Position numbers and translations under genes: made by a program
Shown: piece by piece, positions 1 to 64,000 of the stretch
Numbering within the stretch: the stretch's first letter is position 1
How the letters are laid out: every line of letters begins with the position of its first letter
Assembly: GCA_003222675.1 (NCBI GenBank)
Contig: QHWT01000090.1
Location: 1-64,000, forward strand
Origin: Acidobacteriota bacterium
GTDB taxonomy: Bacteria > Acidobacteriota > Vicinamibacteria > Vicinamibacterales > 2-12-FULL-66-21
Length of the DNA: 64,000 bases
Direction of reading: 5' to 3'
Notes under the pieces: generated by a model
The model's input: the letters and a program-made list of their open reading frames with translations, nothing else
Databases searched by the model: none
Told to the model about the DNA's origin: nothing

Positions 1-105
1 AGAAACGAATTCACCGTCTTGCCGCGCTCACGACGGGGCGCTCGCCGACTCCGTCGGCTCGCGCCTGACAGAAGACCAAGAACATGTGCAGAAACCACGA
101 TCAAC

Positions 106-150
106 TGTTACCCATGTCCCTGGACTAATTTGTTACCTATGTCCCCGGAC
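106..150. repeat. Two direct copies of TGTTACCNATGTCC, possible insertion-sequence end
   Basis: The motif TGTTACCCATGTCC (106-119) recurs as TGTTACCTATGTCC (131-144) 25 bp later. Such repeats are common at the edges of transposable elements, and the 105 bases before it could be the tail of one, but no transposase frame is visible. Nothing else was recognised in bases 1-160. Confidence 0.35.
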
Positions 151-159
151 GTTCCGGCG

Positions 160-262
160 GCTCAGGCGCCGGGTCTGAAGACCCGGCCTACTGAAGGACG
201 CAGGTGTAGAGCGGACCTTCAGGTCCGCCGGCCATGAGCCCTGAATCGTGAGCCATGAGCCC
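160..262. repeat. Palindromic intergenic repeat (CCGGGTC...GACCCGG and GGACCT/AGGTCC hairpins)
   Basis: Contains the hairpin GCCGGGTCTGAAGACCCGGC (168-187), a second hairpin GCGGACCTTCAGGTCCGC, and the words GAGCCCTGA/GAGCCATGAG. Related elements occur at about 2130-2175, 20018-20053, 27008-27086 and 30903-30985, so this is a dispersed family rather than one terminator. Confidence 0.7.
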
Positions 263-265
263 TCT

Positions 266-577
266 TTATTCTGCGCTGTGTTCCCGCTTGCGGGTAGCCA
301 TGCGCGCCTCCTCGGCTGCCGCATCGTCCATCTGATCCATCCGGCGGCGCTGCGAATCCGCGTTCAGCTCTTCCTCTGATATCAACGCCTTGTGTTCGAG
401 CACGGGAGCTTCCGCGTCTGGATCATCCTGGTTGGCGTAGCGATCGGTCCGTCCGAAGGTGCCCTCGGCTCGTAGCTCGTCTCCGTGCGGCGGCGTGAGA
501 TCGCCGCGGTCCGCTTCAGGATCGTCAGGATCGCTCTCGCGTGACGCCTGTGGGCTCATCCGCTCTTTATCGGCCAT
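266..577 (-). CDS. Small acidic hydrophilic protein, unknown function
   Basis: A 103-residue protein very rich in Asp, Glu and Arg, with no membrane segment, no signal peptide and no recognised domain. The ATG at 577 is preceded by GGCGGAGGC at ribosome-binding distance. The frame stays open further upstream, but that extension runs antisense to the glycosidase gene, so the short form is preferred. The composition resembles disordered stress-type proteins; that is only an impression. It lies back-to-back with the GH13 pseudogene. Confidence 0.6.
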   Translation of the reverse strand: MADKERMSPQASRESDPDDPEADRGDLTPPHGDELRAEGTFGRTDRYANQDDPDAEAPVLEHKALISEEELNADSQRRRMDQMDDAAAEEARMATRKREHSAE

Positions 578-643
578 GCATGCCTCCGCCCTGTAAAAAA
601 TGCATCGATTGTGCCTCCATTTATGGTTGAGTGAAACGGACGT

Positions 644-2079
644 ATGCGAACACATCCGCATCTTTACGAGATCAGCGCGTGGCCGTGGGTCGATCGACTG
701 TCCCGTCATGGCGATCGCACCGTCACGCTGGCGAACGTTCCGGACGCGGAATGGGACCGCATCGCGCAGGCCGGCTTTGACGTTGTCTACCTGATGGGCG
801 TCTGGCGACGCAGCGCAATTGGCCGATTGATGGCGCGCACCGACCCGGCACTGCTCAGCGAGTACGAGCGAGTGCTGCCCGGCTGGTCGATGAAGGACGT
901 GCCGGGGTCTGCCTACTCCATACAGGCTTACGAGCCGGATGCGCGAATGGGCGGGTGGGACGGGCTGGAGCGCGCGCGCGAGGCGCTGGCACGACGTCAC
1001 GTGTCGCTCGTCCTCGATTTCGTACCGAACCACACCGGCTTCGACCACGAATGGGTGACCGCGCGCCCGGAGCTGTACGTCGAAGCAACGCTCGACGACT
1101 ACCGACGCACGCCGAACAACTTTCATCCGATCGACACTCCGGACGCGGTGCACTTCATCGCGTGCGGCCGCGATCCGTTTTTTCCGCCCTGGCGGGATGT
1201 CGCGCAACTGAATTACTTCAACCCGGCCACACGCGAGGCGATGATCGGCGTGCTCGAGACCATCGCCCAGCACGCCGACGGCGTGCGCTGTGACATGGCA
1301 ATGCTCGTGCTGAACGACGTGTTCCAGCAGACGTGGGGCCACACAATCGATCTGCTGTGGACCACGCCGTCGGAGGAATTCTGGCCCGAGGCGACGCGGC
1401 GCGTCGCCAAGCTCACCTATCTTGCTGAAGTCTATTGGGATCGCGAGTGGCAGTTGCAGCAGCAGGGCTCAGGCTGCATCAGGGATCAGCCAGCGACGTG
1501 CGAGGGCATCTGCAGGCCGATCCATCGTTCAGCGCGAAGCTCGCGCGATTTCTCGAAAACCACGATGAGGCTCGCGCGGCTGCGACGTTCGGGAGCAGGC
1601 TGCAGGCGGCGGTTGCTGTCGCGCTCACGGCACCGGGGATGCGGTTCTACTACGACGGGCAACTCGACGGGGCGGAGACCAAGTCGTCGGTGCAGCTGGG
1701 TCGCTGGCCCGATGAACAGCCCAGCGTCGAGATCCGCGATCTCTATGACCGCATCCTTCGGACGACGAAGAAGGCTCTGTTTCATGATGGCACGTGGGAG
1801 CTGCTCGGCGTGTACGGCGCGGGAAACACGACGTACGACGATCTCGTCGCGTTCTCGTGGCGGAAGGGAAGCGAGCACGCCGTCATTGCCGCGAACGTTT
1901 CGAGTCATGAGGCGCACGGCCTCGTACAGCTTGGGGCGCTGCCGCACGCGCCCGCATTTTCGTTTAACGATCAGCTGTCGGATCAGCGGTATCGCTGGGC
2001 GCGCGAGGACTTGAAGGATGGGCTGTACGTGCGGCTCGCCGCAGGTGCGGCGCACGTGTTTCTGGTGGAACCCGCGTAG
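644..2079 (+). pseudogene. GH13 alpha-amylase-family glycosidase, frameshifted by an internal deletion
   Basis: The first frame runs from ATG 644 and carries GH13 region I (DFVPNHTG), the nucleophile region (GVRCDMA, Asp near residue 217) and the acid/base region (LAEVYWD, Glu near residue 262). After WQLQQQG at about 1468 homology jumps to another frame, which continues with FLENHDE (third catalytic Asp) and runs to the stop at 2079. From memory of the family, about ten residues normally lie between QQQG and LHQG, so a deletion of roughly 30 bp that is not a multiple of three is likely. All three catalytic acids survive but are split between frames. It is either a decaying gene or an assembly error. 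Confidence 0.8.
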
Positions 2080-3563
2080 GCTCGACGGTCATGAAGGCGG
2101 ACCAAAGATCGCCGTTCAGCGCACTGCGCTGTAGGCCGGGTCTTTAGACCCGGCGCCATGAGCCAGCATGAGCCGTGCGTCATTAAGCCGTAAGCCTGTC
2201 GCGTCGCCCCCTCCACTTTTTTCATCGCGGCAACGAAGCGGCGCGGGTCGAAGGCGCTCGGCGATTCGAACTGCTGGAACAGTTCCGCGAACGTTGTTTT
2301 CATCGCCGCGGGATCCTGGCCACGCGCACGCGCGAGAGCCGACGATAACGTCTCTACCGCCATCGCGGCCTGTTCCGCGGCGCGCTCGCCGCGGCCGGCG
2401 ATCCCGGCGGCGTCCGCGAAGATCGCGCGCAGCATGCGCGACGTGGCCTCCGCCGTGGGCGTCGACGCGACCGCGCGCGCGACGCCGCGGTCGACGATCG
2501 CGCGCGCCTGATTCGCGAAGGCAACCACGTCATCTTCCTTCGTTCGCAGCCGGCTTGCTTCGATCACGAGCTTCGGCATGATGGCGTCGAGCTCGGTCGC
2601 CGCTTGCGGATCGAGCGTCTCGAGGACGTGCCGTGCCGTCACCCAGCGTGATACGTTCAACGGCGGGTTGCCGGGTCGGGGCCGCTGCTCGTACCCTTCG
2701 GCCTGGCGCCAGCTGTCTTCGGCGCGCGTGAGGCTGTGATGACACGCGAAGCAATCGAGCTCCGCGTACTCGGGCCAGACGGGCCCTTTCAAGCGCCGCG
2801 CGACGCGATCGAGACTGGATCGCAGGTGGACGAGCTGCCCCACGGCAAATGTTCGCACGAGCCGGAACGCGTCCGCGTCCGGTGATTCGCGCCAGTGACG
2901 CGGCATCGCGGAGCTGAACGCCTCGAGATCGAACACGAGATCGGGATGCCCGGCTGCGATCATTTCGTGATCGACCCACTTCTCAGACGTCCCGAGATGG
3001 CACGTGAGGCACTTGTCGGTCCGCTTCACGAGGTCTTTCGTGTCGTACATCCCGCGGCGGACGGACTCGTCGTGCTTTGCATCCTTCGTCACGTGATAAC
3101 CGAGCCAGCCGGTTGCGGGGCCATGACACGCTTCGCAGCTCACCCCTTCCGTCGTGAAGTTGCGTGCGCGCTGGGCCTCGGGCGCATCGAGGGAATGGCA
3201 CGCGAGACATTTCTGCGCCTGGTCCGGACGGCCGATGCCGAGAATGCGTCCCATGCGGACGGACACGGCATTCGACAGCACATCGGTCGCGCGCGCGTGA
3301 CGATCCTGCGACACCCACGTGCTGTATTCCGTCTGGAGAATCCGGCTGCCGGCGACCGGTCGAATCGATCCGTGACACGCCACCGCGCTGCAGGATCCCG
3401 GACCCGTGAAGTTGCCGGCATCGGCGGCCGAGCTCTGGGCCGCCGTCCTCACGTCGATCGATGCGCTCGTCGATCGAGCGCTCGCCCGGAATGAAATTGT
3501 GAGCACCAGCAGGAACACCGCAGCCGCAACAGCCATCGGAGACACGGACCGCACTCGACGCAT
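1983..3563 (-). CDS. Secreted pentaheme c-type cytochrome
   Basis: Begins with a signal peptide (about residues 1-30). Five haem sites are visible: one CX4CH (CSAVACH, residue 58) and four CXXCH (CLACH 119, CEACH 143, CLTCH 185, CFACH 271). The layout recalls the cytochrome c554-like multihaem family, and a periplasmic electron carrier is likely. Homology-like sequence ends near residue 445 (MKKVEGAT). The last 80 or so residues are translated from a palindromic repeat and then antisense through the end of the GH13 pseudogene, so the native stop seems to have been lost. It is divergent from the NuoEF fusion and probably belongs to the same redox cluster. Confidence 0.8.
   Translation of the reverse strand: MRRVRSVSPMAVAAAVFLLVLTISFRASARSTSASIDVRTAAQSSAADAGNFTGPGSCSAVACHGSIRPVAGSRILQTEYSTWVSQDRHARATDVLSNAVSVRMGRILGIGRPDQAQKCLACHSLDAPEAQRARNFTTEGVSCEACHGPATGWLGYHVTKDAKHDESVRRGMYDTKDLVKRTDKCLTCHLGTSEKWVDHEMIAAGHPDLVFDLEAFSSAMPRHWRESPDADAFRLVRTFAVGQLVHLRSSLDRVARRLKGPVWPEYAELDCFACHHSLTRAEDSWRQAEGYEQRPRPGNPPLNVSRWVTARHVLETLDPQAATELDAIMPKLVIEASRLRTKEDDVVAFANQARAIVDRGVARAVASTPTAEATSRMLRAIFADAAGIAGRGERAAEQAAMAVETLSSALARARGQDPAAMKTTFAELFQQFESPSAFDPRRFVAAMKKVEGATRQAYGLMTHGSCWLMAPGLKTRPTAQCAERRSLVRLHDRRAYAGSTRNTCAAPAASRTYSPSFKSSRAQRYR
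2121..2175. repeat. Palindromic repeat, same family as 160-262
   Basis: Perfect hairpin GCCGGGTCTTTAGACCCGGC at 2135-2154, followed by ATGAGCC words. It lies inside the 3' end of the pentaheme cytochrome frame. Confidence 0.7.
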
Positions 3564-3584
3564 GGCGGAGGGTTATATCAGATT

Positions 3585-3668
3585 TGATAATTGGGTAATC
3601 GGGTAATCGGGTAATCGGCGTCGTTCGATTGCACCAATTGCCCGATTACTGAATTACCCAATTTGAAG
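3585..3668. repeat. AT-rich palindromic element, GGGTAATC units
   Basis: About three GGGTAATC units (TAATTGGGTAATCGGG...) on the left and their inverse (GATTACTGAATTACCC) on the right form a long imperfect hairpin in the divergent promoter region. The same 8-bp units build larger elements at 31160-32025. Confidence 0.7.
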
Positions 3669-3683
3669 ATTTGATATATTCCC

Positions 3684-5441
3684 TTGCCCGTGCCCCCGCG
3701 TTCGATAGCGACCTCCATTTTCGACGAGCTCCGTGCGATCCAGCGTGCCCACGGCTACCTTCCCGAAGGGGAGTTGCGAACGATCGGGGATCGCCTCGAC
3801 GTGCCGCTCTACCGGCTGCAGGCGGTCGCGAGCTTCTTTCCACACTTCTTCCTGAAGCCGCCGGCGCGCGCTGAAGTGCGTGTGTGCGGCGACATGTCGT
3901 GCCATCGTTATGGAGGCAACGAGCTCCGCGAAACGCTGGCGGCGCGCTTTCAGGGGCAGGACGCCCACATCACGCACGTCTCGTGTCTCGGCCGATGCGA
4001 TCTCGCGCCGGCGATCGCGGTGAACGATCACATCTTCGAACGCACGAGCGAAGCGGAGGCGTCCGCGCTCATCGAAGCCGCGCTCGCCGGCGCATCGCCG
4101 GAACAGCTCGCGACACGCAAGCATCCGCCGCAGCGGACGCCGGTAATGTGCGACCCGTATGTCGCAGGTGATCGGACCTCGGACCTCGAACCTCGGACCT
4201 CGGACCTCGAACCTCTGACCTCGTCTCAGTACGGCGTGCTGCGCACGTACGTGCAGTCGAAGGACTGGCCTGGCCTGATCGCCACGTTGAAAGCGAGCGG
4301 CCTGCGCGGCCTCGGCGGTGCCGGCTTTCCGACGGGTATGAAGTGGGAGCTCGTGCGGAACCAGCCGGGCGACGTGAAATACATCGTCTGCAATGCCGAC
4401 GAGAGCGAGCCGGGCACGATCAAGGACCGGCACATCATGACGAACGCGCCGCATCTGCTCGTCGAGGGGATGATCCTCGGCGGGCTCGTCGCCGGCGCGC
4501 GGCATGGCGTCATCTACATCCGTCACGAGTACACCGATCAGGAACACATCCTGCAGCACGAGATCGATCGCTGCTACCGCGAGGGAATTCTCGGCACCGG
4601 CGTGATGGGATCGGATCTGTCATTTGATCTCGAAGTGTTCGTCAGCCCCGGCCTCTACATCTGCGGCGAAGAGAGCGCGCTGCTGGAAGCGATGGAAGGG
4701 AAACGCGCCGAACCGCGCAACAAGCCCCCTTTTCCCGGTCAGCACGGCGGCGGACTGTGGGGGAAGCCCACGGTCATCAACAACGTCGAGACGTTCTTCT
4801 TCGTGCCGGTGATCCTCGCGCGCGGTCTCGACTGGTTCAAGACCGCCGGGCGCAACGGGTCGGCCGGCGTGAAGTTCGTCGGCGTCAGCGGCGACGTGAC
4901 GCGCCCCGGCGTCTTCGAAGTGCCGATGGGGATTCCGTATCGTGAGCTGATCGAGCAGCTGGCAGGGGGCGTCGCGCCCGGGCGCACGTTCAAATCGTTC
5001 GCACCGTCGGGTCCGGCGGGCGGATTTCTTCCGGCACGGATGGCGGACCTGCCCCTCGACTGGAACGCGATGACGCAGGCGGGCGCCACGGTCGGCTCGG
5101 GCGCCATCGTCGTGTGCGACGACCGCGCGTGCATGCTGGACATGGCGCTGAACGCCGTGCGCTTCTTCCGCAACGAGTCGTGTGGCAAGTGCGTGCCGTG
5201 CCGCGTCGGGTCCGCGAAGCTCACGGATCTGCTGACCGGGTGGACGCGGGGCCGCCGCGGCCCGAACGACATCGCGCTCTACGAGGATCTGTCGCACGCG
5301 ATGCGGCAGACGTCGATCTGCGGTCTGGGACAGGTCGTGCCGGTGCCGATCGCCTCCGTGCTCAAACATTTTCCCGACGAAGTCGACGCGCACGCGAAAG
5401 GCGTCTGCCCGGCAGGCGTGTGCTTCAGGGGCCGCGCGTGA
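3684..5441 (+). CDS. NuoE-NuoF fusion, NADH-oxidising flavoprotein subunit
   Basis: The N-terminal 150 residues are NuoE-like (thioredoxin-fold 2Fe-2S; cysteines in RVCGDMSCH and SCLGRCD). After a linker comes a complete NuoF-like domain with GLGGAGFPTGMKW and NADESEPG (FMN/NADH site), LYICGEESALLE, and the 4Fe-4S ligands ESCGKCVPC plus SICGLGQ. It should oxidise NADH via FMN, as in complex I, HoxF or NAD-dependent formate dehydrogenase diaphorases. Start is TTG 3684 or GTG 3690. The linker contains a 7-bp tandem repeat translated as two copies of RTSDLEP. The stop overlaps the next start (GTGA), so the two are translationally coupled. No hydrogenase or formate dehydrogenase lies nearby. Confidence 0.92.
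   Translation: MPVPPRSIATSIFDELRAIQRAHGYLPEGELRTIGDRLDVPLYRLQAVASFFPHFFLKPPARAEVRVCGDMSCHRYGGNELRETLAARFQGQDAHITHVSCLGRCDLAPAIAVNDHIFERTSEAEASALIEAALAGASPEQLATRKHPPQRTPVMCDPYVAGDRTSDLEPRTSDLEPLTSSQYGVLRTYVQSKDWPGLIATLKASGLRGLGGAGFPTGMKWELVRNQPGDVKYIVCNADESEPGTIKDRHIMTNAPHLLVEGMILGGLVAGARHGVIYIRHEYTDQEHILQHEIDRCYREGILGTGVMGSDLSFDLEVFVSPGLYICGEESALLEAMEGKRAEPRNKPPFPGQHGGGLWGKPTVINNVETFFFVPVILARGLDWFKTAGRNGSAGVKFVGVSGDVTRPGVFEVPMGIPYRELIEQLAGGVAPGRTFKSFAPSGPAGGFLPARMADLPLDWNAMTQAGATVGSGAIVVCDDRACMLDMALNAVRFFRNESCGKCVPCRVGSAKLTDLLTGWTRGRRGPNDIALYEDLSHAMRQTSICGLGQVVPVPIASVLKHFPDEVDAHAKGVCPAGVCFRGRA
4172..4223. repeat. In-frame 7-bp tandem repeat TCGRACC inside the nuoEF fusion
   Basis: About seven units of TCGGACC/TCGAACC, the same units as at 22261-22292, 34461-34501 and 50972-51105. 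Here they are translated as part of the inter-domain linker. Confidence 0.9.
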
Positions 5442-7555
5442 GCGATCAGATCACCCTCACGATCGACGGCCGGGACGTGACGGTCCCGCGCGGGACGACG
5501 ATCTTCGATGCGGCACGGATGAATGGCATCGCGATCCCGACGCTGTGCCACCAGCAGAACCAGACGCCCGTGGGAGTCTGCCGCGTCTGCGTCGTCGACG
5601 TCGGAGCGCGCGTCTACGCGGCGGCGTGTATCCGCGAGTGCGATCCGGGCATGAAAGTGAAGACCGGCACCGAGCCGGTCGTGCGGGCCCGCAACACGCT
5701 CGTCGAGTTGCTCATGGCGGACCACCCGTCGCCGTGCGCGCGCCAGCAGGCGAGCGGCGACTGCGAGCTCGAGGCCATGGCGAAGGCGTCGGGCGTCTCG
5801 GAGGCGCGCTACGCTCGCCGGCTGTCTCCGCGCGGCCGCGACGATTCGTCGCTGAGCATCGCCGTCGATCACGAAGCGTGCATTCTCTGCGATCGGTGCA
5901 TCCGCGGCTGCGACGAGGTCAAGAAGAACCACGTCATCGGCCGCAGCGGACGCGGGTACTCCGCGCACATCGGCTTCGATCTCGATTTGCCGATGGGGAG
6001 CTCGACGTGCGTGTCGTGCGGTGAGTGCATGGTGTCGTGCCCGACGGGCGCGCTGACGAACAAGCGCGTCATCGACGCGCAATTGCCGGGAGAGACACTC
6101 GACCCGGAGTGGATCCTGCAGCTGCCTGTGTTCAAAGGCGTCAGCGGCACATTTCTCGAGTTGAACAAGAGCTCCCTGGTCAAACGGCGGATTGCAGCCG
6201 GCGAGGTGATCTGTCGCGAGGGGGAGTTCGGATCGACGGCGTTTTACATTCTCGAAGGATCGGTCGACGTCTTCATCGGCACGCCCATCGCGCACGTGAA
6301 GCAGGAAGATGCGTCCGCTGGATGGCTCAGCCGGATTCGCAGCCGCCTCGCCGATCGGCAGGAGCACACGCGAACGGAGGAGAGCGGCCGTCGTTTCATT
6401 CCCATCGACGCGCCCGTGGATCTGCCGTACGACAAACCTCTCGCCGAGCTCGGCGCGGGCGAGTTGTTCGGCGAGATGACGTGCATGAGCTTCCACCCTC
6501 GATCCGCAACCGTTCGGGCGAAGACCGAGGTCGTGGTGCTCGAGATGCTCCGGAACGTGCTGGACATTCTCCAGAAGAACAAGACGTTCCGCGCGGAGCT
6601 CGATCGCAAGTACCGCCAGCGCGCGCTCGAAACACATCTCCGCAGCGTGCCGGTGTTCTCCTCGATGCCGGCGGATTTCGTTGATTACCTGCGCGATCGC
6701 GTCGAGCTGAGCCGGTACTCGCCGGGTGAGGTGATCGTGCGGCAGGGAGAGGCCGCCGACGCGTTCTATCTCGTGCGGCTCGGCTTCGTGAAAGTGAGCG
6801 AGCGCCATCCCGGCGGCGAGGTGGTGCTGACGTATCTGGGCCGCGGTTCGTACTTCGGGGAGATGGGCCTGTTAGGCGGCGGTGTGCGTACGGCCACGTG
6901 TACCGCGCTCGATCACGTCGACGTCGTGAAGATTGCCGGCGAAGACTTCCAGTTGATGGTGTCGCGGTTTCCGGATATCCGCGCGGGCCTCGAGAAGGTC
7001 GCGCGCGAGCGCGCGGAACAGAACCGGCAGCGCCTCGCGTCCACCGAGCACGTCCCAATCGATGCCTTCCTGAACCAGGGACTCATGGAAGCGCAGAGTC
7101 TCCTGCTGCTGGACCTGGAGAAGTGCACGCGTTGCGATCAATGCGTGCGCGCGTGTGCGGACGCGCACGACGGCGTGACGCGTCTGGTTCGTGAAGGGCT
7201 GCGATTCGACAAGTACCTCGTCGCGTCGATCCGGCGCCGCAACTCGATGGAGATCATCATCGAGGACTGGTGCATCGGTTGCGGCCTCTGCGTTCGGAAT
7301 TGTCCGTACGGCAACCTCAACCTGCACCCGTTCGAGATCAAGGTCCCCGATCCGGAGAAGCCGAACCGGATGATCGCGACGACCAGGAAGAAGGCGACCG
7401 GTTGCGATCTGTGCATGGAACATGCGGAGCCGAGCTGCGTGTATGCGTGCCCGCACGACGCCGCGCACCGCGTCGAGCCGCTCGCGTTCTTCGGGACGAT
7501 GTCCGCGGTGAAAGATGGGAAGCGGACGGGTTCTACCGAGGCAACGAGCAAATGA
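5438..7555 (+). CDS. NuoG-like ferredoxin, two cyclic-nucleotide-binding domains and a polyferredoxin fused
   Basis: A 705-residue fusion. Residues 1-80 form a 2Fe-2S ferredoxin (C37, C48, C51 and about C65). Next is a degenerate NuoG-type His/Cys motif (HPSPCARQQASGDCEL) in which one expected Cys is replaced. Then come two 4Fe-4S motifs (CILCDRCIRGC, CVSCGECMVSC). Two CRP-like cyclic-nucleotide-binding domains follow, at about 225-375 (FGEMTCMSF) and 405-530 (FGEMGLLGG). The C-terminus has HybA/DmsB-like clusters (CTRCDQCVRAC, CIGCGLCVRNC, CDLCMEHAEPSCVYAC). It has no signal peptide. GTG 5438 is chosen because it overlaps the nuoEF stop and the ferredoxin starts immediately; an upstream extension would only be nuoF antiphase. 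It likely takes electrons from the NuoEF protein and hands them to the membrane protein at 7620, with possible gating by a cyclic nucleotide. Confidence 0.9.
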   Translation: MSDQITLTIDGRDVTVPRGTTIFDAARMNGIAIPTLCHQQNQTPVGVCRVCVVDVGARVYAAACIRECDPGMKVKTGTEPVVRARNTLVELLMADHPSPCARQQASGDCELEAMAKASGVSEARYARRLSPRGRDDSSLSIAVDHEACILCDRCIRGCDEVKKNHVIGRSGRGYSAHIGFDLDLPMGSSTCVSCGECMVSCPTGALTNKRVIDAQLPGETLDPEWILQLPVFKGVSGTFLELNKSSLVKRRIAAGEVICREGEFGSTAFYILEGSVDVFIGTPIAHVKQEDASAGWLSRIRSRLADRQEHTRTEESGRRFIPIDAPVDLPYDKPLAELGAGELFGEMTCMSFHPRSATVRAKTEVVVLEMLRNVLDILQKNKTFRAELDRKYRQRALETHLRSVPVFSSMPADFVDYLRDRVELSRYSPGEVIVRQGEAADAFYLVRLGFVKVSERHPGGEVVLTYLGRGSYFGEMGLLGGGVRTATCTALDHVDVVKIAGEDFQLMVSRFPDIRAGLEKVARERAEQNRQRLASTEHVPIDAFLNQGLMEAQSLLLLDLEKCTRCDQCVRACADAHDGVTRLVREGLRFDKYLVASIRRRNSMEIIIEDWCIGCGLCVRNCPYGNLNLHPFEIKVPDPEKPNRMIATTRKKATGCDLCMEHAEPSCVYACPHDAAHRVEPLAFFGTMSAVKDGKRTGSTEATSK

Positions 7556-7560
7556 GGGCC

Positions 7561-7612
7561 GAGCGCGGAGGCGCGAGGTGCGAGGTGCGAGGCGCGATGC
7601 GCGAGGCCTTGG
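7561..7612. repeat. Degenerate GCGAGGT tandem repeat
   Basis: Units of GCGAGGT/GCGAGGC/GCGATGC between the Fe-S protein and the membrane cytochrome gene; a variant of the 7-bp family seen at 51070-51105. Confidence 0.7.
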
Positions 7613-7619
7613 ATCAGCA

Positions 7620-8498
7620 ATGATCATCGACCGCAGCCATCGGTCGTGGGCCGTCGCGAGCGCCGCGATTCTCATTGTCGCGCTCGCCGCGTACGTGCCG
7701 TACGCAGTTGGCTCGCCGCGAGTGGGTGGTGGCACGACACTGGGTCTCGCATACGGGATCGTCGGCTTCGGTTTCATGGCGTTCGTCACCCTGCTCAGCC
7801 TGCGGAAGAAATTTCCGATCTGGCGCATCGGGCGGACGCAGACCTGGATGCGCGGGCATCTCTGGCTCGGGGCGTTGAGCCTGCCGCTGATCCTGCTGCA
7901 CGCCGGATTTTTGTTCGGGCACGGTCTCGCGTCCGTTCTCATGTGGCTGTTCGCCGTTGTGTATGCGAGCGGCATCTGCGGCGCATGGCTGCAGCACACC
8001 ATGCCCCGCCGGATCCTGCGCGACGTGCCGATGGAAACGATTTACGAGCAGATCGGCCACGTCCGCGCGCAGCTCGTCGATGAGGCGGACAGGCTTGTTG
8101 CCGACGCGTCCGGGCGCCTCGAGGTAGCGGTTCCGCCTGCGGCATCCGGCGCGACGGTGCTGGCGACGGTGATGCGCGTCGACGCGGACGTGACGGCGCC
8201 GCTGCGCGAGTTCTACGTGCACGAGATGCGACCGTTCGTGCAGGCGCCGTCGCGCAGCCATCCGCTCGCGAATGAGACCAGCGCCGCCGGGCGCTTCGAG
8301 AAGCTGCGTCCGCTGCTGCCGGTATCGCTGCACGCCGCCGTCGCGGATCTCGAAAGCATCTGCGAGGAAGAACGGCAGTTGATGCGGCAGGCGCGGATGC
8401 ACGGCGTCCTGCACGCGTGGCTGCTCGTGCACGTGCCGTTGTCATTTGCCCTGATGGCGCTGGCGATCGCGCATATCATCGGCGCGCTGAGATACTGA
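7620..8498 (+). CDS. Integral membrane b-type-cytochrome-like protein
   Basis: About 292 residues. Hydrophobic segments lie at about 9-31, 37-57, 78-98, 101-121 and 265-290. Histidines fall in or next to the helices (RGHLWLG, LLHAGF, HAWLLVH, AIAHI), which suits two haem-b groups bridging the membrane. A soluble stretch sits between helices four and five. No strict family was recognised; ferric-reductase-like or cytochrome b561-like folds are the closest impressions. It lies between a cytoplasmic Fe-S protein and a periplasmic decaheme, so a transmembrane electron-transfer role is inferred. Its stop overlaps the next ATG by one base (TGATG). Confidence 0.75.
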   Translation: MIIDRSHRSWAVASAAILIVALAAYVPYAVGSPRVGGGTTLGLAYGIVGFGFMAFVTLLSLRKKFPIWRIGRTQTWMRGHLWLGALSLPLILLHAGFLFGHGLASVLMWLFAVVYASGICGAWLQHTMPRRILRDVPMETIYEQIGHVRAQLVDEADRLVADASGRLEVAVPPAASGATVLATVMRVDADVTAPLREFYVHEMRPFVQAPSRSHPLANETSAAGRFEKLRPLLPVSLHAAVADLESICEEERQLMRQARMHGVLHAWLLVHVPLSFALMALAIAHIIGALRY

Positions 8499-9826
8499 TG
8501 CGCATCCGTACGGCGAAGATGCTCGCGGAGCGGATCGATCTCAATTACTTCAAGCGCGCGCCTGCGCTGCGCCGCTGGAGGTACATTCTTTCAATTGCGA
8601 TTCCTGCGATCGCGGTGCTGTGGATCGCGGGGTATGCCGCAGCGGGCATCCGCAGGCCCTACAGCGCCGGACCTGTTTCGAGCGCGCACGCCTTTGCCGA
8701 GATGAAATGCGAGGTGTGCCACACCTCCGCGAACGCGCCTGCCGGCTTCCGCGCGCACGTCTCCGAGAAGGCGTGCCTCACGTGCCATGATGCGCCGGCG
8801 CACGTTGTGAATCAGACGCCGTCGCCCGCGTGCGTGAACTGTCACGTCGAGCACAGCGGACGCGTCCAGTTGGCGAAGGTGGGCGACGGTCTGTGCGTGG
8901 ATTGTCATGGCGATCTGAAAACCATGCAAGGCGCGCCCGCGATATCGACCACGGTGGGTCGATTTGGCTCCCGACACCCGGAATTCGCGGCGGCACGCGA
9001 GGGCGCGAAGGATCCCGGGACGATCAGGTTCAACCACGCGCTGCACATGACAAAGGATGGCGTCCGCAGTTTGAGAGGCATTGAAATCCTGCAGTGCACG
9101 GACTGCCACAAAGCCGCGCGCATCCTTCCGCCTCAAGGCGGCAGCCACGAGCTACGCGTTGGCCTGATGAGCGCCGCCAACTACCAACAGAACTGCGCAC
9201 GGTGCCACGGCCTCGAGTTCGATTACCGCATCGAGCAGCCGGCGCCGCACGACAAGCCTGAGGCCGTGCGTGCTGCCGTGCGTACGGCGCTCCAGAACTA
9301 CATTGCCGCGCATCCGAGCGAGATCATCAAGCCTGACGATCCGCGGCGGCTGCCGCTGAATTTCCCACCCGCAGCAGAGCCGCCGGCGCGCAACGCGACC
9401 GAATGGGTTGCCAGGCGCGCGGATAATGGCGAACGCCTCCTGTGGTCGCGCTGCGATGTCTGTCACGCGAGGACCGGAACGGTGACAGTCACAGTTCCGC
9501 AAGCTCAGCCTGTCGCGGATCCGCGACGAAGTGTGACTGTCACCGTTTCTGTCCCCGCGTTTGCGGCATCTCATATCGCGACGCGCTGGATGGTCCGCGC
9601 GGCGTTCGACCATACGCCGCACCTGATGCTGCAGTGCGTGGACTGTCATGCCGCGGAGAACAGCCAGCTGACCTCCGACATCCTCATGCCGAAGCAGGCG
9701 ACATGTGCCACGTGCCACGCGCCGTCCAGGGGCGCCGAGGCGCGCTGCTTCGAATGTCATCAGTACCACGATTGGCGCAAGTCACACGCGGTCAGCCCCG
9801 CGTTCAAGCTGACGGATTTCAGGTAA
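8498..9826 (+). CDS. Membrane-anchored decaheme c-type cytochrome
   Basis: About 442 residues with one N-terminal membrane anchor (about residues 28-48, no clear cleavage site) and ten CXXCH sites: CEVCH, CLTCH, CVNCH, CVDCH, CTDCH, CARCH, CDVCH, CVDCH, CATCH, CFECH. A periplasmic electron carrier tethered to the inner membrane is the natural reading. It is translationally coupled to the upstream membrane protein. Between haems seven and eight the protein contains a Thr/Val-rich insert (TVTVTVPQAQ...SVTVTVSVP) encoded by a palindromic repeat. The Fe-S/b-type/decaheme order supports electron export from the cytoplasm. Confidence 0.9.
   Translation: MRIRTAKMLAERIDLNYFKRAPALRRWRYILSIAIPAIAVLWIAGYAAAGIRRPYSAGPVSSAHAFAEMKCEVCHTSANAPAGFRAHVSEKACLTCHDAPAHVVNQTPSPACVNCHVEHSGRVQLAKVGDGLCVDCHGDLKTMQGAPAISTTVGRFGSRHPEFAAAREGAKDPGTIRFNHALHMTKDGVRSLRGIEILQCTDCHKAARILPPQGGSHELRVGLMSAANYQQNCARCHGLEFDYRIEQPAPHDKPEAVRAAVRTALQNYIAAHPSEIIKPDDPRRLPLNFPPAAEPPARNATEWVARRADNGERLLWSRCDVCHARTGTVTVTVPQAQPVADPRRSVTVTVSVPAFAASHIATRWMVRAAFDHTPHLMLQCVDCHAAENSQLTSDILMPKQATCATCHAPSRGAEARCFECHQYHDWRKSHAVSPAFKLTDFR
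9476..9556. repeat. In-frame copy of the 58-bp palindromic repeat inside the decaheme gene
   Basis: Arms GGTGACAGTCACAGTTCCG and CGAAGTGTGACTGTCACC frame a variant loop. The arms correspond to the four intergenic copies at 16258-16398 and 20161-20280, whose arms are GGGGACACTCACACTTCG and its inverse. Confidence 0.8.
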
Positions 9827-9894
9827 GGCGGAATGCCGAATGCGCGGCCGCACGCGAGGCGGAGCGAAGACATAAAAGAAACGGAGAAAGAGTC

Positions 9895-10968
9895 ATGAAA
9901 GCGATCGTCGTCAGGCCGGGGGAACGCGACAGCATCCACATGCGCGACATGCCGGATCCAAAGATGAAGCCGGACCAGGTCGCCGTGAAGATGCTGCGCG
10001 TCGGGTTGTGCGGGACCGACGCCGAGATCAATCACGGCCTCTACGGCAAGCCGCCTGACGGTGACGAGTTCCTGATCCTCGGCCACGAGAACCTCGGGGT
10101 GGTCGAGGACGTCGGGAAGAAGGTCAAGGGCTGGAAAGCGGGCGACCTCGTGGTCTCCACCGTGCGCCGGCCGTGCGGCGTGTGTCCGCAGTGCAAGTCG
10201 GGCGAGAACGACATGTGCAGCAGCGGCCAGTACACCGAGCGGGGCATCATGCGTCGCCACGGCTTCATGGCGCAGTACTACGTCGAGTCGCCGCAGTTCC
10301 TGAACAAGATCCCGAAGCCGGTGCGCGACTTCGCCGTCCTGCTCGAGCCGATGTCGGTCGTCGAGAAAGGAATCGACCACGCGTTCCTGCTCCAGCGGCG
10401 CACGACCTGGAAGCCGAAGTTCGGCATGGTGCTTGGCGGCGGACCCGTCGGCCTGCTCGCGGCCGCGGTGCTCCGTGCGCGCGGGCTTCGCACGCTCGTC
10501 ATCGGACGGGAAGAGGCCAACGACCTGCGCGCCCAGATCTCGAAGCAGCTCGGCGCGCAATATCTCTGCGTCGCGAACAAGGCGCTTCCTGACGTGCCGA
10601 AGGAAACGGGTTATCCCGACCTCGTAATCGAAGCGACGGGCAGCGCGAAAGTCGTGTTCGATGCAATGGAGATCCTGGGCCCGAACGGCGTCCTCTGTCT
10701 GCTCAGCGTGACGGGCGGCCAGACACAGAATCAGGAGCCGATCGATCTCATCAACCAGCGCCTCGTACTCGGTAACCAGGTCGTCTTCGGCAGCGTGAAC
10801 GCGAATCCACGCCACTTCGCGATGGGCGTCAAGGACTTCGTAACGATCGACAAGAAGTGGCCGGGCACGCTGAGCCGCCTGCTGACGAATCGGATTCCGT
10901 GGCAGGACCACAAGTCATGGTTCAACGAGCGCGGGAGCGGGATTAAATCGACACTCGAAATATCCTAG
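9895..10968 (+). CDS. Zinc-dependent MDR dehydrogenase, glucose 1-dehydrogenase type
   Basis: A 357-residue medium-chain dehydrogenase. It has the catalytic-zinc motifs LCGTDAE and LGHENLG, the four-Cys structural-zinc lobe (CGVCPQCKSGENDMC), a Rossmann motif (LGGGPVGLLA) and the extended C-terminus typical of archaeal-type glucose dehydrogenases. It would oxidise an aldose with NAD(P)+. The ATG at 9895 has GGAGAAAG upstream. It follows the redox operon by 68 bp in the same direction and might supply NADH to it, but that link rests only on position. Confidence 0.85.
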   Translation: MKAIVVRPGERDSIHMRDMPDPKMKPDQVAVKMLRVGLCGTDAEINHGLYGKPPDGDEFLILGHENLGVVEDVGKKVKGWKAGDLVVSTVRRPCGVCPQCKSGENDMCSSGQYTERGIMRRHGFMAQYYVESPQFLNKIPKPVRDFAVLLEPMSVVEKGIDHAFLLQRRTTWKPKFGMVLGGGPVGLLAAAVLRARGLRTLVIGREEANDLRAQISKQLGAQYLCVANKALPDVPKETGYPDLVIEATGSAKVVFDAMEILGPNGVLCLLSVTGGQTQNQEPIDLINQRLVLGNQVVFGSVNANPRHFAMGVKDFVTIDKKWPGTLSRLLTNRIPWQDHKSWFNERGSGIKSTLEIS

Positions 10969-11077
10969 GGTTCACGGTTCACGGTTCACGGTTCACGGTT
11001 CACCGGTTCACGGTTCACGGTTCACGGTTCACCGGTTCACCGGTTCACGGTTCACGGTTCACCGGTTCACGGTTCCG
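10969..11077. repeat. Tandem 7-bp repeat TTCACGG
   Basis: About 14 consecutive units of TTCACGG with occasional 8-bp TTCACCGG variants, between the dehydrogenase stop and the decayed permease. Confidence 0.95.
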
Positions 11078-11080
11078 GAT

Positions 11081-12173
11081 TCACCCTCTCAGCGCAACGA
11101 CAGGATCCACACGCAGCGCGCGTCTCGCGGGCAGCCAACTCGCGAGGAGCGCGACGCCGAGCAGCGTGCCCGCAGACATTATCCACGCCAGCGGGTCCCA
11201 GGGGCTGATCGCGTACAACACCGTAGTCAGTGCACCGACGTGCGCAGCTCGTCGCTGCTGTACCTCGCGCCTGACAGCGGCAGTTCCGCGGTAGCACACG
11301 ATCGGCATCGAATCCTGGTGAGACCCGCTGCAGCCGCGCGAAGCTCCTGACCAGCAGCGCCGCGCCGATCGTCAGCACAATCGTCAGCGCGATCTCCGCG
11401 ACGACCAGCCCGGCGCGTGCGCGCCGCTGGCACACGCCGCCGCTCATGCCGGACCGCCTTGCTTCATTGAGCGCTTCGCGCACGTCGACCCGGACGGACT
11501 GGAACGCGGGCAGGAGCCCGAAGAGCACACCCGCCGCGAGCGCAACGCCAAACGTGAAGATGACGACCCGGGTGTCGACCACCACGGCATCGACCCGCGC
11601 GGAAGCGTCGATCTTCTGAAACAAGCGGAGTCGGACGGGAAGGACGCCGATGATCGTGGCCGCACGCCCGTCGAGCAGCACGCGCTCACCGAGCACGGCG
11701 CGCCCGCCGAACCGCGCCTGCCACACGCCGTGACTCAGGATCACGACCGCCTCGCCACCCGGTTTGTCTTCGTCGGCGGAAAACGTGCGGCCAATCTCCG
11801 GAGCGACGCCCAGCATCGGCAGCACGTTCGCGCTGAGCATCTTGGGAGTGACGCGCTGCGGCTCGTCGCCGCCACTCATGTTCAGTCGTGTTGCGGAACG
11901 CGCCGCACGCCTGGAGCGACCGCGCGTCGGCGCACACATCGCGATAGTTTTCCGCCCGACAGCGAGAGCAGCGGGAACTGCGGCGGCGTGTGCTCGTTGA
12001 TCATGACGACGCGATCGGCGTCGTGAAAGGGAAGCGGCCGCAACATGACGGGTCGACGACGCTGAAGATCGCGGACGTGGCGCCGACGCCAAGCGCGATG
12101 TCAGAACGGCGATGCTGGTGAAGCCAGGCTGCTTGAGCAGCGCGCGAAACGCCAGACGGAATTCGCGAATCAC
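11081..12173 (-). pseudogene. MacB/FtsX-like ABC transporter permease, deleted and frameshifted
   Basis: Starts with the hallmark FRLAFRALLKQPGFT N-terminus of acidobacterial duplicated permeases, then shifts frame within about 30 residues. Recognisable pieces follow: a MacB periplasmic segment (EIGRTFSADEDKPGG, VILSHGVWQARFGG), an FtsX helix segment, and in another frame the C-terminal LPARRALRVDPVVALRG. Intact relatives are about 800 residues (compare 40205-42676), so half or more is missing. It is non-functional. Confidence 0.85.
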
Positions 12174-12494
12174 CTCGCCAGCGTAGTCGGCGTATGCGAG
12201 AGCGTCAACGCGCGTAGGGCGGTGTTCCAGCGTCGTACCTTTGTGTGCCGTGATGGAACAAACGAATGCAATGTCCTACGGCTCATTGATTTACGCGCAA
12301 AAACTCCCTCGAATGCAGTCAATTGTGTTCCATAACTAGCCATCCTTACGCAAGCGTGCGGCCGCGAAGGCCCTAAAGGCCGTTCAGATAATCCCTACCA
12401 AGTCAGCTATTTGGGCAGTCCTGCCGCCTCCATGAGCAGCTGGACTGTTCCTTGCCAAGACCCTGATGCCGGTTAAACGCGGACACTACTGATT
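12174..12494. other. 321-bp intergenic leader region
   Basis: No protein frame is credible. A GGCC-CTAAA-GGCC hairpin near 12368-12381 lies upstream of the peptidase gene. It may be a regulatory leader, but no known riboswitch could be matched. Confidence 0.3.
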
Positions 12495-14222
12495 ATGAAG
12501 AGAACCATTGGTCCCTTTGGCGCATCCCTCGTCGCACTGCTGGCGGCATTGGCTGTCTCTGTGTCGGGTCAGCACGGCCCGACGCTCTCGCCCGACCTTG
12601 CCGCGCATCCGGCAGGCCATCGCGGGCACCGGATCATCGTGCAGGCGGACCCGAGCGCCCTGGCTGCGCTGCGCGGCCACGGGCTCGGCGTACTGCGGCG
12701 CCAGGTTCAGGGCGCGCTCGCGATGGAAGTGTCCGACGAGCAGCTCGAGGCGCTGTCCCGTAATCCGGCGATCGCGCACATCTCCGGTGACCTGCGGGTG
12801 TTCGGCGATATGGCCGTCACCAACAAGGTGACCGGCGCGAGCACCGTCTGGCAGGGCACGAGTGGCCTTCTCGGTATCGGCGGCACGCCGGGTTACCGCG
12901 GCAGCGGGATCGGTGTCGCGGTGCTCGACTCGGGCATCGGTTCGCACAACGCGCTCGGCACGCGGGTGACGGCGCACGTGAATTTCGTGTCGGGCGAGCC
13001 GGGGGTCACAGGCGATCCGTACGGCCACGGCACGCACGTCGCGGGTATCGCCGGCGGAGACGGCAGCGCGGCGAAAAACGTGACCTCGGCGTACAGCGGT
13101 GGCAGCGCGCCGGCGATCAATCTGATTGACGTGCGCGTGCTGGGCCGCGACGGTTCCGGTCTGACGAGCGATGTCATCGCGGGCATCGACTGGGTAGTCG
13201 CGAACCGCAACAAGTACAACATTCGCGTCGTCAATCTCTCGCTGGGGCATCCGGTGACGGAACCCTCAGCGTCCGATCCGCTGGACCAGGCGGTCCAGCG
13301 CGCCGTGGCACAGGGCATTGTCGTTGTCGCGGCGGCGGGCAACTACGGGCAGACGGCGACCGGCGCCCCCATTTTTGGCGGCGTGACCTCGCCGGGCAAT
13401 TCGCCGTATGCGATCACGGTCGGCGCGATAGATGCGAACGGCAGCGCTGACACGTCCGACGACACGATCGCGCCATATAGCTCGCGTGGTCCCACGAGGT
13501 ACGATCTCGCCGTCAAGCCGGACGTGGTCGCGCCCGGCACACGCATCGTCTCCCTCGAGGCCTCCAAGTCGTATCTCAGCACGACCTACCCGCAATGGCA
13601 TGTGGCCGGCAAGGGAACCAACGCGTATCTGCGCCTGAGCGGGACGAGCATGGCAACGCCGGTCGTCAGCGGCGGCATCGCGCTGCTGCTGAACGCGCAG
13701 CCCTCGTTGTCGCCAGCGCAGGTGAAGATGGCGCTGCAGATGGGCGCGCGGTATTCGGCCAGCGGCGGCCTCCTCGGCGGGGGCACCGGCACGGTGAATT
13801 TCCCGCAGACGCTGACGATCGCGCAGAACGGGCTCGTTCCCAACCTGCTGAACACGGTGGGCAACGTGCTCGGCGCAGGCTCCGGCGCCGCGTTCCGCGA
13901 CGACGGGTCAATGACGGATCGCCTTTACTACGGGACGGGCCTGCGCCGGTTGAGCATTCTCGATCTCGGATGGCTGTTCCAGGGGGCCGACAAGGCGGAC
14001 TGGGGCGTGCTGAACCTGCTCGGCCTCACGAATCCGCTCGCGTCGACGCCCGCGAAGCGGCTGCTGTGGGGCGAGGTCGCGGACTGGATCCCCGGCGATT
14101 ACTGCACGTGGGGCGATTCGATTCGGAGCCCGTCGGGCCAGGTCGTCGTCTGGGGCAGCGGCGATTACGTCGACGCTGACGTCGTCGTGTGGGGCAGCTC
14201 CGTGGTGAAGGACGGGCGGTAG
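12495..14222 (+). CDS. Secreted S8 (subtilisin-type) serine peptidase
   Basis: A 575-residue protein with a signal peptide (about residues 1-25), an I9-like propeptide region (about 45-105) and a full subtilase domain: Asp145 in AVLDSGI, His178 in GHGTHVAG, oxyanion Asn in AAAGNYG and Ser385 in SGTSMATP. The roughly 180-residue C-terminal region ends in Trp-Gly-rich strands (VVWGSGD, VVWGSSV) of unknown role. It is extracellular or periplasmic and likely degradative. The next gene begins one base after its stop, so co-transcription with the HD-GYP protein is probable. Confidence 0.92.
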   Translation: MKRTIGPFGASLVALLAALAVSVSGQHGPTLSPDLAAHPAGHRGHRIIVQADPSALAALRGHGLGVLRRQVQGALAMEVSDEQLEALSRNPAIAHISGDLRVFGDMAVTNKVTGASTVWQGTSGLLGIGGTPGYRGSGIGVAVLDSGIGSHNALGTRVTAHVNFVSGEPGVTGDPYGHGTHVAGIAGGDGSAAKNVTSAYSGGSAPAINLIDVRVLGRDGSGLTSDVIAGIDWVVANRNKYNIRVVNLSLGHPVTEPSASDPLDQAVQRAVAQGIVVVAAAGNYGQTATGAPIFGGVTSPGNSPYAITVGAIDANGSADTSDDTIAPYSSRGPTRYDLAVKPDVVAPGTRIVSLEASKSYLSTTYPQWHVAGKGTNAYLRLSGTSMATPVVSGGIALLLNAQPSLSPAQVKMALQMGARYSASGGLLGGGTGTVNFPQTLTIAQNGLVPNLLNTVGNVLGAGSGAAFRDDGSMTDRLYYGTGLRRLSILDLGWLFQGADKADWGVLNLLGLTNPLASTPAKRLLWGEVADWIPGDYCTWGDSIRSPSGQVVVWGSGDYVDADVVVWGSSVVKDGR

Positions 14223-14223
14223 C

Positions 14224-16251
14224 ATGAATTCGACAGCCGGGGCGGCGCGCTTGTCGACGCAGGGCCGCGCGTTTATCGCGGCGGTGTCGATCTGCGGCCT
14301 CGCCGTGGCAATGTGGTGTGCGTGGACGATCGTTCACACGTCGCTTCCACCCGCCTGGCTGGTCTTTGCAGGGCTCACGCTCGCGAGCGCGAGCCTCACA
14401 CTCAAGATTCCGTCGATCAACTCGACGCTGGCGGTGTCGGAGATTTTCGCGCTCGCCGCAATCCTCCTGTTCGGTCCGGCGCCTGGCGCGTTCTCGTTCG
14501 CCTGTCTGGGGATCGTCCTGTCGCTGCGCGGCCGGGTGACGCGCGATCGCATCGTGCTGATCGTGTTCAACTTCGGAAATCTCGCGATTTCGGGGTGGGT
14601 ATGCGGTACGATCTTCTTCGCGCTGTCGGGCGTGGCGCCCTTGTCGCAGGGCAGCGGCCACTACGGCGAGCTGGTTCCCGCGCTGGCAGCGACGACGGCG
14701 AGCTACTTCCTGCTCAACAGCGGCCTGACCGCATGCGCGGTTGCGGCTGAATCGGGACAGGCGTTCATCAGCCTGTGGCGGACGCATTTTCTGCCGCTCG
14801 TGCCGAGTTACGTGGCGGGGGCGTCCGTTTCGCTGATTCTCGTCGTCGTGATGCGGGAGGGGCAGTTCATGGCCTTCGCGCTGGTCCTTCCACTGTTGTT
14901 CATTTCGTACCTGACCGTGCAGTCGTCGTTCGGCCGCGTGGAAGATTCGAAAGTGCACGTCACCCAGCTCAATCGTTTGCTCTTGTCGACGGTTGAGACG
15001 CTCGCGACCGCGATCGACGCGAAGGACGAAGTCACCCACGATCACGTGCGCCGCGTCCAGCAGGGCACGCTCGCGCTGGCGCGCCTGCTGGGCGTTTCCG
15101 ACACGGAGATGCTCAAGGCGATTGAGGCAGCGGCCCTCCTTCACGACACCGGCAAGATCGCGGTGCCGGAGCATATCCTGAACAAGCCTGGCAAGCTGAC
15201 GCCCGCGGAGTTCGACAAGATGAAGCGTCACGCGCCGATTGGCGCGGAGATCCTCTCGTCGATCGAATTTCCATATCCCGTCGTCCCTATCGTGCGGCAT
15301 CATCACGAGAACTGGGACGGTACCGGGTATCCCGATGGCTTGCGCGGCGCCGAGATCCCGCTCGGCGCGCGGATTCTGTCCGTCGTCGACTGCTTCGACG
15401 CGCTGACGTCGGATCGTCCCTATCGCCGACGGATGACCGACGAACAGGCGCTCACGATCCTCTGCGATCGTCGCGGCACCATGTACGACCCACTCGTCGT
15501 CGATACGTTCACCGAGAATTACAGGCAGATCATGCCGGCCGCGAACAGTGCTCCGCATCCCGCGGCGCGGGCCATTGGCGATGCGCGCGCTCAGGATCGC
15601 ATCGAGCGCGAGCAGGCGCGCGAGGCCCTGGCACCGTCGTCGATCGCCGTCAACGACACGCTGCTGGCCGTTACGAGTCTGTCGCGCGCGATGAGCGGGG
15701 ATGCCACGATCATCGATGTCGGCTCGCTGATGTGGATGATCGTACGGCAGGTGCTGCCGTGTGAGTCGATGGCGATCTTCCTCGTGGACGAGCAGCACGA
15801 CGAGGTTGCCGTGCGATTTGCCGCGGGCGCGCACGCACACGTGCTGCGCAACGTCACGAGACCGACTGGAACCGGTATCGCGGGGTGGGTTGCGGTGAAC
15901 GCGAAGCCAGCCGTCAACGCCGACGCCGGGCTCGATCTGGGCCTGCGGGCGGTGGAACTCTCGCCGCCGCTCCGCTCGTGCCTGGCCGTGCCGCTGATGG
16001 ACAGCGAAGCGCTCGTTGCCGTGCTCGCGCTCTACGGCGACAAACCGGGGGCGTTCTCGGAAGACGACGTGCGGCTCGTCGAACTGCTCGCGCCGCGTCT
16101 CGCGTCCGCTCTCATCGTGCCCGCGATCGATGAGGAGGAGGACGGCTTCGTTGCCGCCGCCGCATCCATTGCGGGCGTCAGCGGCGCCTCCAAGCAAAAA
16201 TCAGGTCTGAAGCTGGTCACCCGCTCCCACCGGAGCCCTGAGCCCGCCTGA
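14224..16251 (+). CDS. Membrane HD-GYP phosphodiesterase with C-terminal GAF domain
   Basis: 675 residues. The first 215 hold about six to seven hydrophobic helices (a MASE-like sensor). A complete HD-GYP domain follows, with HDTGK near residue 307 and GTGYP near residue 366 followed by DGLRG; Asp and His metal ligands are in place, so cyclic-di-GMP hydrolysis is expected. A GAF domain occupies about 510-650. It lies directly behind the secreted peptidase gene. Confidence 0.9.
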   Translation: MNSTAGAARLSTQGRAFIAAVSICGLAVAMWCAWTIVHTSLPPAWLVFAGLTLASASLTLKIPSINSTLAVSEIFALAAILLFGPAPGAFSFACLGIVLSLRGRVTRDRIVLIVFNFGNLAISGWVCGTIFFALSGVAPLSQGSGHYGELVPALAATTASYFLLNSGLTACAVAAESGQAFISLWRTHFLPLVPSYVAGASVSLILVVVMREGQFMAFALVLPLLFISYLTVQSSFGRVEDSKVHVTQLNRLLLSTVETLATAIDAKDEVTHDHVRRVQQGTLALARLLGVSDTEMLKAIEAAALLHDTGKIAVPEHILNKPGKLTPAEFDKMKRHAPIGAEILSSIEFPYPVVPIVRHHHENWDGTGYPDGLRGAEIPLGARILSVVDCFDALTSDRPYRRRMTDEQALTILCDRRGTMYDPLVVDTFTENYRQIMPAANSAPHPAARAIGDARAQDRIEREQAREALAPSSIAVNDTLLAVTSLSRAMSGDATIIDVGSLMWMIVRQVLPCESMAIFLVDEQHDEVAVRFAAGAHAHVLRNVTRPTGTGIAGWVAVNAKPAVNADAGLDLGLRAVELSPPLRSCLAVPLMDSEALVAVLALYGDKPGAFSEDDVRLVELLAPRLASALIVPAIDEEEDGFVAAAASIAGVSGASKQKSGLKLVTRSHRSPEPA

Positions 16252-16257
16252 AGCCAG

Positions 16258-16398
16258 AACGGGGACACTCACACTTCGTCCCATTTCTGGGATTAACTGT
16301 GACTGTCCCCGTTCTGACTCTGAAGCGAGCGCACGCCTGAAAGGGGGACACTCACACTTCATCCCAATTCTGAGACGAACTGTGAGTGTCCCCGTTTC
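16258..16398. repeat. Two copies of a 58-bp palindromic repeat
   Basis: Copies at 16258-16315 and 16340-16398. Each has GGGGACACTCACACTTCRTCCC on the left and AACTGTGASTGTCCCC on the right with a short loop. They sit between convergent genes and could act as a bidirectional terminator, although no T-run is present. Two more copies lie at 20161-20280. Confidence 0.9.
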
Positions 16399-19300
16399 TC
16401 ATCGCGGCGGATCGTTTGTGACGGTGAACACCTTGCCGTCGCGCAGGTACAGTCTCTCCATGTCCGCCTTGTTGAACGGCCGCGCGCCGCGACGGCCGAA
16501 AACGGCGAGCTGATTGCCGCTTTCATCAACCGCGCGGTCGCGATCGATGCCTTCCGAGATCATCAGCGCGTCGTGCATCGGGTAGTGCGCGATCAGCGTG
16601 GGCGTGGGGTGCGGGCTGAAGCCGAGATAGTTCGGGTTGTCTGAAGGCGAGAAGAGCTGCACCACCTGCAGGCCGTTATGCCCGTCCGCGATGTAGGCAA
16701 ACTGACTGGCGTTCGTCATGCCGATCTTCACGTCGTTCGTGTCGTTGATTGCCCCTCCCGCATTGAACGTCTGTGCCAGCGTCGGCTGCTCGGGCCGTTC
16801 GATGTCGACGATGCCGATGCCATCGGGGCCGGCGGCGACATAGGCGTACGTGCGCGCCACGTAGAGATTGCGCGCGTCCTTGAACGGCACGCGCGCGCCG
16901 CTGACAAGGCGCGGCTTGTCCAGCGCGGTCACGTCGAGCACCTTCAGCCCGTCCCGATCCACCACGAAGCCGTAGCGAAACTGGATTTGCACGCCGCGCG
17001 GCTCGACGAGATCGGGGGCGCCGATCTGCGCCGTCACTTTCGGATGGAATGGATCCTCGAGTGAGACGACAACGAGCGCCTTGCCGGTCAGGATGTACGC
17101 ATACGTGCCGGCGATCGTAATGCGGCGCCCGCCCGTGAGGACGCCGTCGGGATTGAACGTGACGGCGCGTTCGAGGAAGTTGTTCGATGGGTTGCCATCG
17201 AGGAGCGTGCCGACGCCGATGATGTTCCGGCTCTTGGGATCCCTGTTGCCAACGACGATCAGCCCCTCTTCCCGGTCGATGACGTAGAGCAATCCGTACA
17301 ACACGTGGATCTTCTGTTCCTCGTTCTCCGGACGCTGCGAGCGCAGCGGGTCCACGCCGAGCGTGGTCGGCGTCGCGATCGCAGCTGCAAATTTCGTCTT
17401 GACATAGAGCCGCTGCCCGAGCGGTGACACCGGCGCAGTGACGATCGGTTCGCTGAAATCCTTGTTGTCGATGTTCGCGATGTCGTAGATGCGGAAGCCG
17501 CCTTTGCCCAGCGCCGCGTAGAGGTATTCTCCACGCTGCTGCACGTCCAGCACGTTTTCACCCGGATGGTGATGCGCGTGTGGGAGCTCGAGTTTGCGCT
17601 TCTCGTGCTTCTCGTATTCCTCGGGATACGCGAGCTTGTGCAGGTGGCTCCCGATGATCGCGGGCGGCTCGTCGCGTTCGGCGACGGCGACTCCCTCGAA
17701 GCCCTCTCTGCCGTCAGCCACCCAGATGTTGTGGCCCATGAAGTTCATGAAGTTGGTGCCCTGCAGCGTCACGTTCGCGATCCAGGCGTTGTTGCTGCCG
17801 TCGGCCGCGACGTGGCAGTCGGTGCACGTCTTCGTTTCCTTCGCGCGCACGGTGTGAGGCACGAAGGTGCTGAATGCCTGGCCGCTGAATCCTTCGGCGG
17901 AGACCGTCTGCTGCATGTAGTAAAGCCAGTCGCGCGACTGATTCTGGGAGCTGACGAGAATCGCGCATGCGGAACGCACCGGCGCGACACGGTTGTTCGT
18001 AACCGTGCCGTCGCGGCCGAGGAAGAATGAATCATCGCGCAGCACCTGGAAGTTGTATGCCGTCCAGTTGCGCGTCGCGAGCCCCTCGTTGTGCAGCATC
18101 GGCATCTTGCGGTTCGCCACCATCGAGAGATGACAGCCGAAGCACGTCGGCGTCCACGACGTGTGGCACGCGTAGCACGTCATCGAGCTGTTCGCGTGCG
18201 CGAGCGTGTCCGCTGCCGCGACCAATCCCCACGTCGTCCCGTCACGCTGGATTGTCTTCGCGCGCCGCGACTTGTCCGAGTAGTGCGATGCGCCCGGCGT
18301 GATCGTATCGACCGTCTGCACGACTTCCCATTTCAGATTCGGATCCAGCATGGACCGCTGGAAGAGCGTGTCCCCCTCCCAGTAGAAGCGGCGCTCGCGC
18401 CACGGCGTTCGCAGCGCGGCGAGCGCGGTACCACCCGCAGGCGCCGCGGGTCCGCTCGTGATCAGCGTCGCACGCCGTTCGATGGATCCGTGGCAATCCA
18501 CGCAGTCGATTTCAACGGCATTGCGCGTCTCGCCGTACAGCCTGCCGTTCCCGTGGTTGTCCTGATTGAAATGGCAGTCGATGCACTGCATGCCTTTCTC
18601 GAGGTGGATGTCTTTCAGATGCACCGCCTTGCCGAAGCGATCCGGATCGTCGTGGGGGACGACCCTGTCGTCGCCGTCGAGCAGGTTGCCGCGGCGATCG
18701 CGCTTGTAGACCGCGCGGAATACCCAGCCGTGGCCGTGGAAGTCGGCAAACTGCGTGTGCTGCAGCTGCCTGTTGAATTGCGGCGTGCCGATCTGGCCAA
18801 GGAATTTCTCGTCGCCCCACTTGCCGCGAAGCGCCGACTGCTCCGGGTTGCGCGAACGAATCTCGAGCCGGTCCTTATCCGAGAGATCCTTCTGCGCTGC
18901 GGGATACATGAATTCACCGTCGGTCTCGTTCTCCCACCAGGTGTAGCCGTAGTACGTCGTGACCATGTTCGTTCCCGGATGCACGTGGCACGTCATGCAC
19001 TGGCTCGACGGAATGGAGCGTGTGAACGTGTGCCTGATCGGATGTCCGGGCTGCGTGCGCTCGGGATCGATCGTGGGATCGAGCGTCGCGGTGCGGCCGT
19101 CGTTGCCGAACTGCGCGTACTGACCGGAGTGATCCGGCGATCGATCGTTGGCATAAACGACATGACAGGCGGTGCAGCCGCTATTGCGATAGTCGCCAGG
19201 TTGATCGTTGGTGCCGGGAAACGACAGCAGCGGATCGAGCAGCCGTGTCTTCTGCAGTCCCAGGAACACGGGATCGGTCCGCAGCAGCGTCCCAAAGCCG

Positions 19301-20154
19301 CGATCGCTCAGCTTCGCATCGGGACGGCCCGGATCCTCGTTGCGCGTGGGGTTACCGATCTCGCCGCGCTTGCTGCCGCCACGCTCGAACACGCGCAGCA
19401 CGTTGCCCGGCTGCGTAATCTCCCAGCGTGGCAGCGGCTCGAGCCAGGGCAGCCATCCTTTTGTCCGGGTTTCCTCCGGCGTGGGTGCCGGAAATGCCTG
19501 CAGCCGCTGCGGCGTGCCGTCGGGCGCATAGCTCTCGCCGTAGCGCGCGTTCTTGTACGGCGCGGCGCCATTGTTGTAGAGCGCCGCCTGCCACAACATC
19601 GCGCCCGTCGTCATCATGCTGGTGCGCACGTTGCGCACTTCCGCCGCGTGGCACGAGCCGCACGTTTTGTCGGCGACTCGAAGATCGCCGGGATTGACGA
19701 ATTGCACGTACGCAGGCGACTCTTCCAGCCATTCGGTGTAGGGACGGATCGCGTTCGCCGAGCTCTTGAAGAGCTCCTTGTTTCGTGGGAGCACGTGCGC
19801 CTTGCGCCTGGCCTCGTCGTACTCTTTCGAGTCCGCGGCGAGCCCGCTTGCGATCGTGACGGCAGGATCGCCGCCATGACAATCCGCGCATCCGATCGTC
19901 ACCGTGCCGCCGGGATGCATCGACGCTTCGTCGGTCTTGGTGTGGCAGGTGATGCAGCCGGCGCTCTGCCTGGCAGCGTCTTCGGATCCGTGTTGGATCG
20001 CCGGGGGTGAACCCAACACGCTCGACCTGAAGGTCGGGCCTACTGGTGGTGGGATTGCAGGGGATCGCCCCGCCGCGTTTGCACCCCATACCAACGTCAC
20101 CGTCCATCCAATTGCGGCCATCGTGACTGCGCGCATGGCATTGGTCATATGCAT
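16399..20154 (-). CDS. Decaheme cytochrome fused to an LVIVD-type beta-propeller
   Basis: 1,251 residues with an N-terminal signal peptide ([17 protein letters not shown]...ANA). Ten CXXCH sites fall between residue 67 (CITCH) and about 795: CITCH, CADCH, CGSCH, CTACH, CMTCH, CIDCH, CVDCH, CYACH, CFGCH, CTDCH. Residues from about 880 to 1,200 are LVIVD-like propeller blades ([35 protein letters not shown]). The residues just after the signal peptide (about 33-48) come from an inserted palindromic repeat. It is encoded just downstream of a predicted outer-membrane barrel, the arrangement expected of a porin-cytochrome conduit. Its substrate is unknown; soluble electron acceptors or a surface terminal reductase are both possible. 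Confidence 0.85.
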
Positions 20155-20160
20155 GTGCCC

Positions 20161-20280
20161 GAAAGGGGGACACTCACAGTTCGTCCCGCTTTCGGAAATA
20201 AGTGTGAGTGTCCCCGTTCTGAACTGTGACTGTCACAGTTCGTCCCGGTTGTGGGATTAAGTGTGAGTGTCCCCGTTCTG
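20161..20280. repeat. Two more copies of the 58-bp palindromic repeat
   Basis: Copies at 20161-20221 and 20222-20280, abutting, between the outer-membrane protein gene and the decaheme-propeller gene. If transcribed together, the RNA would fold into two strong hairpins between the genes, which could attenuate the downstream cytochrome. Confidence 0.9.
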
Positions 20281-20281
20281 T

Positions 20282-22375
20282 TCAGAATTGCAGTCTCATG
20301 TTCACAAATACCGAGAACAGGTGATTCCGTTCGTAGATGTCCTTGAGCCCTTGTCCGAGCCTCATGCCCGCGACGCCGCCGATGATGACGATGTTGTCGC
20401 TCAGCGGCGGCCGATACGATGCGCCGGCTCCGTACTCCACGCCGATGTTCAGGCGCACCTTCTCTTGGAACAGCAATGTCTCCAGGACTTCTGTTTTCAT
20501 GAAGCGCAGGTAGCTCGTCGAGACGAAGCCGCGCAGCTTCGGGGTCAGCTCGACGTCCGCGCCACCATTCACGAGAAAGATCCCGGGATTGACGAAGCTC
20601 GCCTGCCCCTCGTCCTTGTTCGTGCGCAGCGAGGGAAGGAGGCTCAGCGGCGACACGAGCCCGGTGCCGGTCTGCGCGAGACGGAGGCCCTGGCGGTTCC
20701 ACAGACTGAATGTGCCTCCCGCGAACGTCGGGATGTCCAGGATTGCGTCGAACGCGCGGCCGTGACCGTCGTTCGGATCGTCATCACCCGATGCAAAGAA
20801 TGTCGTTCCCTTGAATCGAATCCAGTCTTTATCGAGTGAGAGTTCCAGCGCGGCCATCTGCGCATTGATGTCGACTGGCGCCGCTTCGATGGCATTGGCC
20901 TCTTCGTGCCCGAGCGCCTGGTAGAACGCGTGACTCACATTCCACCGGCCGATGTGACCGCTGCCCGCCCAGCCGACGTAGTACGCGCGCACCGTGTTGT
21001 TGCCGATGAGCCCGATGGGCGCGGGACGCACGAGGAACCCGTTCGTGTCGTAGTGCAGCTCGCCCTGGTCCCGATTGGCGTGGAAGCTGAACTCGGTTGT
21101 GTAGCCCGGAGTCAGGAAGTCCTGAATGTAGAGATTCGCGATGTACACCTGCTGGTTGCGCCGATGCAGCTCGTTGAAGCCGCTGTTGGTGTCCTTTTCG
21201 AGCAGGTCGAAGTACGCGAGGTTGTACTCGATGCGGCTCGATTTCAACGTGCCGAACAGGCGGACGCCCGGGGATTCCAGCACCGAGATGAAGCCTCGAA
21301 AGTCGGAGCTGAACTCCTGGATGCCGGCGCGAACCGAGATGAAGTCGTAGTTCGAACTGATATCGAACAGCTTCTTCTCGACGAACGCTTCCTGCAATCC
21401 GAGATGGGTGTTCAGGCGATTCGACCCGCGCCGCACATCGGCGTTCGTCTGGAGCTCGGCGAGATCGATGAAGTTGACGCTGAAGGCCGGCGCGACGCGC
21501 ACGCGCCAGTCGACCGGACGGAACGCCGTATCGCCGCGAAACAGATCGAACGACGTGCGGAACGCGGTGACGGGCAGGTACTGGCCGCCGCGGCCGAAGA
21601 AGCGCTGGCTGCCCTGGCGCTTTGTGCTGACGCCGCTTGGCGTCGGCAGGTTGCGCCCTTCGAGCAGCGAATCGCTCACGCCCGTGAACACGAAGAACGT
21701 CCGTTTGTCGAGGACCGGGTAGTCCCCCTTCAATCGGTTCTGATTGTAAGGATCCCACCAGCGTCCGCTGACGTACGGATAATCTCCCTCGACGTGATAA
21801 CGATCCCACTCCGGGAGCGGCAGGTTCCAGCGTTCGGGAACCGGCACGAACACCTTCTCGCCCGGCGGGAGCGGCGTGGCCTCCGACGGCGGCTCTCCAC
21901 GACGTTCCGGAAGCCGTCCATACGGCGTCGGCGGGCCGGGCTCGATCGGTCGCGACGGTGGCGCCGCTTCTCCCGTGCGCGCGATCTTCAGATCGACGCT
22001 CGCCAGCTCCGATGCGGCGAGGCGCAAGCCTCCCTGCGTCAGAGGCTGATAACCGTCGCGCGTGACGGTGAACGAGTACTCGCCGCCGGGAAGGTCGAGA
22101 AAGCGGAACACGCCGTCGGCCGTCGTGAGGGCTCGAGCGACTTCGCGCGCGCCGCTCCTCAGGACGACATTCGCGCCGGGGACGGGGCGCCCATCCTGGT
22201 CCGTGACCTGTCCCTGAATCGCGGAACGACGCTCGCGCTGGTTGGGGATCTGGTGCGGCTCGAGGTCCGAGGTCCGAGGTCCGAGGTCCGAACGCCGAAA
22301 CCCGAATTCCGGACGCACGACGCCGCCGGTCGGCGCGTGTCCCAGCGCAAACATCAGCAAGACCGCCGCAATCAC
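20282..22375 (-). CDS. Outer-membrane beta-barrel protein with carboxypeptidase-regulatory-like N-terminus
   Basis: 697 residues: a short signal-like N-terminus, an insert translated from the 7-bp repeat (SDLGPRTSDLEP), a regulatory-like Ig-fold domain (IQGQVTDQDGRPVPGANVVL, about 53-130), a Pro-rich linker, then about 500 residues of alternating amphipathic strands ending in Phe (FVNMRLQF), the classic outer-membrane barrel signature. It lacks a TonB plug. Together with the downstream secreted decaheme it resembles the porin partner of porin-cytochrome complexes. That role is inferred from order and topology. Confidence 0.75.
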   Translation of the reverse strand: MIAAVLLMFALGHAPTGGVVRPEFGFRRSDLGPRTSDLEPHQIPNQRERRSAIQGQVTDQDGRPVPGANVVLRSGAREVARALTTADGVFRFLDLPGGEYSFTVTRDGYQPLTQGGLRLAASELASVDLKIARTGEAAPPSRPIEPGPPTPYGRLPERRGEPPSEATPLPPGEKVFVPVPERWNLPLPEWDRYHVEGDYPYVSGRWWDPYNQNRLKGDYPVLDKRTFFVFTGVSDSLLEGRNLPTPSGVSTKRQGSQRFFGRGGQYLPVTAFRTSFDLFRGDTAFRPVDWRVRVAPAFSVNFIDLAELQTNADVRRGSNRLNTHLGLQEAFVEKKLFDISSNYDFISVRAGIQEFSSDFRGFISVLESPGVRLFGTLKSSRIEYNLAYFDLLEKDTNSGFNELHRRNQQVYIANLYIQDFLTPGYTTEFSFHANRDQGELHYDTNGFLVRPAPIGLIGNNTVRAYYVGWAGSGHIGRWNVSHAFYQALGHEEANAIEAAPVDINAQMAALELSLDKDWIRFKGTTFFASGDDDPNDGHGRAFDAILDIPTFAGGTFSLWNRQGLRLAQTGTGLVSPLSLLPSLRTNKDEGQASFVNPGIFLVNGGADVELTPKLRGFVSTSYLRFMKTEVLETLLFQEKVRLNIGVEYGAGASYRPPLSDNIVIIGGVAGMRLGQGLKDIYERNHLFSVFVNMRLQF
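22261..22292. repeat. In-frame 7-bp tandem repeat in the outer-membrane protein gene
   Basis: Four to five units of GAGGTCC/GAGGTCC on the plus strand (TCGGACC in the gene direction), translated as SDLGPRTSDLEP after the signal peptide. Confidence 0.9.
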
Positions 22376-22379
22376 GCCC

Positions 22380-25061
22380 TCACCGCCGCCATTCGTCGAT
22401 CAGATTCGCGACCAGGCCTGTCCACCCCGTCTGGTGATTCGCGCCGAGGCCGGCGCCATTGTCGCCGTGGAAGTACTCGTTGAACAGCAGGCAGTCGCGC
22501 CAGTCGGGATCCTGTTGGAACTTTTCGGTGCCGCCGTAGATGCGGCGATGTCCATTTCCGTCGCGTGTGAAAAGCCCGATCATGCGGTCCGCAATGTGGC
22601 GCGCCATCTCGTTCGGACTGATCGCCTTGCCATCGCTCGCGGGCGCCTTGATTTTGAACTCGGGCCCGAACGCCTCCGAGAATTTCGTGAACGATTCAAT
22701 CAGCAGGAAGGACGTGGGGAACCAGACCGGTCCGCGCCAGTTTGAATTGCCGCCTTTGATCTTGACGTCCGCCTCCGCGGGCTCGTAGCGCACCGTGCCC
22801 GCGCCGAAGGAGAACGGATGGTGTTCGTGATATTTCGACAGGCTGCGGATCCCGCCCGGCGACAGGAACTCCGATTCGTCCCAGACGCGCCGCAGCAGCA
22901 GCTCGAGCTGATGGCGATCGACAATCGACAGAATGTCGCGGCGTTTGCCGTCCCTCACCTCGGTGTAGCACGCCTGCCCGACGAGATCCGGCCGGTTGCG
23001 GATGAACCAGTGGACGTCGGTGACGAAAATCGGGAACGACTCCAGCTCGTCTTCGTCGATGACGTCGATTGCAAAGAGCGGGATCAGGCCGACCAGCGAC
23101 CGCACGCGGAACTTGTGAAACGCGCCGCTCGGGTACCGCAGGACGTCGTAGAAGAACCCGTCCTCTTCATCCCATAGCTGGTAGCCTCTGCCTCCCATGC
23201 GCTTCATCGCCCCGCCGATGTAGATGAAGTGTTCGAAGAATTTCGTCGCCATCGACTCGTAGACCTTGTTGGTCTTCGCGAGCTCGATCGCGATCCGCAT
23301 CATGTGCAGGCAGAAGAATCCCATCCACCCCGTCGCATCCGACTGCTCGAGGATCGCGCCGTCTGGCAGCTTCTCGCTGCGATCGACCACCGTGATGTTG
23401 TCGAGGCCGAGGAAGCCACCCTCGAAGACGTTGAGCCCCTGGCTGTCGACCTTGTTCACCCACCACGCGAAGTTGATCAGCAGCTTCTGGAAGCACTTTT
23501 CGAGGAACGGCGTGTCCGCCACGCCGGCGCGATCTTTTTCGATGTTGTAGACCCGCCAGCACGCCCACGCGTGGACCGGTGGATTGAGATCCGAGAACTC
23601 CCATTCGTACGCGGGGATCTGTCCGTTAGGATGCTGGAACTGCTCGAAGAGCAGCACCCAGAGGTTCTCCTTGGCGAATGCCGGATCGACGAGCGCGAGC
23701 GCCACGCAGTGGAACGCGAGGTCCCACGCGGCGAACCACGGGTACTCCCACTTGTCCGGCATCGAGAGGATGCGCATCGAGTTCAGGTGACGCCAGTGGC
23801 TGTTGCGAATGTGCTTTCGCGCCGGCGGCGGCGGCATCGACGGGTCGTCGCCCTCCAGCCACTGGTTCACGTCGAACAGGTAAATCTGCTTCGTCCACAG
23901 CAGGCCCGCCAGCGCCTGCCGCTGCACCAGCTTCTCGTCGTCGCTCGCCCTCGGCGGATGAATCGCCTCGTAGAACTCGTCAGCCTCGCGGTGCCGCGTC
24001 GTGACGATCGACTCGACATCGTCCAGCGGGGCGTTCATGTGTTCGTTCGTCAACCGCAGGAGCCAGACAGACGAGCCGCGCGCCGGTACGAGGCATTTGA
24101 AGTGCACGGCGGCCTTCGTGCCGAACTCGTCCGGGTTGATGCAGCTTTCGCCGTTGACGATGTGGCGGTGGAATGCGTCTTTCGTGTAACGCGCGTCGCC
24201 TGGCGAGCCATACAGCCGCTCGGTGTTGCTCTCGTTGTCGGTGAAGAGCGGCCGGCCGCTCGACGGCGCGTAAAGGTAGCGCGGCCCGAGACGATACTCG
24301 AACATCAAGTTCGGCAGCGGCTCCGTGCCGGTGTCGTCCGCGACCAGCGACTGCCAGTCCTTCCCGTGCGCCGCGCGACGGATCGCGGGAGGCCTGCGGC
24401 GCTCGGGTCCCCATGCCCATGTGTTTCGGAACCAGAGGTGGGGAAGCACGTGCAGCTCCGCACCCTCGGGTCCACGATTGAACGCTTCCACACGAATGCA
24501 GATGTCGTCAGGCCCCGCCTTCCCGTACTCGACGACGATGTCGAAGCAGCGGTTCTCGTTGAAGACACCGCTGTCGAGCAGCTCGAACTCCATGCCGCCG
24601 CCGCCTCGCGCGCGATTCTCGCGCAGCAGCCGCCCGTACGGGTATTCGGCATGCGGGTACTTGTAGAGCAGCTTCATATAGCTGCCCGTCGGCGTCGCAT
24701 CGAGGTAGAAGTAGTACTCTTTTACGTCCTCGCCGCGATTCCCCTCGCTCGATGTCAGACCGAACATCCGCTCCTTGAGGATCGGATCTCGCCCGTTCCA
24801 GAACGCAAATGCCAACGTGAGCAGCTGGTAGCGATCGCACAGGCCCGCGATGCCGTCCTCGCCCCATCGATACGCCTTGCTGCGCGCGAGATCGTGCGGC
24901 AGGTAATCCCACGCGGCGCCGTTCGGACTGTAGTCCTCGCGGACGGTGCCCCACGCGCGTTCGCTGACGTAGCAGCCCCAGCGTCGCCAGGGGGGAACAA
25001 CTGCGGGTGTGGAGTGGGAGAGTCGGGCGTGTTCAGCTGTCTGGCGCGTGCGCGAAGGCAT
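22380..25061 (-). CDS. GH63-family glucosidase-like protein
   Basis: About 893 residues related to the bacterial GH63 (mannosyl-oligosaccharide glucosidase-like) family. It has an N-terminal beta-sandwich and an (alpha/alpha)-barrel with [41 protein letters not shown] and [14 protein letters not shown]. It has no signal peptide, so it is likely cytoplasmic. The ATG at 25061 is used; the open frame continues upstream only as antisense of the aquaporin gene. It starts 29 bp from the divergent aquaporin ATG. Its role in alpha-glucan or trehalose-type sugar turnover is inferred from the family. Confidence 0.88.
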
Positions 25062-25089
25062 GTGGTCGGGTATTATCTGCGGGCCGCGC

Positions 25090-26190
25090 ATGCGTCGCAA
25101 TCTTCCCGTGTACTTCTGTGAGTTCGCCGGCACGGCGATCATGTTGTTCGTCGGCGTCACTGCTGTCGCGCTGATGTGGGCGCCCGCCTCTCCGATGCCG
25201 GTGGTACCCAATCCGATGCTGCGACGGTTGATCACCGGCATCATGTTTGCCGCAGGGGCCACCGCCGTCGTCTATTCGCCGCTTGGTCAGCGCAGCGGCG
25301 GACACATCAATCCCGCCGTCACGCTCGCGTTCTGGCGAGCGGGCAAGGTGCCGACGCGCGACGCCGTTGCGTATGTGATCGCGCAGTTCGCCGGTGCGCT
25401 GGCCGGCGCGTTCGCGGCAGGTCTCGCGTGGCGCGAGCTCACGCCCGCCGTGCAATACGCGGCGACGACGCCGGGTGAGGGCTATTCCACGATCGTCGCG
25501 CTCGTCGCCGAAACGATTGTCACGTTCCTGCTCGTGTTCACAATCTTCGTCTCCGTGAACAAGCCACAGACCGCGTCGCGCACGGGTATCATCGCTGGGA
25601 TCCTCGTGGCGCTGCTCGTGATGATTGAATCCCCGCTGTCGGGCACGAGTCTCAATCCGGCGCGGACGCTTGGGCCGGCGATCCTCGTGCCGCTCTATCG
25701 CGACGTCTGGATCTATTTTGTCGGCCCGTGCCTCGGCGCACTCATCGCTGTAGCGGCATACGTGCAACAGTGGGGAAGCGGCACGGTCTGCGCGAAGCTG
25801 TATCACACCGAGAAGTATCGCTGTCCCTTCGACCAGTGCGGCTACCGCCTCGTGTCCGCCGGTGAGACGGTGATGCGCGAAGGGGAGCTGGGCGCGGAGG
25901 CGTATATCATCGAACGAGGCGTGCTCGAGGTATTGCGCGATCGCTCGCAGACGACGCCTATCCCGGTGGCGCAGCTCGTGAAGGGAGATTGGGTTGGTGA
26001 GATCAGCCTGCTGCTCGACGAGCCACGCACCGCGACCGTGATCGCGCTGTCGGACGCGCAACTGCGCCGGGTCACGAGAGAAGATTTCGGCCGGATCCTG
26101 GCCAGCGATCCCGAGCGCACACAGGAACTGTTGCGACAGCTCGCGCGCCGGGTTCGGGAGTCGAGCGATCGTCTTGCGGGAAGGGTATGA
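25090..26190 (+). CDS. Aquaporin (MIP family) fused to a cyclic-nucleotide-binding domain
   Basis: 366 residues. Residues 1-235 form a six-helix MIP channel with both NPA boxes ([10 protein letters not shown] and [10 protein letters not shown]). Residues 255-365 are a CRP-like cyclic-nucleotide-binding domain ([23 protein letters not shown], then [19 protein letters not shown]) without a DNA-binding domain. The short [12 protein letters not shown] linker has two Cys. A ligand-gated water or glycerol channel is a reasonable hypothesis. ATG 25090 is chosen because it starts immediately before the first helix; ATG 25060 is an alternative. The next gene follows after four bases. Confidence 0.9.
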
Positions 26191-26194
26191 GCGG

Positions 26195-27004
26195 ATGCGG
26201 GTGCGCTTCTGGGGCGTGCGCGGCTCGGTGCCATGGGCCGTGCCCAACGCCATCGGCCACGGGTGCAATACGCCGTGCATTGAACTGCTCGACGAGCGCA
26301 GCGGCGCGATTCTGATTCTCGATGCGGGCTCCGGGATCGTCGGCGTCAACCCCGCGGCCGTGTCGCCGACGCCGCGGCCGATCTCGCTGCTGCTGACGCA
26401 CTATCACTGGGATCACCTGCAGGGCCTTCCGTTCTTCGCGACGCTCTATCAGCCCGGATGGGATCTCACGATCCACACGCCCGCGCTCGCGGCGCACGAT
26501 CCATCGTGGCTGGACACAGTGTTCAAGTCGCCGTTCTTCCCGGTGCCATATCAGCATTTGCCGAACCGTCCGCGCGTGAACCTGATACGACCGGGCGAGC
26601 TCGACATTCCAGGATTCGAGGTCACCGCGCTGCCGCTCAATCATCCCGGTGGCGCGCTGGCGTATCGCATTCGCGGCGTCACGGGAGACTTCGTGTACGC
26701 GACCGACCATGAGTTTGGCGATCCGGAGTACGACGAGCCGCTCGCGGATTTCGCGCGCGGCGCGGCCGCGATGGCACTCGACGCCCACTTCACGCCGCAG
26801 GAACTGCCGCAGCATCGCGGGTGGGGCCACAGCGACTGGCGCCAGTGCGCGCAGTTCGCCGCGGCCAACGACATCGGCGGCCTGTGGTTGTTCCATCACA
26901 AGCCCGGACGATCGGATGAAGAGCTCGTCAGGATCAGGGCGGACGCGCGGCGTATCTTTGCCGCGACAGAAACGGCGAGTGAGGGTGAGGCCCTGCAGCT
27001 GTAG
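26195..27004 (+). CDS. MBL-fold metallo-hydrolase
   Basis: 269 residues with the metallo-beta-lactamase signature THYHWDHLQG, a second ligand region (LNHPGGALAY) and the Asp site (YATDHEF). It resembles PhnP/RNase-Z-like soluble phosphodiesterases. Given the cyclic-nucleotide-binding domain of the gene four bases upstream, a phosphodiesterase role is tempting but unproven. ATG 26195 starts directly at the MRVRFWGVRGS core. Confidence 0.85.
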   Translation: MRVRFWGVRGSVPWAVPNAIGHGCNTPCIELLDERSGAILILDAGSGIVGVNPAAVSPTPRPISLLLTHYHWDHLQGLPFFATLYQPGWDLTIHTPALAAHDPSWLDTVFKSPFFPVPYQHLPNRPRVNLIRPGELDIPGFEVTALPLNHPGGALAYRIRGVTGDFVYATDHEFGDPEYDEPLADFARGAAAMALDAHFTPQELPQHRGWGHSDWRQCAQFAAANDIGGLWLFHHKPGRSDEELVRIRADARRIFAATETASEGEALQL

Positions 27005-27007
27005 CTT

Positions 27008-27086
27008 GGCTTGTAGGCCGCCTCTTTAGAGGCGGCAGCAGCGACTGCCGCAACCCCACGCCGGGTCTAAAGACCCGACCTACCTG
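27008..27086. repeat. Palindromic repeats, CCGCCTCTTTAGAGGCGG and CGGGTCTAAAGACCCG
   Basis: Two hairpins of the 160-262 family side by side between convergent genes; they could serve as terminators. Confidence 0.7.
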
Positions 27087-27093
27087 CCATGTG

Positions 27094-28866
27094 TTATCGC
27101 TGTATCTCAGGATTCCGCGGCAGCTTCAGATAAGGAAGCCGCACCGAGCGTCCGCTGCTGTCAACCATCACGCTGTTGTCGACGCGCAGTTCGTCGGGCG
27201 GATGGAAGCCTTCGCTCCCGAGCTGCGAGACGTAATCGTCCTGCTCAACTCCGTCGCCGCTGACGCCGAGTCCGCCGATCGGACGGCCGCCACGATAGAG
27301 AGGGACGCTTCCCGGAAACCAGACGATACCGCTCTGATTGAGATAGGCACGATTGCCGCCGCGCGAGGCGCCCGGTCCTTCCGTGCACGGGTTCTTCGTG
27401 TCGTAGAGGTAAAGATCGAACCATGGGCCGGGCCGCGGATGATCGTCTCGTTCCTCGAGCTCTTCCGCGCGATCGATTCCAGGAGGAAAGAGCGGCTGTC
27501 CGGCAAAGCTGATGGTACGCGCCGTGATCGCCCATCCGCGTCCTGGCGGCGGATCTGGCGTCCAGGTGTACTTCTCGCGCGCGCTGTTCTGCGCGATGGT
27601 GCGGAGCGCCTCGTATCCTTCGCGCGTGCTGAAGTAGTACGCATTGCGCGCTTTGGTCATCGCCACGTCCGATGAGAACACGGTGCCGTCCGGCATGCGA
27701 TACAGCGCGAGGATGGCGCCGGTTTCGTCGGAAATGCCGATTGTCATGCGCGCCGGCTGGTTGATCGGGAGGCGGATCATCGCGCGCGTGCGAAAGGCGA
27801 CGTCAACGGATCGGTCGATGATCTGGCGAACTTCGTCCACGGTGAGGCCGCCCGCGACGGTGCTGCCGCGCGGCCCCAGCACATATCCCTCCGGCGCCTG
27901 GAGGCCGCCGCGCGCCTCGATGCTGAACCGTCCGCTGGAGACTTGTCCCGGCGCGGATCCGGCGGGCCGTCCGCGCAGCGTGCGCCGGATGCAGGCAATG
28001 TTCGTGCACGCGCCGAAGAAAGGCAGGCGGATCCCGTCGACATACACGGCGCCCGGCGGGCCGAGCGGTTCCGAGAAGTCCATGCCGCGGCCGGCGCCCG
28101 CCGCGGCCAGCGTTGCGGCGTACTCCGCGAAGTTCGCGGACACTCCGGCAACGCCGACGCCTCCGATGACTTTGCCTCCTCGGTAGATCGGAATGCCGCC
28201 GGGATTCACGGGCACTGCATTCAGATCATCCTGTCCGGTGTCGAACACGTCCGCCTTGCCCGTCGTGATGCCGACCGACGACAGCGGCTCGCCCGCATCA
28301 TCGAGCATCGGGCCGCCTCGCGCGCAACCGCGCGTAGCGGACGGCTCGCAGGGGAGCGGCGCGCCTCCCGCGCCGTCACCGAACACACCGGCGATTGATT
28401 TCGGCCGAGGAAACGCCGCGTTGAACACCGCGTCGCCAAGTTGATCGACCTTGCACCCGCGATTGATGTTCTCGACGCCGTAAAGCGCCGCATTGGGAGT
28501 GTTCTGCACGCCGGGCGGATAGTGGATGCCGCTGATGAAACGGACGGTGCGCGACGAGAGCGGCGCCTGATCGTTCGCAAACATCGCCCCCGTGCGCGCG
28601 AGCGTCACCGCCACGTCGGGCGTCGGCTCGTCCGCCTGCGGCCGCGAGTACACGCCGAGAATGTTGCCGGTGCGATCGACGACTGCGGCCGCGAGCGTGT
28701 CGTTGCCGAGGGCGGTGGCCGCGACCGTCAACACCGCGCGCACATCGTCAGCCGTGAGGATCTCTGCCGGGCCTCCGGCCCGATCCGACGGAGTGTTCTG
28801 GGATGTCAGTGTGACGGGGATGATGACGAGAAGGATGATGATGCGAAAATGTCGAGGCAAGTGCAC
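27094..28866 (-). CDS. Secreted tandem GlcG/HbpS-like (haem-degrading family) protein
   Basis: 590 residues with a signal peptide (about 1-22) and two GlcG/HbpS-type modules: first at about 35-270 (LTADDVRAVLTVAATAL ... IYRGGKVIGGVGVAG), second at about 365-570 (LTVDEVRQIIDRSVDVAF ... LYRGGRPIGGLGVSGDG). These modules are found in haem-binding HbpS and in uncharacterised oxidative-stress proteins. Both copies have long Cys-containing insertions unlike the short family members. Start is GTG 28866. Function is unknown. Confidence 0.75.
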   Translation of the reverse strand: MHLPRHFRIIILLVIIPVTLTSQNTPSDRAGGPAEILTADDVRAVLTVAATALGNDTLAAAVVDRTGNILGVYSRPQADEPTPDVAVTLARTGAMFANDQAPLSSRTVRFISGIHYPPGVQNTPNAALYGVENINRGCKVDQLGDAVFNAAFPRPKSIAGVFGDGAGGAPLPCEPSATRGCARGGPMLDDAGEPLSSVGITTGKADVFDTGQDDLNAVPVNPGGIPIYRGGKVIGGVGVAGVSANFAEYAATLAAAGAGRGMDFSEPLGPPGAVYVDGIRLPFFGACTNIACIRRTLRGRPAGSAPGQVSSGRFSIEARGGLQAPEGYVLGPRGSTVAGGLTVDEVRQIIDRSVDVAFRTRAMIRLPINQPARMTIGISDETGAILALYRMPDGTVFSSDVAMTKARNAYYFSTREGYEALRTIAQNSAREKYTWTPDPPPGRGWAITARTISFAGQPLFPPGIDRAEELEERDDHPRPGPWFDLYLYDTKNPCTEGPGASRGGNRAYLNQSGIVWFPGSVPLYRGGRPIGGLGVSGDGVEQDDYVSQLGSEGFHPPDELRVDNSVMVDSSGRSVRLPYLKLPRNPEIQR

Positions 28867-28884
28867 GCGGCGAGTTTATACCAC

Positions 28885-28965
28885 GGAAAATGGCCACAGA
28901 AAAACACAGAAGAACGCTGAAAGACACGGATGTAACACGGAAAAACACGGAGATGAAACGTCTGT
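28885..28965. repeat. CACAGAAAAACACAG / CACGGAAAAACACGG repeat
   Basis: AT-rich, A-run-containing near-repeats immediately upstream of the GlcG-like gene. They interrupt the truncated secreted-protein frame that starts at 29093. Confidence 0.7.
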
Positions 28966-28967
28966 TG

Positions 28968-29093
28968 GCTTCGTGTGCTTTCGCGTTGTTCGGTGTTGTC
29001 TGGTCGTTGTTCGATGTTGCCGCGCGCCGGGGTTTGCGCGGCATCGACCGTCGCGCAGAGGCAGAGCGCGGCCAGAAAAGGCGTCGATTTCAT
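28968..29093 (-). pseudogene. N-terminal stub of a secreted protein
   Basis: ATG 29093 is preceded by a perfect ACGGAGGAAG ribosome-binding site and encodes a clear signal peptide (MKSTPFLAALCLCATVDA). The frame then runs into repeat DNA, and nothing recognisable follows. It looks like the head of a gene whose body was replaced by repeats. Confidence 0.45.
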
Positions 29094-29151
29094 GACTTCC
29101 TCCGTGATGGAGGCAGCAAGGGACGTATCTAATGGTGAAAAGGAGCCGGCC

Positions 29152-29767
29152 TTAATCGAACGGAAGAGGCGTTTGCGTCAGGATTGGAATGCGCAGCCGT
29201 CCCGCGCCATTGGTGGCGAAGAGTGGGTTTTGCCCCACGCGGCTGACAGCTTCATCGGCGGCGCGATTGAATGCGTCGAGGAGATCCAGCGATCGTGTGC
29301 GTGGACGCCGCGGCCGGCGCAGCTGGCGCAGGAGGGCGCCCGTGAAGAACCCGTTCACACTGTTCTCCCGCGCGCGCCCGTCGGCGGCGCACGATGCGAG
29401 CGCGATCGGTCGCTGCGCGTCCGGCAACGTGCCGAGCGCGTCTTCGAGCCTGCGCATGCGATCGCCGGCGTGGCAGGTATCCACGATCAGCCTCGAGGAT
29501 CGGGTCGATCGCGAAGACGTGGCCGCTCCAGTAGATCATCAGCAGATCGAGATCGTCGATCGACGCGCAGTGCGACAGGTGAGCATCGATGGCGGCGGGT
29601 GTCGCCTGCGGGCCGGTGAGACAGCGATTGCGTTCGGCGCGCCAGTATCCGAGCTGTGCGAACGTCCACGACATGCCGAACGCGTCGCGCTCGGCCGAGC
29701 GCACGGTGGCCCCGTTGGCCTCGCGATTCACGCCGATGGATAAGAGGTGATATCTGAAATCCCGCAT
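29152..29767 (-). pseudogene. Caspase-like (C14) protease, internally deleted
   Basis: The first frame encodes a caspase fold start (FRYHLLSIGVN, ERDAFGM) up to the catalytic His region (MIYWSGHVF). In another frame, starting about 29500, RLIVDTCHAGDR supplies the catalytic Cys, followed by ASCAADGRA and GFFTGALLRQL. His and Cys are normally separated by about 40 residues; here they are only about 15 codons apart in different frames, so a deletion has occurred. Both catalytic residues survive, but no single product contains both. Confidence 0.75.
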
Positions 29768-30266
29768 GAACCGCCGCTCACAATGTCGGCAGCTCAACCG
29801 TGGGACTTTAACAACGGTCAATCCGCCCGAGATCCGAGTTCGAAGCCGGCGCCCGATAACCGAAGTCCGTCGACCCGTCTTCGCCGCTCCGCCGCGGCGC
29901 GCAAGCCGCAACTGACAACCGTCAACCGATCACAACGCCGTCAGCGCGCTGACGAAAATGCGCAGCCACGACGGCCCTCGCCGCGCGAATCAATCATTTA
30001 GGTCCGGCACCGAAGCTGAACTGCATCGATTGTGCCCGTGCGTCCTCTTGCGTCCCTGCGGCACTGGCGCCTGGTGGGACGCTGCTGCTCGCGGCGCCAT
30101 GGAAGTCGCGGCTCGCTGGCCGGACGCCAGGTAGAGGCTGCTGAAGAACGCGAGCCTGAATGCCACGTGTCAAACGCTGAACGGGCTGAAAGTTCAATCA
30201 GTTTTGGGCTTTCAACGACCCGCTAAAGACGGAGCCACCAGATTCCCGAAACGCGATAATCGTCCG
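29768..30266. other. About 500 bp with no convincing gene
   Basis: Contains degenerate CCGAGTTCGAAG-type words of the 7-bp family. A minus frame ending MQFSFGAGPK could be the last residues of a lost outer-membrane protein, but support is weak. Confidence 0.4.
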
Positions 30267-30902
30267 ATGGACGAAGCTGCTTATGCGGCTGCCCGGTCCC
30301 GCATGATCGCAGAGCAGATTCGCGCCCGCGGTGTTCGCGATCAGCGCGTTCTCGACGCGATGAATCGCGTGCCGCGGCATCTCTTCGTTCCAGGCGCCGA
30401 ACGTCACGAGGCCTACGAAGACCATCCCATCCCAATCGGTTTCGGGCAGACGATCTCGCAGCCCTACATCGTCGCGTTCATGACGGAGGCGCTCGGCGTC
30501 GAGCCCTCCCATCGCGTGCTTGAAATCGGCGCCGGATCCGGATATCAGACGGCGGTGCTCGCCGAGCTTGGCGCAACCGTCTACGCTGTTGAAGTGATCG
30601 AGGCGCTCGCAATACGCGCGCGTCAACTGCTCGACGAGTTGCATTACGCCAACGTGCACCTTCGCGCCGGCGATGGATACGCGGGATGGCCGGAACACGC
30701 GCCGTACGATCGCATCATCGCGGCCGCCGCCCCTGACGACATTCCGCGCGCGTTCATCGACCAGCTCGTCGAGGGCGGGATCCTCGCGATTCCGCTCGGC
30801 GTGATCAACCAGCAACTGCACGTGAGCAGGCGCGTGGGAGGCAAGCAGGAGACGATCGGCACCATGCCGGTGAGATTTGTCCCGATGATCAAGAAGGCTT
30901 AG
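30267..30902 (+). CDS. pcm: Protein-L-isoaspartate O-methyltransferase
   Basis: 211 residues with the family signatures: an N-terminal motif (FVPGAERHEAYEDHPIPIGFGQTISQP), SAM-binding motif I (VLEIGAGSGYQTAVLA), and motifs II and III (YDRIIAAAAPDDIP, GGILAIPLG). It repairs L-isoaspartyl residues using SAM in the cytoplasm. ATG 30267 is preferred because the next upstream in-frame start adds 21 low-complexity residues. Confidence 0.95.
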   Translation: MDEAAYAAARSRMIAEQIRARGVRDQRVLDAMNRVPRHLFVPGAERHEAYEDHPIPIGFGQTISQPYIVAFMTEALGVEPSHRVLEIGAGSGYQTAVLAELGATVYAVEVIEALAIRARQLLDELHYANVHLRAGDGYAGWPEHAPYDRIIAAAAPDDIPRAFIDQLVEGGILAIPLGVINQQLHVSRRVGGKQETIGTMPVRFVPMIKKA

Positions 30903-30988
30903 GACTCACGGCTCAGGCGCCAGGGTGGCTCAGGACCAGCTATCCCTTGAGGCCGGCATGAGCCGTGAGTCATGAGCCCTGAACCAAT

Positions 30989-31743
30989 TCAGTCCAGCCG
31001 GAACACGCCTCGCAGCGGGCCAGGTCCAGCGTCTCCATCGTAGTAGACGCCCTCGAGAAAGAGGCCAGAGGCCGGCGCTGTCACCGTCGGCGACACGCAG
31101 GAAACGTGCTGCCCCACATCGAACTGTGGCACCCAGGCGACGATCACGATCTTCCTCGCGCGCGGCCGCAAATTAATTGGGTAATTGCGGTAATTGGTGA
31201 TTTGGTGATTTGGCTTCGCACGCGCTACGCCGCGTGCTCTGAAGCGCGGCCAGTAGGCCGCGCATGCCCGATTACCAAGAACGACTCGAAGTTCTTCATG
31301 CCGACGAATGAGGCGGCGGCCTCGCGCATACGCGCCGCATCGAGCGGATCCTTGATCCACCAGACATATGGCTTGAAAAAGGCGGTCTTGCGCCGTGCGA
31401 TCTGATAGAGGTAACTGCGCGAGACCGCGTCGTGACGCGCGTGAAAGCGGTGCGGAACCTTGTCGATCTGGCGGATATGGATATCGGCCGGGAGCACGTC
31501 GTTGATTCGCGTGCGAAGCGCCGCGGGCGGCACGTCCGTGTACAACTCCAGATGTGCGACCTGCGCGAGCGCATGCACTCCGGCATCGGTTCGTCCGGCG
31601 CCATAGAGCTCGAACTCTCGCCGTCTAGTCACCTCGCCGATGGCCTGATCGATCTCCCCTTGCACGGTTCGAGCGTTCTTCTGAATCTGCCACCCGCTGT
31701 AGCGCGTGCCGGAGTATTCGATGACGAGCTTGTAGCGGGGCAT
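30989..31743 (-). pseudogene. truA: tRNA pseudouridine synthase A, middle third replaced by a duplicated segment
   Basis: Residues 1-155 are a normal TruA N-terminus (YSGWQIQKNARTVQGE; catalytic Asp in GAGRTDAGVHA), ending at NFESF (31279). A normal TruA C-terminus (APASGLFLEGVYYDG) resumes at 31078 and stops at 30989. The 199 bp between (31080-31278) is not truA: it is an exact inverted copy of 31917-32115, which holds the 3' end of the neighbouring methyltransferase. Family members have about 70 residues here. As read, translation stops at 31225. An intact truA elsewhere or an assembly fault is likely. Confidence 0.85.
31080..31278. repeat. 199-bp inverted repeat, arm 1
   Basis: Base-by-base it matches the reverse complement of 31917-32115. 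Its ends coincide with the loss and return of truA coding sequence. Confidence 0.95.
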
Positions 31744-31744
31744 G

Positions 31745-31885
31745 AAATTGGGTGATTTGGTAATCGGGTGATTGGGTAATCGGGCCTGCGCGGCCTACCG
31801 GCCGCGCTTCAAAAGCACGCGCGATAGCGCGTGCGAAGTCCAATTACCCAATTACCCAATTACTAAATCACCAAATCAAGCCTGA
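31745..31885. repeat. Palindromic element with GGGTAATY arms and a GCGCGGCC core
   Basis: The left arm (ATTTGGTAATCGGGTGATT) and right arm (AATTACCCAATTACTAAATC) flank a core with hairpins GCGCGGCCTACCGGCCGCGC and GCACGCGCGATAGCGCGTGC. A second, similar element follows at 31890-32025, and a third, inverted, at 31160-31278. Confidence 0.85.
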
Positions 31886-31916
31886 GATCGATCGGGTGAT
31901 TGGGTAATCGGGTGAT

Positions 31917-32115
31917 TTGGTAATCGGGCATGCGCGGCCTACTGGCCGCGCTTCAGAGCACGCGGCGTAGCGCGTGCGAAGCCAAATCACCAAATCACCA
32001 ATTACCGCAATTACCCAATTAATTTGCGGCCGCGCGCGAGGAAGATCGTGATCGTCGCCTGGGTGCCACAGTTCGATGTGGGGCAGCACGTTTCCTGCGT
32101 GTCGCCGACGGTGAC
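31917..32115. repeat. 199-bp inverted repeat, arm 2
   Basis: Contains most of a palindromic element plus the last 35 or so codons of the methyltransferase gene. It is probably the parental copy, because here the coding sequence joins smoothly to the rest of its gene. Confidence 0.95.
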
Positions 32116-32643
32116 CTCCTCCAGATCGGCCTCGAGGAACCACGACGCGACGTCGCCGCGGGCGAAGCCGAGCCACAGGTCGTGCTGCTCGGTCCGCAGC
32201 CACTCGTGTGTGTGGGTGTCGGCATCGGTGACGACGAGCGCACCCCTCGGCTTCAGCGCGCGCGCCATCTCGCGGATGGCGCCGGCAGGATCGGGCGCAT
32301 GATGCAGCACCATGTTGGCGACCACCGCGTCAGCTTCGCCGTCGCGCAGTGGAAGATGATCGGTGTCGCCGCGACGGGACTCGAAGGAGCGTCCCGCGAA
32401 CTTCGCGCGCGCCTCGGCCAGCATCGCATCCGAGATGTCGATCCCGATCACACGCGCGCCGGCATCGAGCGCTGCCTCGGCGAGAAAGCCGGTGCCGATG
32501 CCCACGTCCACGACGACCATTCCCGGCGCGACGCCCGCCGCCGCGATCGCCGCGCGACGCACGCCGTCGCCAAAGAACTGCCGCCGCATCTCGTCCCAGC
32601 GCGTTGCGACCTCGTCGAAGTACTTTCGTGTGCCGTCAGACAT
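32011..32643 (-). CDS. Class I SAM-dependent methyltransferase
   Basis: 210 residues with motif I (VVVDVGIGTGFLAEAAL), an acidic residue after strand two (VIGIDIS), and later motifs (ADAVVANMVLHH, LKPRGALVVTD). It ends ETCCPTSNCGTQ...FLARGRK. The Cys-containing tail resembles methyltransferases that accompany ArsR-type regulators, but the substrate is unknown. ATG 32643 has GGGAG upstream and overlaps the ridA stop by eight bases, so the two are co-translated. The stop codon TAA is contributed by the palindromic repeat. Confidence 0.85.
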   Translation of the reverse strand: MSDGTRKYFDEVATRWDEMRRQFFGDGVRRAAIAAAGVAPGMVVVDVGIGTGFLAEAALDAGARVIGIDISDAMLAEARAKFAGRSFESRRGDTDHLPLRDGEADAVVANMVLHHAPDPAGAIREMARALKPRGALVVTDADTHTHEWLRTEQHDLWLGFARGDVASWFLEADLEEVTVGDTQETCCPTSNCGTQATITIFLARGRKLIG

Positions 32644-33055
32644 GTGTCTCACTCCCTGCCTTTACCGGTATCAACGCAATCGCATCGATCTCGACCCGCA
32701 TGCCAGCGCCCGGCAGATTCGACACTTCGACCGTCGTCCGCGCAGGACGATGGTCGCCGAACATGCGCGCGTAGACTTCGTTCATCCGCGGAAATTCCTT
32801 GATGTCGACGAGGAACACGCCGCATCGCAGCACGTCGGGCAGCCCGGATCCTGCCGCCTCGAGGATGGCGGCGATGTTTTTCAGTGTCTGCTCCGTTTGT
32901 GCTTCGACGTCGGGACCGGCGAGCTGGCCCGTCGATGGATCGCGGCCTCCCTGGCCGGAGACGAACACGAGATTGCCCGCCACGGTTGCCGGAGAGTAGG
33001 GACCTGCCGGAGTCGGCAGCTTGCCGCTGGTCACCAGTTGCACTTGATCGCTCAT
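32636..33055 (-). CDS. ridA: RidA family enamine/imine deaminase
   Basis: 139 residues with the RidA/YjgF core (PAGPYSPATVAGNLVFVSGQGGRDP, the Arg in LPDVLRCGVFL, the C-terminal VEIDAIAL). It is expected to hydrolyse reactive enamines/imines from amino-acid metabolism in the cytosol. It is the first gene of a two-gene unit with the overlapping methyltransferase. Confidence 0.92.
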   Translation of the reverse strand: MSDQVQLVTSGKLPTPAGPYSPATVAGNLVFVSGQGGRDPSTGQLAGPDVEAQTEQTLKNIAAILEAAGSGLPDVLRCGVFLVDIKEFPRMNEVYARMFGDHRPARTTVEVSNLPGAGMRVEIDAIALIPVKAGSETHV

Positions 33056-33115
33056 CCCGCCATCCTATGCGAGGAGGATGCGCTGGCTCCAGACCAGCCT
33101 GCGCGTGGACAGCCG

Positions 33116-33686
33116 ATGACGCGGCACATTATCGGAACCCTGCTGATGGCGGGCGCCCTCGACGGCGCGCCCGTCACCGCGCTCGTACCGCAGGCCGATT
33201 CTGCGCGCGAAGCCCTGAACCTGGGGCGCACGCACGATCAGGCCCTGTATGACGCGTTCAACGCCGGTTACCGGCTCACGCCGTCAGGGACCGTGGACAG
33301 CGTGGAGGTCATCACGGAGTTCCGGCGCGCCGTGCTGATCGTGCACGAGCACGCATTGCAGGGGGAATACTCGTTCACCGCCAACGGTGACATTCATCGC
33401 ACAGGTGCGGCTGCATCCTCTGAACACCTATGCCGCGCCCCCCGCGTACGATCTCTACGTTCGCACGGGCCAGGATTCGAAGCCGGTTGCCGCGCCTGCG
33501 ATCAAGCGGGATCCGGTCTATCCGCCCGGCAGCATGGGCCCGGGCAGCTCGATGACGGCCATCCGTCTCGAAGCATCGTTTCCGCGCGCCGACATCGCGA
33601 ACGCGGCAGAGCCTGCGCTGATCGTAAACGACGAACATGGCGCGATCGTCTGGCAGTCACGCCTCGATCTCGCTCGCTTTCGCTGA
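33116..33686 (+). pseudogene. Unrecognised protein, split by a frameshift
   Basis: The first frame (LLMAGALDGAPVTALVPQADSAREALNLGRTHDQALYDAF...LQGEYSFTANG) ends homology-like sequence near 33388. A second frame takes over with IAQVRLHPLNTYAAPPAYDLYVRTG and runs to the stop at 33686. The smooth composition of both parts suggests one secreted or cytosolic protein of about 190 residues with a small deletion. It is divergent from ridA. No family recognised. Confidence 0.5.
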
Positions 33687-33791
33687 GGGAGATGCGAACG
33701 TTGGTCGAGCTTACGATTTGCATGGATCGGGTTTGAACGAGTATGGTTTTCGGGAAAATTGGACCCGCGATTGTCTTCAACCCGACCACAG

Positions 33792-34061
33792 ATGGACGCG
33801 CTCCTTGCCGTCGCGCTGGATCTCCTTGCGCAGGCGGAAGCCCACCATCGGGTCGCGAACCGCCTCGAAGTGGCAACGCGCGTGCTCGCGCGCGGTGGTC
33901 ACCCGCGCGGGACGTTCGACGCCGCGCAGGTACGCACGGTTCGCGAACAGGTCACGGCGTTGGAGGACCTGTGGACGACCCACCGTAACCTGTTGTCGGA
34001 ATTCAGCCGCGAGCTCGAGGCCTTGCTCGGCCGCGCGCGAGGGGCCCAAGCTCGGCGTTGA
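33792..34061 (+). CDS. Small alpha-helical protein, unknown function
   Basis: 89 residues, almost entirely predicted helix (LLAVALDLLAQAEAHHRVANRLEVATRVL ... VTALEDLWTTHRNLLSEFSRELEALL) with heptad-like Leu spacing. It precedes the receiver-domain gene by 30 bp in the same direction and could be a partner. No family recognised. Confidence 0.45.
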   Translation: MDALLAVALDLLAQAEAHHRVANRLEVATRVLARGGHPRGTFDAAQVRTVREQVTALEDLWTTHRNLLSEFSRELEALLGRARGAQARR

Positions 34062-34091
34062 GCTGGTGCGTACTTTGATCTATCCCGCTGC

Positions 34092-34460
34092 ATGGAGTCG
34101 CGGAGAGAACGTCCTTACGTACTCGTCATTGGAGCCCCTCAGTCAAGCTCACCAGGTTGCCTCCATGCGGTGACCGATTCGCTCCACTTCTCGTACGACG
34201 CCGCGGTCAGCGCTGAAGACGCGATTGAGATCGCGCAACGCCGCCGTCCCTCGCTGATCCTTCTCAACCTGCACAACTACGCGGCCGACAGCCTGGACAC
34301 GTGCCGCACGCTCGTGAACGCGGACGCCACGCGCGACGTGCCCATCCTCGCCATCGCGGGCGCGGCGAACCAGCAGTTCATGATCGCGCTTGCCGTGAAG
34401 CCGTGCGACGTCGATTCTCTCGATCGTGAGATCCGCAGGATTATCGATACGGTTCACTGA
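34092..34460 (+). CDS. Degenerate CheY-like receiver domain protein
   Basis: 122 residues with the receiver fold pattern. The strand that normally ends in the phospho-accepting Asp reads SLILLNLHN, with Asn in its place. The conserved Lys remains (AVKPCDVDSLDREI), as does Ala/Gly spacing in PILAIAGA. It is therefore probably not phosphorylated and may act as a constitutive or binding-only pseudo-receiver. No output domain. Confidence 0.7.
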   Translation: MESRRERPYVLVIGAPQSSSPGCLHAVTDSLHFSYDAAVSAEDAIEIAQRRRPSLILLNLHNYAADSLDTCRTLVNADATRDVPILAIAGAANQQFMIALAVKPCDVDSLDREIRRIIDTVH

Positions 34461-34501
34461 CGAGGTCCGAGGTCCGAGGTTCGAGGTTCGAGGTCCGAGC
34501 G
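34461..34501. repeat. 7-bp tandem repeat GAGGTYCGAGG
   Basis: Five to six units directly after the receiver gene stop; same family as 50972-51105. Confidence 0.9.
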
Positions 34502-34528
34502 CGAAGGCCGGATGCTTAGAGTGGGCAG

Positions 34529-35084
34529 ATGATAAATGCACTTCTGCTCACGTGGGTACTCACGCAGGCGCCATCGAGGGCGCCCCAGTCCGGCCTCGAT
34601 ACGGCGGCGATCGCGCGCGATCGGACGGCAGGGACAATTCCAGGGAGACGTCTACAAGATTTCGCTGCCGCGCACGGATCTCGACGTGCGCGTCGGGGGC
34701 GTGAAGATTCGGGCGGGCTTCGCCCTTGGGAGTTGGGTCGCATTTCGCGCGACGGGACCCGAGGCGATCGTGCATGGCGATCTCGTGCTCACCGGGCGCG
34801 AAGTCGATCCGGTGATCGCGCGTCTCTTTGCATCCGGCCTGCGATCACCGTGGTCCACAATCACCTGGTTGGTGAAACGCCGCGCATCATGTACGTCCAT
34901 GTGTGGGGCACCGGCGAGGCGCCGCTCGATGCGCTGAGCGCGCCCGCGGCCGATGACGCGGGTCTGGGCGCGGACGTGATCCCATGGCACACCGGAGCTG
35001 TACTTCATGCACTTCTGGGCCAGCGGCGCGCCAGACAAAGTTGGCGATGGACTCCGCGCGGCGCTCGATCGCCTGCACAAGTAA
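34529..35084 (+). pseudogene. DUF1259 (LppY/LpqO-like) protein, three frame changes
   Basis: Successive frames give parts of one DUF1259 protein: a signal-like start (MINALLLTWVLTQAPS), then QGQFQGDVYKISLPRTDLDVRV ... ALGSWVAFRATG ... VLTGREVDPV, then VVHNHLVGETPRIMYVHVWG, and last LYFMHFWASGAPDKVGDGL with a stop at 35084. The order matches the family, so this is a recently broken gene and not a chance similarity. Frame changes fall near 34640, 34850 and 34995. Confidence 0.8.
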
Positions 35085-35089
35085 TCGCG

Positions 35090-35440
35090 ACGTCGTTCCC
35101 TTGTCCACGTACGACCTCACGTGGCGTCGCGGAGAACGCAGAGAGTTTCTTGTCGGAATTACTCAATCGTCGCGTAACCGTGCCTGACTGGCGAAACGTA
35201 TTCATTTAAAGTCCTCTGCGACCTCGGCGCGCTCCGCGTGAGTACGTCCGTGGCACGCCACTGCAACCGTGTCGTTCCCTTGTCCACGCACGACCTCACG
35301 CGGAGGTCGCGGAGAGCGCCGAGCGCTTTTTGTCGGACGTACTCAATCGGTCCGTAACTGACTGCCGAAACACGTACCAGTGCAAGTTCTTTGCGAGCTC
35401 GGCGTGAGTACGTCCGTGATACGCGACCGCAACGCGCGTT
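35090..35440. repeat. Two direct copies of a palindromic CGTACTCACG element
   Basis: About 175 bp is repeated imperfectly (CGTCGTTCCCTTGTCCACG ... GCGTGAGTACGTCCGTG at about 35092-35255 and again at 35269-35436). Each copy is itself a rough inverted repeat (CACG..GGAGGTCGCGGAGA versus TCTCTGCGACCTCGGCGTGAG). A related element lies at 55446-55640. There is no protein gene in 35085-35483. Confidence 0.8.
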
Positions 35441-35483
35441 GAAGCGACGGCGAGCCCGAGCTCGTAGGGCGTGTTACAGTCCG

Positions 35484-38339
35484 ATGATGACCCCGCGTCT
35501 TCGCCTGCTGCTTCCGTTCATCACCCTGCTCGTCACGTTCGCGCCCGTGGCTCGTGCGCAGCAGACCGCGCCGGCGCAGTCGACGCCGCAGACGTTGTCG
35601 CCGCAGGACACGATTCCGTTCGACCCGGCGGTCAAAACCGGGATCCTCTCGAATGGAGTGAAGTACTACGTGCGCAAGAACGGCCGCCCCGCGAATCGGG
35701 TGCTGCTGCGGCTCGCCGTGAAGACCGGATCGCTCGACGAGGCAGACGATCAGCAGGGGCTCGCGCACATGGTCGAGCACATGGCCTTCAACGGCAGCGC
35801 GCATTTCAAGCCGGGTGAACTCGTCTCGTATTTCGAATCCACTGGCGCACGGCTCGGGCCGCATGTGAACGCGTATACGAGCTTCGATGAAACCGTCTAC
35901 ATGCTCGATCTGCCGTCGGACAAGGCGGAGATCGTCGACAAGGGGCTGACCGCGATGGCGGACTTCGCCGGCGGCCTGACCCTCGATCCGAAGGAGATCG
36001 ACAAGGAGCGGGGCGTCGTGATCGAGGAATGGCGCGGCGGCCTTGGCGCCGGATCGCGCGTGCGCGACAAGCAGATCCCGGTCCTGTATTACCACTCGCG
36101 CTACGCCGAGCGCCTGCCGATCGGCAAGCCCGACATCCTGCGCACGTTCAAGCCGGAGCGGCTCCGCGGGTTCTACGACACGTTCTACCGTCCGGATCGC
36201 ATGGCGGTCGTGGCGGTCGGCGACATGGACGTGGAGAAGCTCGAGGCGGCCCTGCGTGCCGCGTTCGATGACATCACGTCGCGGACCGGCTCGGCGCCCG
36301 GCCGGAATGCCGATGTGCCGCTGCACAAGGAAACGCTCTTCAGCATCGTGACGGATCCGGAAGTCACGCGCTCGTCAGTGACCATCGTCCGCAAGCGCCC
36401 GCGGCAGGAAGAGTCGCGCGTCGCCGACTATCGCCGCGATCTCGTGCAGCGCTTCTTCTCGCAGATGCTCAACGATCGCTTCGACGAGCTCACGCGCCGT
36501 CCGGATGCGAAATTCCTGGGCGCCGGCATGTACGGCGGCAACCTGAGTCCGACCGTGGAGACCGTGTCGCTCAGCGTCAACGTACAGGACGGCAAGATCC
36601 CGGACGGCCTGACCGCCGTCGCGATCGAGGCGAAGCGCGCGCGCGAACATGGCTTCGCGGACGCCGAGCTGGACCGCGCGAAGAAATGGATGCTCGCGTC
36701 GTACGAGCGCGCCTACAACGAGCGCGACAAGACAGAGAGCGGATCGTTCGCGCAGGAATACCTGAATCACTTCCTCGAACAGGAGCCGAGCCCCGGCATC
36801 GAGTACGAATACAAGCTGGTGCAGCAGCTGCTGCCGGGCATCTCCGCGCCGGAGATGTCCGCGACCGCGAAGACGCTGCTCGCCGACGACAGCCGCGTGG
36901 TCCTGGCGCTGACGCCGCAGAAGACCGGCGTCGCGGTGCCGACCGAAGATCAGTTGCGTGGCGCGATGACGTCCGCGGAAGCCACGGCCGTCACCCCATG
37001 GCACGACACGACGTCGACGCGCGAGCTGATCGAGCACCTGCCGGAACCCGCCGCCGTTACCGCGCGCCGCCAGCTGCCCGAGGTCGACGTCACCGTCGTG
37101 ACGTTCGCGAACGGCATCGAGGCGTGGCTGCGGCCGACCGATTTCAAGAACGATCAGGTCGTGTTCACGATGTACGCGAAAGGGGGCTCGTCGCTCGCGC
37201 CGCCGCAGGACTATCAGGAGGCATCGCTGGCGGCTGCGTATATCGGGCTCTCGGGCGCCGCCGGTGTGAAGGCGCTCGATCTGCAGAAGATGCTGGCCGG
37301 CAAGATCGCCAACGCCTCACCGTTCATCAGCCTGTCGACGCACGGCTTCTCGGGATCCGCCGCCCCCGCGCAGCTCGAGACCGCGCTCCAGTTGCTGTAC
37401 GCGCGGTTCACGCAGCCCGGCGACGATCCCGAGGCGTTCGATCTCGTCAAACGTCAGCTCACGGCGACCGTCGTCAATCGTCTGGACAACCCGGGCGTGG
37501 TGTTCGGCGACAAGCTGGAAGAGGTGAACTCGTTGGGGCACTACACGACGAAGCCGTTGACCGTCGATCGGATTACCCAGCTCGATCGCGCGAAGATGGT
37601 GTCGTTTTATCGCGATCGTTTTGCGAACGCCGCGGATTTCACGTTTTTCATGGTCGGCGCGTTCAAAGTGGAGGAGGCGCTGCCGCTGCTCGCTCGGTAC
37701 GTCGGCACGCTGCCGTCGAAAGGCGCGAAGAGCTCCGCGTACAAGGACGTCGGCATCCACTTCCCGGCTGCCATCGAACGCGCGACGGTGGAAAAGGGAC
37801 GTGAGCCGAAGAGCGAGACGGTGGTGAGTTTCTTTGCGGACCCTCCCGTCGATCCGATGGAGCAGGAGCGCATCAGCGCGGCCACCGACGTGCTCGAGAT
37901 TTCACTGCGCGACATCCTGCGCGAGGAGCTCGGTCAGACTTACACGGTGTCGGTCGACTCCGTGCAGCTCTTTCCGCAGCGCGGCGGCGGCAACATCGAG
38001 ATCAGCTTCGGCGCGGCGCCCGAGAACATCCAGAAGATGACGGATCGCGTGCTGCAGGAAGTGCAGCGGCTGCAGAAGGAAGGGCCGTCAGCGGACCTGC
38101 TGAACCGGGCGAAGGAGACCGCGCGCCGGAACTACGAGACGTCGCTGAAGCAGAACGGCTACTGGCTCGGACGCCTCCAGTTCATCCACATGAACGGCCA
38201 GGATCCGGCGCTGCTGATCCACAGGACCGATCGCATCAACGTGCTCACGATTCCGATGCTGCAGGAGACGTTCAACAAGTACTTCCCGATGGATCGGTAC
38301 ACGGTCGTCACGCTGATGCCCGCGCCGGCGTCAAAATAA
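35484..38339 (+). CDS. M16 family zinc metallopeptidase (insulinase/pitrilysin-like)
   Basis: 951 residues with a signal peptide (about 1-27) and four M16 modules. The first has the inverted zinc motif HMVEH (His95, Glu98, His99) and the distal Glu region (KERGVVIEEWRGG). The second half (FANGIEAWLRPTDFKNDQVVF ...) lacks the zinc motif, as is usual for the inactive partner domain. It is a periplasmic peptidase. Tandem ATGs at 35484 and 35487 are equally possible. Confidence 0.92.
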   Translation: MMTPRLRLLLPFITLLVTFAPVARAQQTAPAQSTPQTLSPQDTIPFDPAVKTGILSNGVKYYVRKNGRPANRVLLRLAVKTGSLDEADDQQGLAHMVEHMAFNGSAHFKPGELVSYFESTGARLGPHVNAYTSFDETVYMLDLPSDKAEIVDKGLTAMADFAGGLTLDPKEIDKERGVVIEEWRGGLGAGSRVRDKQIPVLYYHSRYAERLPIGKPDILRTFKPERLRGFYDTFYRPDRMAVVAVGDMDVEKLEAALRAAFDDITSRTGSAPGRNADVPLHKETLFSIVTDPEVTRSSVTIVRKRPRQEESRVADYRRDLVQRFFSQMLNDRFDELTRRPDAKFLGAGMYGGNLSPTVETVSLSVNVQDGKIPDGLTAVAIEAKRAREHGFADAELDRAKKWMLASYERAYNERDKTESGSFAQEYLNHFLEQEPSPGIEYEYKLVQQLLPGISAPEMSATAKTLLADDSRVVLALTPQKTGVAVPTEDQLRGAMTSAEATAVTPWHDTTSTRELIEHLPEPAAVTARRQLPEVDVTVVTFANGIEAWLRPTDFKNDQVVFTMYAKGGSSLAPPQDYQEASLAAAYIGLSGAAGVKALDLQKMLAGKIANASPFISLSTHGFSGSAAPAQLETALQLLYARFTQPGDDPEAFDLVKRQLTATVVNRLDNPGVVFGDKLEEVNSLGHYTTKPLTVDRITQLDRAKMVSFYRDRFANAADFTFFMVGAFKVEEALPLLARYVGTLPSKGAKSSAYKDVGIHFPAAIERATVEKGREPKSETVVSFFADPPVDPMEQERISAATDVLEISLRDILREELGQTYTVSVDSVQLFPQRGGGNIEISFGAAPENIQKMTDRVLQEVQRLQKEGPSADLLNRAKETARRNYETSLKQNGYWLGRLQFIHMNGQDPALLIHRTDRINVLTIPMLQETFNKYFPMDRYTVVTLMPAPASK

Positions 38340-38349
38340 CGTCCGGCGC

Positions 38350-38466
38350 TCATCGGCCCTCTGCGAAATGCCGTACGACCCACTCCACTATCACGACCGC
38401 CGCGAGCACTGATCCCACCAGCACGATCAGCGCCCACGTCATCATCTTCTTATACTCGGGATCCAT
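38350..38466 (-). CDS. 38-residue single-pass membrane protein
   Basis: A short frame reading MDPEYKKMMTWALIVLVGS and continuing through AAVVIVEWVVRH to a stop at 38350. It is one clean hydrophobic helix (about residues 9-29) flanked by a Lys pair and by Arg/His. GGAG abuts the ATG, so the spacing is poor. It is convergent with the M16 gene. A real small membrane protein is plausible but unproven. Confidence 0.4.
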   Translation of the reverse strand: MDPEYKKMMTWALIVLVGSVLAAVVIVEWVVRHFAEGR

Positions 38467-38612
38467 CTCCAGTCCAATTATGTCTGATTGGATTTCATAC
38501 CCAATCGTGTGGCTTTCGGTTTTAGCCGTGGATTCGCCGCGAATCGACTCGCCCTAGAGAGCGGACGCTACGAGATTAGATGGAACAAGCAATGTGCTAA
38601 GGTGGGCGCCCA

Positions 38613-40172
38613 ATGGGCTTCTCGACGATCGATTACGTCGTGCTCCTCGTGTATCTCGCGGGCATCACGGCGTTCGGGATGCAGTTCAAGAAATCCCACA
38701 AGAGCGTCAAGGATTATTTCGTCGGTGCGCGGAACACGCACTGGATCATCATCTGTCTCTCGATCGTCGCCACGGAAACGAGCACGCTGACGCTGATTGG
38801 CGTGCCCGCGCTTGCGTATGGGCACTTCGCGCGGCCCGAGCAGGGAGGCACGCTGACGTATCTGCAGGTGCTGATCGGCTACGTGGTGGGACGATTCATC
38901 ATCGCGCGTCTCTTCCTGCCGTCGTATTTCCGCGGGGATTTGCTGACGGCGTATGCGCTGCTCGAGCGGCGGTTTGGAGCGGGGACGCGTCACGTCGCCG
39001 CATCGCTCTTTCTCGTGATGCGTGCGCTGGCCGAAGGGGTCCGCGTGTTTGCCGCATCGCTCGTGCTCTCGGCGGTGCTCGCGTCGAGCTTCCCCGGGAT
39101 CCCGCACCTGTGGCTCTGGTCGATCGGGCTCGTGGGCGTGCTGACGCTGATCTACACCTTCGAAGGGGGCATCGCAGCGGTCATCTGGACGGACCTGATT
39201 CAGTTCGTGATCTACATCGGCGGATCATTGCTGGCGGCGTACGAGCTCCTGCAGCTGACGCCGGGTGGCTGGCACGGCGTCGTGGAGGTCGCGTCGGCGG
39301 CAGGCAAGCTGCAGGTATTCTCGTTCTCGACCGACGTCACGGTGCCGTTCACGTTCTGGGCCGGCGTGATCGGCGGCACCTTCCTCACCAACGCGAGCCA
39401 CGGGACGGATCAACTCCTCGTGCAGCGGCTGCTCACATGCAAGGACCTCCGCGATAGTCAGAAGGCGATTATCACGAGCGGCTTTATCGTTCTGCTGCAG
39501 TTCGTGCTGTTCCTGGGCATCGGGATCATGCTGTTCGCCTACTACCGGTCCGTGCCGCAGCCCGCGATCACCACGAACGATGAAATCTTCCCGCGGTTCA
39601 TCGTCACGACGCTGCCGCACGGCGTGTCGGGGCTGGTCATCGCCGCGATTTTTGCAGCGGCCATGTCGAATCTCAGCGGATCGTTGAACTCGCTGGCCTC
39701 GACCACCGTTATTGACTTCTATCAGCCGCTCGCCGGCGGCAAGGTCCCCGACCGCCGTCTCCTTGCCCTGTCGCGCTGGAGCACGGCGGCGTGGGGCGTC
39801 GTGCTGATCCTGATCGCGGTCGTAGCGCGCGGATGGGGCTCGGTGTTCACGGCTGGCCTCACCGTGGCCTCGATTGTGTACGGCCCGATGCTCGGCGCGT
39901 TCGTCCTGGCCGTGCTCACGAGCCGCGCGAACGCGACGGGCGTGATCGCGGGCATGACGCTCTCTGCGGCCTCGATGATCGTGATCTGGGCGAGCACGAA
40001 GCTCGCGTGGACCTGGTACGTGCTCGTCGGGTTTACGATCTGCTGGACTGTGGGTTACCTCGTCAGCATCGCTGCCGGCGGGGTGCGCGAATCGGCCACG
40101 GCCGCGGGTCAGGTCTCCTACGCGAGCGGAATGGAGCGGCCGGCGAAGCGGCCGCGGAATGAAGCGAGCTAG
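38613..40172 (+). CDS. Sodium:solute symporter (SSS family)
   Basis: 519 residues with about 13 membrane helices and SSS family features (FFVGARNTHW-like start after helix one, GGIAAVIWTDLIQF, GLVIAAIFAAAMSNLSGSLNSLAS). It is expected to import a sugar, organic acid or amino acid with Na+. The substrate cannot be read from the sequence. Confidence 0.9.
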   Translation: MGFSTIDYVVLLVYLAGITAFGMQFKKSHKSVKDYFVGARNTHWIIICLSIVATETSTLTLIGVPALAYGHFARPEQGGTLTYLQVLIGYVVGRFIIARLFLPSYFRGDLLTAYALLERRFGAGTRHVAASLFLVMRALAEGVRVFAASLVLSAVLASSFPGIPHLWLWSIGLVGVLTLIYTFEGGIAAVIWTDLIQFVIYIGGSLLAAYELLQLTPGGWHGVVEVASAAGKLQVFSFSTDVTVPFTFWAGVIGGTFLTNASHGTDQLLVQRLLTCKDLRDSQKAIITSGFIVLLQFVLFLGIGIMLFAYYRSVPQPAITTNDEIFPRFIVTTLPHGVSGLVIAAIFAAAMSNLSGSLNSLASTTVIDFYQPLAGGKVPDRRLLALSRWSTAAWGVVLILIAVVARGWGSVFTAGLTVASIVYGPMLGAFVLAVLTSRANATGVIAGMTLSAASMIVIWASTKLAWTWYVLVGFTICWTVGYLVSIAAGGVRESATAAGQVSYASGMERPAKRPRNEAS

Positions 40173-40204
40173 CCGGCGTGCAGGGGCCCCCGGCGCGGAA
40201 AACA

Positions 40205-42676
40205 ATGACCACACTGACATCGGATCTCCGCTACGCCGTCCGCATCCTCTTCAAGAACCCGCGATTCAGCCTCGTCGCGATTGCGGCGCTCGCGCTTGGC
40301 ATCGGGGCCAACGCGGCGATCTTCTCGGTCGTGAACGCCCTGCTCCTGCAGCCGCTGCCGTACGCCGACGCGGACCGTCTCGTGCGCGTCTGCCGCGACT
40401 TCGCCGGCGAGCCGGCGTGTGCGGTGTCGATTCCGAAGTTCCTCACGTGGGCGCGGGCGCAGTCGCTCGATGGCATCACGGCGTACGATTTCGCCGGGCC
40501 CGGGCTGAACCTGGGCGGCGGCGATCGGCCGGAGCAGGTGAAAGGCATTCATGTCTCGGTCGGCTACTTCCAGGTTTTTGGCGTGGCGCCGCTCGTCGGC
40601 CGCACGTTCGCGGCTGACGAGGATCGCCCTGGCGGCGCGAAGGTCGCTGTGATCTCCTACAAGCTGTGGGCCACGCATTTCGGACGCGAGGGTGCGATTG
40701 CCGGCAGGTCGATCTCCCTCAACGGCGATCCTTACACCGTCATCGGCGTCTTGCCGCAACGATTCCGTTCCGAGCCTGACGCTGACGTATTCATTCCCCT
40801 GCAAGCCGACCCGAACAGCACGAACCAGGGGCATTTCCTCTCCGTTGCCGGTCATCTCAAACCTGGCGCGACGCTGCCCTCGGCGCGCGCCGAGATGAAG
40901 TTGCTCGGCGACGCGTTCCGTCGCGCCAACCCGAAGTGGATGTCGGACAACGAACGCGTAGGCGTCTATGCAATGCGCGATATTGCCGTCCGCGACGTCC
41001 GTCCGGCGCTGCTCATCCTGATCGGGGCCGTCGGCCTCGTGCTGCTGATGGCGTGCGCGAACGTCGCCAACCTGTTGCTCGCGCGCGCGGCCGGGCGCCA
41101 GCGCGAAGTGGCGATTCGCGCTGCCGTCGGCGCGGGCCGCAGTCAGATCGTGCGGCAGCTCCTGATCGAATCGCTCTTGCTGTCGACGGTGGGCGCCATC
41201 GCCGGCGTCATCGCCGGCGTCTGGGGTGCGAGGGCGCTCGTCGCGATCAGTCCAGGCGACCTCCCGCGCGTGAACGATTTTGCGGCATCACCGGTGTGGT
41301 CGTCGCTTCTCGACTGGCGCCTCGTCGCATTCGCCCTTGGCGCATCGCTCGTCACCGGTCTGTTGTTCGGGATTGCGCCAGCGCTGCACCTCGCGCACGC
41401 CGACCTCGGTGCGACGCTCAAGGACGCCGGCGGCCGCGGCGCGACGAGCCGTCACGCGGCGCGGACACGCGGGTTGCTGGTCGTGCTCGAAGTGGCGCTT
41501 GCACTCGTCCTGCTCGTTGGCGCGACGCTTCTCATCCGCACGTTCATCGGACTGCGCGACGTGCGCCCTGGATTCGAGTCGCGCAACGTGCTGACATTTC
41601 AGATCTCGCTCGCCGGAAGCCGGTACGAGACGACGCACGGCGTCGATCAGTTGGTCACGACGATGGCGCAGAGGATAGACGCGCTGCCAGGTGTCGCAGC
41701 GACTGCGACCGCCATCTCGCTGCCCACCGAGGGGGGCGTTGATCTTCCGTTCAAGATTGAAGGGCGCAAACTCGAAGGGGACTCTCAATATCATGGCGAC
41801 GAGAACTGGCGTTCGGTCTCGCCTGAATATTTTGCCGCGCTGTCCATCCCGGTGATGCGCGGCCGCGTGTTCGATCGTCGCGACGTTGCCGGCACGACGC
41901 CGGTTGTCGTGATCAACGCCGCAATGGCGAAGAAGTTCTGGCCGAACGGCGACGCGATCCATCAGCAGATCACGATCGGCAAGGGACTCGGACCCGAGTT
42001 CGAGGACCCCGCACGCGAGATCATCGGCATCGTCGGCGACGTGAAGGAGAACGGCCTCGATCAGGATGCGCCGCCCGTGATCTACCTGCCGGGCGCGCAG
42101 GTCTCGGATGCGTTGACGCGCCTGGGCAACAGCGTCATTCCGGCGTCGTGGATCGTGAAAACGGCGGGCAGCCCCGCCGGGCTGACGGGACAGATCCAGA
42201 AGGAGTTCCTCGCGGTCGACGCGCAACTGCCGCTGTCGCGCATTCGGACCATGGAGCAGGTCGTGTCGAATTCGATCGCGCGGCAGAACTTCAACATGCT
42301 GCTGCTGACGATCTTCGGCGCAATCGCGCTGCTGCTCGCGGCGATCGGGATCTACGGCCTCATGTCGTATTCGGTGGAACAGGCCACGCACGACATCGGC
42401 GTCCGGATGGCGCTCGGTGCCGCGCGGCGCGATATCCTCGGCCTCGTCGTGGCGCGCGGAATGACGCTGGCGGGAATCGGCCTGCTCGTCGGGGTGGCCG
42501 CAGCGTTCGCCGCGGCGCGCCTGCTGTCGAGGATGCTGTTCGGCGTCAAGCCGACCGATCCCACGACGTATGTCGCGGTTGCGCTGTCACTCGGACTCGT
42601 GGCGTTGCTCGCGTGCTACGTGCCGGCGCGCCGGGCGATGCGAGTCGATCCCCTGATCGCGCTGCGATCGGAATGA
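40205..42676 (+). CDS. MacB/FtsX-like ABC transporter permease (acidobacterial duplicated type)
   Basis: 823 residues with the short conserved head (LTSDLRYAVRILFKNPRFS), a first TM, a MacB-type periplasmic domain, an FtsX triplet of helices (GLVLLMACANVANLLLARAAGRQREVAIRAAVGA), a second periplasmic domain and a second FtsX triplet (LLAAIGIYGLMSYSVEQATHDIGVRMALGA) ending in VDPLIALRSE. No ATPase gene is adjacent. Family members are thought to move peptides or lipids. The decayed gene at 11081-12173 is of the same family. Confidence 0.9.
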   Translation: MTTLTSDLRYAVRILFKNPRFSLVAIAALALGIGANAAIFSVVNALLLQPLPYADADRLVRVCRDFAGEPACAVSIPKFLTWARAQSLDGITAYDFAGPGLNLGGGDRPEQVKGIHVSVGYFQVFGVAPLVGRTFAADEDRPGGAKVAVISYKLWATHFGREGAIAGRSISLNGDPYTVIGVLPQRFRSEPDADVFIPLQADPNSTNQGHFLSVAGHLKPGATLPSARAEMKLLGDAFRRANPKWMSDNERVGVYAMRDIAVRDVRPALLILIGAVGLVLLMACANVANLLLARAAGRQREVAIRAAVGAGRSQIVRQLLIESLLLSTVGAIAGVIAGVWGARALVAISPGDLPRVNDFAASPVWSSLLDWRLVAFALGASLVTGLLFGIAPALHLAHADLGATLKDAGGRGATSRHAARTRGLLVVLEVALALVLLVGATLLIRTFIGLRDVRPGFESRNVLTFQISLAGSRYETTHGVDQLVTTMAQRIDALPGVAATATAISLPTEGGVDLPFKIEGRKLEGDSQYHGDENWRSVSPEYFAALSIPVMRGRVFDRRDVAGTTPVVVINAAMAKKFWPNGDAIHQQITIGKGLGPEFEDPAREIIGIVGDVKENGLDQDAPPVIYLPGAQVSDALTRLGNSVIPASWIVKTAGSPAGLTGQIQKEFLAVDAQLPLSRIRTMEQVVSNSIARQNFNMLLLTIFGAIALLLAAIGIYGLMSYSVEQATHDIGVRMALGAARRDILGLVVARGMTLAGIGLLVGVAAAFAAARLLSRMLFGVKPTDPTTYVAVALSLGLVALLACYVPARRAMRVDPLIALRSE

Positions 42677-42681
42677 GCGAT

Positions 42682-45444
42682 CTATCGCTGTACGATCGTC
42701 GTGTCGCTGGTCAACGCGCCGGGAGCGGTGGTGAGATATCGCGCCGGGCTGATGACGATTTGATCGATGAAGATGCCGTCTTCGCGCTGTTGAATGCGAA
42801 GCGTCTGTGGCCCTGTTTGGGAGAAGATGAACGGGGACGCAAGTCCCACCCATCCCGCGTCGTTCCATCCCCAGCTCCCAATCGGTCTGCCGCTGGAATC
42901 CTGCAGCACGACGGCTGCGCCGGTTTGCGTCGCTATGCGCGCGACCGGCTGCCCTGACGCATCGACGGCACCGCTGAACTGCAGATATACGGAATCATTC
43001 GACGTCGCATTGCGGTCCGCGCGCATCCGCAGCCACACCTGGTATGGCACGCCGGCCTGCGCATTGAACGGCACGTCCACGAACGATGCGGGAGAGGCGA
43101 GCGCTGTCAGGAGTTTCGCCGCCCCGCGATCCGGATTCGCGAGTGCAATGCCGACGGCCGCGGTTGCGTCAGCCACCAGCCCCCACGCGCCGTGGATGTC
43201 TGCCGACCGGATGTCCGCCGCGTACACCACGATCTCCTGGGGAGTGGCCGTGCCGGCGGGTGGCGTCACGATTGTGAAGTCGTTCTTCAGCGAACCCGGC
43301 GCGCGCGACAGGAAGTTGCGCGCGGAGAGGACGACCTGATCGAGTGAGACGCCATCTTCGCGCGTCTGGACGCGGATTGTGTGAAGGCCCGAGTGCGAGA
43401 AGGCTACGAGCGGCCCCAGCACGTCCACGCCCCAGCCGTTGTCCTGCCATCCCCATCCCGACAGTCCGCAGCCATCGCAGTCTTCGAGATTCACCGTCGT
43501 CGACGAGGTGGTGCCGATGCGCCAGGCGGATGCGCCGCTGTTATCGACGCTATCGCTGAACTGCACGAACACAGAATCATTGCTCGACGCGTTCGAGCCG
43601 GCTTTGCCGCGCAGCCAGAGCCGGTAAGCCTTTCCTGCGTCCGCGACGAACGTCAGCTCGAAATAGTTGGCCGGATTCGCAAGTGCCGCGGCCAGCTTTG
43701 CTGCGCCCGCATTGGGGTGGACGAGACGGGCGCCGCGCGCGGCGGTCGTGTCTGCCACGCGACGCCATGCGCCGGCGATGCTCGTCGCGTCGGCCGTGAA
43801 CAAGACGACCTCGTCGTTGCCCGCCGGCGTTCGCTCGTTGGCGCCGATGTCGTAGCGGGCGCCATTCGGAAGTCGCGCGCCATAGAAATCGGAGGTACCC
43901 AGGGAGATGTCGAGCGGCGCCGACAGGTCGATGCCCGCGTCGATCATCGGCGATCCGTCGCGCAGCCGGTATGCGTCGACCGTCTCCAGCCGATCTGCAT
44001 CGTCCAGCCTGACGCCGGCTCCGGTGGCGTTCAGCTGCGGATTCAGGGCGAATCCAGTCGCGACGCCCGCCACTATCTCCTCGCCCGATGCCCGCCACGC
44101 GGTCACGCTGCTGTATGTTGACGCGCCCCACACAAGCCGCAGGGCACTGCCGCTCGCGTAATAGTTGTTACCCTCGAAGCGCAGCTCCGTAGACGCCGCC
44201 TGGGTTGCGCTTACGTTGATCAACGAGAGTCCGCCAGACGTAATCAGGATGTTGTTACGGATGCGGAGTCCGGCGACCTGCCGGTCAGAGATTCCCGCAT
44301 TCCAGACCCGGACCGCTGATGGAGTTCCGCTCGCCGGCGGCGATACGAACACAGTGTTGTTGTAAACGTCCGCGTCGATCGTTCTTCCCCAAACTTCGAT
44401 GGCCGCGTAGGAGTTCTTCCTGCCGTCGTTCTGGGAGATGTTGTACCGGACGATGTTTCCGCGATGCGTGTCGTTCAGCGGCGCATGCGCGAGGAGGTAA
44501 CCTGCGCCATCGTTGTCGTGCGAGTAATTGTACTGAAGCACGGAGTTGGAGACGTTCTGATCGAGATCGAAGCCTCCGCCGTCCGCCGAGCTTGCCGTGT
44601 GATTGCCGTATGACTCGTTGTGCTGAATGACCACCGCGTTCGAATCGAACGTCCAGATGCCGACCGGACCGCCGACGGTCGTGCAGAGACGGCCATTGCC
44701 GTGCGCGACCGAGCGTTCGACGGTGCCGCCGTTGACGCCCGAGAGGATGATGCCGCTGCCCATATTCGATATCGCGGTGGCGATGCCAGGATTGTCGTAG
44801 GCGCGCGAATGGCCCACGTACACCTGTTCGTGGCTTCCGGGCAATTGCGCGTAAAAGAAAATGCCCGTGCGCGCGTTGCCGTGCGCCGACGTGTTGGTGA
44901 TGCGGACGTCGCGGAACCCGGCGCGATGATTCCAGGCGCCGATCTCGATTCCGTCCCCCCCGAAGCCGCTGACATCTACCGAATCGATCCGCACGTAAGA
45001 CAACTTTGCATCGGCGGCCAGGTCGCTATAGAAAACGATGCCGCTCGCATCCCCACCGGCCCCGACCAGCACCAGGTTCGAAATCGCATAACCCGCAGTG
45101 TCGTACACGGAGATGCCAGCTTCTGCGCCCGCCGCGATCGTGGCGCGCCCTGTTCCATACGAGGTGATCGTAACTGGCGCCTTTGCGGTTCCGGCATCCC
45201 CCGCATCGAAGGTCAGTCCGCCGGTGAACACATCGCCGCCGCGGAGCAGCACGCGATCTCCGGGCAGCAGACGCACCGAACTCATACGTGCGAGCGACTG
45301 CCACGGTGAAGCCGATGAAGTACCCGTATTCGCATCGCCGCCCGCACGACTGACGTAGTAATCCGTCGCATATGCGGGGGTCGCGGCTGCGCTCACGCAG
45401 AGGACGAGCACGAGCACGTAGACGAAGCGTTCGAAGCACTGCAA
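42682..45444 (-). CDS. Secreted right-handed beta-helix protein with two C-terminal sandwich domains
   Basis: 920 residues with a signal peptide (about 1-27), a parallel beta-helix (about 28-530; DYYVSRAGGDANTGTSSASPWQSL head typical of DUF1565/pectate-lyase-like proteins) and two tandem related domains at about 540-725 and 735-915. Each tandem domain carries AGxxYxLWLRxxADxNATSNDSVxxQFS and ends GLHTIRVQTREDGVSLDQVVLS; these look like carbohydrate-binding modules. Start is TTG 45444 with GAGGTGCCC upstream. It is extracellular and polysaccharide-directed; the substrate is unknown. Confidence 0.85.
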   Translation of the reverse strand: MQCFERFVYVLVLVLCVSAAATPAYATDYYVSRAGGDANTGTSSASPWQSLARMSSVRLLPGDRVLLRGGDVFTGGLTFDAGDAGTAKAPVTITSYGTGRATIAAGAEAGISVYDTAGYAISNLVLVGAGGDASGIVFYSDLAADAKLSYVRIDSVDVSGFGGDGIEIGAWNHRAGFRDVRITNTSAHGNARTGIFFYAQLPGSHEQVYVGHSRAYDNPGIATAISNMGSGIILSGVNGGTVERSVAHGNGRLCTTVGGPVGIWTFDSNAVVIQHNESYGNHTASSADGGGFDLDQNVSNSVLQYNYSHDNDGAGYLLAHAPLNDTHRGNIVRYNISQNDGRKNSYAAIEVWGRTIDADVYNNTVFVSPPASGTPSAVRVWNAGISDRQVAGLRIRNNILITSGGLSLINVSATQAASTELRFEGNNYYASGSALRLVWGASTYSSVTAWRASGEEIVAGVATGFALNPQLNATGAGVRLDDADRLETVDAYRLRDGSPMIDAGIDLSAPLDISLGTSDFYGARLPNGARYDIGANERTPAGNDEVVLFTADATSIAGAWRRVADTTAARGARLVHPNAGAAKLAAALANPANYFELTFVADAGKAYRLWLRGKAGSNASSNDSVFVQFSDSVDNSGASAWRIGTTSSTTVNLEDCDGCGLSGWGWQDNGWGVDVLGPLVAFSHSGLHTIRVQTREDGVSLDQVVLSARNFLSRAPGSLKNDFTIVTPPAGTATPQEIVVYAADIRSADIHGAWGLVADATAAVGIALANPDRGAAKLLTALASPASFVDVPFNAQAGVPYQVWLRMRADRNATSNDSVYLQFSGAVDASGQPVARIATQTGAAVVLQDSSGRPIGSWGWNDAGWVGLASPFIFSQTGPQTLRIQQREDGIFIDQIVISPARYLTTAPGALTSDTTIVQR

Positions 45445-45598
45445 GAGGGCACCTCAGTCCGCAGGTGAAGCAAGGCCATCTCGCAGGAATGACTCGGGCT
45501 CAGCGCTGAATCGAGAAGTCGATAAATTGTGGTTGGGCCAACGATGGTAGCAGAGGAAGAGTTCGCAATCGAGCTGAGCAGAAGTAGGGGAGTTGCGA

Positions 45599-45745
45599 TT
45601 ACGTCGGAACGTGACGCTCCAGCCGCGCGGCGAGGGTCTCGAGGAACTTCTGACCTGATTGCCGAGGTGGTCGTCGGTCAGCGCGCCGCTTTCGTCGAAG
45701 AGCTTACCTGTCTCCGAATGGATGTTCTCGCAGGATGGCGTCGTC
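45599..45745 (-). pseudogene. C-terminal remnant of an NAD(P)H-dependent FMN reductase
   Basis: GKLFDESGALTDDHLGNQ in one frame continues after a one-step shift as KFLETLAARLERHVPT and a stop at 45599. This matches the C-terminal helix of chromate-reductase/ArsH-like flavin reductases. Only about 40 residues remain. The rest of 45445-45750 is empty. Confidence 0.55.
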
Positions 45746-45751
45746 TAGGCG

Positions 45752-46409
45752 TTGTTCAATCACCAAGGAGGGCCGCGCGGTGGCGACGGCCGCGAGCCCG
45801 ATCGGAATCGGTGGGATTTCGATTTCGGCCGCATGGACTCCGTATCCGGCAGGTTATGGTTCAAGCCCAACGCGACATGGGATCTTCAAGTCTCGACGGG
45901 GCATCTCAAGGATCCGGAGGCGCTCGAACCGGGCAATATCCAGCGCATCACGGTATCGGCGGGATGGATGATCAACCCGGCGACGACTTCAATGCGTTTA
46001 CTATCGGCTACGGTGTCAACAACACGGATCGCGGCGCGGGCCATGCCGCGTTTGCCGAGGGCACGCGTCATTTCGGCGTAACGTCGATGTTCGCGCGAGC
46101 CGAGCTCGTGCAGGTGGAAACGGAACTCTTGCTCCACGGGCAGCCGGACTCCGCCGCCACCGTGACGCGCAACACGGTGGGCGCTTTTACCGTTGGCGGC
46201 GTCCGCGATCTGTGGGCGCCGCGCGGATTCGAGGCGGGCATCGGTCGGGACGTGACGTTCTACGCCGTACCCGATAATTTGAAAGCGACATACGGATGGC
46301 GCCCGATGTCGTTCCAGGTATTTGTCCGCGTGCGGCCGCCGTCCGGGCCCATGGGACGCATATGGAACATGCGCATGTCGGCGCCGATGCGCCACGCCAT
46401 GCCGCATGA

Positions 46410-46413
<4 letters not shown>
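45752..46413 (+). pseudogene. C-terminal part of a metal-locus outer-membrane protein, frameshifted
   Basis: NRWDFDFGRMDSVSGRLWFKPNATW ... GNIQRITVSAGWM in one frame continues from about 45980 in another as NAFTIGYGVNNTDRG ... GFEAGIGRDVTFYAVPD ... FQVFVRVRPPSGPMGRIWNMRM, ending in a His/Met-rich tail. The alternating pattern is that of a beta-barrel, and the tail is suggestive of copper binding. The N-terminus is missing. Its stop overlaps the start of the copper ATPase. Confidence 0.65.
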
Positions 46414-48734
<2,321 letters not shown>

Positions 48735-48842
48735 AAGGCGCGAACTTCCACCGCCGCACGCCGCGAGTGTGCATGCGAGCGCTCCGAGCAGGCATTCACA
48801 GGCGATCATGGGACGGTCATTTAGGACCGATCCTTCTCGACC

Positions 48843-50003
48843 CTAATACACGATCGCGAACGTTCCGTCCGGTTTCGCGAACGCTGCCACGAGACTCCAC
48901 GCCGGCACGCCCTCTGCCCGGCCTGTTTCGCCGATCGGTGCGTTCGTCCTATCGAACAGCTGCCATGCGAGCGTGCCCCCGCGGCTCCAGCCCATGCCCT
49001 CGGTCCAGGCGAGCAGCGTTTCCCCACGGGCATTGCGGGCGATCGACGGATGTTTGCGGCCGCTGATGGAACCGGGCGCGGCGATGGGCCGATCATCGTG
49101 CGCGCCATCGACACGCGCCCAGTAGACCTGTCCCGTGCTCTCCCACGCGCCGACGATCCCGCCATCGCCTTCGGCAAATGCGAACGTGCTCATCGGGCAG
49201 GCAGAGATTTGCCAATCCTGCAGCGACCGCGAGGTGTACGTCGCACCGCGATCGCTGGACGTGAGGAGCACTGCTTCGCGATGGGACGTCTCGCGCGCCG
49301 AGCGGAACAGAACGTACAGCGTCGCGCGTGTGTCGACGAATGTGCCGGTGCCGCAGCAGCCGCAGGCGCCGGCCTCCGGGGGCGACGCGGCCGCCTCGTG
49401 CGCAAACGTGGTCCCGTCGTCGTTCGAGTGCGCCACCCATGCGCGGCGGTTGCTTTCGCCCCTCGATCCCGGCGATTCCGAGTGCCACGCGATGTAGACA
49501 TGCCCGCCGCGATCGGCGCCGATGGATCCGCCATCGATCGGGCCGGGATTCTGGTGAACGTTCCGCTCGGGCTCGAACGTCCCGTCCGCGCGCGACCGTG
49601 CATAGAGCATCGGCGCCGCATCGCCGGTGCGCGGCGCCATATCGGATCCCATCCATGCCACGTGCACCCGTCCATCGCGTCCAAGCGCAAGCGAGGGCCC
49701 GCGCACGTTGCCGGTGGCAATCGCGGAGCCAGCCTGCGTGTTGACGCGCACGGCGGGCGCAAAGCGTCCGTTGGAGAGCCGCGTGTAGAACACGTCGCCA
49801 TGCGATGGTTCGCCATTGAAATAGACGACGTGCACCCCCGTGCTATCGATAACCGCACGCGGCTGCAGCCCGCTATCAGGAACGCGCAGGAGTGCGACCT
49901 CATGCTCTGACGCGGCGATGGCCTGGTGCGATCTCGTCAGCGACGAGGGAAGGAGCGCCAGCACACAGGCGGCTGCAGACATTGATATGCGACGTGTACC
50001 CAT
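48843..50003 (-). CDS. Secreted BNR-repeat (sialidase-fold) protein
   Basis: 386 residues with a signal peptide (about 1-30) and several Asp-box-like repeats (SNDDGTTFAHE, SSDRGATYTSR, GRDGRVHVAWMG), giving a six-bladed propeller. An ACGCCGTG cysteine cluster near residue 225 is unusual for sialidases and could bind copper. Proteins of this form recur beside copper ATPases in soil bacteria (from memory), so a metal-related role is more likely than glycosidase activity. Confidence 0.7.
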   Translation of the reverse strand: MGTRRISMSAAACVLALLPSSLTRSHQAIAASEHEVALLRVPDSGLQPRAVIDSTGVHVVYFNGEPSHGDVFYTRLSNGRFAPAVRVNTQAGSAIATGNVRGPSLALGRDGRVHVAWMGSDMAPRTGDAAPMLYARSRADGTFEPERNVHQNPGPIDGGSIGADRGGHVYIAWHSESPGSRGESNRRAWVAHSNDDGTTFAHEAAASPPEAGACGCCGTGTFVDTRATLYVLFRSARETSHREAVLLTSSDRGATYTSRSLQDWQISACPMSTFAFAEGDGGIVGAWESTGQVYWARVDGAHDDRPIAAPGSISGRKHPSIARNARGETLLAWTEGMGWSRGGTLAWQLFDRTNAPIGETGRAEGVPAWSLVAAFAKPDGTFAIVY

Positions 50004-50018
50004 CGGCTGATCATATCG

Positions 50019-50494
50019 TCACTTCGGCGTCGCCATGACGTCACTGGTGTGATGCTCGCGGATCTGGTACCGGAGAAACTCGCTTCGGCGTTCGAGCTCC
50101 GAATCCGCACGTGACCACCGCCGTCGGTATCGTCGTATTCATATTCGATTGCCGACCGCAGTTCCGCCATGCGCTCAGCGCCTGGCGGGTTCTCGGCGTG
50201 CGTCATCAGCGGTTTCGAGAAATCGCCGTGCGCGAACTGCGAAGCAATTTGTTTCAGATGCGTGCGAACTGCGGCGCGGCTGGTCGCGTCAGCCACGTCC
50301 TTGACATCAACCTCGATCGACCCGCCGTCCTTTGCGAGCCGGAAGTGATGCGCGATCGCGTCCTGGTCGAAGCCCATTGCCGCGGCGCCGCGTTTCTTCA
50401 TGGCGTCTTCCTTCGCCATCTGCTTCAAGTGTTCGTCGTGGGTCATGCCCGGCGGCATCTGCAACATCACCAAGGTCAGGATGATTTTCAGCAT
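50019..50494 (-). pseudogene. Small metal-locus protein with a C-terminal frameshift
   Basis: The start frame reads a short hydrophobic head, then MTHDEHLKQMAKEDAMKKRG ... MGFDQDAIAHHF ... GGSIEVDVKD ... HGDFSKPLMTHAE ... VRIRSSNAEA. Near 50092 the family-like ending EFLRYQIREHHTSDVMATPK continues in the next frame to a stop at 50019. Without the shift the frame runs on into the next gene. It could be a one-base sequencing error. His/Met-rich; found next to copper export genes. Confidence 0.65.
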
Positions 50495-50500
50495 GCACGG

Positions 50501-50532
50501 ATCCTAAGCCCTCGAATGGATTCCAGAGTCAA
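50501..50532 (-). promoter_or_regulatory. MerR-type promoter/operator with 20-bp spacer
   Basis: Reading the minus strand: TTGACT (50532-50527), a 20-bp spacer holding the palindrome TGGAATCCA flanked by CTC/GAG, and TAGGAT (50506-50501). The overlong spacer is the hallmark of promoters that MerR regulators untwist. It lies between merR and the small metal-locus gene. The -10 is only six bases from the ATG at 50494, so the transcript could be leaderless. Confidence 0.65.
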
Positions 50533-50551
50533 GAGGAGTCTATTATCAGCC

Positions 50552-50971
50552 ATGGACCAGAGAGGCCTTCGAATTGGTGCGGTGGCGCGAGCGGCCGGCG
50601 TGAGCGTGGACACGATTCGGCACTACGAACGGATTGGCGTGCTGCGGACCGCTCCACGTACTTCCGCTGGATATCGGCTGTACTCGCAGGATGCGATCGA
50701 CCGCGTGCGGCTGGTGCGGAGCGCCGTGCAGTTCGGCTTCTCGCTGACAGAGCTCGCGACCTTCCTGCGCGCGCGAGATAAAGGAGCGCCGCCGTGCCGC
50801 GCGGTCCGCGTCGCAGCGCAACGGATCATGGATCGCGTCGAGTCGCAGATTGCGGAGCTGCTGGAAACGCGCGAATGGATGCGCACGACCCTGCACGAGT
50901 GGGACCAGCGCCTTGCGCGGACGCGCCCAGGGACACCGGCACGGCTACTGGACCACTTGCCTCCGCGCTGA
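50552..50971 (+). CDS. MerR family metal-responsive regulator
   Basis: 139 residues with an N-terminal winged helix-turn-helix (LRIGAVARAAGVSVDTIRHYERIGVL ... AGYRLYSQDAI), a long dimerisation helix and one Cys (GAPPCRAV) in the metal-binding loop region. Copper, zinc or lead sensing cannot be told apart; the neighbourhood favours copper. ATG 50552 starts at the DNA-binding domain; ATG 50516 is an alternative. It is divergent from the 50494 gene across a MerR-type promoter. Confidence 0.85.
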   Translation: MDQRGLRIGAVARAAGVSVDTIRHYERIGVLRTAPRTSAGYRLYSQDAIDRVRLVRSAVQFGFSLTELATFLRARDKGAPPCRAVRVAAQRIMDRVESQIAELLETREWMRTTLHEWDQRLARTRPGTPARLLDHLPPR

Positions 50972-51105
50972 CTCGGACCTCGAACCTCGAACCTCGGACC
51001 TCGAACCTCGAACCTCGGACCTCGGACCTCGGACCTCGAACCTCGGATCTCGGATCTCGGACCTCGACCCGATCTCGCACCTCGCGCCTCGCACATCGAG
51101 AGTGT
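50972..51105. repeat. Longest 7-bp tandem array, TCGRACC
   Basis: About 18 units of TCGGACC, TCGAACC, TCGGATC and finally TCGCACC/TCGCGCC, directly after the merR stop and just upstream of the SPFH gene. Confidence 0.95.
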
Positions 51106-51135
51106 TGTATCCTTCGAGCCTCCCTCAGGAGGTTT

Positions 51136-51981
51136 ATGCGCGAACCCTTTACGCTCGAACACTCGACGGGCGGCCGCGGCGGCTCTTTCGTGCGCGCGAC
51201 CGGCATGCTCGTGCTTCTGATCCTGCTCGCGATCGTGGCGCTCTCGTCTACATCGTGCGTTCGCACGGGACACGTGGGCATCGTCACGATGTTCGGACGG
51301 GTCACGGGACGGACGTTGTCCGAGGGCATTCACCTCGTCAACCCGGCGTCGAACGTCACCGAGCTGAACATCAAGACACAGGAAATCAAGGAGCATGCAG
51401 CCGTGCCCTCGAAGGAAGGGCTGATCATGGGGATCGACGCGTCGATCCTCTATCACCTCGATCCGGACCAGGCGGCCACCGTGTTTCAGCGTGTCGGACC
51501 GAATTACGCGGAGGTTCTGCTGCAGCCGACGTTCCGCTCGGCGATGCGCGCGATTACGGCGGCGAACACCGCGAGCGCGCTTTACTCGGATGCACGCGAG
51601 AACATCGCGCGTCAAATCCTCGACGACGTGGCGCGCCAGGTCGCCGCGCGCGGCGTCATCGTGGAGAACGTGCTGCTGCGCGACCTGCAGCTCCCCGAAA
51701 CTCTGAAGCACGCGATCGAAGCGAAACAGCAGGCGCAACAGGAAGCGCAGCGGATGGAGTTCGTGCTCCAGCGCGAAAAACAGGAGGCCGAGCGCAAGCG
51801 CGTGGAAGCGGCCGGCATCAAGGACTTCCAGGACATCGTCACGCAGGGAATCAGCGAGAAGCTCCTCGAGTGGAAGGGCATCGAAGCCACGCTCGAGCTC
51901 GCCAAGAGCCAGAACTCGAAAGTTATCGTCGTAGGCAACTCGAAAAACGGATTGCCCCTCATCTATTCGGCGGACAAATGA
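51136..51981 (+). CDS. Prohibitin/SPFH-family membrane protein
   Basis: 281 residues: one N-terminal TM (about 22-40, followed by a Cys), an SPFH/PHB domain (about 45-200; VGIVTMFGRVTGRTLSEGIHLVNP), then a coiled coil (AIEAKQQAQQEAQRMEFVLQREKQEAERKRVEAAGIKDFQ). It likely forms membrane-associated oligomers linked to protease control or membrane organisation. The ATG has a perfect AGGAGG site. Confidence 0.9.
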   Translation: MREPFTLEHSTGGRGGSFVRATGMLVLLILLAIVALSSTSCVRTGHVGIVTMFGRVTGRTLSEGIHLVNPASNVTELNIKTQEIKEHAAVPSKEGLIMGIDASILYHLDPDQAATVFQRVGPNYAEVLLQPTFRSAMRAITAANTASALYSDARENIARQILDDVARQVAARGVIVENVLLRDLQLPETLKHAIEAKQQAQQEAQRMEFVLQREKQEAERKRVEAAGIKDFQDIVTQGISEKLLEWKGIEATLELAKSQNSKVIVVGNSKNGLPLIYSADK

Positions 51982-52102
51982 GAGATGGCTCTCGGCGCAT
52001 GACTTATGGCTTATGACGGCTCGAGGCGGCGCGGACCACCATGGATCATTGGATTTCGGGAGAAATCGTGAAAGCCCAGACGCTTCGCCGGCCGCGTGAA
52101 CG

Positions 52103-52732
52103 CTACTGTGGGCGCGCCGGCGCGATTGCCTCAGCGTGAACGATGAATCGTTCGGGAGCCGCGCCGATGTAGTCGAACGGGTAGCAGGTGACGAGCGTGA
52201 GCGTGTGTCCCTGTGTCGGCCTGAGGACCGAAGTCTCGGTCGGTGCGACGACCGTCATTCCGGTCACGGTGTAGCGATAGATGCCGCTCGTCGTGGTGAG
52301 GACGATCTCGTCCCCGTTCCGCACGCCCTCGAGATTGCGGAAGAACGTATCGCGGTGCGCTGCAAACGCCGCGTTGCCGACATCGCCGGGCAGCGCCGTC
52401 TCCGGGACATGGCCGACCGCGGTGCGCAGCGTCCCGACGTCAACCCCTTCGCGCGCGAGCGCCGAGAGTTTCAGCCTCGGCACATCGATGCGGCCGATCA
52501 CTGTGCGGGGCGCCAGCCGTGCCGTGAGGGCTCGGCGTCCGGGCTCCGCAGGCGACGCGCTTGCTCTGAAACGAATCTGCTCGAGCTCGCGCGCCAGGGC
52601 TGACTGCTCGCGGGCAGTCGAGATCGAGACGAATGCGTACCAACCGAGCGATACGACCGCGATCGCAAGCAGCAGATGCTCGATTGCGCATGTCTTCGGC
52701 ACCGCTCGGCGCAGAACGTCATTCTCTGACAT
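52103..52732 (-). CDS. Sortase (class D-like)
   Basis: 209 residues with one N-terminal TM (about 18-38) and a sortase domain containing the triad: His in AAHRDTFFR (about 126), Cys in TLVTCYPF (about 183) and Arg in APERFIVHA. ATG 52732 is chosen because it sits just before the TM; the upstream frame is low-complexity. No substrate with a C-terminal sorting signal is visible in the window. Confidence 0.88.
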   Translation of the reverse strand: MSENDVLRRAVPKTCAIEHLLLAIAVVSLGWYAFVSISTAREQSALARELEQIRFRASASPAEPGRRALTARLAPRTVIGRIDVPRLKLSALAREGVDVGTLRTAVGHVPETALPGDVGNAAFAAHRDTFFRNLEGVRNGDEIVLTTTSGIYRYTVTGMTVVAPTETSVLRPTQGHTLTLVTCYPFDYIGAAPERFIVHAEAIAPARPQ

Positions 52733-53051
52733 TGAAACCTGCCGCTGATTGAGTCCTGTAACCGGCACGTGCGCGCGGCGAACTCGTCCGCCGGTCGGAC
52801 GAACGTCCACGCGAACGTCTCGACAGCTTTCCTTCCCCGTCCCCAAGCTCGGCACATAACCGAGCGCGTAACCGATTTAGGGCTGCCGCAAGAATCTGCA
52901 CAGCGCGTGCCCGGATGTGAACCATGACCTCGGTGCGCGAGGCCCATTGTCATTGATCTTTTTGGCCAAAATGTCCGATCTGAGCGCGGCCGTTTCCGAC
53001 AGTCGGAACCCGATGTTTACCCGGCACTATGCGGACGAGTACAGTGCTGCT

Positions 53052-53396
53052 GTGATTGCGCTCGTCTGGATGTTCGAAATTCGACAGGGGACGTCGGAAG
53101 AGTTCGAGCGGTTTTACGGCGCTGATGGTGAGTGGACCGCGCTGTCGCGCCGCAGCCGCTCCTTCCTGGGAAGCTCCTTCCTCAAGGACATCGCCTCCGA
53201 GACCCGCTACCTGCTGGTCGAGTACTGGGGTGAAATGGTCGTCTACGAGAAACACGTGGCGGACTTCGAGCGCCCGATCGAGTTGCTCCAGCGCGAGCGC
53301 GATCGGTTCGTCGAAAAAGTGGACGCGCTCGGCGTGTTCAACGCGCTCGACACGCCCGCACGGGTTGGTCCGACATGGTCACGCCGCGGCGGTTAG
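53052..53396 (+). CDS. ABM-type (dimeric alpha-beta barrel) small protein
   Basis: About 114 residues: IALVWMFEIRQGTSEEFERFYGADGEWTAL ... YLLVEYWGEMVVYEKHV. The pattern resembles antibiotic-biosynthesis-monooxygenase-like domains of unknown role. GTG 53052 is chosen because homologous proteins appear to start at this strand; ATG 52971 would add 27 unlikely residues. Confidence 0.6.
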   Translation: MIALVWMFEIRQGTSEEFERFYGADGEWTALSRRSRSFLGSSFLKDIASETRYLLVEYWGEMVVYEKHVADFERPIELLQRERDRFVEKVDALGVFNALDTPARVGPTWSRRGG

Positions 53397-53416
53397 CGCC
53401 GTGTGACCGAGGCTCA

Positions 53417-54100
53417 TCACGCGCCCGCCAGTTCGCGCAGGCGCGCGACTCGCGCGGCGGACACCGGCGACTCCGGATCTCCATTGGCGCGCGCCGCGCG
53501 GCCCACGTGTACTTCGGCGACGCATCCCGTTCGGCCGATCAGCGCGAGCATTTCCTCGTCAACCGAGCTGCCCGCGAGGATGATCAACCGCCCGTGCGCG
53601 CGACCGGTATAGGTGCGGAGCCGCTCGCACCGTTCAGCGGAAGTGCCCGCGCCGCCGCTCGTCAGGATCCGATCGATCTGTGGAATCGCCGCCAGCCGAT
53701 CGATCGCGTCGAGCGGGTCGCGCAGCTGATCGAACGCACGGTGGAACGTCGCCTTGACGGCCGGCGCCGCGTCGAGCACGCGAACGGTATCGTGGATTGC
53801 GAGCTCGCCTCCATCGGCGAAGCCGAGCACCGCGCCGTCGACGCTCTCTGCGGCGAAGGTCGCGATCGCCTCGCGCAGCGCCGGCAGTTCGTGGCCGTTG
53901 GTGGAGTACCCCGCGTTCTCCCGGACGATCACGCGCAGCGGCAGCGACACCTCGGCCGCGATCCCACGCACGAGCGCCACCGGCGGCGTCAGACCGCCAT
54001 CGCGGATCGCGCGGACGACTTCCAGTCGATCCGCGCCGCCGCGCGCCGCGGCGCGCGCGTCCGCGACGCTCTGGACAATCACTTCCAGCAGGAGGGCCAT
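53417..54100 (-). CDS. cutC: CutC family protein
   Basis: 227 residues, a CutC TIM barrel: [66 protein letters not shown] and the VHVGRAAR end. It is historically linked to copper homeostasis, although the biochemical role is disputed. It is divergent from the sugar dehydrogenase. Confidence 0.9.
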
Positions 54101-54161
54101 CGCGCGGATTCTACTTGAAGGTCGCGATGTAGGAGAATACCGGCGAGGAGATCTCGCCAGC

Positions 54162-55433
54162 ATGAAGAGCCTTATTGCCGCATTCGTCGCGTTGATTTCC
54201 GTCAACGCATTCGGCCAGACGACGGCCCAGCCGCCGGGCGGTGTCGACCCGCGCCCGCCGAACGCCCCGAGCCAGAAGCCCGCGTTTCCTGGACAGACCC
54301 GCGCGCCGGAGCGCAAGAGCAACGTCGCGTTCGATGTCGTGACCATCGTCGAAGGCCTGCAGAATCCCTGGGGCATGGCGTTCCTGCCCGAGGCGGCGAC
54401 TCATTCCGATTCCGGCCGCAGCGTCGGTCGCATCCTCGTGACGGAGCGCGCCGGCCGCCTGCGGATCGTCGGTGCGGATGGAAAGTTGTCCGAGCCGGTG
54501 GCCGGCCTGCCCGCGGTCGACGCGCGCGGCCAGGGCGGACTGCTCGACGTCACGCTCGATCCCGCGTTCTCGTCGAATCATTTGATCTATTGGAGCTACT
54601 CGGAGCCGCGGGAGGCCGAAGTCAACAACACGGCGGTTGCGCGCGGCCGGCTCGTCGACGAGGGAACGCCGCGCGTCGAAGATGTGCAGGTCATCTTTCA
54701 CCAGGCGCCGTCGCTCAAGTCAACGCTGCACTTCGGCGGACGGCTGGTCTTCAGCAGTGATGGCACGTTGTTCATCACTCTCGGCGAGCGATCGATTACC
54801 GAGGGACGGATGCAGGCGCAGCGGCTCGATGGCCTGCTGGGCAAGATCGTGCGAATCAATGCCGACGGCACCATCCCGAAAGACAATCCGTTTGTCGGCA
54901 GGGAAGGCGTCCGCCCGGAGATCTGGTCCTTCGGCCATCGCAACGTGCAGGCCGCGACGCTCAACCCCGCGACCGGCGAGTTGTGGGAAGTTGAACACGG
55001 CACGCGCGGCGGCGATGAGATCAACATCGCGCGCAAGGGCAAGGACTACGGCTGGCCGACGATCGCATACGGGATTGAGTACGCGGGCGGGCCAATCACG
55101 GGTGATATCACGGCAAAGGAAGGCATGGAGCAGCCGTTGTACTACTGGGATCCGGTGATCGCGCCGAGCGGAATGGTTTTCTATACAGGAACGCTGTTCC
55201 CCGAGTGGAAAAACAATCTGTTCATCGGAGGACTGGGCAGCACGAACCTCGTCCGGCTGACCATCGACGGCGAACGGGTTGTCGACGAAGAGCGCTTGCT
55301 GACCGATCTTCAGCCCAACCGCGAGCGCATCCGCGACGTGCGGCAGGGTCCCGATGGCGCGCTGTATCTCCTCACCGACAGCGCGTCGGGTCGAATGCTG
55401 AAGCTGGTGCCAACGCGCCCGCCAGGGGAGTAG
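54162..55433 (+). CDS. PQQ-dependent aldose sugar dehydrogenase (YliI/Gdh-B type)
   Basis: 423 residues with a signal peptide (about 1-18) and a six-bladed propeller: [69 protein letters not shown]. The catalytic His position is filled (FGGRLVF follows STLH). It would oxidise aldoses in the periplasm and pass electrons to the respiratory chain. About 20 residues in the early part ([11 protein letters not shown]) are an insertion. Confidence 0.9.
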
Positions 55434-55445
55434 CGCATTCGACTT

Positions 55446-55640
55446 GACGTACCACGGACGTACTCACGCGGAGCTCGGAGAGATTGCAGAGAACGTTACC
55501 TGGTTTATCACACGAATTTCGTGAAGCTGTTTCGAAAGAGAGCATCGACGTACGCAGTTATTGAGTACGTTCGCAATGAGCGCTCTGCCTCGTCTGAGAC
55601 CTCGGCGTGAGTTCGTACGTGACACGCGTACTCTCCCCTT
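55446..55640. repeat. Palindromic CGTACTCACG element, third copy
   Basis: CCACGGACGTACTCACGCGG at 55451-55470 and its approximate inverse near 55597-55635 (GGCGTGAGTTCGTACGTGAC) enclose AT-richer sequence. It is related to 35090-35440. No gene lies in 55434-55690. Confidence 0.75.
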
Positions 55641-55690
55641 TTGCCTTCCCCCAGCGACCGCCCGACTCATGGCTGCGGAGCGTTGATTCA

Positions 55691-55756
55691 TCACCGCGCG
55701 GTGCAGCCGCCGTCGACGAGCACGGTGTGGCCTGTGATGAGCGAGGCGGCGCGCGA
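55691..55756 (-). pseudogene. Last 22 residues of a short-chain dehydrogenase
   Basis: The minus strand reads AASLITGHTVLVDGGCTAR then a stop at 55691, the invariant end of SDR proteins (ITG..LxVDGG). Nothing of the remaining 230 residues is present. Confidence 0.7.
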
Positions 55757-55796
55757 GGCACGCCAGGCGCAGTTCGGCGTGAAGCTGATTTTCTAG
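55755..55796 (+). pseudogene. Last 13 residues of a TonB-dependent-receptor-like barrel
   Basis: The plus strand reads EARQAQFGVKLIF then a stop at 55794-55796, a typical C-terminal barrel strand ending in Phe. It abuts the SDR stub head-to-head, so two genes were truncated at the same junction. Confidence 0.6.
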
Positions 55797-55800
55797 ACGT

Positions 55801-55822
55801 GAGGTGGGCACGTGCCCACCTC
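55801..55822. terminator. 22-bp perfect palindrome
   Basis: GAGGTGGGCACGTGCCCACC plus TC reads the same on both strands, just past the stop of the isomerase-like gene. It may act as a terminator hairpin, but there is no T-run. Confidence 0.45.
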
Positions 55823-55828
55823 CATCGC

Positions 55829-56692
55829 TCAGACGTTCAGATCCCGGAGGTACGGCACACTGGCCTTCATCAGATCGAGGTTCATCTCGACAAAGTAATT
55901 CTTGATTCCGCCTGTCCTGGCCGCGGTGAAGATCTTCTTCCAGTCGAGCGTGCCCTGTCCGACCGCCACGGTCTCCTTCTTCTCGGGTGACCAGTCCTGC
56001 ACGTGCATCGACATGAAGCGGCCCGGATATTTTGTGAAGTACTCGGCAGCATCATATCCGCGGCTGATCGTCGAGCACTGGAACTGGAACTTCACCAGCT
56101 TCGGATCGAGCAGCTCGAGCAACACGTCGTAAGTGCGTTTCCCGTCGACGGTCGAGAGCTCGAACTCTTCGTTGTGCAGCCCCTGCTGAAGACCTGCCTT
56201 CGCGGACTGCTCCGCGAATTTATTGTATTCATCCGCCGCGCGCTTCACGTCGTCCATCGACGGATTGCGAGGGCCATCGAGACTCGGCACGATCATCTGT
56301 GTGAGGCCGAGGTCTTTCGCCCACGCGATTCTGTCCTGGAGATTGTCGCGCAGCTCCTTGATGCCGAAGTGCGAGCTCTCACAACTCACGCCGGCGTCGC
56401 TCAAGATTTTGCGGAGCTCCGCCCCCTTGTATTTCGCGATCCCGCCAAAACCCGAGTCGGCGTATCCCACCGGTGAACACAACTCGATGCGCTGAAAGCC
56501 GGCGTCGGCCAGCTGTTTGATCGTTCCGGGAAAGTCCTGGGCGATCATCGTGCGCACCGGCCATGTCTGGCAGCCGATCGGCATGCCGAGTGGATTTGCG
56601 TGCAGGTCGCGCGCGCGCAACGCGAGAAACGTGACGAGCGCGGCATCGGTCGCTGTCTTCGTGAAGAACTCTCGTCGTGAAATGGACGTCAT
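55829..56692 (-). CDS. Tat-exported xylose-isomerase-like TIM-barrel protein
   Basis: 287 residues with a twin-arginine signal (SISRREFF) followed by an AP-endonuclease-2/sugar phosphate isomerase-epimerase barrel: MPIGCQTWPVR, GFQRIELCSP, SSHFGI, GLHNEEFE, SMHVQDWSPE, FVEMNLD. It is periplasmic, probably acting on a sugar. ATG 56692 gives the canonical Tat start and has AAGGGCGG upstream. Confidence 0.88.
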   Translation of the reverse strand: MTSISRREFFTKTATDAALVTFLALRARDLHANPLGMPIGCQTWPVRTMIAQDFPGTIKQLADAGFQRIELCSPVGYADSGFGGIAKYKGAELRKILSDAGVSCESSHFGIKELRDNLQDRIAWAKDLGLTQMIVPSLDGPRNPSMDDVKRAADEYNKFAEQSAKAGLQQGLHNEEFELSTVDGKRTYDVLLELLDPKLVKFQFQCSTISRGYDAAEYFTKYPGRFMSMHVQDWSPEKKETVAVGQGTLDWKKIFTAARTGGIKNYFVEMNLDLMKASVPYLRDLNV

Positions 56693-57042
56693 TTCACCGC
56701 CCTTTCTGGTGTGTTCGCGGCGACAGCCTATCACTCGACAAAAGTCCTCCGAACATCAAACTTTTGTCTCCCAGTCCCGCACGTCCTTCGGCAGGGCGAA
56801 GCGAAAAAGCCGCGAAATCCTTAATTCGCTCGTGGGTTTCCGCGGGTAACCCCGCCCCAGTCCCGGCAGTGCTGTTGCTTATTGGCCAGACCACCGGTGT
56901 ATCTCGGCTGAAAAATTTCAGGGGCGCCTCGGCTTCCGAATCATCCACGTAAACGAACAGGTTCACTTTCACACGGCAGGCCGTGTTCCGTCACGGTCAA
57001 TGCCGCGGAGCGCCCGGACTGGGCGAAAGGCGGAAGTTCTGA
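56693..57042. other. 350-bp intergenic region
   Basis: No credible gene. The divergent genes on either side mean that it must hold both promoters, but no clear -35/-10 pair stands out. Confidence 0.4.
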
Positions 57043-60000
57043 GTGAGTGACTCTTCGGCAACTCGAATCGGCGACTCGGGACGTGCGCACACCCGCACGC
57101 GGCTGGCGTCCTCCGTCTTGGCAGCGCTGATCTTCATCTTCTTCGCGGCATCGCAGGCACTTGCACAACCAACGTTCCCGACGGTAGTCCTTACTCGGGG
57201 ATGGGTGACGTTCGGCCAGGCAATGCCGCAAGGCGTCGCGCAGAGTGGCCTTCGGGTCGGCTCGCTCCCGACACAGACCGACGTCAAGAACCGGTGGCCG
57301 GACGGATCCATTCGATTCGCGATCGTCACGGTCAACGTTCCTTCTACTGGCAACTATTCCATCACGCCGGTCTCGATCTCGACCGGCACCTTGACCCCGA
57401 CGATTCCGAGCGCGTCGGCGGCATTCAACATTGGCGGCGTCACCTACACGGCGACGTTGCCGGCCACGCCCTCCACTGACACGTGGCTCTCGGGTCCGCT
57501 CGTGAACGAATGGCGTTCGGTCGTTGCTCCCGTGTCCGGTGCGACGGACCTCCCGCATCCGTTCCTGCGCGTGATCTTCGATACGCGCGTTTACAACGAC
57601 GGCACCGCGCGCGTCGACTTCACCGCGGAGAACGTTCTCGACCTCACCGGTGCGACCGCCATTACGTACGACGTGACGCTGACGGTGAATGGCACGCCGG
57701 TATTCAGCAAGACCGCCGTTCAGCACTTCTACCTGACGCGCTGGCGGAAGACGTTCACGTTGGGCCCGACGGTGTTTGCGACGATCACGCCTGACATGAC
57801 GCCGTTCAACGCGTCGGGTGCGCTGCCGCCGTACTTGTCGATCGTCAGGAACCGCGTCGACACCATCCTGACCCCGGCCAGCTACGAAATCCTGGGCACG
57901 GGCGCGCTCGACACGGACATGTCCGCGCATGGCGGCCGTGGCTCGCTTGCGCCGTATCCCGACTGGACGGCGCGGTATCTCGTCTACCGGGATCCCGCGC
58001 AGCGCTCGTTCGTGCTCGCGAACGGTGATCTCGCCGGCTCCTGGCCGGTGCACGTGCGCGAGGCGGAAACGAGTCTGACGACCGGCGTTGGTTCCGGCCG
58101 GTTCATCTCGCTCAATCAGCGCCCAACCATCTGGTACGACCAGCGAGCGCAGGGCGCGGCCGTCGACTTCATCAAGGGCCTGCCGCTCCCGATCAGGGAG
58201 TACACAGCATTGTGTCCAGCGCCTCCTGCGGTGCCGACGCCGGGCTGCCAGCAGGTTCCCGCGGGTCAGACGCGGCTGATTCCCGATAACGCGCACCAGC
58301 CGGCGCTCGCGTACGTCCCGTACTTGCTCACCGGCGATCGGTACTACGCGGACGAGATGATGTTCTGGGCGGACTACGCGCTGCTGCGCACCTACAACGG
58401 TGACGGCGTGCGCGGCTCGCTCGGCATTCTCGCGAGCAACGAAGTGCGCGGCTTCGGGTGGGCGCTGCGCAACATCGCCGACGCCGCCGCGTACCATCCC
58501 GACGCCGCCGTGCGCAGCTATCTCTCGGACAAAGTTGCCAACAACCTGCTATGGCTCGACAACTACGCCAACAGTCAGGATCCGATCGCGAATCCCTTGA
58601 AGCTCCTCTGGCCTGGCTATCGCCCCGAGGCAGGGTTCGTCTCGCTGTGGGAGCAGACGTATCTCGCGTGGGCCATCGATCGCGCCAACCGCCACGGGTT
58701 CACCGGCGGCCTCGCTCACCGCGATGCGATCGCGAGCCTCAATCTCAAGCTGTTCTCGAGCGAGCCGATCTGGCCGCGCGAAACCGTCGTCCAGAGTCCC
58801 ACCACGCTCCCCGATGGAACGGTCGTGCCCGCCGGAACCGTGTTGACCTGGAGCATGCCGTATTTGATCGGCTACGGGACCAATCCGAGTCCCGGCGTGT
58901 TCACATACAACAAGACGCTAGCGGATGTCTGGACGCAGACGAACAATCTGAGCCTGCAGCGCAACTTTGCGGGCTTCTACGGACCCGAGGCCCGGCTCAA
59001 TTTGATGATGGGCATCGAGGCGGGATGGAGCGGCGCGCAGAACGCGTACGACTATCTCTGGCCCTTCATCGGAGTAAATAACTTCTGGGGCAGCTCCGCG
59101 GCGCCCGTTCCGGATCTCGCCGAGCGCGCGGGCTGGGCCGTCGATTTCTATCCGGCCGTGGGGGCGTCGCCTCCGCCGCCACCGCCGCCCGCTGAAACTC
59201 CTGCGCCCGCGCAGCTCCTCACGCCCGCTGCCGGCGCGACGTTCAGTTCGAGCGCGCAGAGTTTCACGTGGACGGCAGGCATTGGCGTGACCGGTTTCAA
59301 GATCGATCTCGGAACGACGCAGGGCAGTACGAATCTCTACGCTGGCGTGGAGACGCAGGCGCAGTCCGCGCTCGTCACCGGCCTTCCGATCAACGGCAGC
59401 CCGGTGTGGGCGCGCCTGTCGTCGAGGATCAACGGCGTTTTTCAATTCATCGACTACAGCTTCACGAGTTACACGGCGCCGCTGCCGCCGCCCACACCTG
59501 TGCCGCTGGCCGCCAGAGTCGTCGGCATCGGCGACGGCAACAGCACGGTGCAGACTCCACCGTTCAACACACTGGCCGGCGATCTGCTCGTGGCGTTCGT
59601 TTCGTCGTCGGGCCTGAACCTTGTCCCCGAGACCATGGTGGTGGCCGGCGGCAGTTTGACGTGGACGCTCGTTACGCGCGCCAACACTCAGAATGGCGTC
59701 TCCGAGATCTGGACCGCCACGACGCCGACCGCGCATACCGGCATCACGGTGAGCTCCACCCACGCGACCAGCCTGACCGATCAGTCCCTCGTGGTCATCG
59801 CGTTCAGCGGTGCCGCTGGGATGGGCGCGAGCGCGAGAGCGAATGGCGCGACCGGCGGTCCGTCCGTGTCGCTCACGACGACAAAAGCCGGGTCGTTTGT
59901 CTACGGCGTCGGCAACGACTGGAACGGCGCCGTGCCGCGCACGCTCCCCCCGGACCAGATAATGGTCCACGAGGTGCTGGGCACGACGAACGGCGACACG

Positions 60001-63000
60001 TTCTGGCTGCAGCGACCGACGTCCCCGACATCTGCCGCCGGCACGCTCGTCACGCTCAACGACACCGCGCCAATCGATCACATCTGGAATTTCGCGGCGG
60101 TAGAGATCGTTCCGGCCGCCACATCGACAAAGGCGCTCCCGACGATCTCATGGCCGACGCCCGCCGAGATCGTGAAGGGCACGCCGCTCGGTCCAGCGCA
60201 GTTGAAGGCGACGGCGACGGTCCCCGGCACCTTCGTCTATTCGCCGGCTGCCGGCACGGTGCTGAACGCCGGCAACGGCCAGACGTTATCCGTCACGTTC
60301 AATCCCTCGGATACCTCGACGTATCAGTCGACGACGGCGACCGTGCTGCTGAACGTGCTGGCCTCCGGGCCGACGGTGACATGGAATGCGCCGGCGCCCA
60401 TCAACGTCAGCAGCGCGCTGAGCGCAACGGAGTTGAACGCGACCGCCGATGTCCCGGGCACGTTCATCTACACACCGCCTTCGGGAACGCTTCTTCCGCT
60501 CGGACTGCAGACGTTGACGCTGACGTTCACGCCAACGAACGTTGCGTTCTTGCCCATCACGAAGACCGTGCCATTGACGGTCGTCAAGCGGAAGCCTGTT
60601 ATCACGTGGGCGACGCCGGCGAACATCACGCCTGGAACGCCGCTGAGCGCGACGCAGTTGAATGCGACTGCCGACGTGCCGGGCACGTTCGTCTACTCGC
60701 CGGTCGCCGGCATCGTGCTGCCGGCCGGCCCGGGACAGAAGCTCTCCGTGACGTTCACGCCGACCGATCTCCTCAATATGGAGACGGCGACCGCGTCCGT
60801 CGCTATCACAGTGGTTGCCGCGGGCGGGCCGGCGCCGACGCCGGCGCCCGTCAAAATTGGAACGACCATCGCCGGATCGTGGAAAGACGCGACAGGGCAC
60901 TCCGGGCAGTCGCACCTGGTGTTCTCGCCGAATACAAACCGGTGGTGGCTGTTTACGCTGTCGTCTGCACACGACAGCGTCGGCGATCGAACGGTACAGA
61001 GCTACGTCAGCAGCGGGCCCGATCTCTCTACAGCGACGTGGAGTGCGGCTGGCGCAAGTCCGAACCTGGGCAAAGCGCCGAGCGCGACGGACGGTCCGCT
61101 GGCAGGCGGCCGGTCGCTGGGTCTCACGATCCGAACGATCGGCTCTGTAGATTACGTCCACGTCTTCGTCTCCGGCGCATCCGATGGTCAGCAATCGTCG
61201 AACGGCCACATCCGCGCGCAGCTTGGGGCGGGGTCAATCACGTGGGGCGCCTGGGACAACCCTGGATCGCCCAACACCGCGTCACAGTGGCAGGGACCGC
61301 CCGGGACGGGCGGCACCGGGCAGGCCTCGCATACGCCCTGGGGCAATTCTGTCGGCATCTCGACGGGCGGCTTCATCCATCATTTCAGCACGACGATGGA
61401 TCAGGAGGTCGACTGCGCTGTCGGTCGATCGACGAACGCTGACACGACCGCTACATGGACGAATGGCTTTGGCAAGAACGTGAGTCCCACCGGCGTTGCG
61501 GGCACCTCACCCCCGAACACGACGGCCGTCATCGACAAGACGATGGTGAACGAGTGCAAGGTGCTGACGTTCGCGCCGCTCGCGTCGGACGTGATGCTGG
61601 CCGTCTACGGCAACGGCTTCTTCCCGCAACCGCAGATAAACAACCTGCGCTACCAAAGGTCAGGGACCGGAGCCAACGCAGGCACCTGGACCAACATTTC
61701 GGCTTCTACAGGCGGGGGCGACGGGAACGTTTTCGGTGGTACGGCAACCATCGATCAGAACGACTGGGCTCTGGTGGCGGTCAGCACGACCACCATCTAC
61801 ACGTTCCGTGCGAAGGCGAACGGCTCAGGACTCGATGGTGTCAAGTACAACACCGGTAGCAACAACTGGTCTGCGCTCACCGGCCAGTCCGCGCCGCCGT
61901 CCTTCGGCACCGGTCAGTCGTTCAAGTCCGGCGGCGGATTGTTCGGTGCAACCGACGGGGCGAATGTCTGGTTGTTCGCGATCAACAGCAGTGACAGCGC
62001 AAACTCGATCCTGTTCACGAAGTTCAACGGCTCCTCGTGGACGTCGTGGGCGGTCGTTCCCGGCACGAACACCGGCACACACACGCGCAACTTCATCGCC
62101 GGCTACCGGACGCTCAGCAGCAGCCAAGTCGGCCTGGCGTGGACGGAGGGCACGAGCACCGTCGACGTGTTCACGATCTCGCTGAACACCGGTGGCGCGA
62201 CGGGGCCAACACCGGTCACGGTCGCGCTGACGGCGCCACTGAATGGATCTTCAGTATCGGGAGCCACCACTGTCAGTGCCACCGCATCGTCGACAGCCGG
62301 CACCATCTCCGGCGTGCAGTTTCTGCTGGACGGCGTCAATCTCGGGGCCGAGGTCCTCACCAGCCCGTATTCGATTTCGTGGGACACCACGACTGCCGCT
62401 GGCGGTACGCATTTCCTCACGGCGGTCGCTCGGGACAATACTGGTGCGACCGGATTCGCGAACACGAGGACGGTCAGCGTCGATACTGCCGCGCCGACGG
62501 TGTCGATGACGGCGCCCGCGAACGGCGACACGGTGACTGGAACCAGCGTCGACGTCGCCGCGAACGCGTCGGACGATATCGGCGTGGCCGGCGTGCAGTT
62601 CCTGCTCGATGGCGCGCCGCTCGGCCCGGAAGTGACCGCGCTGCCATACGCGATCAATTGGGACTCGACGACCGCGGCCAACGGCCAGCACACGCTCGCT
62701 GCGCGCGCGCGCGACGCCGCAGGGCGGCAGACGACATCGGCGGCGGTGATCGTCACCACTACCGCGAACCGGCTGACACCGACGATCACGTGGGCGACAC
62801 CGCCGGCCATCGCGTACGGCACGGCACTCGGCCCGACGCAGTTCAACGCGACAGCGAGCGTGCCAGGAACTTTCGTGTACTCACCTGCAGCCGGCACCGT
62901 GCTGGGCGTGGGGACCGGCCAACCACTGTCGGTCTCGTTCACTCCAACCGACACGACGACGTACACGACCGCCGCGTCGAACGTGTCGATCACGGTGACA

Positions 63001-64000
63001 AAGGGCGCGCCGACAATCACCTGGCCGGCGCCCGCTGACAGCTTCTACGGGACGACGCTCAGCTCGGTGCAGCTGAACGCAGCAGCGAATGTGCCGGGGA
63101 CGTTTGCGTACACTCCGGCCGTAGGAACGCTCCTGTCTGCCGGGACGGGGCAGACGTTGTCAGTGACGTTCACGCCCGCTGACACCACGAACTACGACGT
63201 GGTCACGGCGTCTGTCGCGATCAGTGTCTTCAAAGCCACGCCGACGATCACCTGGGCGGCGCCGGCCGCCATTGGCTTCGGTACAGTGTTGAGCAACGTT
63301 CAATTGAACGCGACGGCAAACGTGAGAGGGACATTTGCGTACTTGCCGGCGGCGGGTGCGGTGCTCGCGCCCGGTGTTCAGACGCTGTCGGTGACGTTCA
63401 CGCCGGCCGACACCACGAACTACAACGGCGCGACCAGCAGTGTCGCCCTGACGGTGCTGAAGGGGACGCCGGACATTACGTGGTCCGCGCCGGCAGCCAT
63501 CGTCTATGGGACCGCACTGGGGCCGATCCAGCTCAATGCGACGAGCACGGTTCCTGGGAGTTTTGCCTATACCCCGACAGCGGGAACGGTGTTGCCGGCT
63601 GGTGCGCACACGCTGTCGGCCACGTTCACCCCCGCAGATCCGAGGAGTTACGACAGTGCGGCGGCAAGCGTAGCGGTTACGGTGAACAAGGCGACGCCGC
63701 CGATTACGTGGCCGACGCCCGCGGATATCGTTTACGGCACCGCGCTGAGTGCGACGCACCTGAATGCCACGTCGACCGTCGAGGGGACATTTGCCTATAG
63801 CCCCGCGATCGGTGCCCTGCTGAACGCCGGAGCGGCGCAGACGCTCTCGGTCACGTTCATGCCGACGGATGCGGTGAATTACACCACGGCGACGCAGACC
63901 GTCAGCATCAATGTGCTGAAGGCCACGTCCACGATCACGTGGCCTGCGCCGGCGGATATTACCTATGGCACCGCGTTGAGCGCAGCGCAGTTGAATGCGA
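57043..64000 (+). CDS. Giant secreted multi-domain protein with Ig/MBG-like repeats (incomplete at window end)
   Basis: One frame stays open from GTG 57043 to the window edge, at least 2,319 codons. A signal peptide (LASSVLAALIFIFFAASQALA) is followed by a roughly 690-residue N-terminal module (RWPDGSIRFAIV ... helical toroid-like part with WEQTYLAWAIDRANRHG) resembling polysaccharide lyase/exo-lyase proteins. Then come an Ig-like domain (about 59215-59480), a sandwich domain (59500-60120), three 76-residue repeats, a propeller-like region (60840-62200), two Ig domains (VQFLLDGVNLG, VQFLLDGAPLG), and at least six more 76-residue repeats. It is probably a surface or extracellular carbohydrate-active or adhesive protein. 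GGCGGAAG precedes the GTG. Confidence 0.85.
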   Translation, partial: MSDSSATRIGDSGRAHTRTRLASSVLAALIFIFFAASQALAQPTFPTVVLTRGWVTFGQAMPQGVAQSGLRVGSLPTQTDVKNRWPDGSIRFAIVTVNVPSTGNYSITPVSISTGTLTPTIPSASAAFNIGGVTYTATLPATPSTDTWLSGPLVNEWRSVVAPVSGATDLPHPFLRVIFDTRVYNDGTARVDFTAENVLDLTGATAITYDVTLTVNGTPVFSKTAVQHFYLTRWRKTFTLGPTVFATITPDMTPFNASGALPPYLSIVRNRVDTILTPASYEILGTGALDTDMSAHGGRGSLAPYPDWTARYLVYRDPAQRSFVLANGDLAGSWPVHVREAETSLTTGVGSGRFISLNQRPTIWYDQRAQGAAVDFIKGLPLPIREYTALCPAPPAVPTPGCQQVPAGQTRLIPDNAHQPALAYVPYLLTGDRYYADEMMFWADYALLRTYNGDGVRGSLGILASNEVRGFGWALRNIADAAAYHPDAAVRSYLSDKVANNLLWLDNYANSQDPIANPLKLLWPGYRPEAGFVSLWEQTYLAWAIDRANRHGFTGGLAHRDAIASLNLKLFSSEPIWPRETVVQSPTTLPDGTVVPAGTVLTWSMPYLIGYGTNPSPGVFTYNKTLADVWTQTNNLSLQRNFAGFYGPEARLNLMMGIEAGWSGAQNAYDYLWPFIGVNNFWGSSAAPVPDLAERAGWAVDFYPAVGASPPPPPPPAETPAPAQLLTPAAGATFSSSAQSFTWTAGIGVTGFKIDLGTTQGSTNLYAGVETQAQSALVTGLPINGSPVWARLSSRINGVFQFIDYSFTSYTAPLPPPTPVPLAARVVGIGDGNSTVQTPPFNTLAGDLLVAFVSSSGLNLVPETMVVAGGSLTWTLVTRANTQNGVSEIWTATTPTAHTGITVSSTHATSLTDQSLVVIAFSGAAGMGASARANGATGGPSVSLTTTKAGSFVYGVGNDWNGAVPRTLPPDQIMVHEVLGTTNGDTFWLQRPTSPTSAAGTLVTLNDTAPIDHIWNFAAVEIVPAATSTKALPTISWPTPAEIVKGTPLGPAQLKATATVPGTFVYSPAAGTVLNAGNGQTLSVTFNPSDTSTYQSTTATVLLNVLASGPTVTWNAPAPINVSSALSATELNATADVPGTFIYTPPSGTLLPLGLQTLTLTFTPTNVAFLPITKTVPLTVVKRKPVITWATPANITPGTPLSATQLNATADVPGTFVYSPVAGIVLPAGPGQKLSVTFTPTDLLNMETATASVAITVVAAGGPAPTPAPVKIGTTIAGSWKDATGHSGQSHLVFSPNTNRWWLFTLSSAHDSVGDRTVQSYVSSGPDLSTATWSAAGASPNLGKAPSATDGPLAGGRSLGLTIRTIGSVDYVHVFVSGASDGQQSSNGHIRAQLGAGSITWGAWDNPGSPNTASQWQGPPGTGGTGQASHTPWGNSVGISTGGFIHHFSTTMDQEVDCAVGRSTNADTTATWTNGFGKNVSPTGVAGTSPPNTTAVIDKTMVNECKVLTFAPLASDVMLAVYGNGFFPQPQINNLRYQRSGTGANAGTWTNISASTGGGDGNVFGGTATIDQNDWALVAVSTTTIYTFRAKANGSGLDGVKYNTGSNNWSALTGQSAPPSFGTGQSFKSGGGLFGATDGANVWLFAINSSDSANSILFTKFNGSSWTSWAVVPGTNTGTHTRNFIAGYRTLSSSQVGLAWTEGTSTVDVFTISLNTGGATGPTPVTVALTAPLNGSSVSGATTVSATASSTAGTISGVQFLLDGVNLGAEVLTSPYSISWDTTTAAGGTHFLTAVARDNTGATGFANTRTVSVDTAAPTVSMTAPANGDTVTGTSVDVAANASDDIGVAGVQFLLDGAPLGPEVTALPYAINWDSTTAANGQHTLAARARDAAGRQTTSAAVIVTTTANRLTPTITWATPPAIAYGTALGPTQFNATASVPGTFVYSPAAGTVLGVGTGQPLSVSFTPTDTTTYTTAASNVSITVTKGAPTITWPAPADSFYGTTLSSVQLNAAANVPGTFAYTPAVGTLLSAGTGQTLSVTFTPADTTNYDVVTASVAISVFKATPTITWAAPAAIGFGTVLSNVQLNATANVRGTFAYLPAAGAVLAPGVQTLSVTFTPADTTNYNGATSSVALTVLKGTPDITWSAPAAIVYGTALGPIQLNATSTVPGSFAYTPTAGTVLPAGAHTLSATFTPADPRSYDSAAASVAVTVNKATPPITWPTPADIVYGTALSATHLNATSTVEGTFAYSPAIGALLNAGAAQTLSVTFMPTDAVNYTTATQTVSINVLKATSTITWPAPADITYGTALSAAQLNA
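60130..64000 (+). repeat. Nine Ig/MBG-like protein repeats of about 76 residues
   Basis: Unit consensus PTITWPTPADIxYGTALS, then QLNATAxVPGTFxYSPAAG and LSVTFTPTDTTNY. Copies begin near 60138, 60361, 60589, then after an interruption at about 62770, 63001, 63232, 63460, 63688 and 63919. DNA identity among the second group is high, so recent expansion is likely. Confidence 0.9.

Follow-up and report, generated by a model that had tools for sequence, protein, structure and literature searches.

The genomic stretch analysed here (the window; 64,000 nucleotides of an Acidobacteriota bacterium) carries, within its first 29 kb, a group of genes coding for iron-sulfur, membrane and multihaem proteins (Table 1). 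All parts named in a preliminary description of this DNA were recovered where it had placed them. The divergent gene A is classed as a pentaheme because it exhibits four CXXCH motifs and one CX4CH motif, and it matches Cytochrome_C554, in agreement with the secreted pentaheme reported as divergent at 3563. Likewise, LVIVD repeats were identified in M, in agreement with a second secreted decaheme with a propeller. The description of genes B to E as one overlapping operon holds for B/C and D/E, which overlap by a few bases, but not for C and D; these are 64 bases apart, so that the operon is compact without overlapping throughout.

Table 1. Genes and regions of the cluster, with positions in the window.
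Feature	Position	Strand	Description	Basis
A	1983..3563	(-)	Secreted c554-like pentaheme cytochrome, divergent from the operon	Pfam Cytochrome_C554, 2.2e-09
B	3684..5441	(+)	NuoE-NuoF fusion	Pfam, PDB relatives, ligand table
C	5438..7555	(+)	HoxU/NuoG-like N-part, two clear cNMP-binding domains, C-terminal ferredoxin	
D	7620..8498	(+)	5-TM protein, proposed di-haem b wire	Conserved His, model pLDDT 90.7
E	8498..9826	(+)	Membrane-anchored periplasmic decaheme, one N-terminal TM (residues 30-48)	
Insert	9895..16251		Glucose-dehydrogenase-like gene, truncated permease, S8 protease, HD-GAF protein	
M	16399..20154	(-)	Secreted decaheme, C-terminal LVIVD propeller	
O	20282..22375	(-)	TTR-like domain, proposed outer-membrane barrel	
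HbpS-like	27094..28866	(-)	Secreted two-domain protein, likely partner	Pfam

Conservation of the cluster and its two blocks

Relatives were chosen by their likeness to C of the window, and 80 of the 115 found were kept as loci. B, C, D and E are all present in 71 of these 80 C-encoding loci. The order B-C-D-E on one strand, as in the window, was found in 67 of the 80 (67 of the 71 holding B to E), and four Planctomycete-type loci are arranged as D-E-B-C. Our own ORF calling missed genes that were found by genome searches, for example D in L088, L092 and L110. The grouping of B, C, D and E is far beyond chance and the cluster is a conserved unit; the order singled out in the preliminary description (NuoEF fusion, cNBD Fe-S protein, 5-TM protein, decaheme) thus recurs in relatives. 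A homologue of A is present in the flank of 64 of the 80 C-bearing loci (tblastn).

No [NiFe] or [FeFe] hydrogenase motif was matched in 1030 ORFs, taken from the 80 loci and from the window up to 34 kb, and neither the operon genes (Pfam) nor the recurrent neighbour families included a complex I membrane arm or quinone module. Assignment of the cluster to the hydrogenases was consequently rejected for want of a catalytic-subunit motif beside the diaphorase part, and assignment to complex I for want of a membrane arm or quinone module in the operon. The neighbour families and the motif scan agree with the earlier view of an NADH:cytochrome module beside which hydrogenase, formate dehydrogenase and the complex I membrane arm do not recur, and homologues were not found to sit routinely beside another terminal enzyme. 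The cluster was seen in many soil Acidobacteria and some other bacteria, including many Acidobacteria MAGs from soil or peat and the cultured Granulicella aggregans M8UP14 (L075). Among the titles and beginnings of abstracts of the open-access journal papers searched, no description of this gene set was found.

The decaheme/propeller and barrel block containing M lies in the flank of 38 of the 80 loci, mostly convergent within 80 bp; E and M are within 80 bp of each other in 23 of the 37 other called pairs. The two blocks thus usually form one convergent locus, which in this genome is split by an insert: the 6-kb gap of the window is an insertion whose genes do not belong to the system. The M-O block is located elsewhere in the genome in 35 of 40 further genomes. 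In a 297-genome phylum sample, 32 of the 33 M-bearing genomes also carry a D-like gene, a class that includes partial matches from 44 bits up, and of the 149 genomes in a Planctomycete-type sample, 12 carry D, 11 of them with D in full length and M. The Fisher tests of co-occurrence ignore the kinship of genomes, the genome of the window is itself a member of the Acidobacteriota sample, and the samples are not independent because some contigs, matched by length, serve both as loci and in sample genomes (L073 and L074 in G187 and G023). The flanks, the further genomes and the M-bearing genomes alike show that the two blocks co-occur, as the preliminary description had presumed, and the opposite case, blocks that are never found together, did not arise. 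The HbpS-like secreted family was identified in the flank of 33 of the 80 loci and in 17 of the 24 other stretches holding M and O, and is a likely partner of the system.

Conserved ligands of the redox proteins

B comprises the Pfam domains Complex1_51K, SLBB and NADH_4Fe-4S, and nine of its ten best PDB relatives by E-value are of the HydB/NfnB/HoxF type, ahead of complex I NuoF. Of the features that define the electron-bifurcating Bfu family (PMC9304861), the FMN domain with the B1 cluster is present, C500/503/506/546 being conserved in 63 of 63 rows. The B2 ligands, two to three Cys plus one His, are likewise found: C483, H570, C575 and C580, aligned with 7t2r_B, are kept in 58 of 63 B sequences, and all four are absent in the five remaining, Planctomycete-labelled rows. 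A C-terminal ferredoxin domain (B3, B4) was not found in B, which yields no Fer4 match in Pfam and ends five residues past C580, and membership of the Bfu family was rejected on this ground. B therefore retains the B2 site without the ferredoxin domain that accompanies it in bifurcating enzymes, and offers a natural test of the role of B2.

In C, the C-terminal ferredoxin holds 12 conserved Cys and the cyclic-nucleotide-binding motifs are retained among homologues. The middle Cys of the N5-like cluster motif is absent in 78 of 78 rows, 63 of which carry Gln. A cyclase-family gene was counted in the flank of 24 of the 80 loci; the CHASE2 assignment was made on one scanned member of a sequence cluster and extended to the others. 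Across 40 of the loci's genomes, only 62 CHASE2 matches were obtained in total; the window's own genome has two CHASE2 genes, neither of them near the cluster.

D carries two H-x13-H pairs, H80/H94 and H271/H285, which are invariant in 64 of 64 close homologues and fall in the helices 73-94 and 235-291 of the predicted model. Among 29 D-like hits at greater distance, 27 also have two such pairs; the second pair at the right distance is missing in L107, where D is apparently broken (D-E reading frame), and in an edge fragment in L110. We propose the two pairs as the signature of a di-haem b wire across the membrane, in which they would bind haem b, and D, with these putative haem sites, looks b-type as previously described. 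A Foldseek search of the D model against the PDB gave no match at E <= 0.001. In a structure comparison, sensor four-helix bundles ranked at the top (Z up to 11.0), and cytochrome b561 and the S. pneumoniae NADPH oxidase reached Z 7.1 and 6.5, all of these scores, sensor bundles included, lying within the range common for helical arrangements. Membership of the NOX/ferric reductase family (PF01794) was rejected, as there was no Pfam match and the hhalign probability was 0.5%; kinship with a known haem b family was not detected by Pfam, Foldseek against the PDB or hhalign.

An NAD(P)H-type flavoprotein (phmmer above 40 bits) was identified in 23 of 28 D-like stretches, in one of them NuoEF, and the other five (L099, L105, L107, L125 and L133) gave no such match. 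The modules beside D-like proteins comprise NuoEF/HoxU, TrxR-cNMP-ferredoxin, ferredoxin-TrxR and FNR-like arrangements. Since D-like proteins adjoin other NAD(P)H flavoproteins, the input module appears to be replaceable. Of six phylum-sample genomes in which D is full-length, three (L105, L107 and L110) showed no NuoEF and no HoxU part next to D, so that NADH entry via NuoEF seems not to be obligatory.

Ten haems and ten further His are conserved at 99% or more among 70 homologues of E, which points to ten bis-His haems. In M, a protein of 1251 residues, the ten haem His and nine further His are invariant in 49 sequences, and mean column identity is 68% (24 sequences), unusually high for a surface cytochrome. 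The best named relative of M is ExtM of a selenite/tellurite operon (NF040943); with 88.4 bits against a curated cut-off of 800, identity with ExtM was rejected. The M profile matched the PDB at E-values of at least 0.066 only, best to haem nitrite reductases, and its predicted model (pLDDT 42) was too poor for a structure search. O, a putative barrel, has Phe as its last residue; the same residue closes 24 of 25 rows, O itself among them.

Proposed electron path and alternative readings

With moderate confidence, we read the cluster as an NADH-driven, cyclic-nucleotide-gated transmembrane electron exporter leading from NADH to the periplasm and outer membrane. NADH would be oxidised by B at FMN. 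Fe-S clusters would then lead the electrons onward, first within B, next along the HoxU-like part of C and finally in its C-terminal ferredoxin, which would deliver them to the inner haem of D. Two b haems of D, presumably bound by the pairs H80/H271 and H94/H285, would take them across the membrane to the ten periplasmic haems of E. From E the electrons would reach a putative M-O unit at the outer membrane, perhaps via A and probably with the HbpS-like protein as a partner. C is interrupted between its Fe-S halves by the cNMP-binding domains; binding of cAMP or cGMP there may open or close this path, and the exporter need not use quinone. The conserved gene order, the co-occurrence with M, the conserved His of D, E and M, the flavoproteins of the D-like stretches, the retained cNMP motifs and the flanking cyclase-family genes speak for this reading. 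Against it count the three genomes without NuoEF or HoxU next to D, the distance of the CHASE2 genes from the cluster in the window's genome, the missing middle Cys in C, and the lack of any kinship found between D and a haem b family.

The participation of a quinone in the middle is nevertheless conceivable. B-C-D would then be an NADH:menaquinone reductase, or D-E a quinol dehydrogenase, with the cytochromes quinol-fed as in CymA- or CbcL-type systems. Several quinone-active b cytochromes have five TM helices and two haem sites, and D resembles them in this respect. The different NAD(P)H flavoproteins of the D-like stretches, however, fit a direct supply, and C adjoins D while E lies beside D in loci holding B to E, as in an unbroken chain; we regard a quinone step as unlikely. 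Very unlikely is electron bifurcation, in which one electron from NADH would go to the cytochromes and one via the B2 site to ferredoxin. Such a reaction would agree with the retained B2 ligands, the His ligand being present in virtually all bifurcating BfuB and absent in non-bifurcating homologues (PMC9304861), but B is devoid of the ferredoxin domain bearing B3 and B4, and Planctomycete-type B has lost all four ligands.

The outer end of the path may also be read differently. If M were a periplasmic or outer-membrane terminal reductase of a soluble oxidant, for example an oxyanion, a solid acceptor would never be reached. This reading is compatible with the rest of the exporter and is favoured by the conservation of M and by ExtM as its best named relative; it appears doubtful given how far the ExtM score falls below the cut-off, and the invariant His of M are enough for ten bis-His haems and therefore leave no obvious open site. 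An inward chain, in which NAD+ is reduced with electrons from outside the cell, for example from Fe(II), is scarcely credible: the carriers are reversible in principle, but this reaction is strongly uphill with donors of that kind, and no component seems equipped to draw on proton-motive force.

Well-studied electron export begins at the quinol pool. An NADH-fed wire of the kind favoured here, possibly bypassing quinone, would let the cell discharge reducing power independently of the respiratory chain, at the cost of membrane potential. Such a discharge would need a valve, and the cNMP domains look like one. As outward movement of electrons without protons should cost membrane potential, the exporter most likely serves as a regulated overflow or to supply reductant, and not as the main energy-conserving chain. 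More tentatively, and with somewhat less conviction than for the exporter itself, D may represent a new inner-membrane entry, a small di-haem b protein that would connect NAD(P)H to periplasmic multihaem cytochromes without quinone. It would be served by exchangeable flavoproteins and, here, be switched by cyclic nucleotides and built on an NADH subunit holding the B2 site. For most multihaem cytochromes of "Acidobacteriota" MAGs recovered from wastewater plants, the substrate is described as unknown (PMC8100337).

Relation to known systems

The extHIJKLMNOPQS selenite/tellurite cluster of Geobacter shares a porin-like protein, here the putative barrel O, and multihaem cytochromes with the present system, including the weak match between M and ExtM; the gene list published for it (PMC5877670) has a Rieske protein and a cytochrome b, and no NuoEF or cNMP protein. 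The HoxEFU diaphorase and HydBC (BfuBC) share the NuoE, NuoF and HoxU/NuoG-N parts as well as the B2 ligands. In contrast to these, the cluster has no hydrogenase or other catalytic subunit and no C-terminal ferredoxin domain in B, and its HoxU part is extended by cNMP and ferredoxin domains. In NOX and ferric reductase wires, TM3 and the last TM helix carry the two haem sites. The proposed exporter would work like them, with a cytoplasmic NAD(P)H flavoprotein, two haem sites in the same two helices and electrons moving outward, but no sequence kinship was found; here the flavoprotein is separate and a multihaem cytochrome would be the acceptor. The cluster resembles porin-cytochrome conduits (MtrCAB, Geobacter Pcc) in pairing a decaheme gene with one for a barrel-like protein, putative in the case of O, and in having an inner-membrane cytochrome as well. 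Conduits of this type are fed by a quinol dehydrogenase such as CymA, whereas here the decaheme is the large, propeller-bearing M and a pyridine-nucleotide module would feed the path.

Gene content and conservation of the locus

The operon consists of B, a NuoE-NuoF fusion, C, which joins a HoxU/NuoG-like N-terminal part (NCBIfam HoxU, 8.6e-57) to cNMP-binding domains and a C-terminal ferredoxin, D, which is predicted to span the membrane with five TM helices and matches no family in Pfam or NCBIfam, and E, a decaheme protein with ten CXXCH motifs and one N-terminal TM helix. The secreted cytochrome A is c554-like and carries four CXXCH motifs and one CX4CH motif, M combines LVIVD repeats with ten CXXCH motifs, and O, a proposed outer-membrane barrel, contains a TTR-like domain and a C-terminal Phe. 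All of these genes were located, and the preliminary description of the parts proved right in substance.

Features of the window
Feature	Position	Strand	Remarks
Operon B-C-D-E	3684-9826	+	
Cytochrome A	1983-3563	-	divergent from operon B-C-D-E
Pair M-O	16399-22375	-	convergent with operon B-C-D-E
Glycoside-hydrolase-like region	644-2079	+	by eye, apparently in two frames (ORFs 644-2014 and 1435-2079); appears to be a frameshift, in the gene or in the assembly
Permease ORF	11067-12173	-	368 residues; between E and M
MIP-cNMP channel	25009-26190	+	fusion of an aquaporin (MIP) domain with a C-terminal cNMP-binding domain; separated from the cluster by a few genes
P-type ATPase	46410-48734	+	N-terminal YHS and heavy-metal-binding domains

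With C as the query against one genome per species (84,980 species), the best 80 loci of 115 relatives were kept; most are labelled Acidobacteria in their records, others Rokubacteria, Methylomirabilota or Planctomycetes, and a few labels are doubtful. According to tblastn, 71 of the 80 loci hold B, C, D and E, arranged on a single strand as B-C-D-E in 67 cases and as D-E-B-C in four (L084-L087). M lies in the flank of 38 loci. Among the 42 genomes whose locus was devoid of M, 40 were searched (all but L008 and L034, whose contigs are shorter than 6 kb), and 35 of these encode M elsewhere. Where both genes were called (37 pairs, window excluded), E and M are convergent and -16 to 79 bp apart in 23 pairs; the others are separated by 445 bp (one) or 2.5-5.3 kb (seven), or have M on the other side (six). 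Because of this prevailing arrangement, the 6.6-kb gap of the window is most simply read as an insertion. Between its C and M, another genome from this family holds ORFs whose starts resemble those of the window's insert. One of them, L167:2980-5457 (825 residues), corresponds in its start to the permease ORF of the insert, which is probably a truncated copy.

The two blocks had been proposed to belong together; a complete lack of co-occurrence, which would have refuted this, was not what genome-wide sampling showed. In 297 genomes of the phylum, including that of the window, M (E <= 1e-30) was found in 33, a D-like protein (E <= 1e-10) in 49 and both in 32. Full-length D (over 280 bits) occurs in six of these genomes, window included, five of which hold M, while the sixth is 75% complete. 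A second sample of 149 genomes from the phylum of L086 (labelled Planctomycetaceae) yielded full-length D in 12, M in 18 and both in 11, one of them through a weak partial M match. Fisher p values, with kinship ignored, are 2e-29 and 3e-11, respectively.

It had also been claimed that no hydrogenase, formate dehydrogenase or complex I membrane arm accompanies the NuoEF part. No other terminal enzyme was seen among the recurring flank families of the 80 loci, of which one member each was named by Pfam scan (HbpS-like, CHASE2-cyclase, MGH1/GH63-like, pyridine-nucleotide-disulphide oxidoreductase, metallo-beta-lactamase fold and a few rarer ones) and the rest by eye (P450, aldo-keto reductase, K+ channel, methyltransferase, M50 protease, FUSC). 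Hydrogenase motifs had no match in 1030 ORFs, and additional ORFs with at least two CXXCH motifs were confined to L054. The HbpS-like family flanks 33 of the 80 loci, and it also occurs in 17 of the 24 additional stretches holding M and O. A Pyr_redox protein, which by eye resembles a soluble transhydrogenase, is present in 12 loci and directly follows C in L066 and L083-L087.

Redox ligands and the proposed membrane step

Ten CXXCH motifs are kept in 67 of 70 E homologues (nine in three), together with ten more His at a level of at least 99%, and all 49 M sequences compared, from several cluster types, keep the ten haem His plus nine others. From their sequences, both proteins look like bis-His electron carriers. 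In C, the Cys ligands of a 2Fe-2S and two 4Fe-4S clusters are kept in the N-terminal part in 78 of 78 rows, and 12 Cys of the C-terminal part at 95% or above. The N5-like motif is devoid of its middle Cys in all 78 rows (Gln in 63, Glu in seven, His in three, other residues in five), which is either a weak spot of the proposed electron path or real variation.

The predicted model of D (mean pLDDT 90.7) places helices at residues 5-31, 40-62, 73-94 and 103-135, and a last long one at 235-291. All 64 rows share H80, H94, H271 and H285, which make up two H-x13-H pairs; this spacing is known in di-haem b cytochromes. Of 29 D-like matches from other clusters, 27 likewise contain two such pairs at a distance of 140-230 residues, the exceptions being L107 and a fragment of L110. 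Since the TM2-TM3 loop is basic, the N-terminus is suggested to lie inside; the 120-residue TM4-TM5 segment would therefore be cytoplasmic, with H80/H271 on the inner and H94/H285 on the outer side.

Proposed alternative inputs and gating

Among 49 further stretches, picked by M or D-like matches, the NuoEF and HoxU parts occur in L108 and L109 only. L105, L107 and L110, from three of the six genomes that encode full-length D, hold D, E and the cNMP-ferredoxin part of C, and searches of these loci for NuoEF and HoxU found neither. The genome of L105, whose D locus is thus devoid of detected NuoEF, encodes at L106:2360-3994, between A and M-O, an NDH-2-like flavoprotein (Pyr_redox_2, NDH2_C) with a cNMP-binding domain joined to it; L110 contains a Pyr_redox-type protein. 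In L088-L092 and L094, L093 being excepted, the place of C is taken by a fusion of a thioredoxin-reductase-like domain with cNMP domains and a ferredoxin (assigned via Pfam for L089 and L094, by phmmer in the other stretches); a decaheme, an HbpS-like protein, O and M come next. D is itself fused to the cNMP-ferredoxin part in L095-L097, L099 and L100. Away from M, D-like proteins mostly accompany cytochromes with roughly 16 to 44 haems, and also an FNR-like (L118) or ferredoxin-Pyr_redox (L127) protein. Because 23 of 28 D-like stretches hold an NAD(P)H-type flavoprotein, which is NuoEF in one of them (phmmer above 40 bits), the gene content argues for a supply of D by pyridine nucleotide, with NuoEF as one input among several. 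As a control, TrxR- and FNR-type queries were run against the window and the flanks of the 80 loci, and no hit exceeded 40 bits.

In the stretches L117-L135 (e.g., L134:4875-9893), D-like matches occur together with NAD(P)H-type flavoproteins and cytochromes of at least 20 CXXCH motifs (maximum 53 per ORF); these stretches appear to form a distinct group of electron-export loci within Acidobacteriota. Phosphorylation control in versions without NuoEF is suggested by the fusion of FHA domains to multihaem cytochromes or the flavoprotein (L089:7659-9983, L096:15773-18943, L119:12938-15175).

Within C, each residue of the phosphate-binding motif FGEM...PRSAT of one cNMP domain is kept in 77-78 of 78 rows, and in the motif FGE...R.AT of the other, F is kept in 72, E in 77, R in 76 and T in 71. 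A family whose scanned member is a CHASE2-cyclase flanks 24 of the 80 loci. As 40 of the genomes behind these loci hold just 62 CHASE2 matches (0-6 each), the estimated number of chance neighbours is below one in a hundred loci, with kinship ignored. Neither of the two CHASE2 genes of the window's genome lies near the cluster. The MIP-cNMP channel of the window may be gated by the signal that is proposed for C.

Proposed route and comparison with known systems

The simplest reading of the gene set is that electrons would pass from NADH through B, C, D and E, possibly by way of A, to M/O; the structure prediction of M is of low confidence (mean pLDDT 42). Outward electron flow without protons lowers the membrane potential, as in NOX enzymes, and this cost fits a gated valve. 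Judged by titles and abstract openings, no description of the B-C-D-E/M-O set was found in searches of open-access papers. The ext gene cluster is described in PMC5877670, and PMC8100337 states that most multihaem cytochromes of its Acidobacteriota genomes have no known substrate. The parts are of known kinds, and their assembly, the proposed gate and a putative B2 site without ferredoxin domain appear new.

D would work in the manner of a ferric-reductase/NOX wire. Kinship with PF01794 (ferric reductase) was found neither by domain search nor by profile comparison, so D is likened to such wires in proposed function and is not assigned to that family.

The ten best PDB relatives of B comprise nine subunits of HydB/NfnB/HoxF type (1.8e-116 to 4.5e-106) and one formate dehydrogenase beta subunit, with complex I NuoF ranking after them (9.5e-99). 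In the NiFe-Bfu enzyme, according to PMC9304861, the [2Fe-2S] cluster B2 is bound by C438, C476 (often Thr), H525, C531 and C536, and the His is reported in virtually all bifurcating BfuB and not in non-bifurcating homologues. B ends right past its B2-like motif, without the domain for the Fe-S clusters B3 and B4, and thus falls outside the Bfu definition of PMC9304861. The B2-equivalent residues C483, H570, C575 and C580 are shared with Bfu enzymes by 58 of 63 B sequences, none of the four being present in five Planctomycete-labelled ones, whereas the B3/B4 ferredoxin domain sets the two apart, and B would represent a putative bifurcation site without its ferredoxin domain.

Follow-up and report, generated by a model that had tools for sequence, protein, structure and literature searches.

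The window, a 64,000-nucleotide stretch of Acidobacteriota DNA, encodes at positions 5438-7555 a fusion protein in which two cyclic-nucleotide-binding (CNB) domains join two Fe-S modules, an architecture that our analysis confirms. Judging from gene content, the surrounding cluster very probably encodes a complex that carries electrons from NADH to periplasmic cytochromes. Gating of this flow by a cyclic nucleotide, probably cAMP, is the explanation that we infer to fit the sequence data best.

Architecture of the fusion protein

The open reading frame spans 705 codons on the forward strand, with a GTG start at 5438 that overlaps the TGA of the preceding NuoEF gene (ending at 5441) and a stop codon at 7553-7555. 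Its parts are as follows.

5438..7555, + strand: fusion protein of 705 aa, comprising a HoxU/NuoG-like head, CNB1, CNB2 and a polyferredoxin foot
5438..6082, + strand: HoxU/NuoG-N-like head, aa 1-215, from profile matches and Cys ligands
6116..6640, + strand: CNB1, spanning roughly aa 227-401, with FGEMTCMSFHPRSAT as its cassette (aa 344-358)
6638..7057, + strand: CNB2, spanning roughly aa 401-540, with FGEMGLLGGGVRTAT as its cassette (aa 473-487) and a cNMP_binding match at 426-508
7058..7552, + strand: polyferredoxin foot with three Cys motifs (C563-C573, C612-C622, C656-C671)
7225..7226, + strand: junction left by a deletion of 54 nt (18 aa, in frame) relative to the family

Pfam matches follow the order Fer2_4 (residues 3-78, E 9e-19), NADH-G_4Fe-4S_3 (85-124), Fer4_Nqo3 (141-207), two cNMP_binding stretches (E 5e-38) and a 4Fe-4S dicluster domain (559-675). 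Together with the Cys motifs, this order agrees with the preliminary description of two sensor domains placed between two sets of Fe-S motifs. At least 115 relatives occur in other species, among Acidobacteriota, Planctomycetota and others, and dN/dS against the two closest homologues is 0.12-0.14, so the architecture is not a product of chance; with the foot included, the values span 0.10-0.14. The AlphaFold model of the fusion (pLDDT 64, pTM 0.42) is too weak to define head-foot geometry or pocket closure.

The head contains the 2Fe-2S ligands C37, C48, C51 and C64 and two 4Fe-4S motifs, C148-C158 and C191-C201. Its His/Cys site reads H96-x3-C100-x2-Q103-x5-C109 and departs from the His-Cys3 ligation of an N5-type cluster, with one Cys replaced family-wide, mostly by Gln. 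Among 80 family sequences, the second-Cys position holds Gln in 65, Glu in seven, His in four and Asn in four, with His96, Cys100 and Cys109 all kept in 75. The preliminary description had correctly noted the Gln; its reading of the Gln as a ligand loss in the window's protein is unsupported because Gln is common to most of the family, and we rejected Gln103 as a local loss.

The head matches HydA1 (7q4v) with an E-value of 8e-44 and the HoxU model with 9e-57. HoxU, the NuoG N-terminal module and HydA1 share with the fusion the Fer2-(His/Cys)-2x[4Fe-4S] head and an adjacent NuoE+NuoF gene, but they end after the head, lack CNB domains and carry Cys where the fusion family mostly has Gln. Full-length membership of the NuoG, HoxU or HydA families was rejected, with whole-protein bit scores far under the curated cut-offs (223 against 765 for FeFe_hydrog_A6, 192 against 333 for HoxU and 119 against 470 for NuoG).

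At the other end of the protein, the deletion, which the preliminary description had overlooked, follows residue 596 and takes out one complete CxxCxxxxCxxxC motif of four. The copy in the window thus has a three-motif foot, unlike the four-motif (16 Cys) foot of the DmsB/HybA type. The missing motif is whole in 78 of the 79 relatives that cover the site, including the two closest; the remaining one has a single Cys to Trp change. Since the motif is nearly universal in relatives, the window copy is possibly defective or misassembled, and the electron wire of the source genome may be impaired.

A conserved cluster of redox genes

Five further genes of the window belong to the cluster or are probably associated with it.

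1983..3563, - strand: pentaheme c-type cytochrome, c554-like (Pfam Cytochrome_C554, E 2e-9)
3684..5441, + strand: NuoE-NuoF (HoxF-like) fusion, the predicted NADH-oxidising FMN/Fe-S subunit
7620..8498, + strand: membrane subunit, probably a diheme cytochrome b, with invariant H80/H94 and H271/H285
8498..9826, + strand: decaheme c-type cytochrome with one N-terminal hydrophobic helix (Cytochrome_C7, 10 CXXCH)
16399..20154, - strand: 10-heme LVIVD-repeat protein of 1251 aa, a probable associated protein

NuoEF, the membrane subunit and the two multiheme cytochromes adjoin the fusion in 63-79 of about 83 loci, and all partner genes are intact in the window. NuoEF comprises 2Fe-2S_thioredx, Complex1_51K, SLBB and NADH_4Fe-4S domains; its eight cluster Cys show no variation across 72 sequences, and its flavin and NADH motifs are largely kept, as in a diaphorase. 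The membrane subunit carries an HX13H pattern twice, with the four His invariant even in distant variants. Its AlphaFold model has a pLDDT of 89.8, and comparison with solved structures gave no significant hit; among its relatives, weak DUF4405, b561 and Ferric_reduct signals appear in some members only.

The decaheme gene starts at a TGATG overlap and keeps its 10 CXXCH motifs in 66 of 72 cases. The pentaheme cytochrome, whose gene is divergent from the cluster, has an N-terminal hydrophobic segment, four CXXCH motifs and one CX4CH; a homologue is present in 63 loci, with the 4+1 heme motifs in 62 of them. The LVIVD protein lies 6.6 kb downstream of the cluster, and similar large multiheme proteins lie near it in 22 type-1 loci, plus L117, L118 and L092 (LVIVD repeats were confirmed in the four large multiheme proteins scanned). 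Across the approximately 83 loci compared, the conserved cluster contains no periplasmic electron-donor enzyme. These neighbours, which show what the wire joins (NADH to periplasmic hemes), had gone unremarked in the preliminary description. Another NuoG-like frame is present at G000:C36.

In sulfate reducers, the Hmc, Tmc and DsrMKJOP systems each encode a cytoplasmic Fe-S protein, a membrane cytochrome b and a periplasmic multiheme cytochrome c in one cluster. The fusion cluster resembles them in encoding an Fe-S protein, a diheme-b-type membrane subunit and multiheme c cytochromes together; however, those systems are not known to have an NADH diaphorase head or CNB domains, and the membrane subunit of the fusion cluster may be of a different family. 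The partner genes of NAD-linked hydrogenases and complex I are absent from the conserved cluster. Membership of a hydrogenase or of complex I was rejected in view of the low whole-protein scores and the multiheme cytochromes as conserved neighbours.

Of the 396 Acidobacteriota genomes sampled, 50 contain the core module. A type-2 sister class has lost the cassette Arg while retaining both CNB domains, and therefore the fold can persist without canonical binding. Type 3, found on Sphingobium plasmids and in Acidobacteriota, has the order pyridine-nucleotide oxidoreductase-CNB-CNB-polyferredoxin. It shares with the fusion class the core, a diheme-b-like membrane protein and a decaheme cytochrome, whereas a flavin oxidoreductase domain replaces the HoxU head and NuoEF; we found no characterisation of it in the literature searched. 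The wider family thus swaps its electron-input module, a feature that the first inspection of the sequence had missed.

The CNB domains and linked cyclases

In CNB1, roughly 50 aa are inserted between strands. In the window's class, residues L343-M350 and P354-A357 of its cassette are invariant (81/81), and in CNB2 Glu475 is found in 80 of 81 sequences and Arg484 in 79. Each domain has the cassette Gly-Glu and Arg, in CNB1 throughout the 81. The cassettes align with PKG CNB-B, and the best Foldseek match is PKG I beta with cGMP (4z07); nucleoside-binding trypanosome PKA-R structures are also among the matches. PKA-R and PKG have a similar tandem pair with the cassette Glu and Arg, but there it regulates a kinase, whereas in the fusion it joins two Fe-S modules and CNB1 has the extra insert. 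Inspection of the phosphate-binding cassettes, which the preliminary description had suggested, found them not degenerate, with Glu and Arg conserved in both domains.

Seventeen of the 81 type-1 loci have class III cyclase genes in their flanks, against about 0.3 expected, in five arrangements on separate tree branches; within the DNA examined, the other 64 have none. PF00211 was confirmed in six representatives of the 17, and catalytic motifs could be read in most, with exceptions such as L080. A cyclase gene lies a few kilobases from the cluster in the cultivated Granulicella aggregans (L075), and the only class III cyclase of the window's genome lies on another contig, unlinked to the cluster. 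At genome level, all 39 genomes with a non-type-2 core encode a class III cyclase versus 214 of 357 others, a comparison confounded by phylogeny and genome size, on which our reading does not depend. Pockets were read in all but four of the 39; His replaces the CNB1 Arg in G068, and the cassette pattern gave no match in G326.

The conserved cassettes and the cyclase genes beside the cluster thus favour the nucleotide ligand proposed earlier, and the CNB pair is likely to bind a cyclic nucleotide, probably cAMP. Canonical cassettes and linked cyclases indicate a 3',5'-cyclic mononucleotide, so that c-di-GMP, the other ligand considered at first, is left without support.

Proposed mechanism and alternatives

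We propose a transmembrane NADH:cytochrome redox complex in which the fusion would be the central Fe-S subunit, on the cytoplasmic side. Electrons would pass from NADH through the FMN and Fe-S clusters of NuoEF to the 2Fe-2S and 4Fe-4S clusters of the head, then across the tandem CNB hinge to the foot and the two b hemes of the membrane subunit, and from there to the decaheme and pentaheme cytochromes, perhaps also to the large LVIVD multiheme protein. The ligand of the CNB pair would be a 3',5'-cyclic mononucleotide, with cAMP the likeliest candidate; in many relatives the cyclase encoded beside the cluster would supply it. Its binding would alter head-foot spacing, gating electron flow post-translationally. 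Assembly, flow direction, ligand binding and gating are read here from the observed domain content, ligand and pocket conservation, synteny and cyclase linkage. We put the chance that cyclic-nucleotide binding gates the flow at about even, and the explanation as a whole could equally be right or wrong.

The same complex could instead use its CNB pair as a structural spacer, a dimerisation element or a sensor of another ligand such as a nucleoside. The type-2 relatives, with both domains retained after loss of the cassette Arg, and the trypanosome PKA-R matches fit such a role. The near-complete conservation of both cassettes in the window's class and the linkage of cyclase genes to the cluster weigh against it, and we regard it as rather unlikely. 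Less likely still is reverse flow, in which electrons from periplasmic multiheme cytochromes would be driven onto NAD+ by the membrane potential, under the control of the CNB pair. The component set is compatible with either direction and NuoEF-type modules are reversible, as in HoxFU; however, low-potential c7/c3-type multihemes usually take electrons from NADH-level donors, and no periplasmic donor enzyme belongs to the conserved cluster.

A serious possibility, somewhat short of even, is that the source genome's copy of the gene is non-functional, either decaying or misassembled, given the loss of a motif intact in the two closest relatives and nearly all others. Yet the gene is otherwise full-length, dN/dS is low over the foot as well and the partner genes are intact; such decay would carry no weight against the family as a whole. 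It is highly improbable that the protein is simply a subunit of a hydrogenase, a formate dehydrogenase or complex I that happens to carry a fusion: its first third resembles HoxU, NuoG and HydA, but the whole-protein scores, the multiheme neighbours and the separate NuoG-like frame all speak against it.

Implications

The membrane complex is apparently undescribed. In the literature searched, most subscription journals being outside it, we found neither the fusion nor the cluster described, nor any paper combining 'cyclic nucleotide-binding' with 'multiheme', which bears out the initial impression that no enzyme with this layout is described. Cyclic nucleotides act on bacterial respiration via transcription. 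In Shewanella, Crp is reported to control NADH dehydrogenase or outer-membrane cytochrome genes (PMC12210985, PMC4417206); that control is transcriptional, whereas the sensor of the fusion would sit inside the electron carrier.

If the proposed mechanism is true, a CNB pair within an electron carrier would give some very common soil bacteria fast allosteric control of respiratory flow. More tentatively, with the odds slightly against, the second messenger cAMP, made by a cyclase often encoded nearby, may open or close the path between the two sets of Fe-S clusters, so forming a modular valve on NADH-to-periplasm flow, with several input modules and in at least two phyla. The cluster also draws attention to a membrane cytochrome b that is still unclassified, and G. 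aggregans, cultivated and with a cyclase near its cluster, makes the hypothesis testable. The analysis also suggests a likely role for a large unnamed family.

A fusion gene with a conserved domain order

The open reading frame at 5438-7555 (+) was confirmed with exact placement, and its GTG start overlaps the stop codon of the upstream NuoEF gene. In agreement with the preliminary description, which had placed Fe-S domains on both sides of two cyclic-nucleotide-binding (CNB) domains, Pfam assigns to the protein Fer2_4, an NADH-G 4Fe-4S region, an Nqo3 ferredoxin domain, two CNB domains and a 4Fe-4S dicluster region; residues 1-215 have HydA1 and HoxU as nearest matches. Searching one genome per species found at least 115 relatives, and the 80 that were kept show an identical domain order. 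Acidobacteriota predominate, Planctomycetota members are 47-53% identical, and further relatives occur in MAGs labelled Rokubacteria, Methylomirabilota and Actinobacteria. Some taxon labels are probably mis-binned, since locus L073, labelled 'Bordetella', falls within Bryobacterales in the gene tree.

The Gln at the second-Cys position of the NuoG His/Cys site had been read as a ligand lost by this protein; it is instead the family norm, with Gln in 65, Glu in 7, His in 4 and Asn in 4 of the 80 sequences. The remaining three ligands are retained in 75 of the 80, the site being wholly lost in five planctomycete sequences, and any cluster bound there may have three ligands or be O/N-ligated. In the polyferredoxin foot, the protein alone lacks, relative to its relatives, 18 residues carrying a CxxCxxxxCxxxC motif.

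Between nucleotides 7225 and 7226: deletion junction, in frame

The motif is whole in 78 of the 79 relatives that span the site, with a single Cys replaced in the other, and neither of the two closest relatives, L008 (one and the same contig with L089) and L090, has lost any of it. In DmsB/HybA-fold ferredoxins two clusters are normally ligated jointly by the corresponding motif and its successor, so two foot clusters may be affected. Purifying selection acts on the fusion gene (dN/dS of 0.12-0.14 for the whole and 0.10-0.13 for the foot); the deletion is therefore recent, tolerated or an assembly error.

Conserved neighbors and the membrane subunit

Homologues of NuoEF, the membrane protein, the decaheme cytochrome and the pentaheme cytochrome recur beside the fusion in 79, 76, 74 and 63 loci, respectively; in Planctomycetota most cluster genes are present again in altered order. 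All eight cluster Cys of NuoEF stay unchanged across 72 sequences, with its flavin/NADH motifs conserved for the most part. Four His of the membrane subunit are invariant and form two HX13H pairs, also in the distant variants of Sphingobium and of genome G002. Its structure model is confident (pLDDT 90) and gave no significant match to solved folds; its probable identity as a diheme cytochrome b thus comes from the His pattern. In the window and in 22 loci of its class (type 1) there is also a large multiheme protein, roughly 1200-1400 aa long and carrying 7-10 CXXCH; each of the four such proteins that were scanned contains LVIVD repeats.

16399-20154 (-): LVIVD-repeat multiheme protein, 1251 aa, 10 CXXCH, 6.6 kb downstream of the cluster

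Because similar proteins adjoin the redox cluster in many relatives, the proposed electron path may terminate in this protein.

A constant core with variable input

The CNB-CNB-polyferredoxin core occurs in 50 of 396 sampled Acidobacteriota genomes, and 16 core-bearing regions were read in detail. The input module of type 1 is NuoEF with the HoxU head; some core regions carry none. Type 2 has no input module and an octaheme c554-like cytochrome adjoining the core, type 3 has a pyridine-nucleotide oxidoreductase domain fused N-terminal of the core (as on a Sphingobium plasmid), and in type 4 the core and membrane subunit form a single chain. Each of these variants comes with a multiheme cytochrome and with a membrane part belonging to the same family. 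This variation around a constant core supports reading the core as a putative valve plus wire fed from various sources.

The Sphingobium herbicidovorans plasmid pMSHV cluster (L092, 7735-12910) encodes the oxidoreductase-CNB-CNB-polyferredoxin chain, a membrane cytochrome b-like protein and a decaheme cytochrome; the decaheme protein weakly matches FHA-like Yop-YscD_cpl at its N-terminus. In the type-4 loci L125, L126, L127, L128 and L130, the chains measure 837-1068 aa and adjoin multiheme proteins with 7-10 CXXCH.

CNB pockets and linked cyclases

In type 1, the cassettes of both CNB domains are canonical, and CNB2 of the fusion aligns with PKG CNB-B; type 2 cassettes lack a canonical Arg in the members read. 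Of 81 type-1 loci, 17 have a class III cyclase gene in their flanks, in five arrangements on separate gene-tree branches.

Arrangements of linked class III cyclases
1: convergent, after the decaheme gene
2: divergent, upstream
3: behind the pentaheme gene, as in the cultivated species Granulicella aggregans
4: FHA-GAF-cyclase, upstream
5: GAF-cyclase, in one planctomycete

At about 0.3 cyclases per Mb, as in several of these genomes, the 1.05 Mb of flanks would hold ~0.3; with every arrangement taken as a single event, the observed number is five and still greatly exceeds this (Poisson probability about 2e-5). Cyclase-rich genomes would raise the expectation (one MAG has 27), but even an expected value of 1.0 gives a probability of 0.004. 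Metal Asp, ATP-type Lys and Asn/Arg motifs were seen in most linked cyclases. These cyclases and the canonical cassettes point the same way, towards a putative cyclic-nucleotide ligand. Class III cyclases are present in 39 of 39 genomes with a non-type-2 core versus 214 of 357 others, a count that ignores phylogeny and genome size; G067, G351 and G050, the core genomes in which none was detected, belong without exception to type 2. A single class III cyclase is present in the genome of the window, on another contig (L096, G000:C6:107677-110737), with another CNB-domain gene ~2 kb away.

Other genes in the window

Two further genes were observed.

25009-26190 (+): Aquaporin/MIP domain with a fused C-terminal CNB domain, cassette canonical
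644-2079 (+): alpha-amylase-like gene, reading frame seemingly broken near 1435

The former may be a channel for water or glycerol under cyclic-nucleotide control; a literature search for Aquaporin/MIP-CNB fusions found no description. In the latter, two overlapping frames jointly resemble a single protein, and the break may reflect either a frameshift or an error in sequencing.

A proposed gated wire

The sequences show the parts, their conservation, their synteny and their cyclase linkage. We infer a complex that would assemble from these parts and pass electrons from NADH through FMN, the Fe-S head, the Fe-S foot and b hemes to decaheme c, the CNB pair acting as a ligand-dependent hinge joining head and foot. 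Ligand gating, as proposed earlier, is the reading with the best support, the putative ligand being a cyclic mononucleotide, given canonical cassettes and linked cyclases, and not c-di-GMP. Known relatives exist for each half: diaphorase modules, Hmc/Tmc-like transmembrane redox complexes and tandem CNB regulators. If cAMP gating is true, a respiratory wire under direct second-messenger control would be, to our knowledge, a new kind of regulation.
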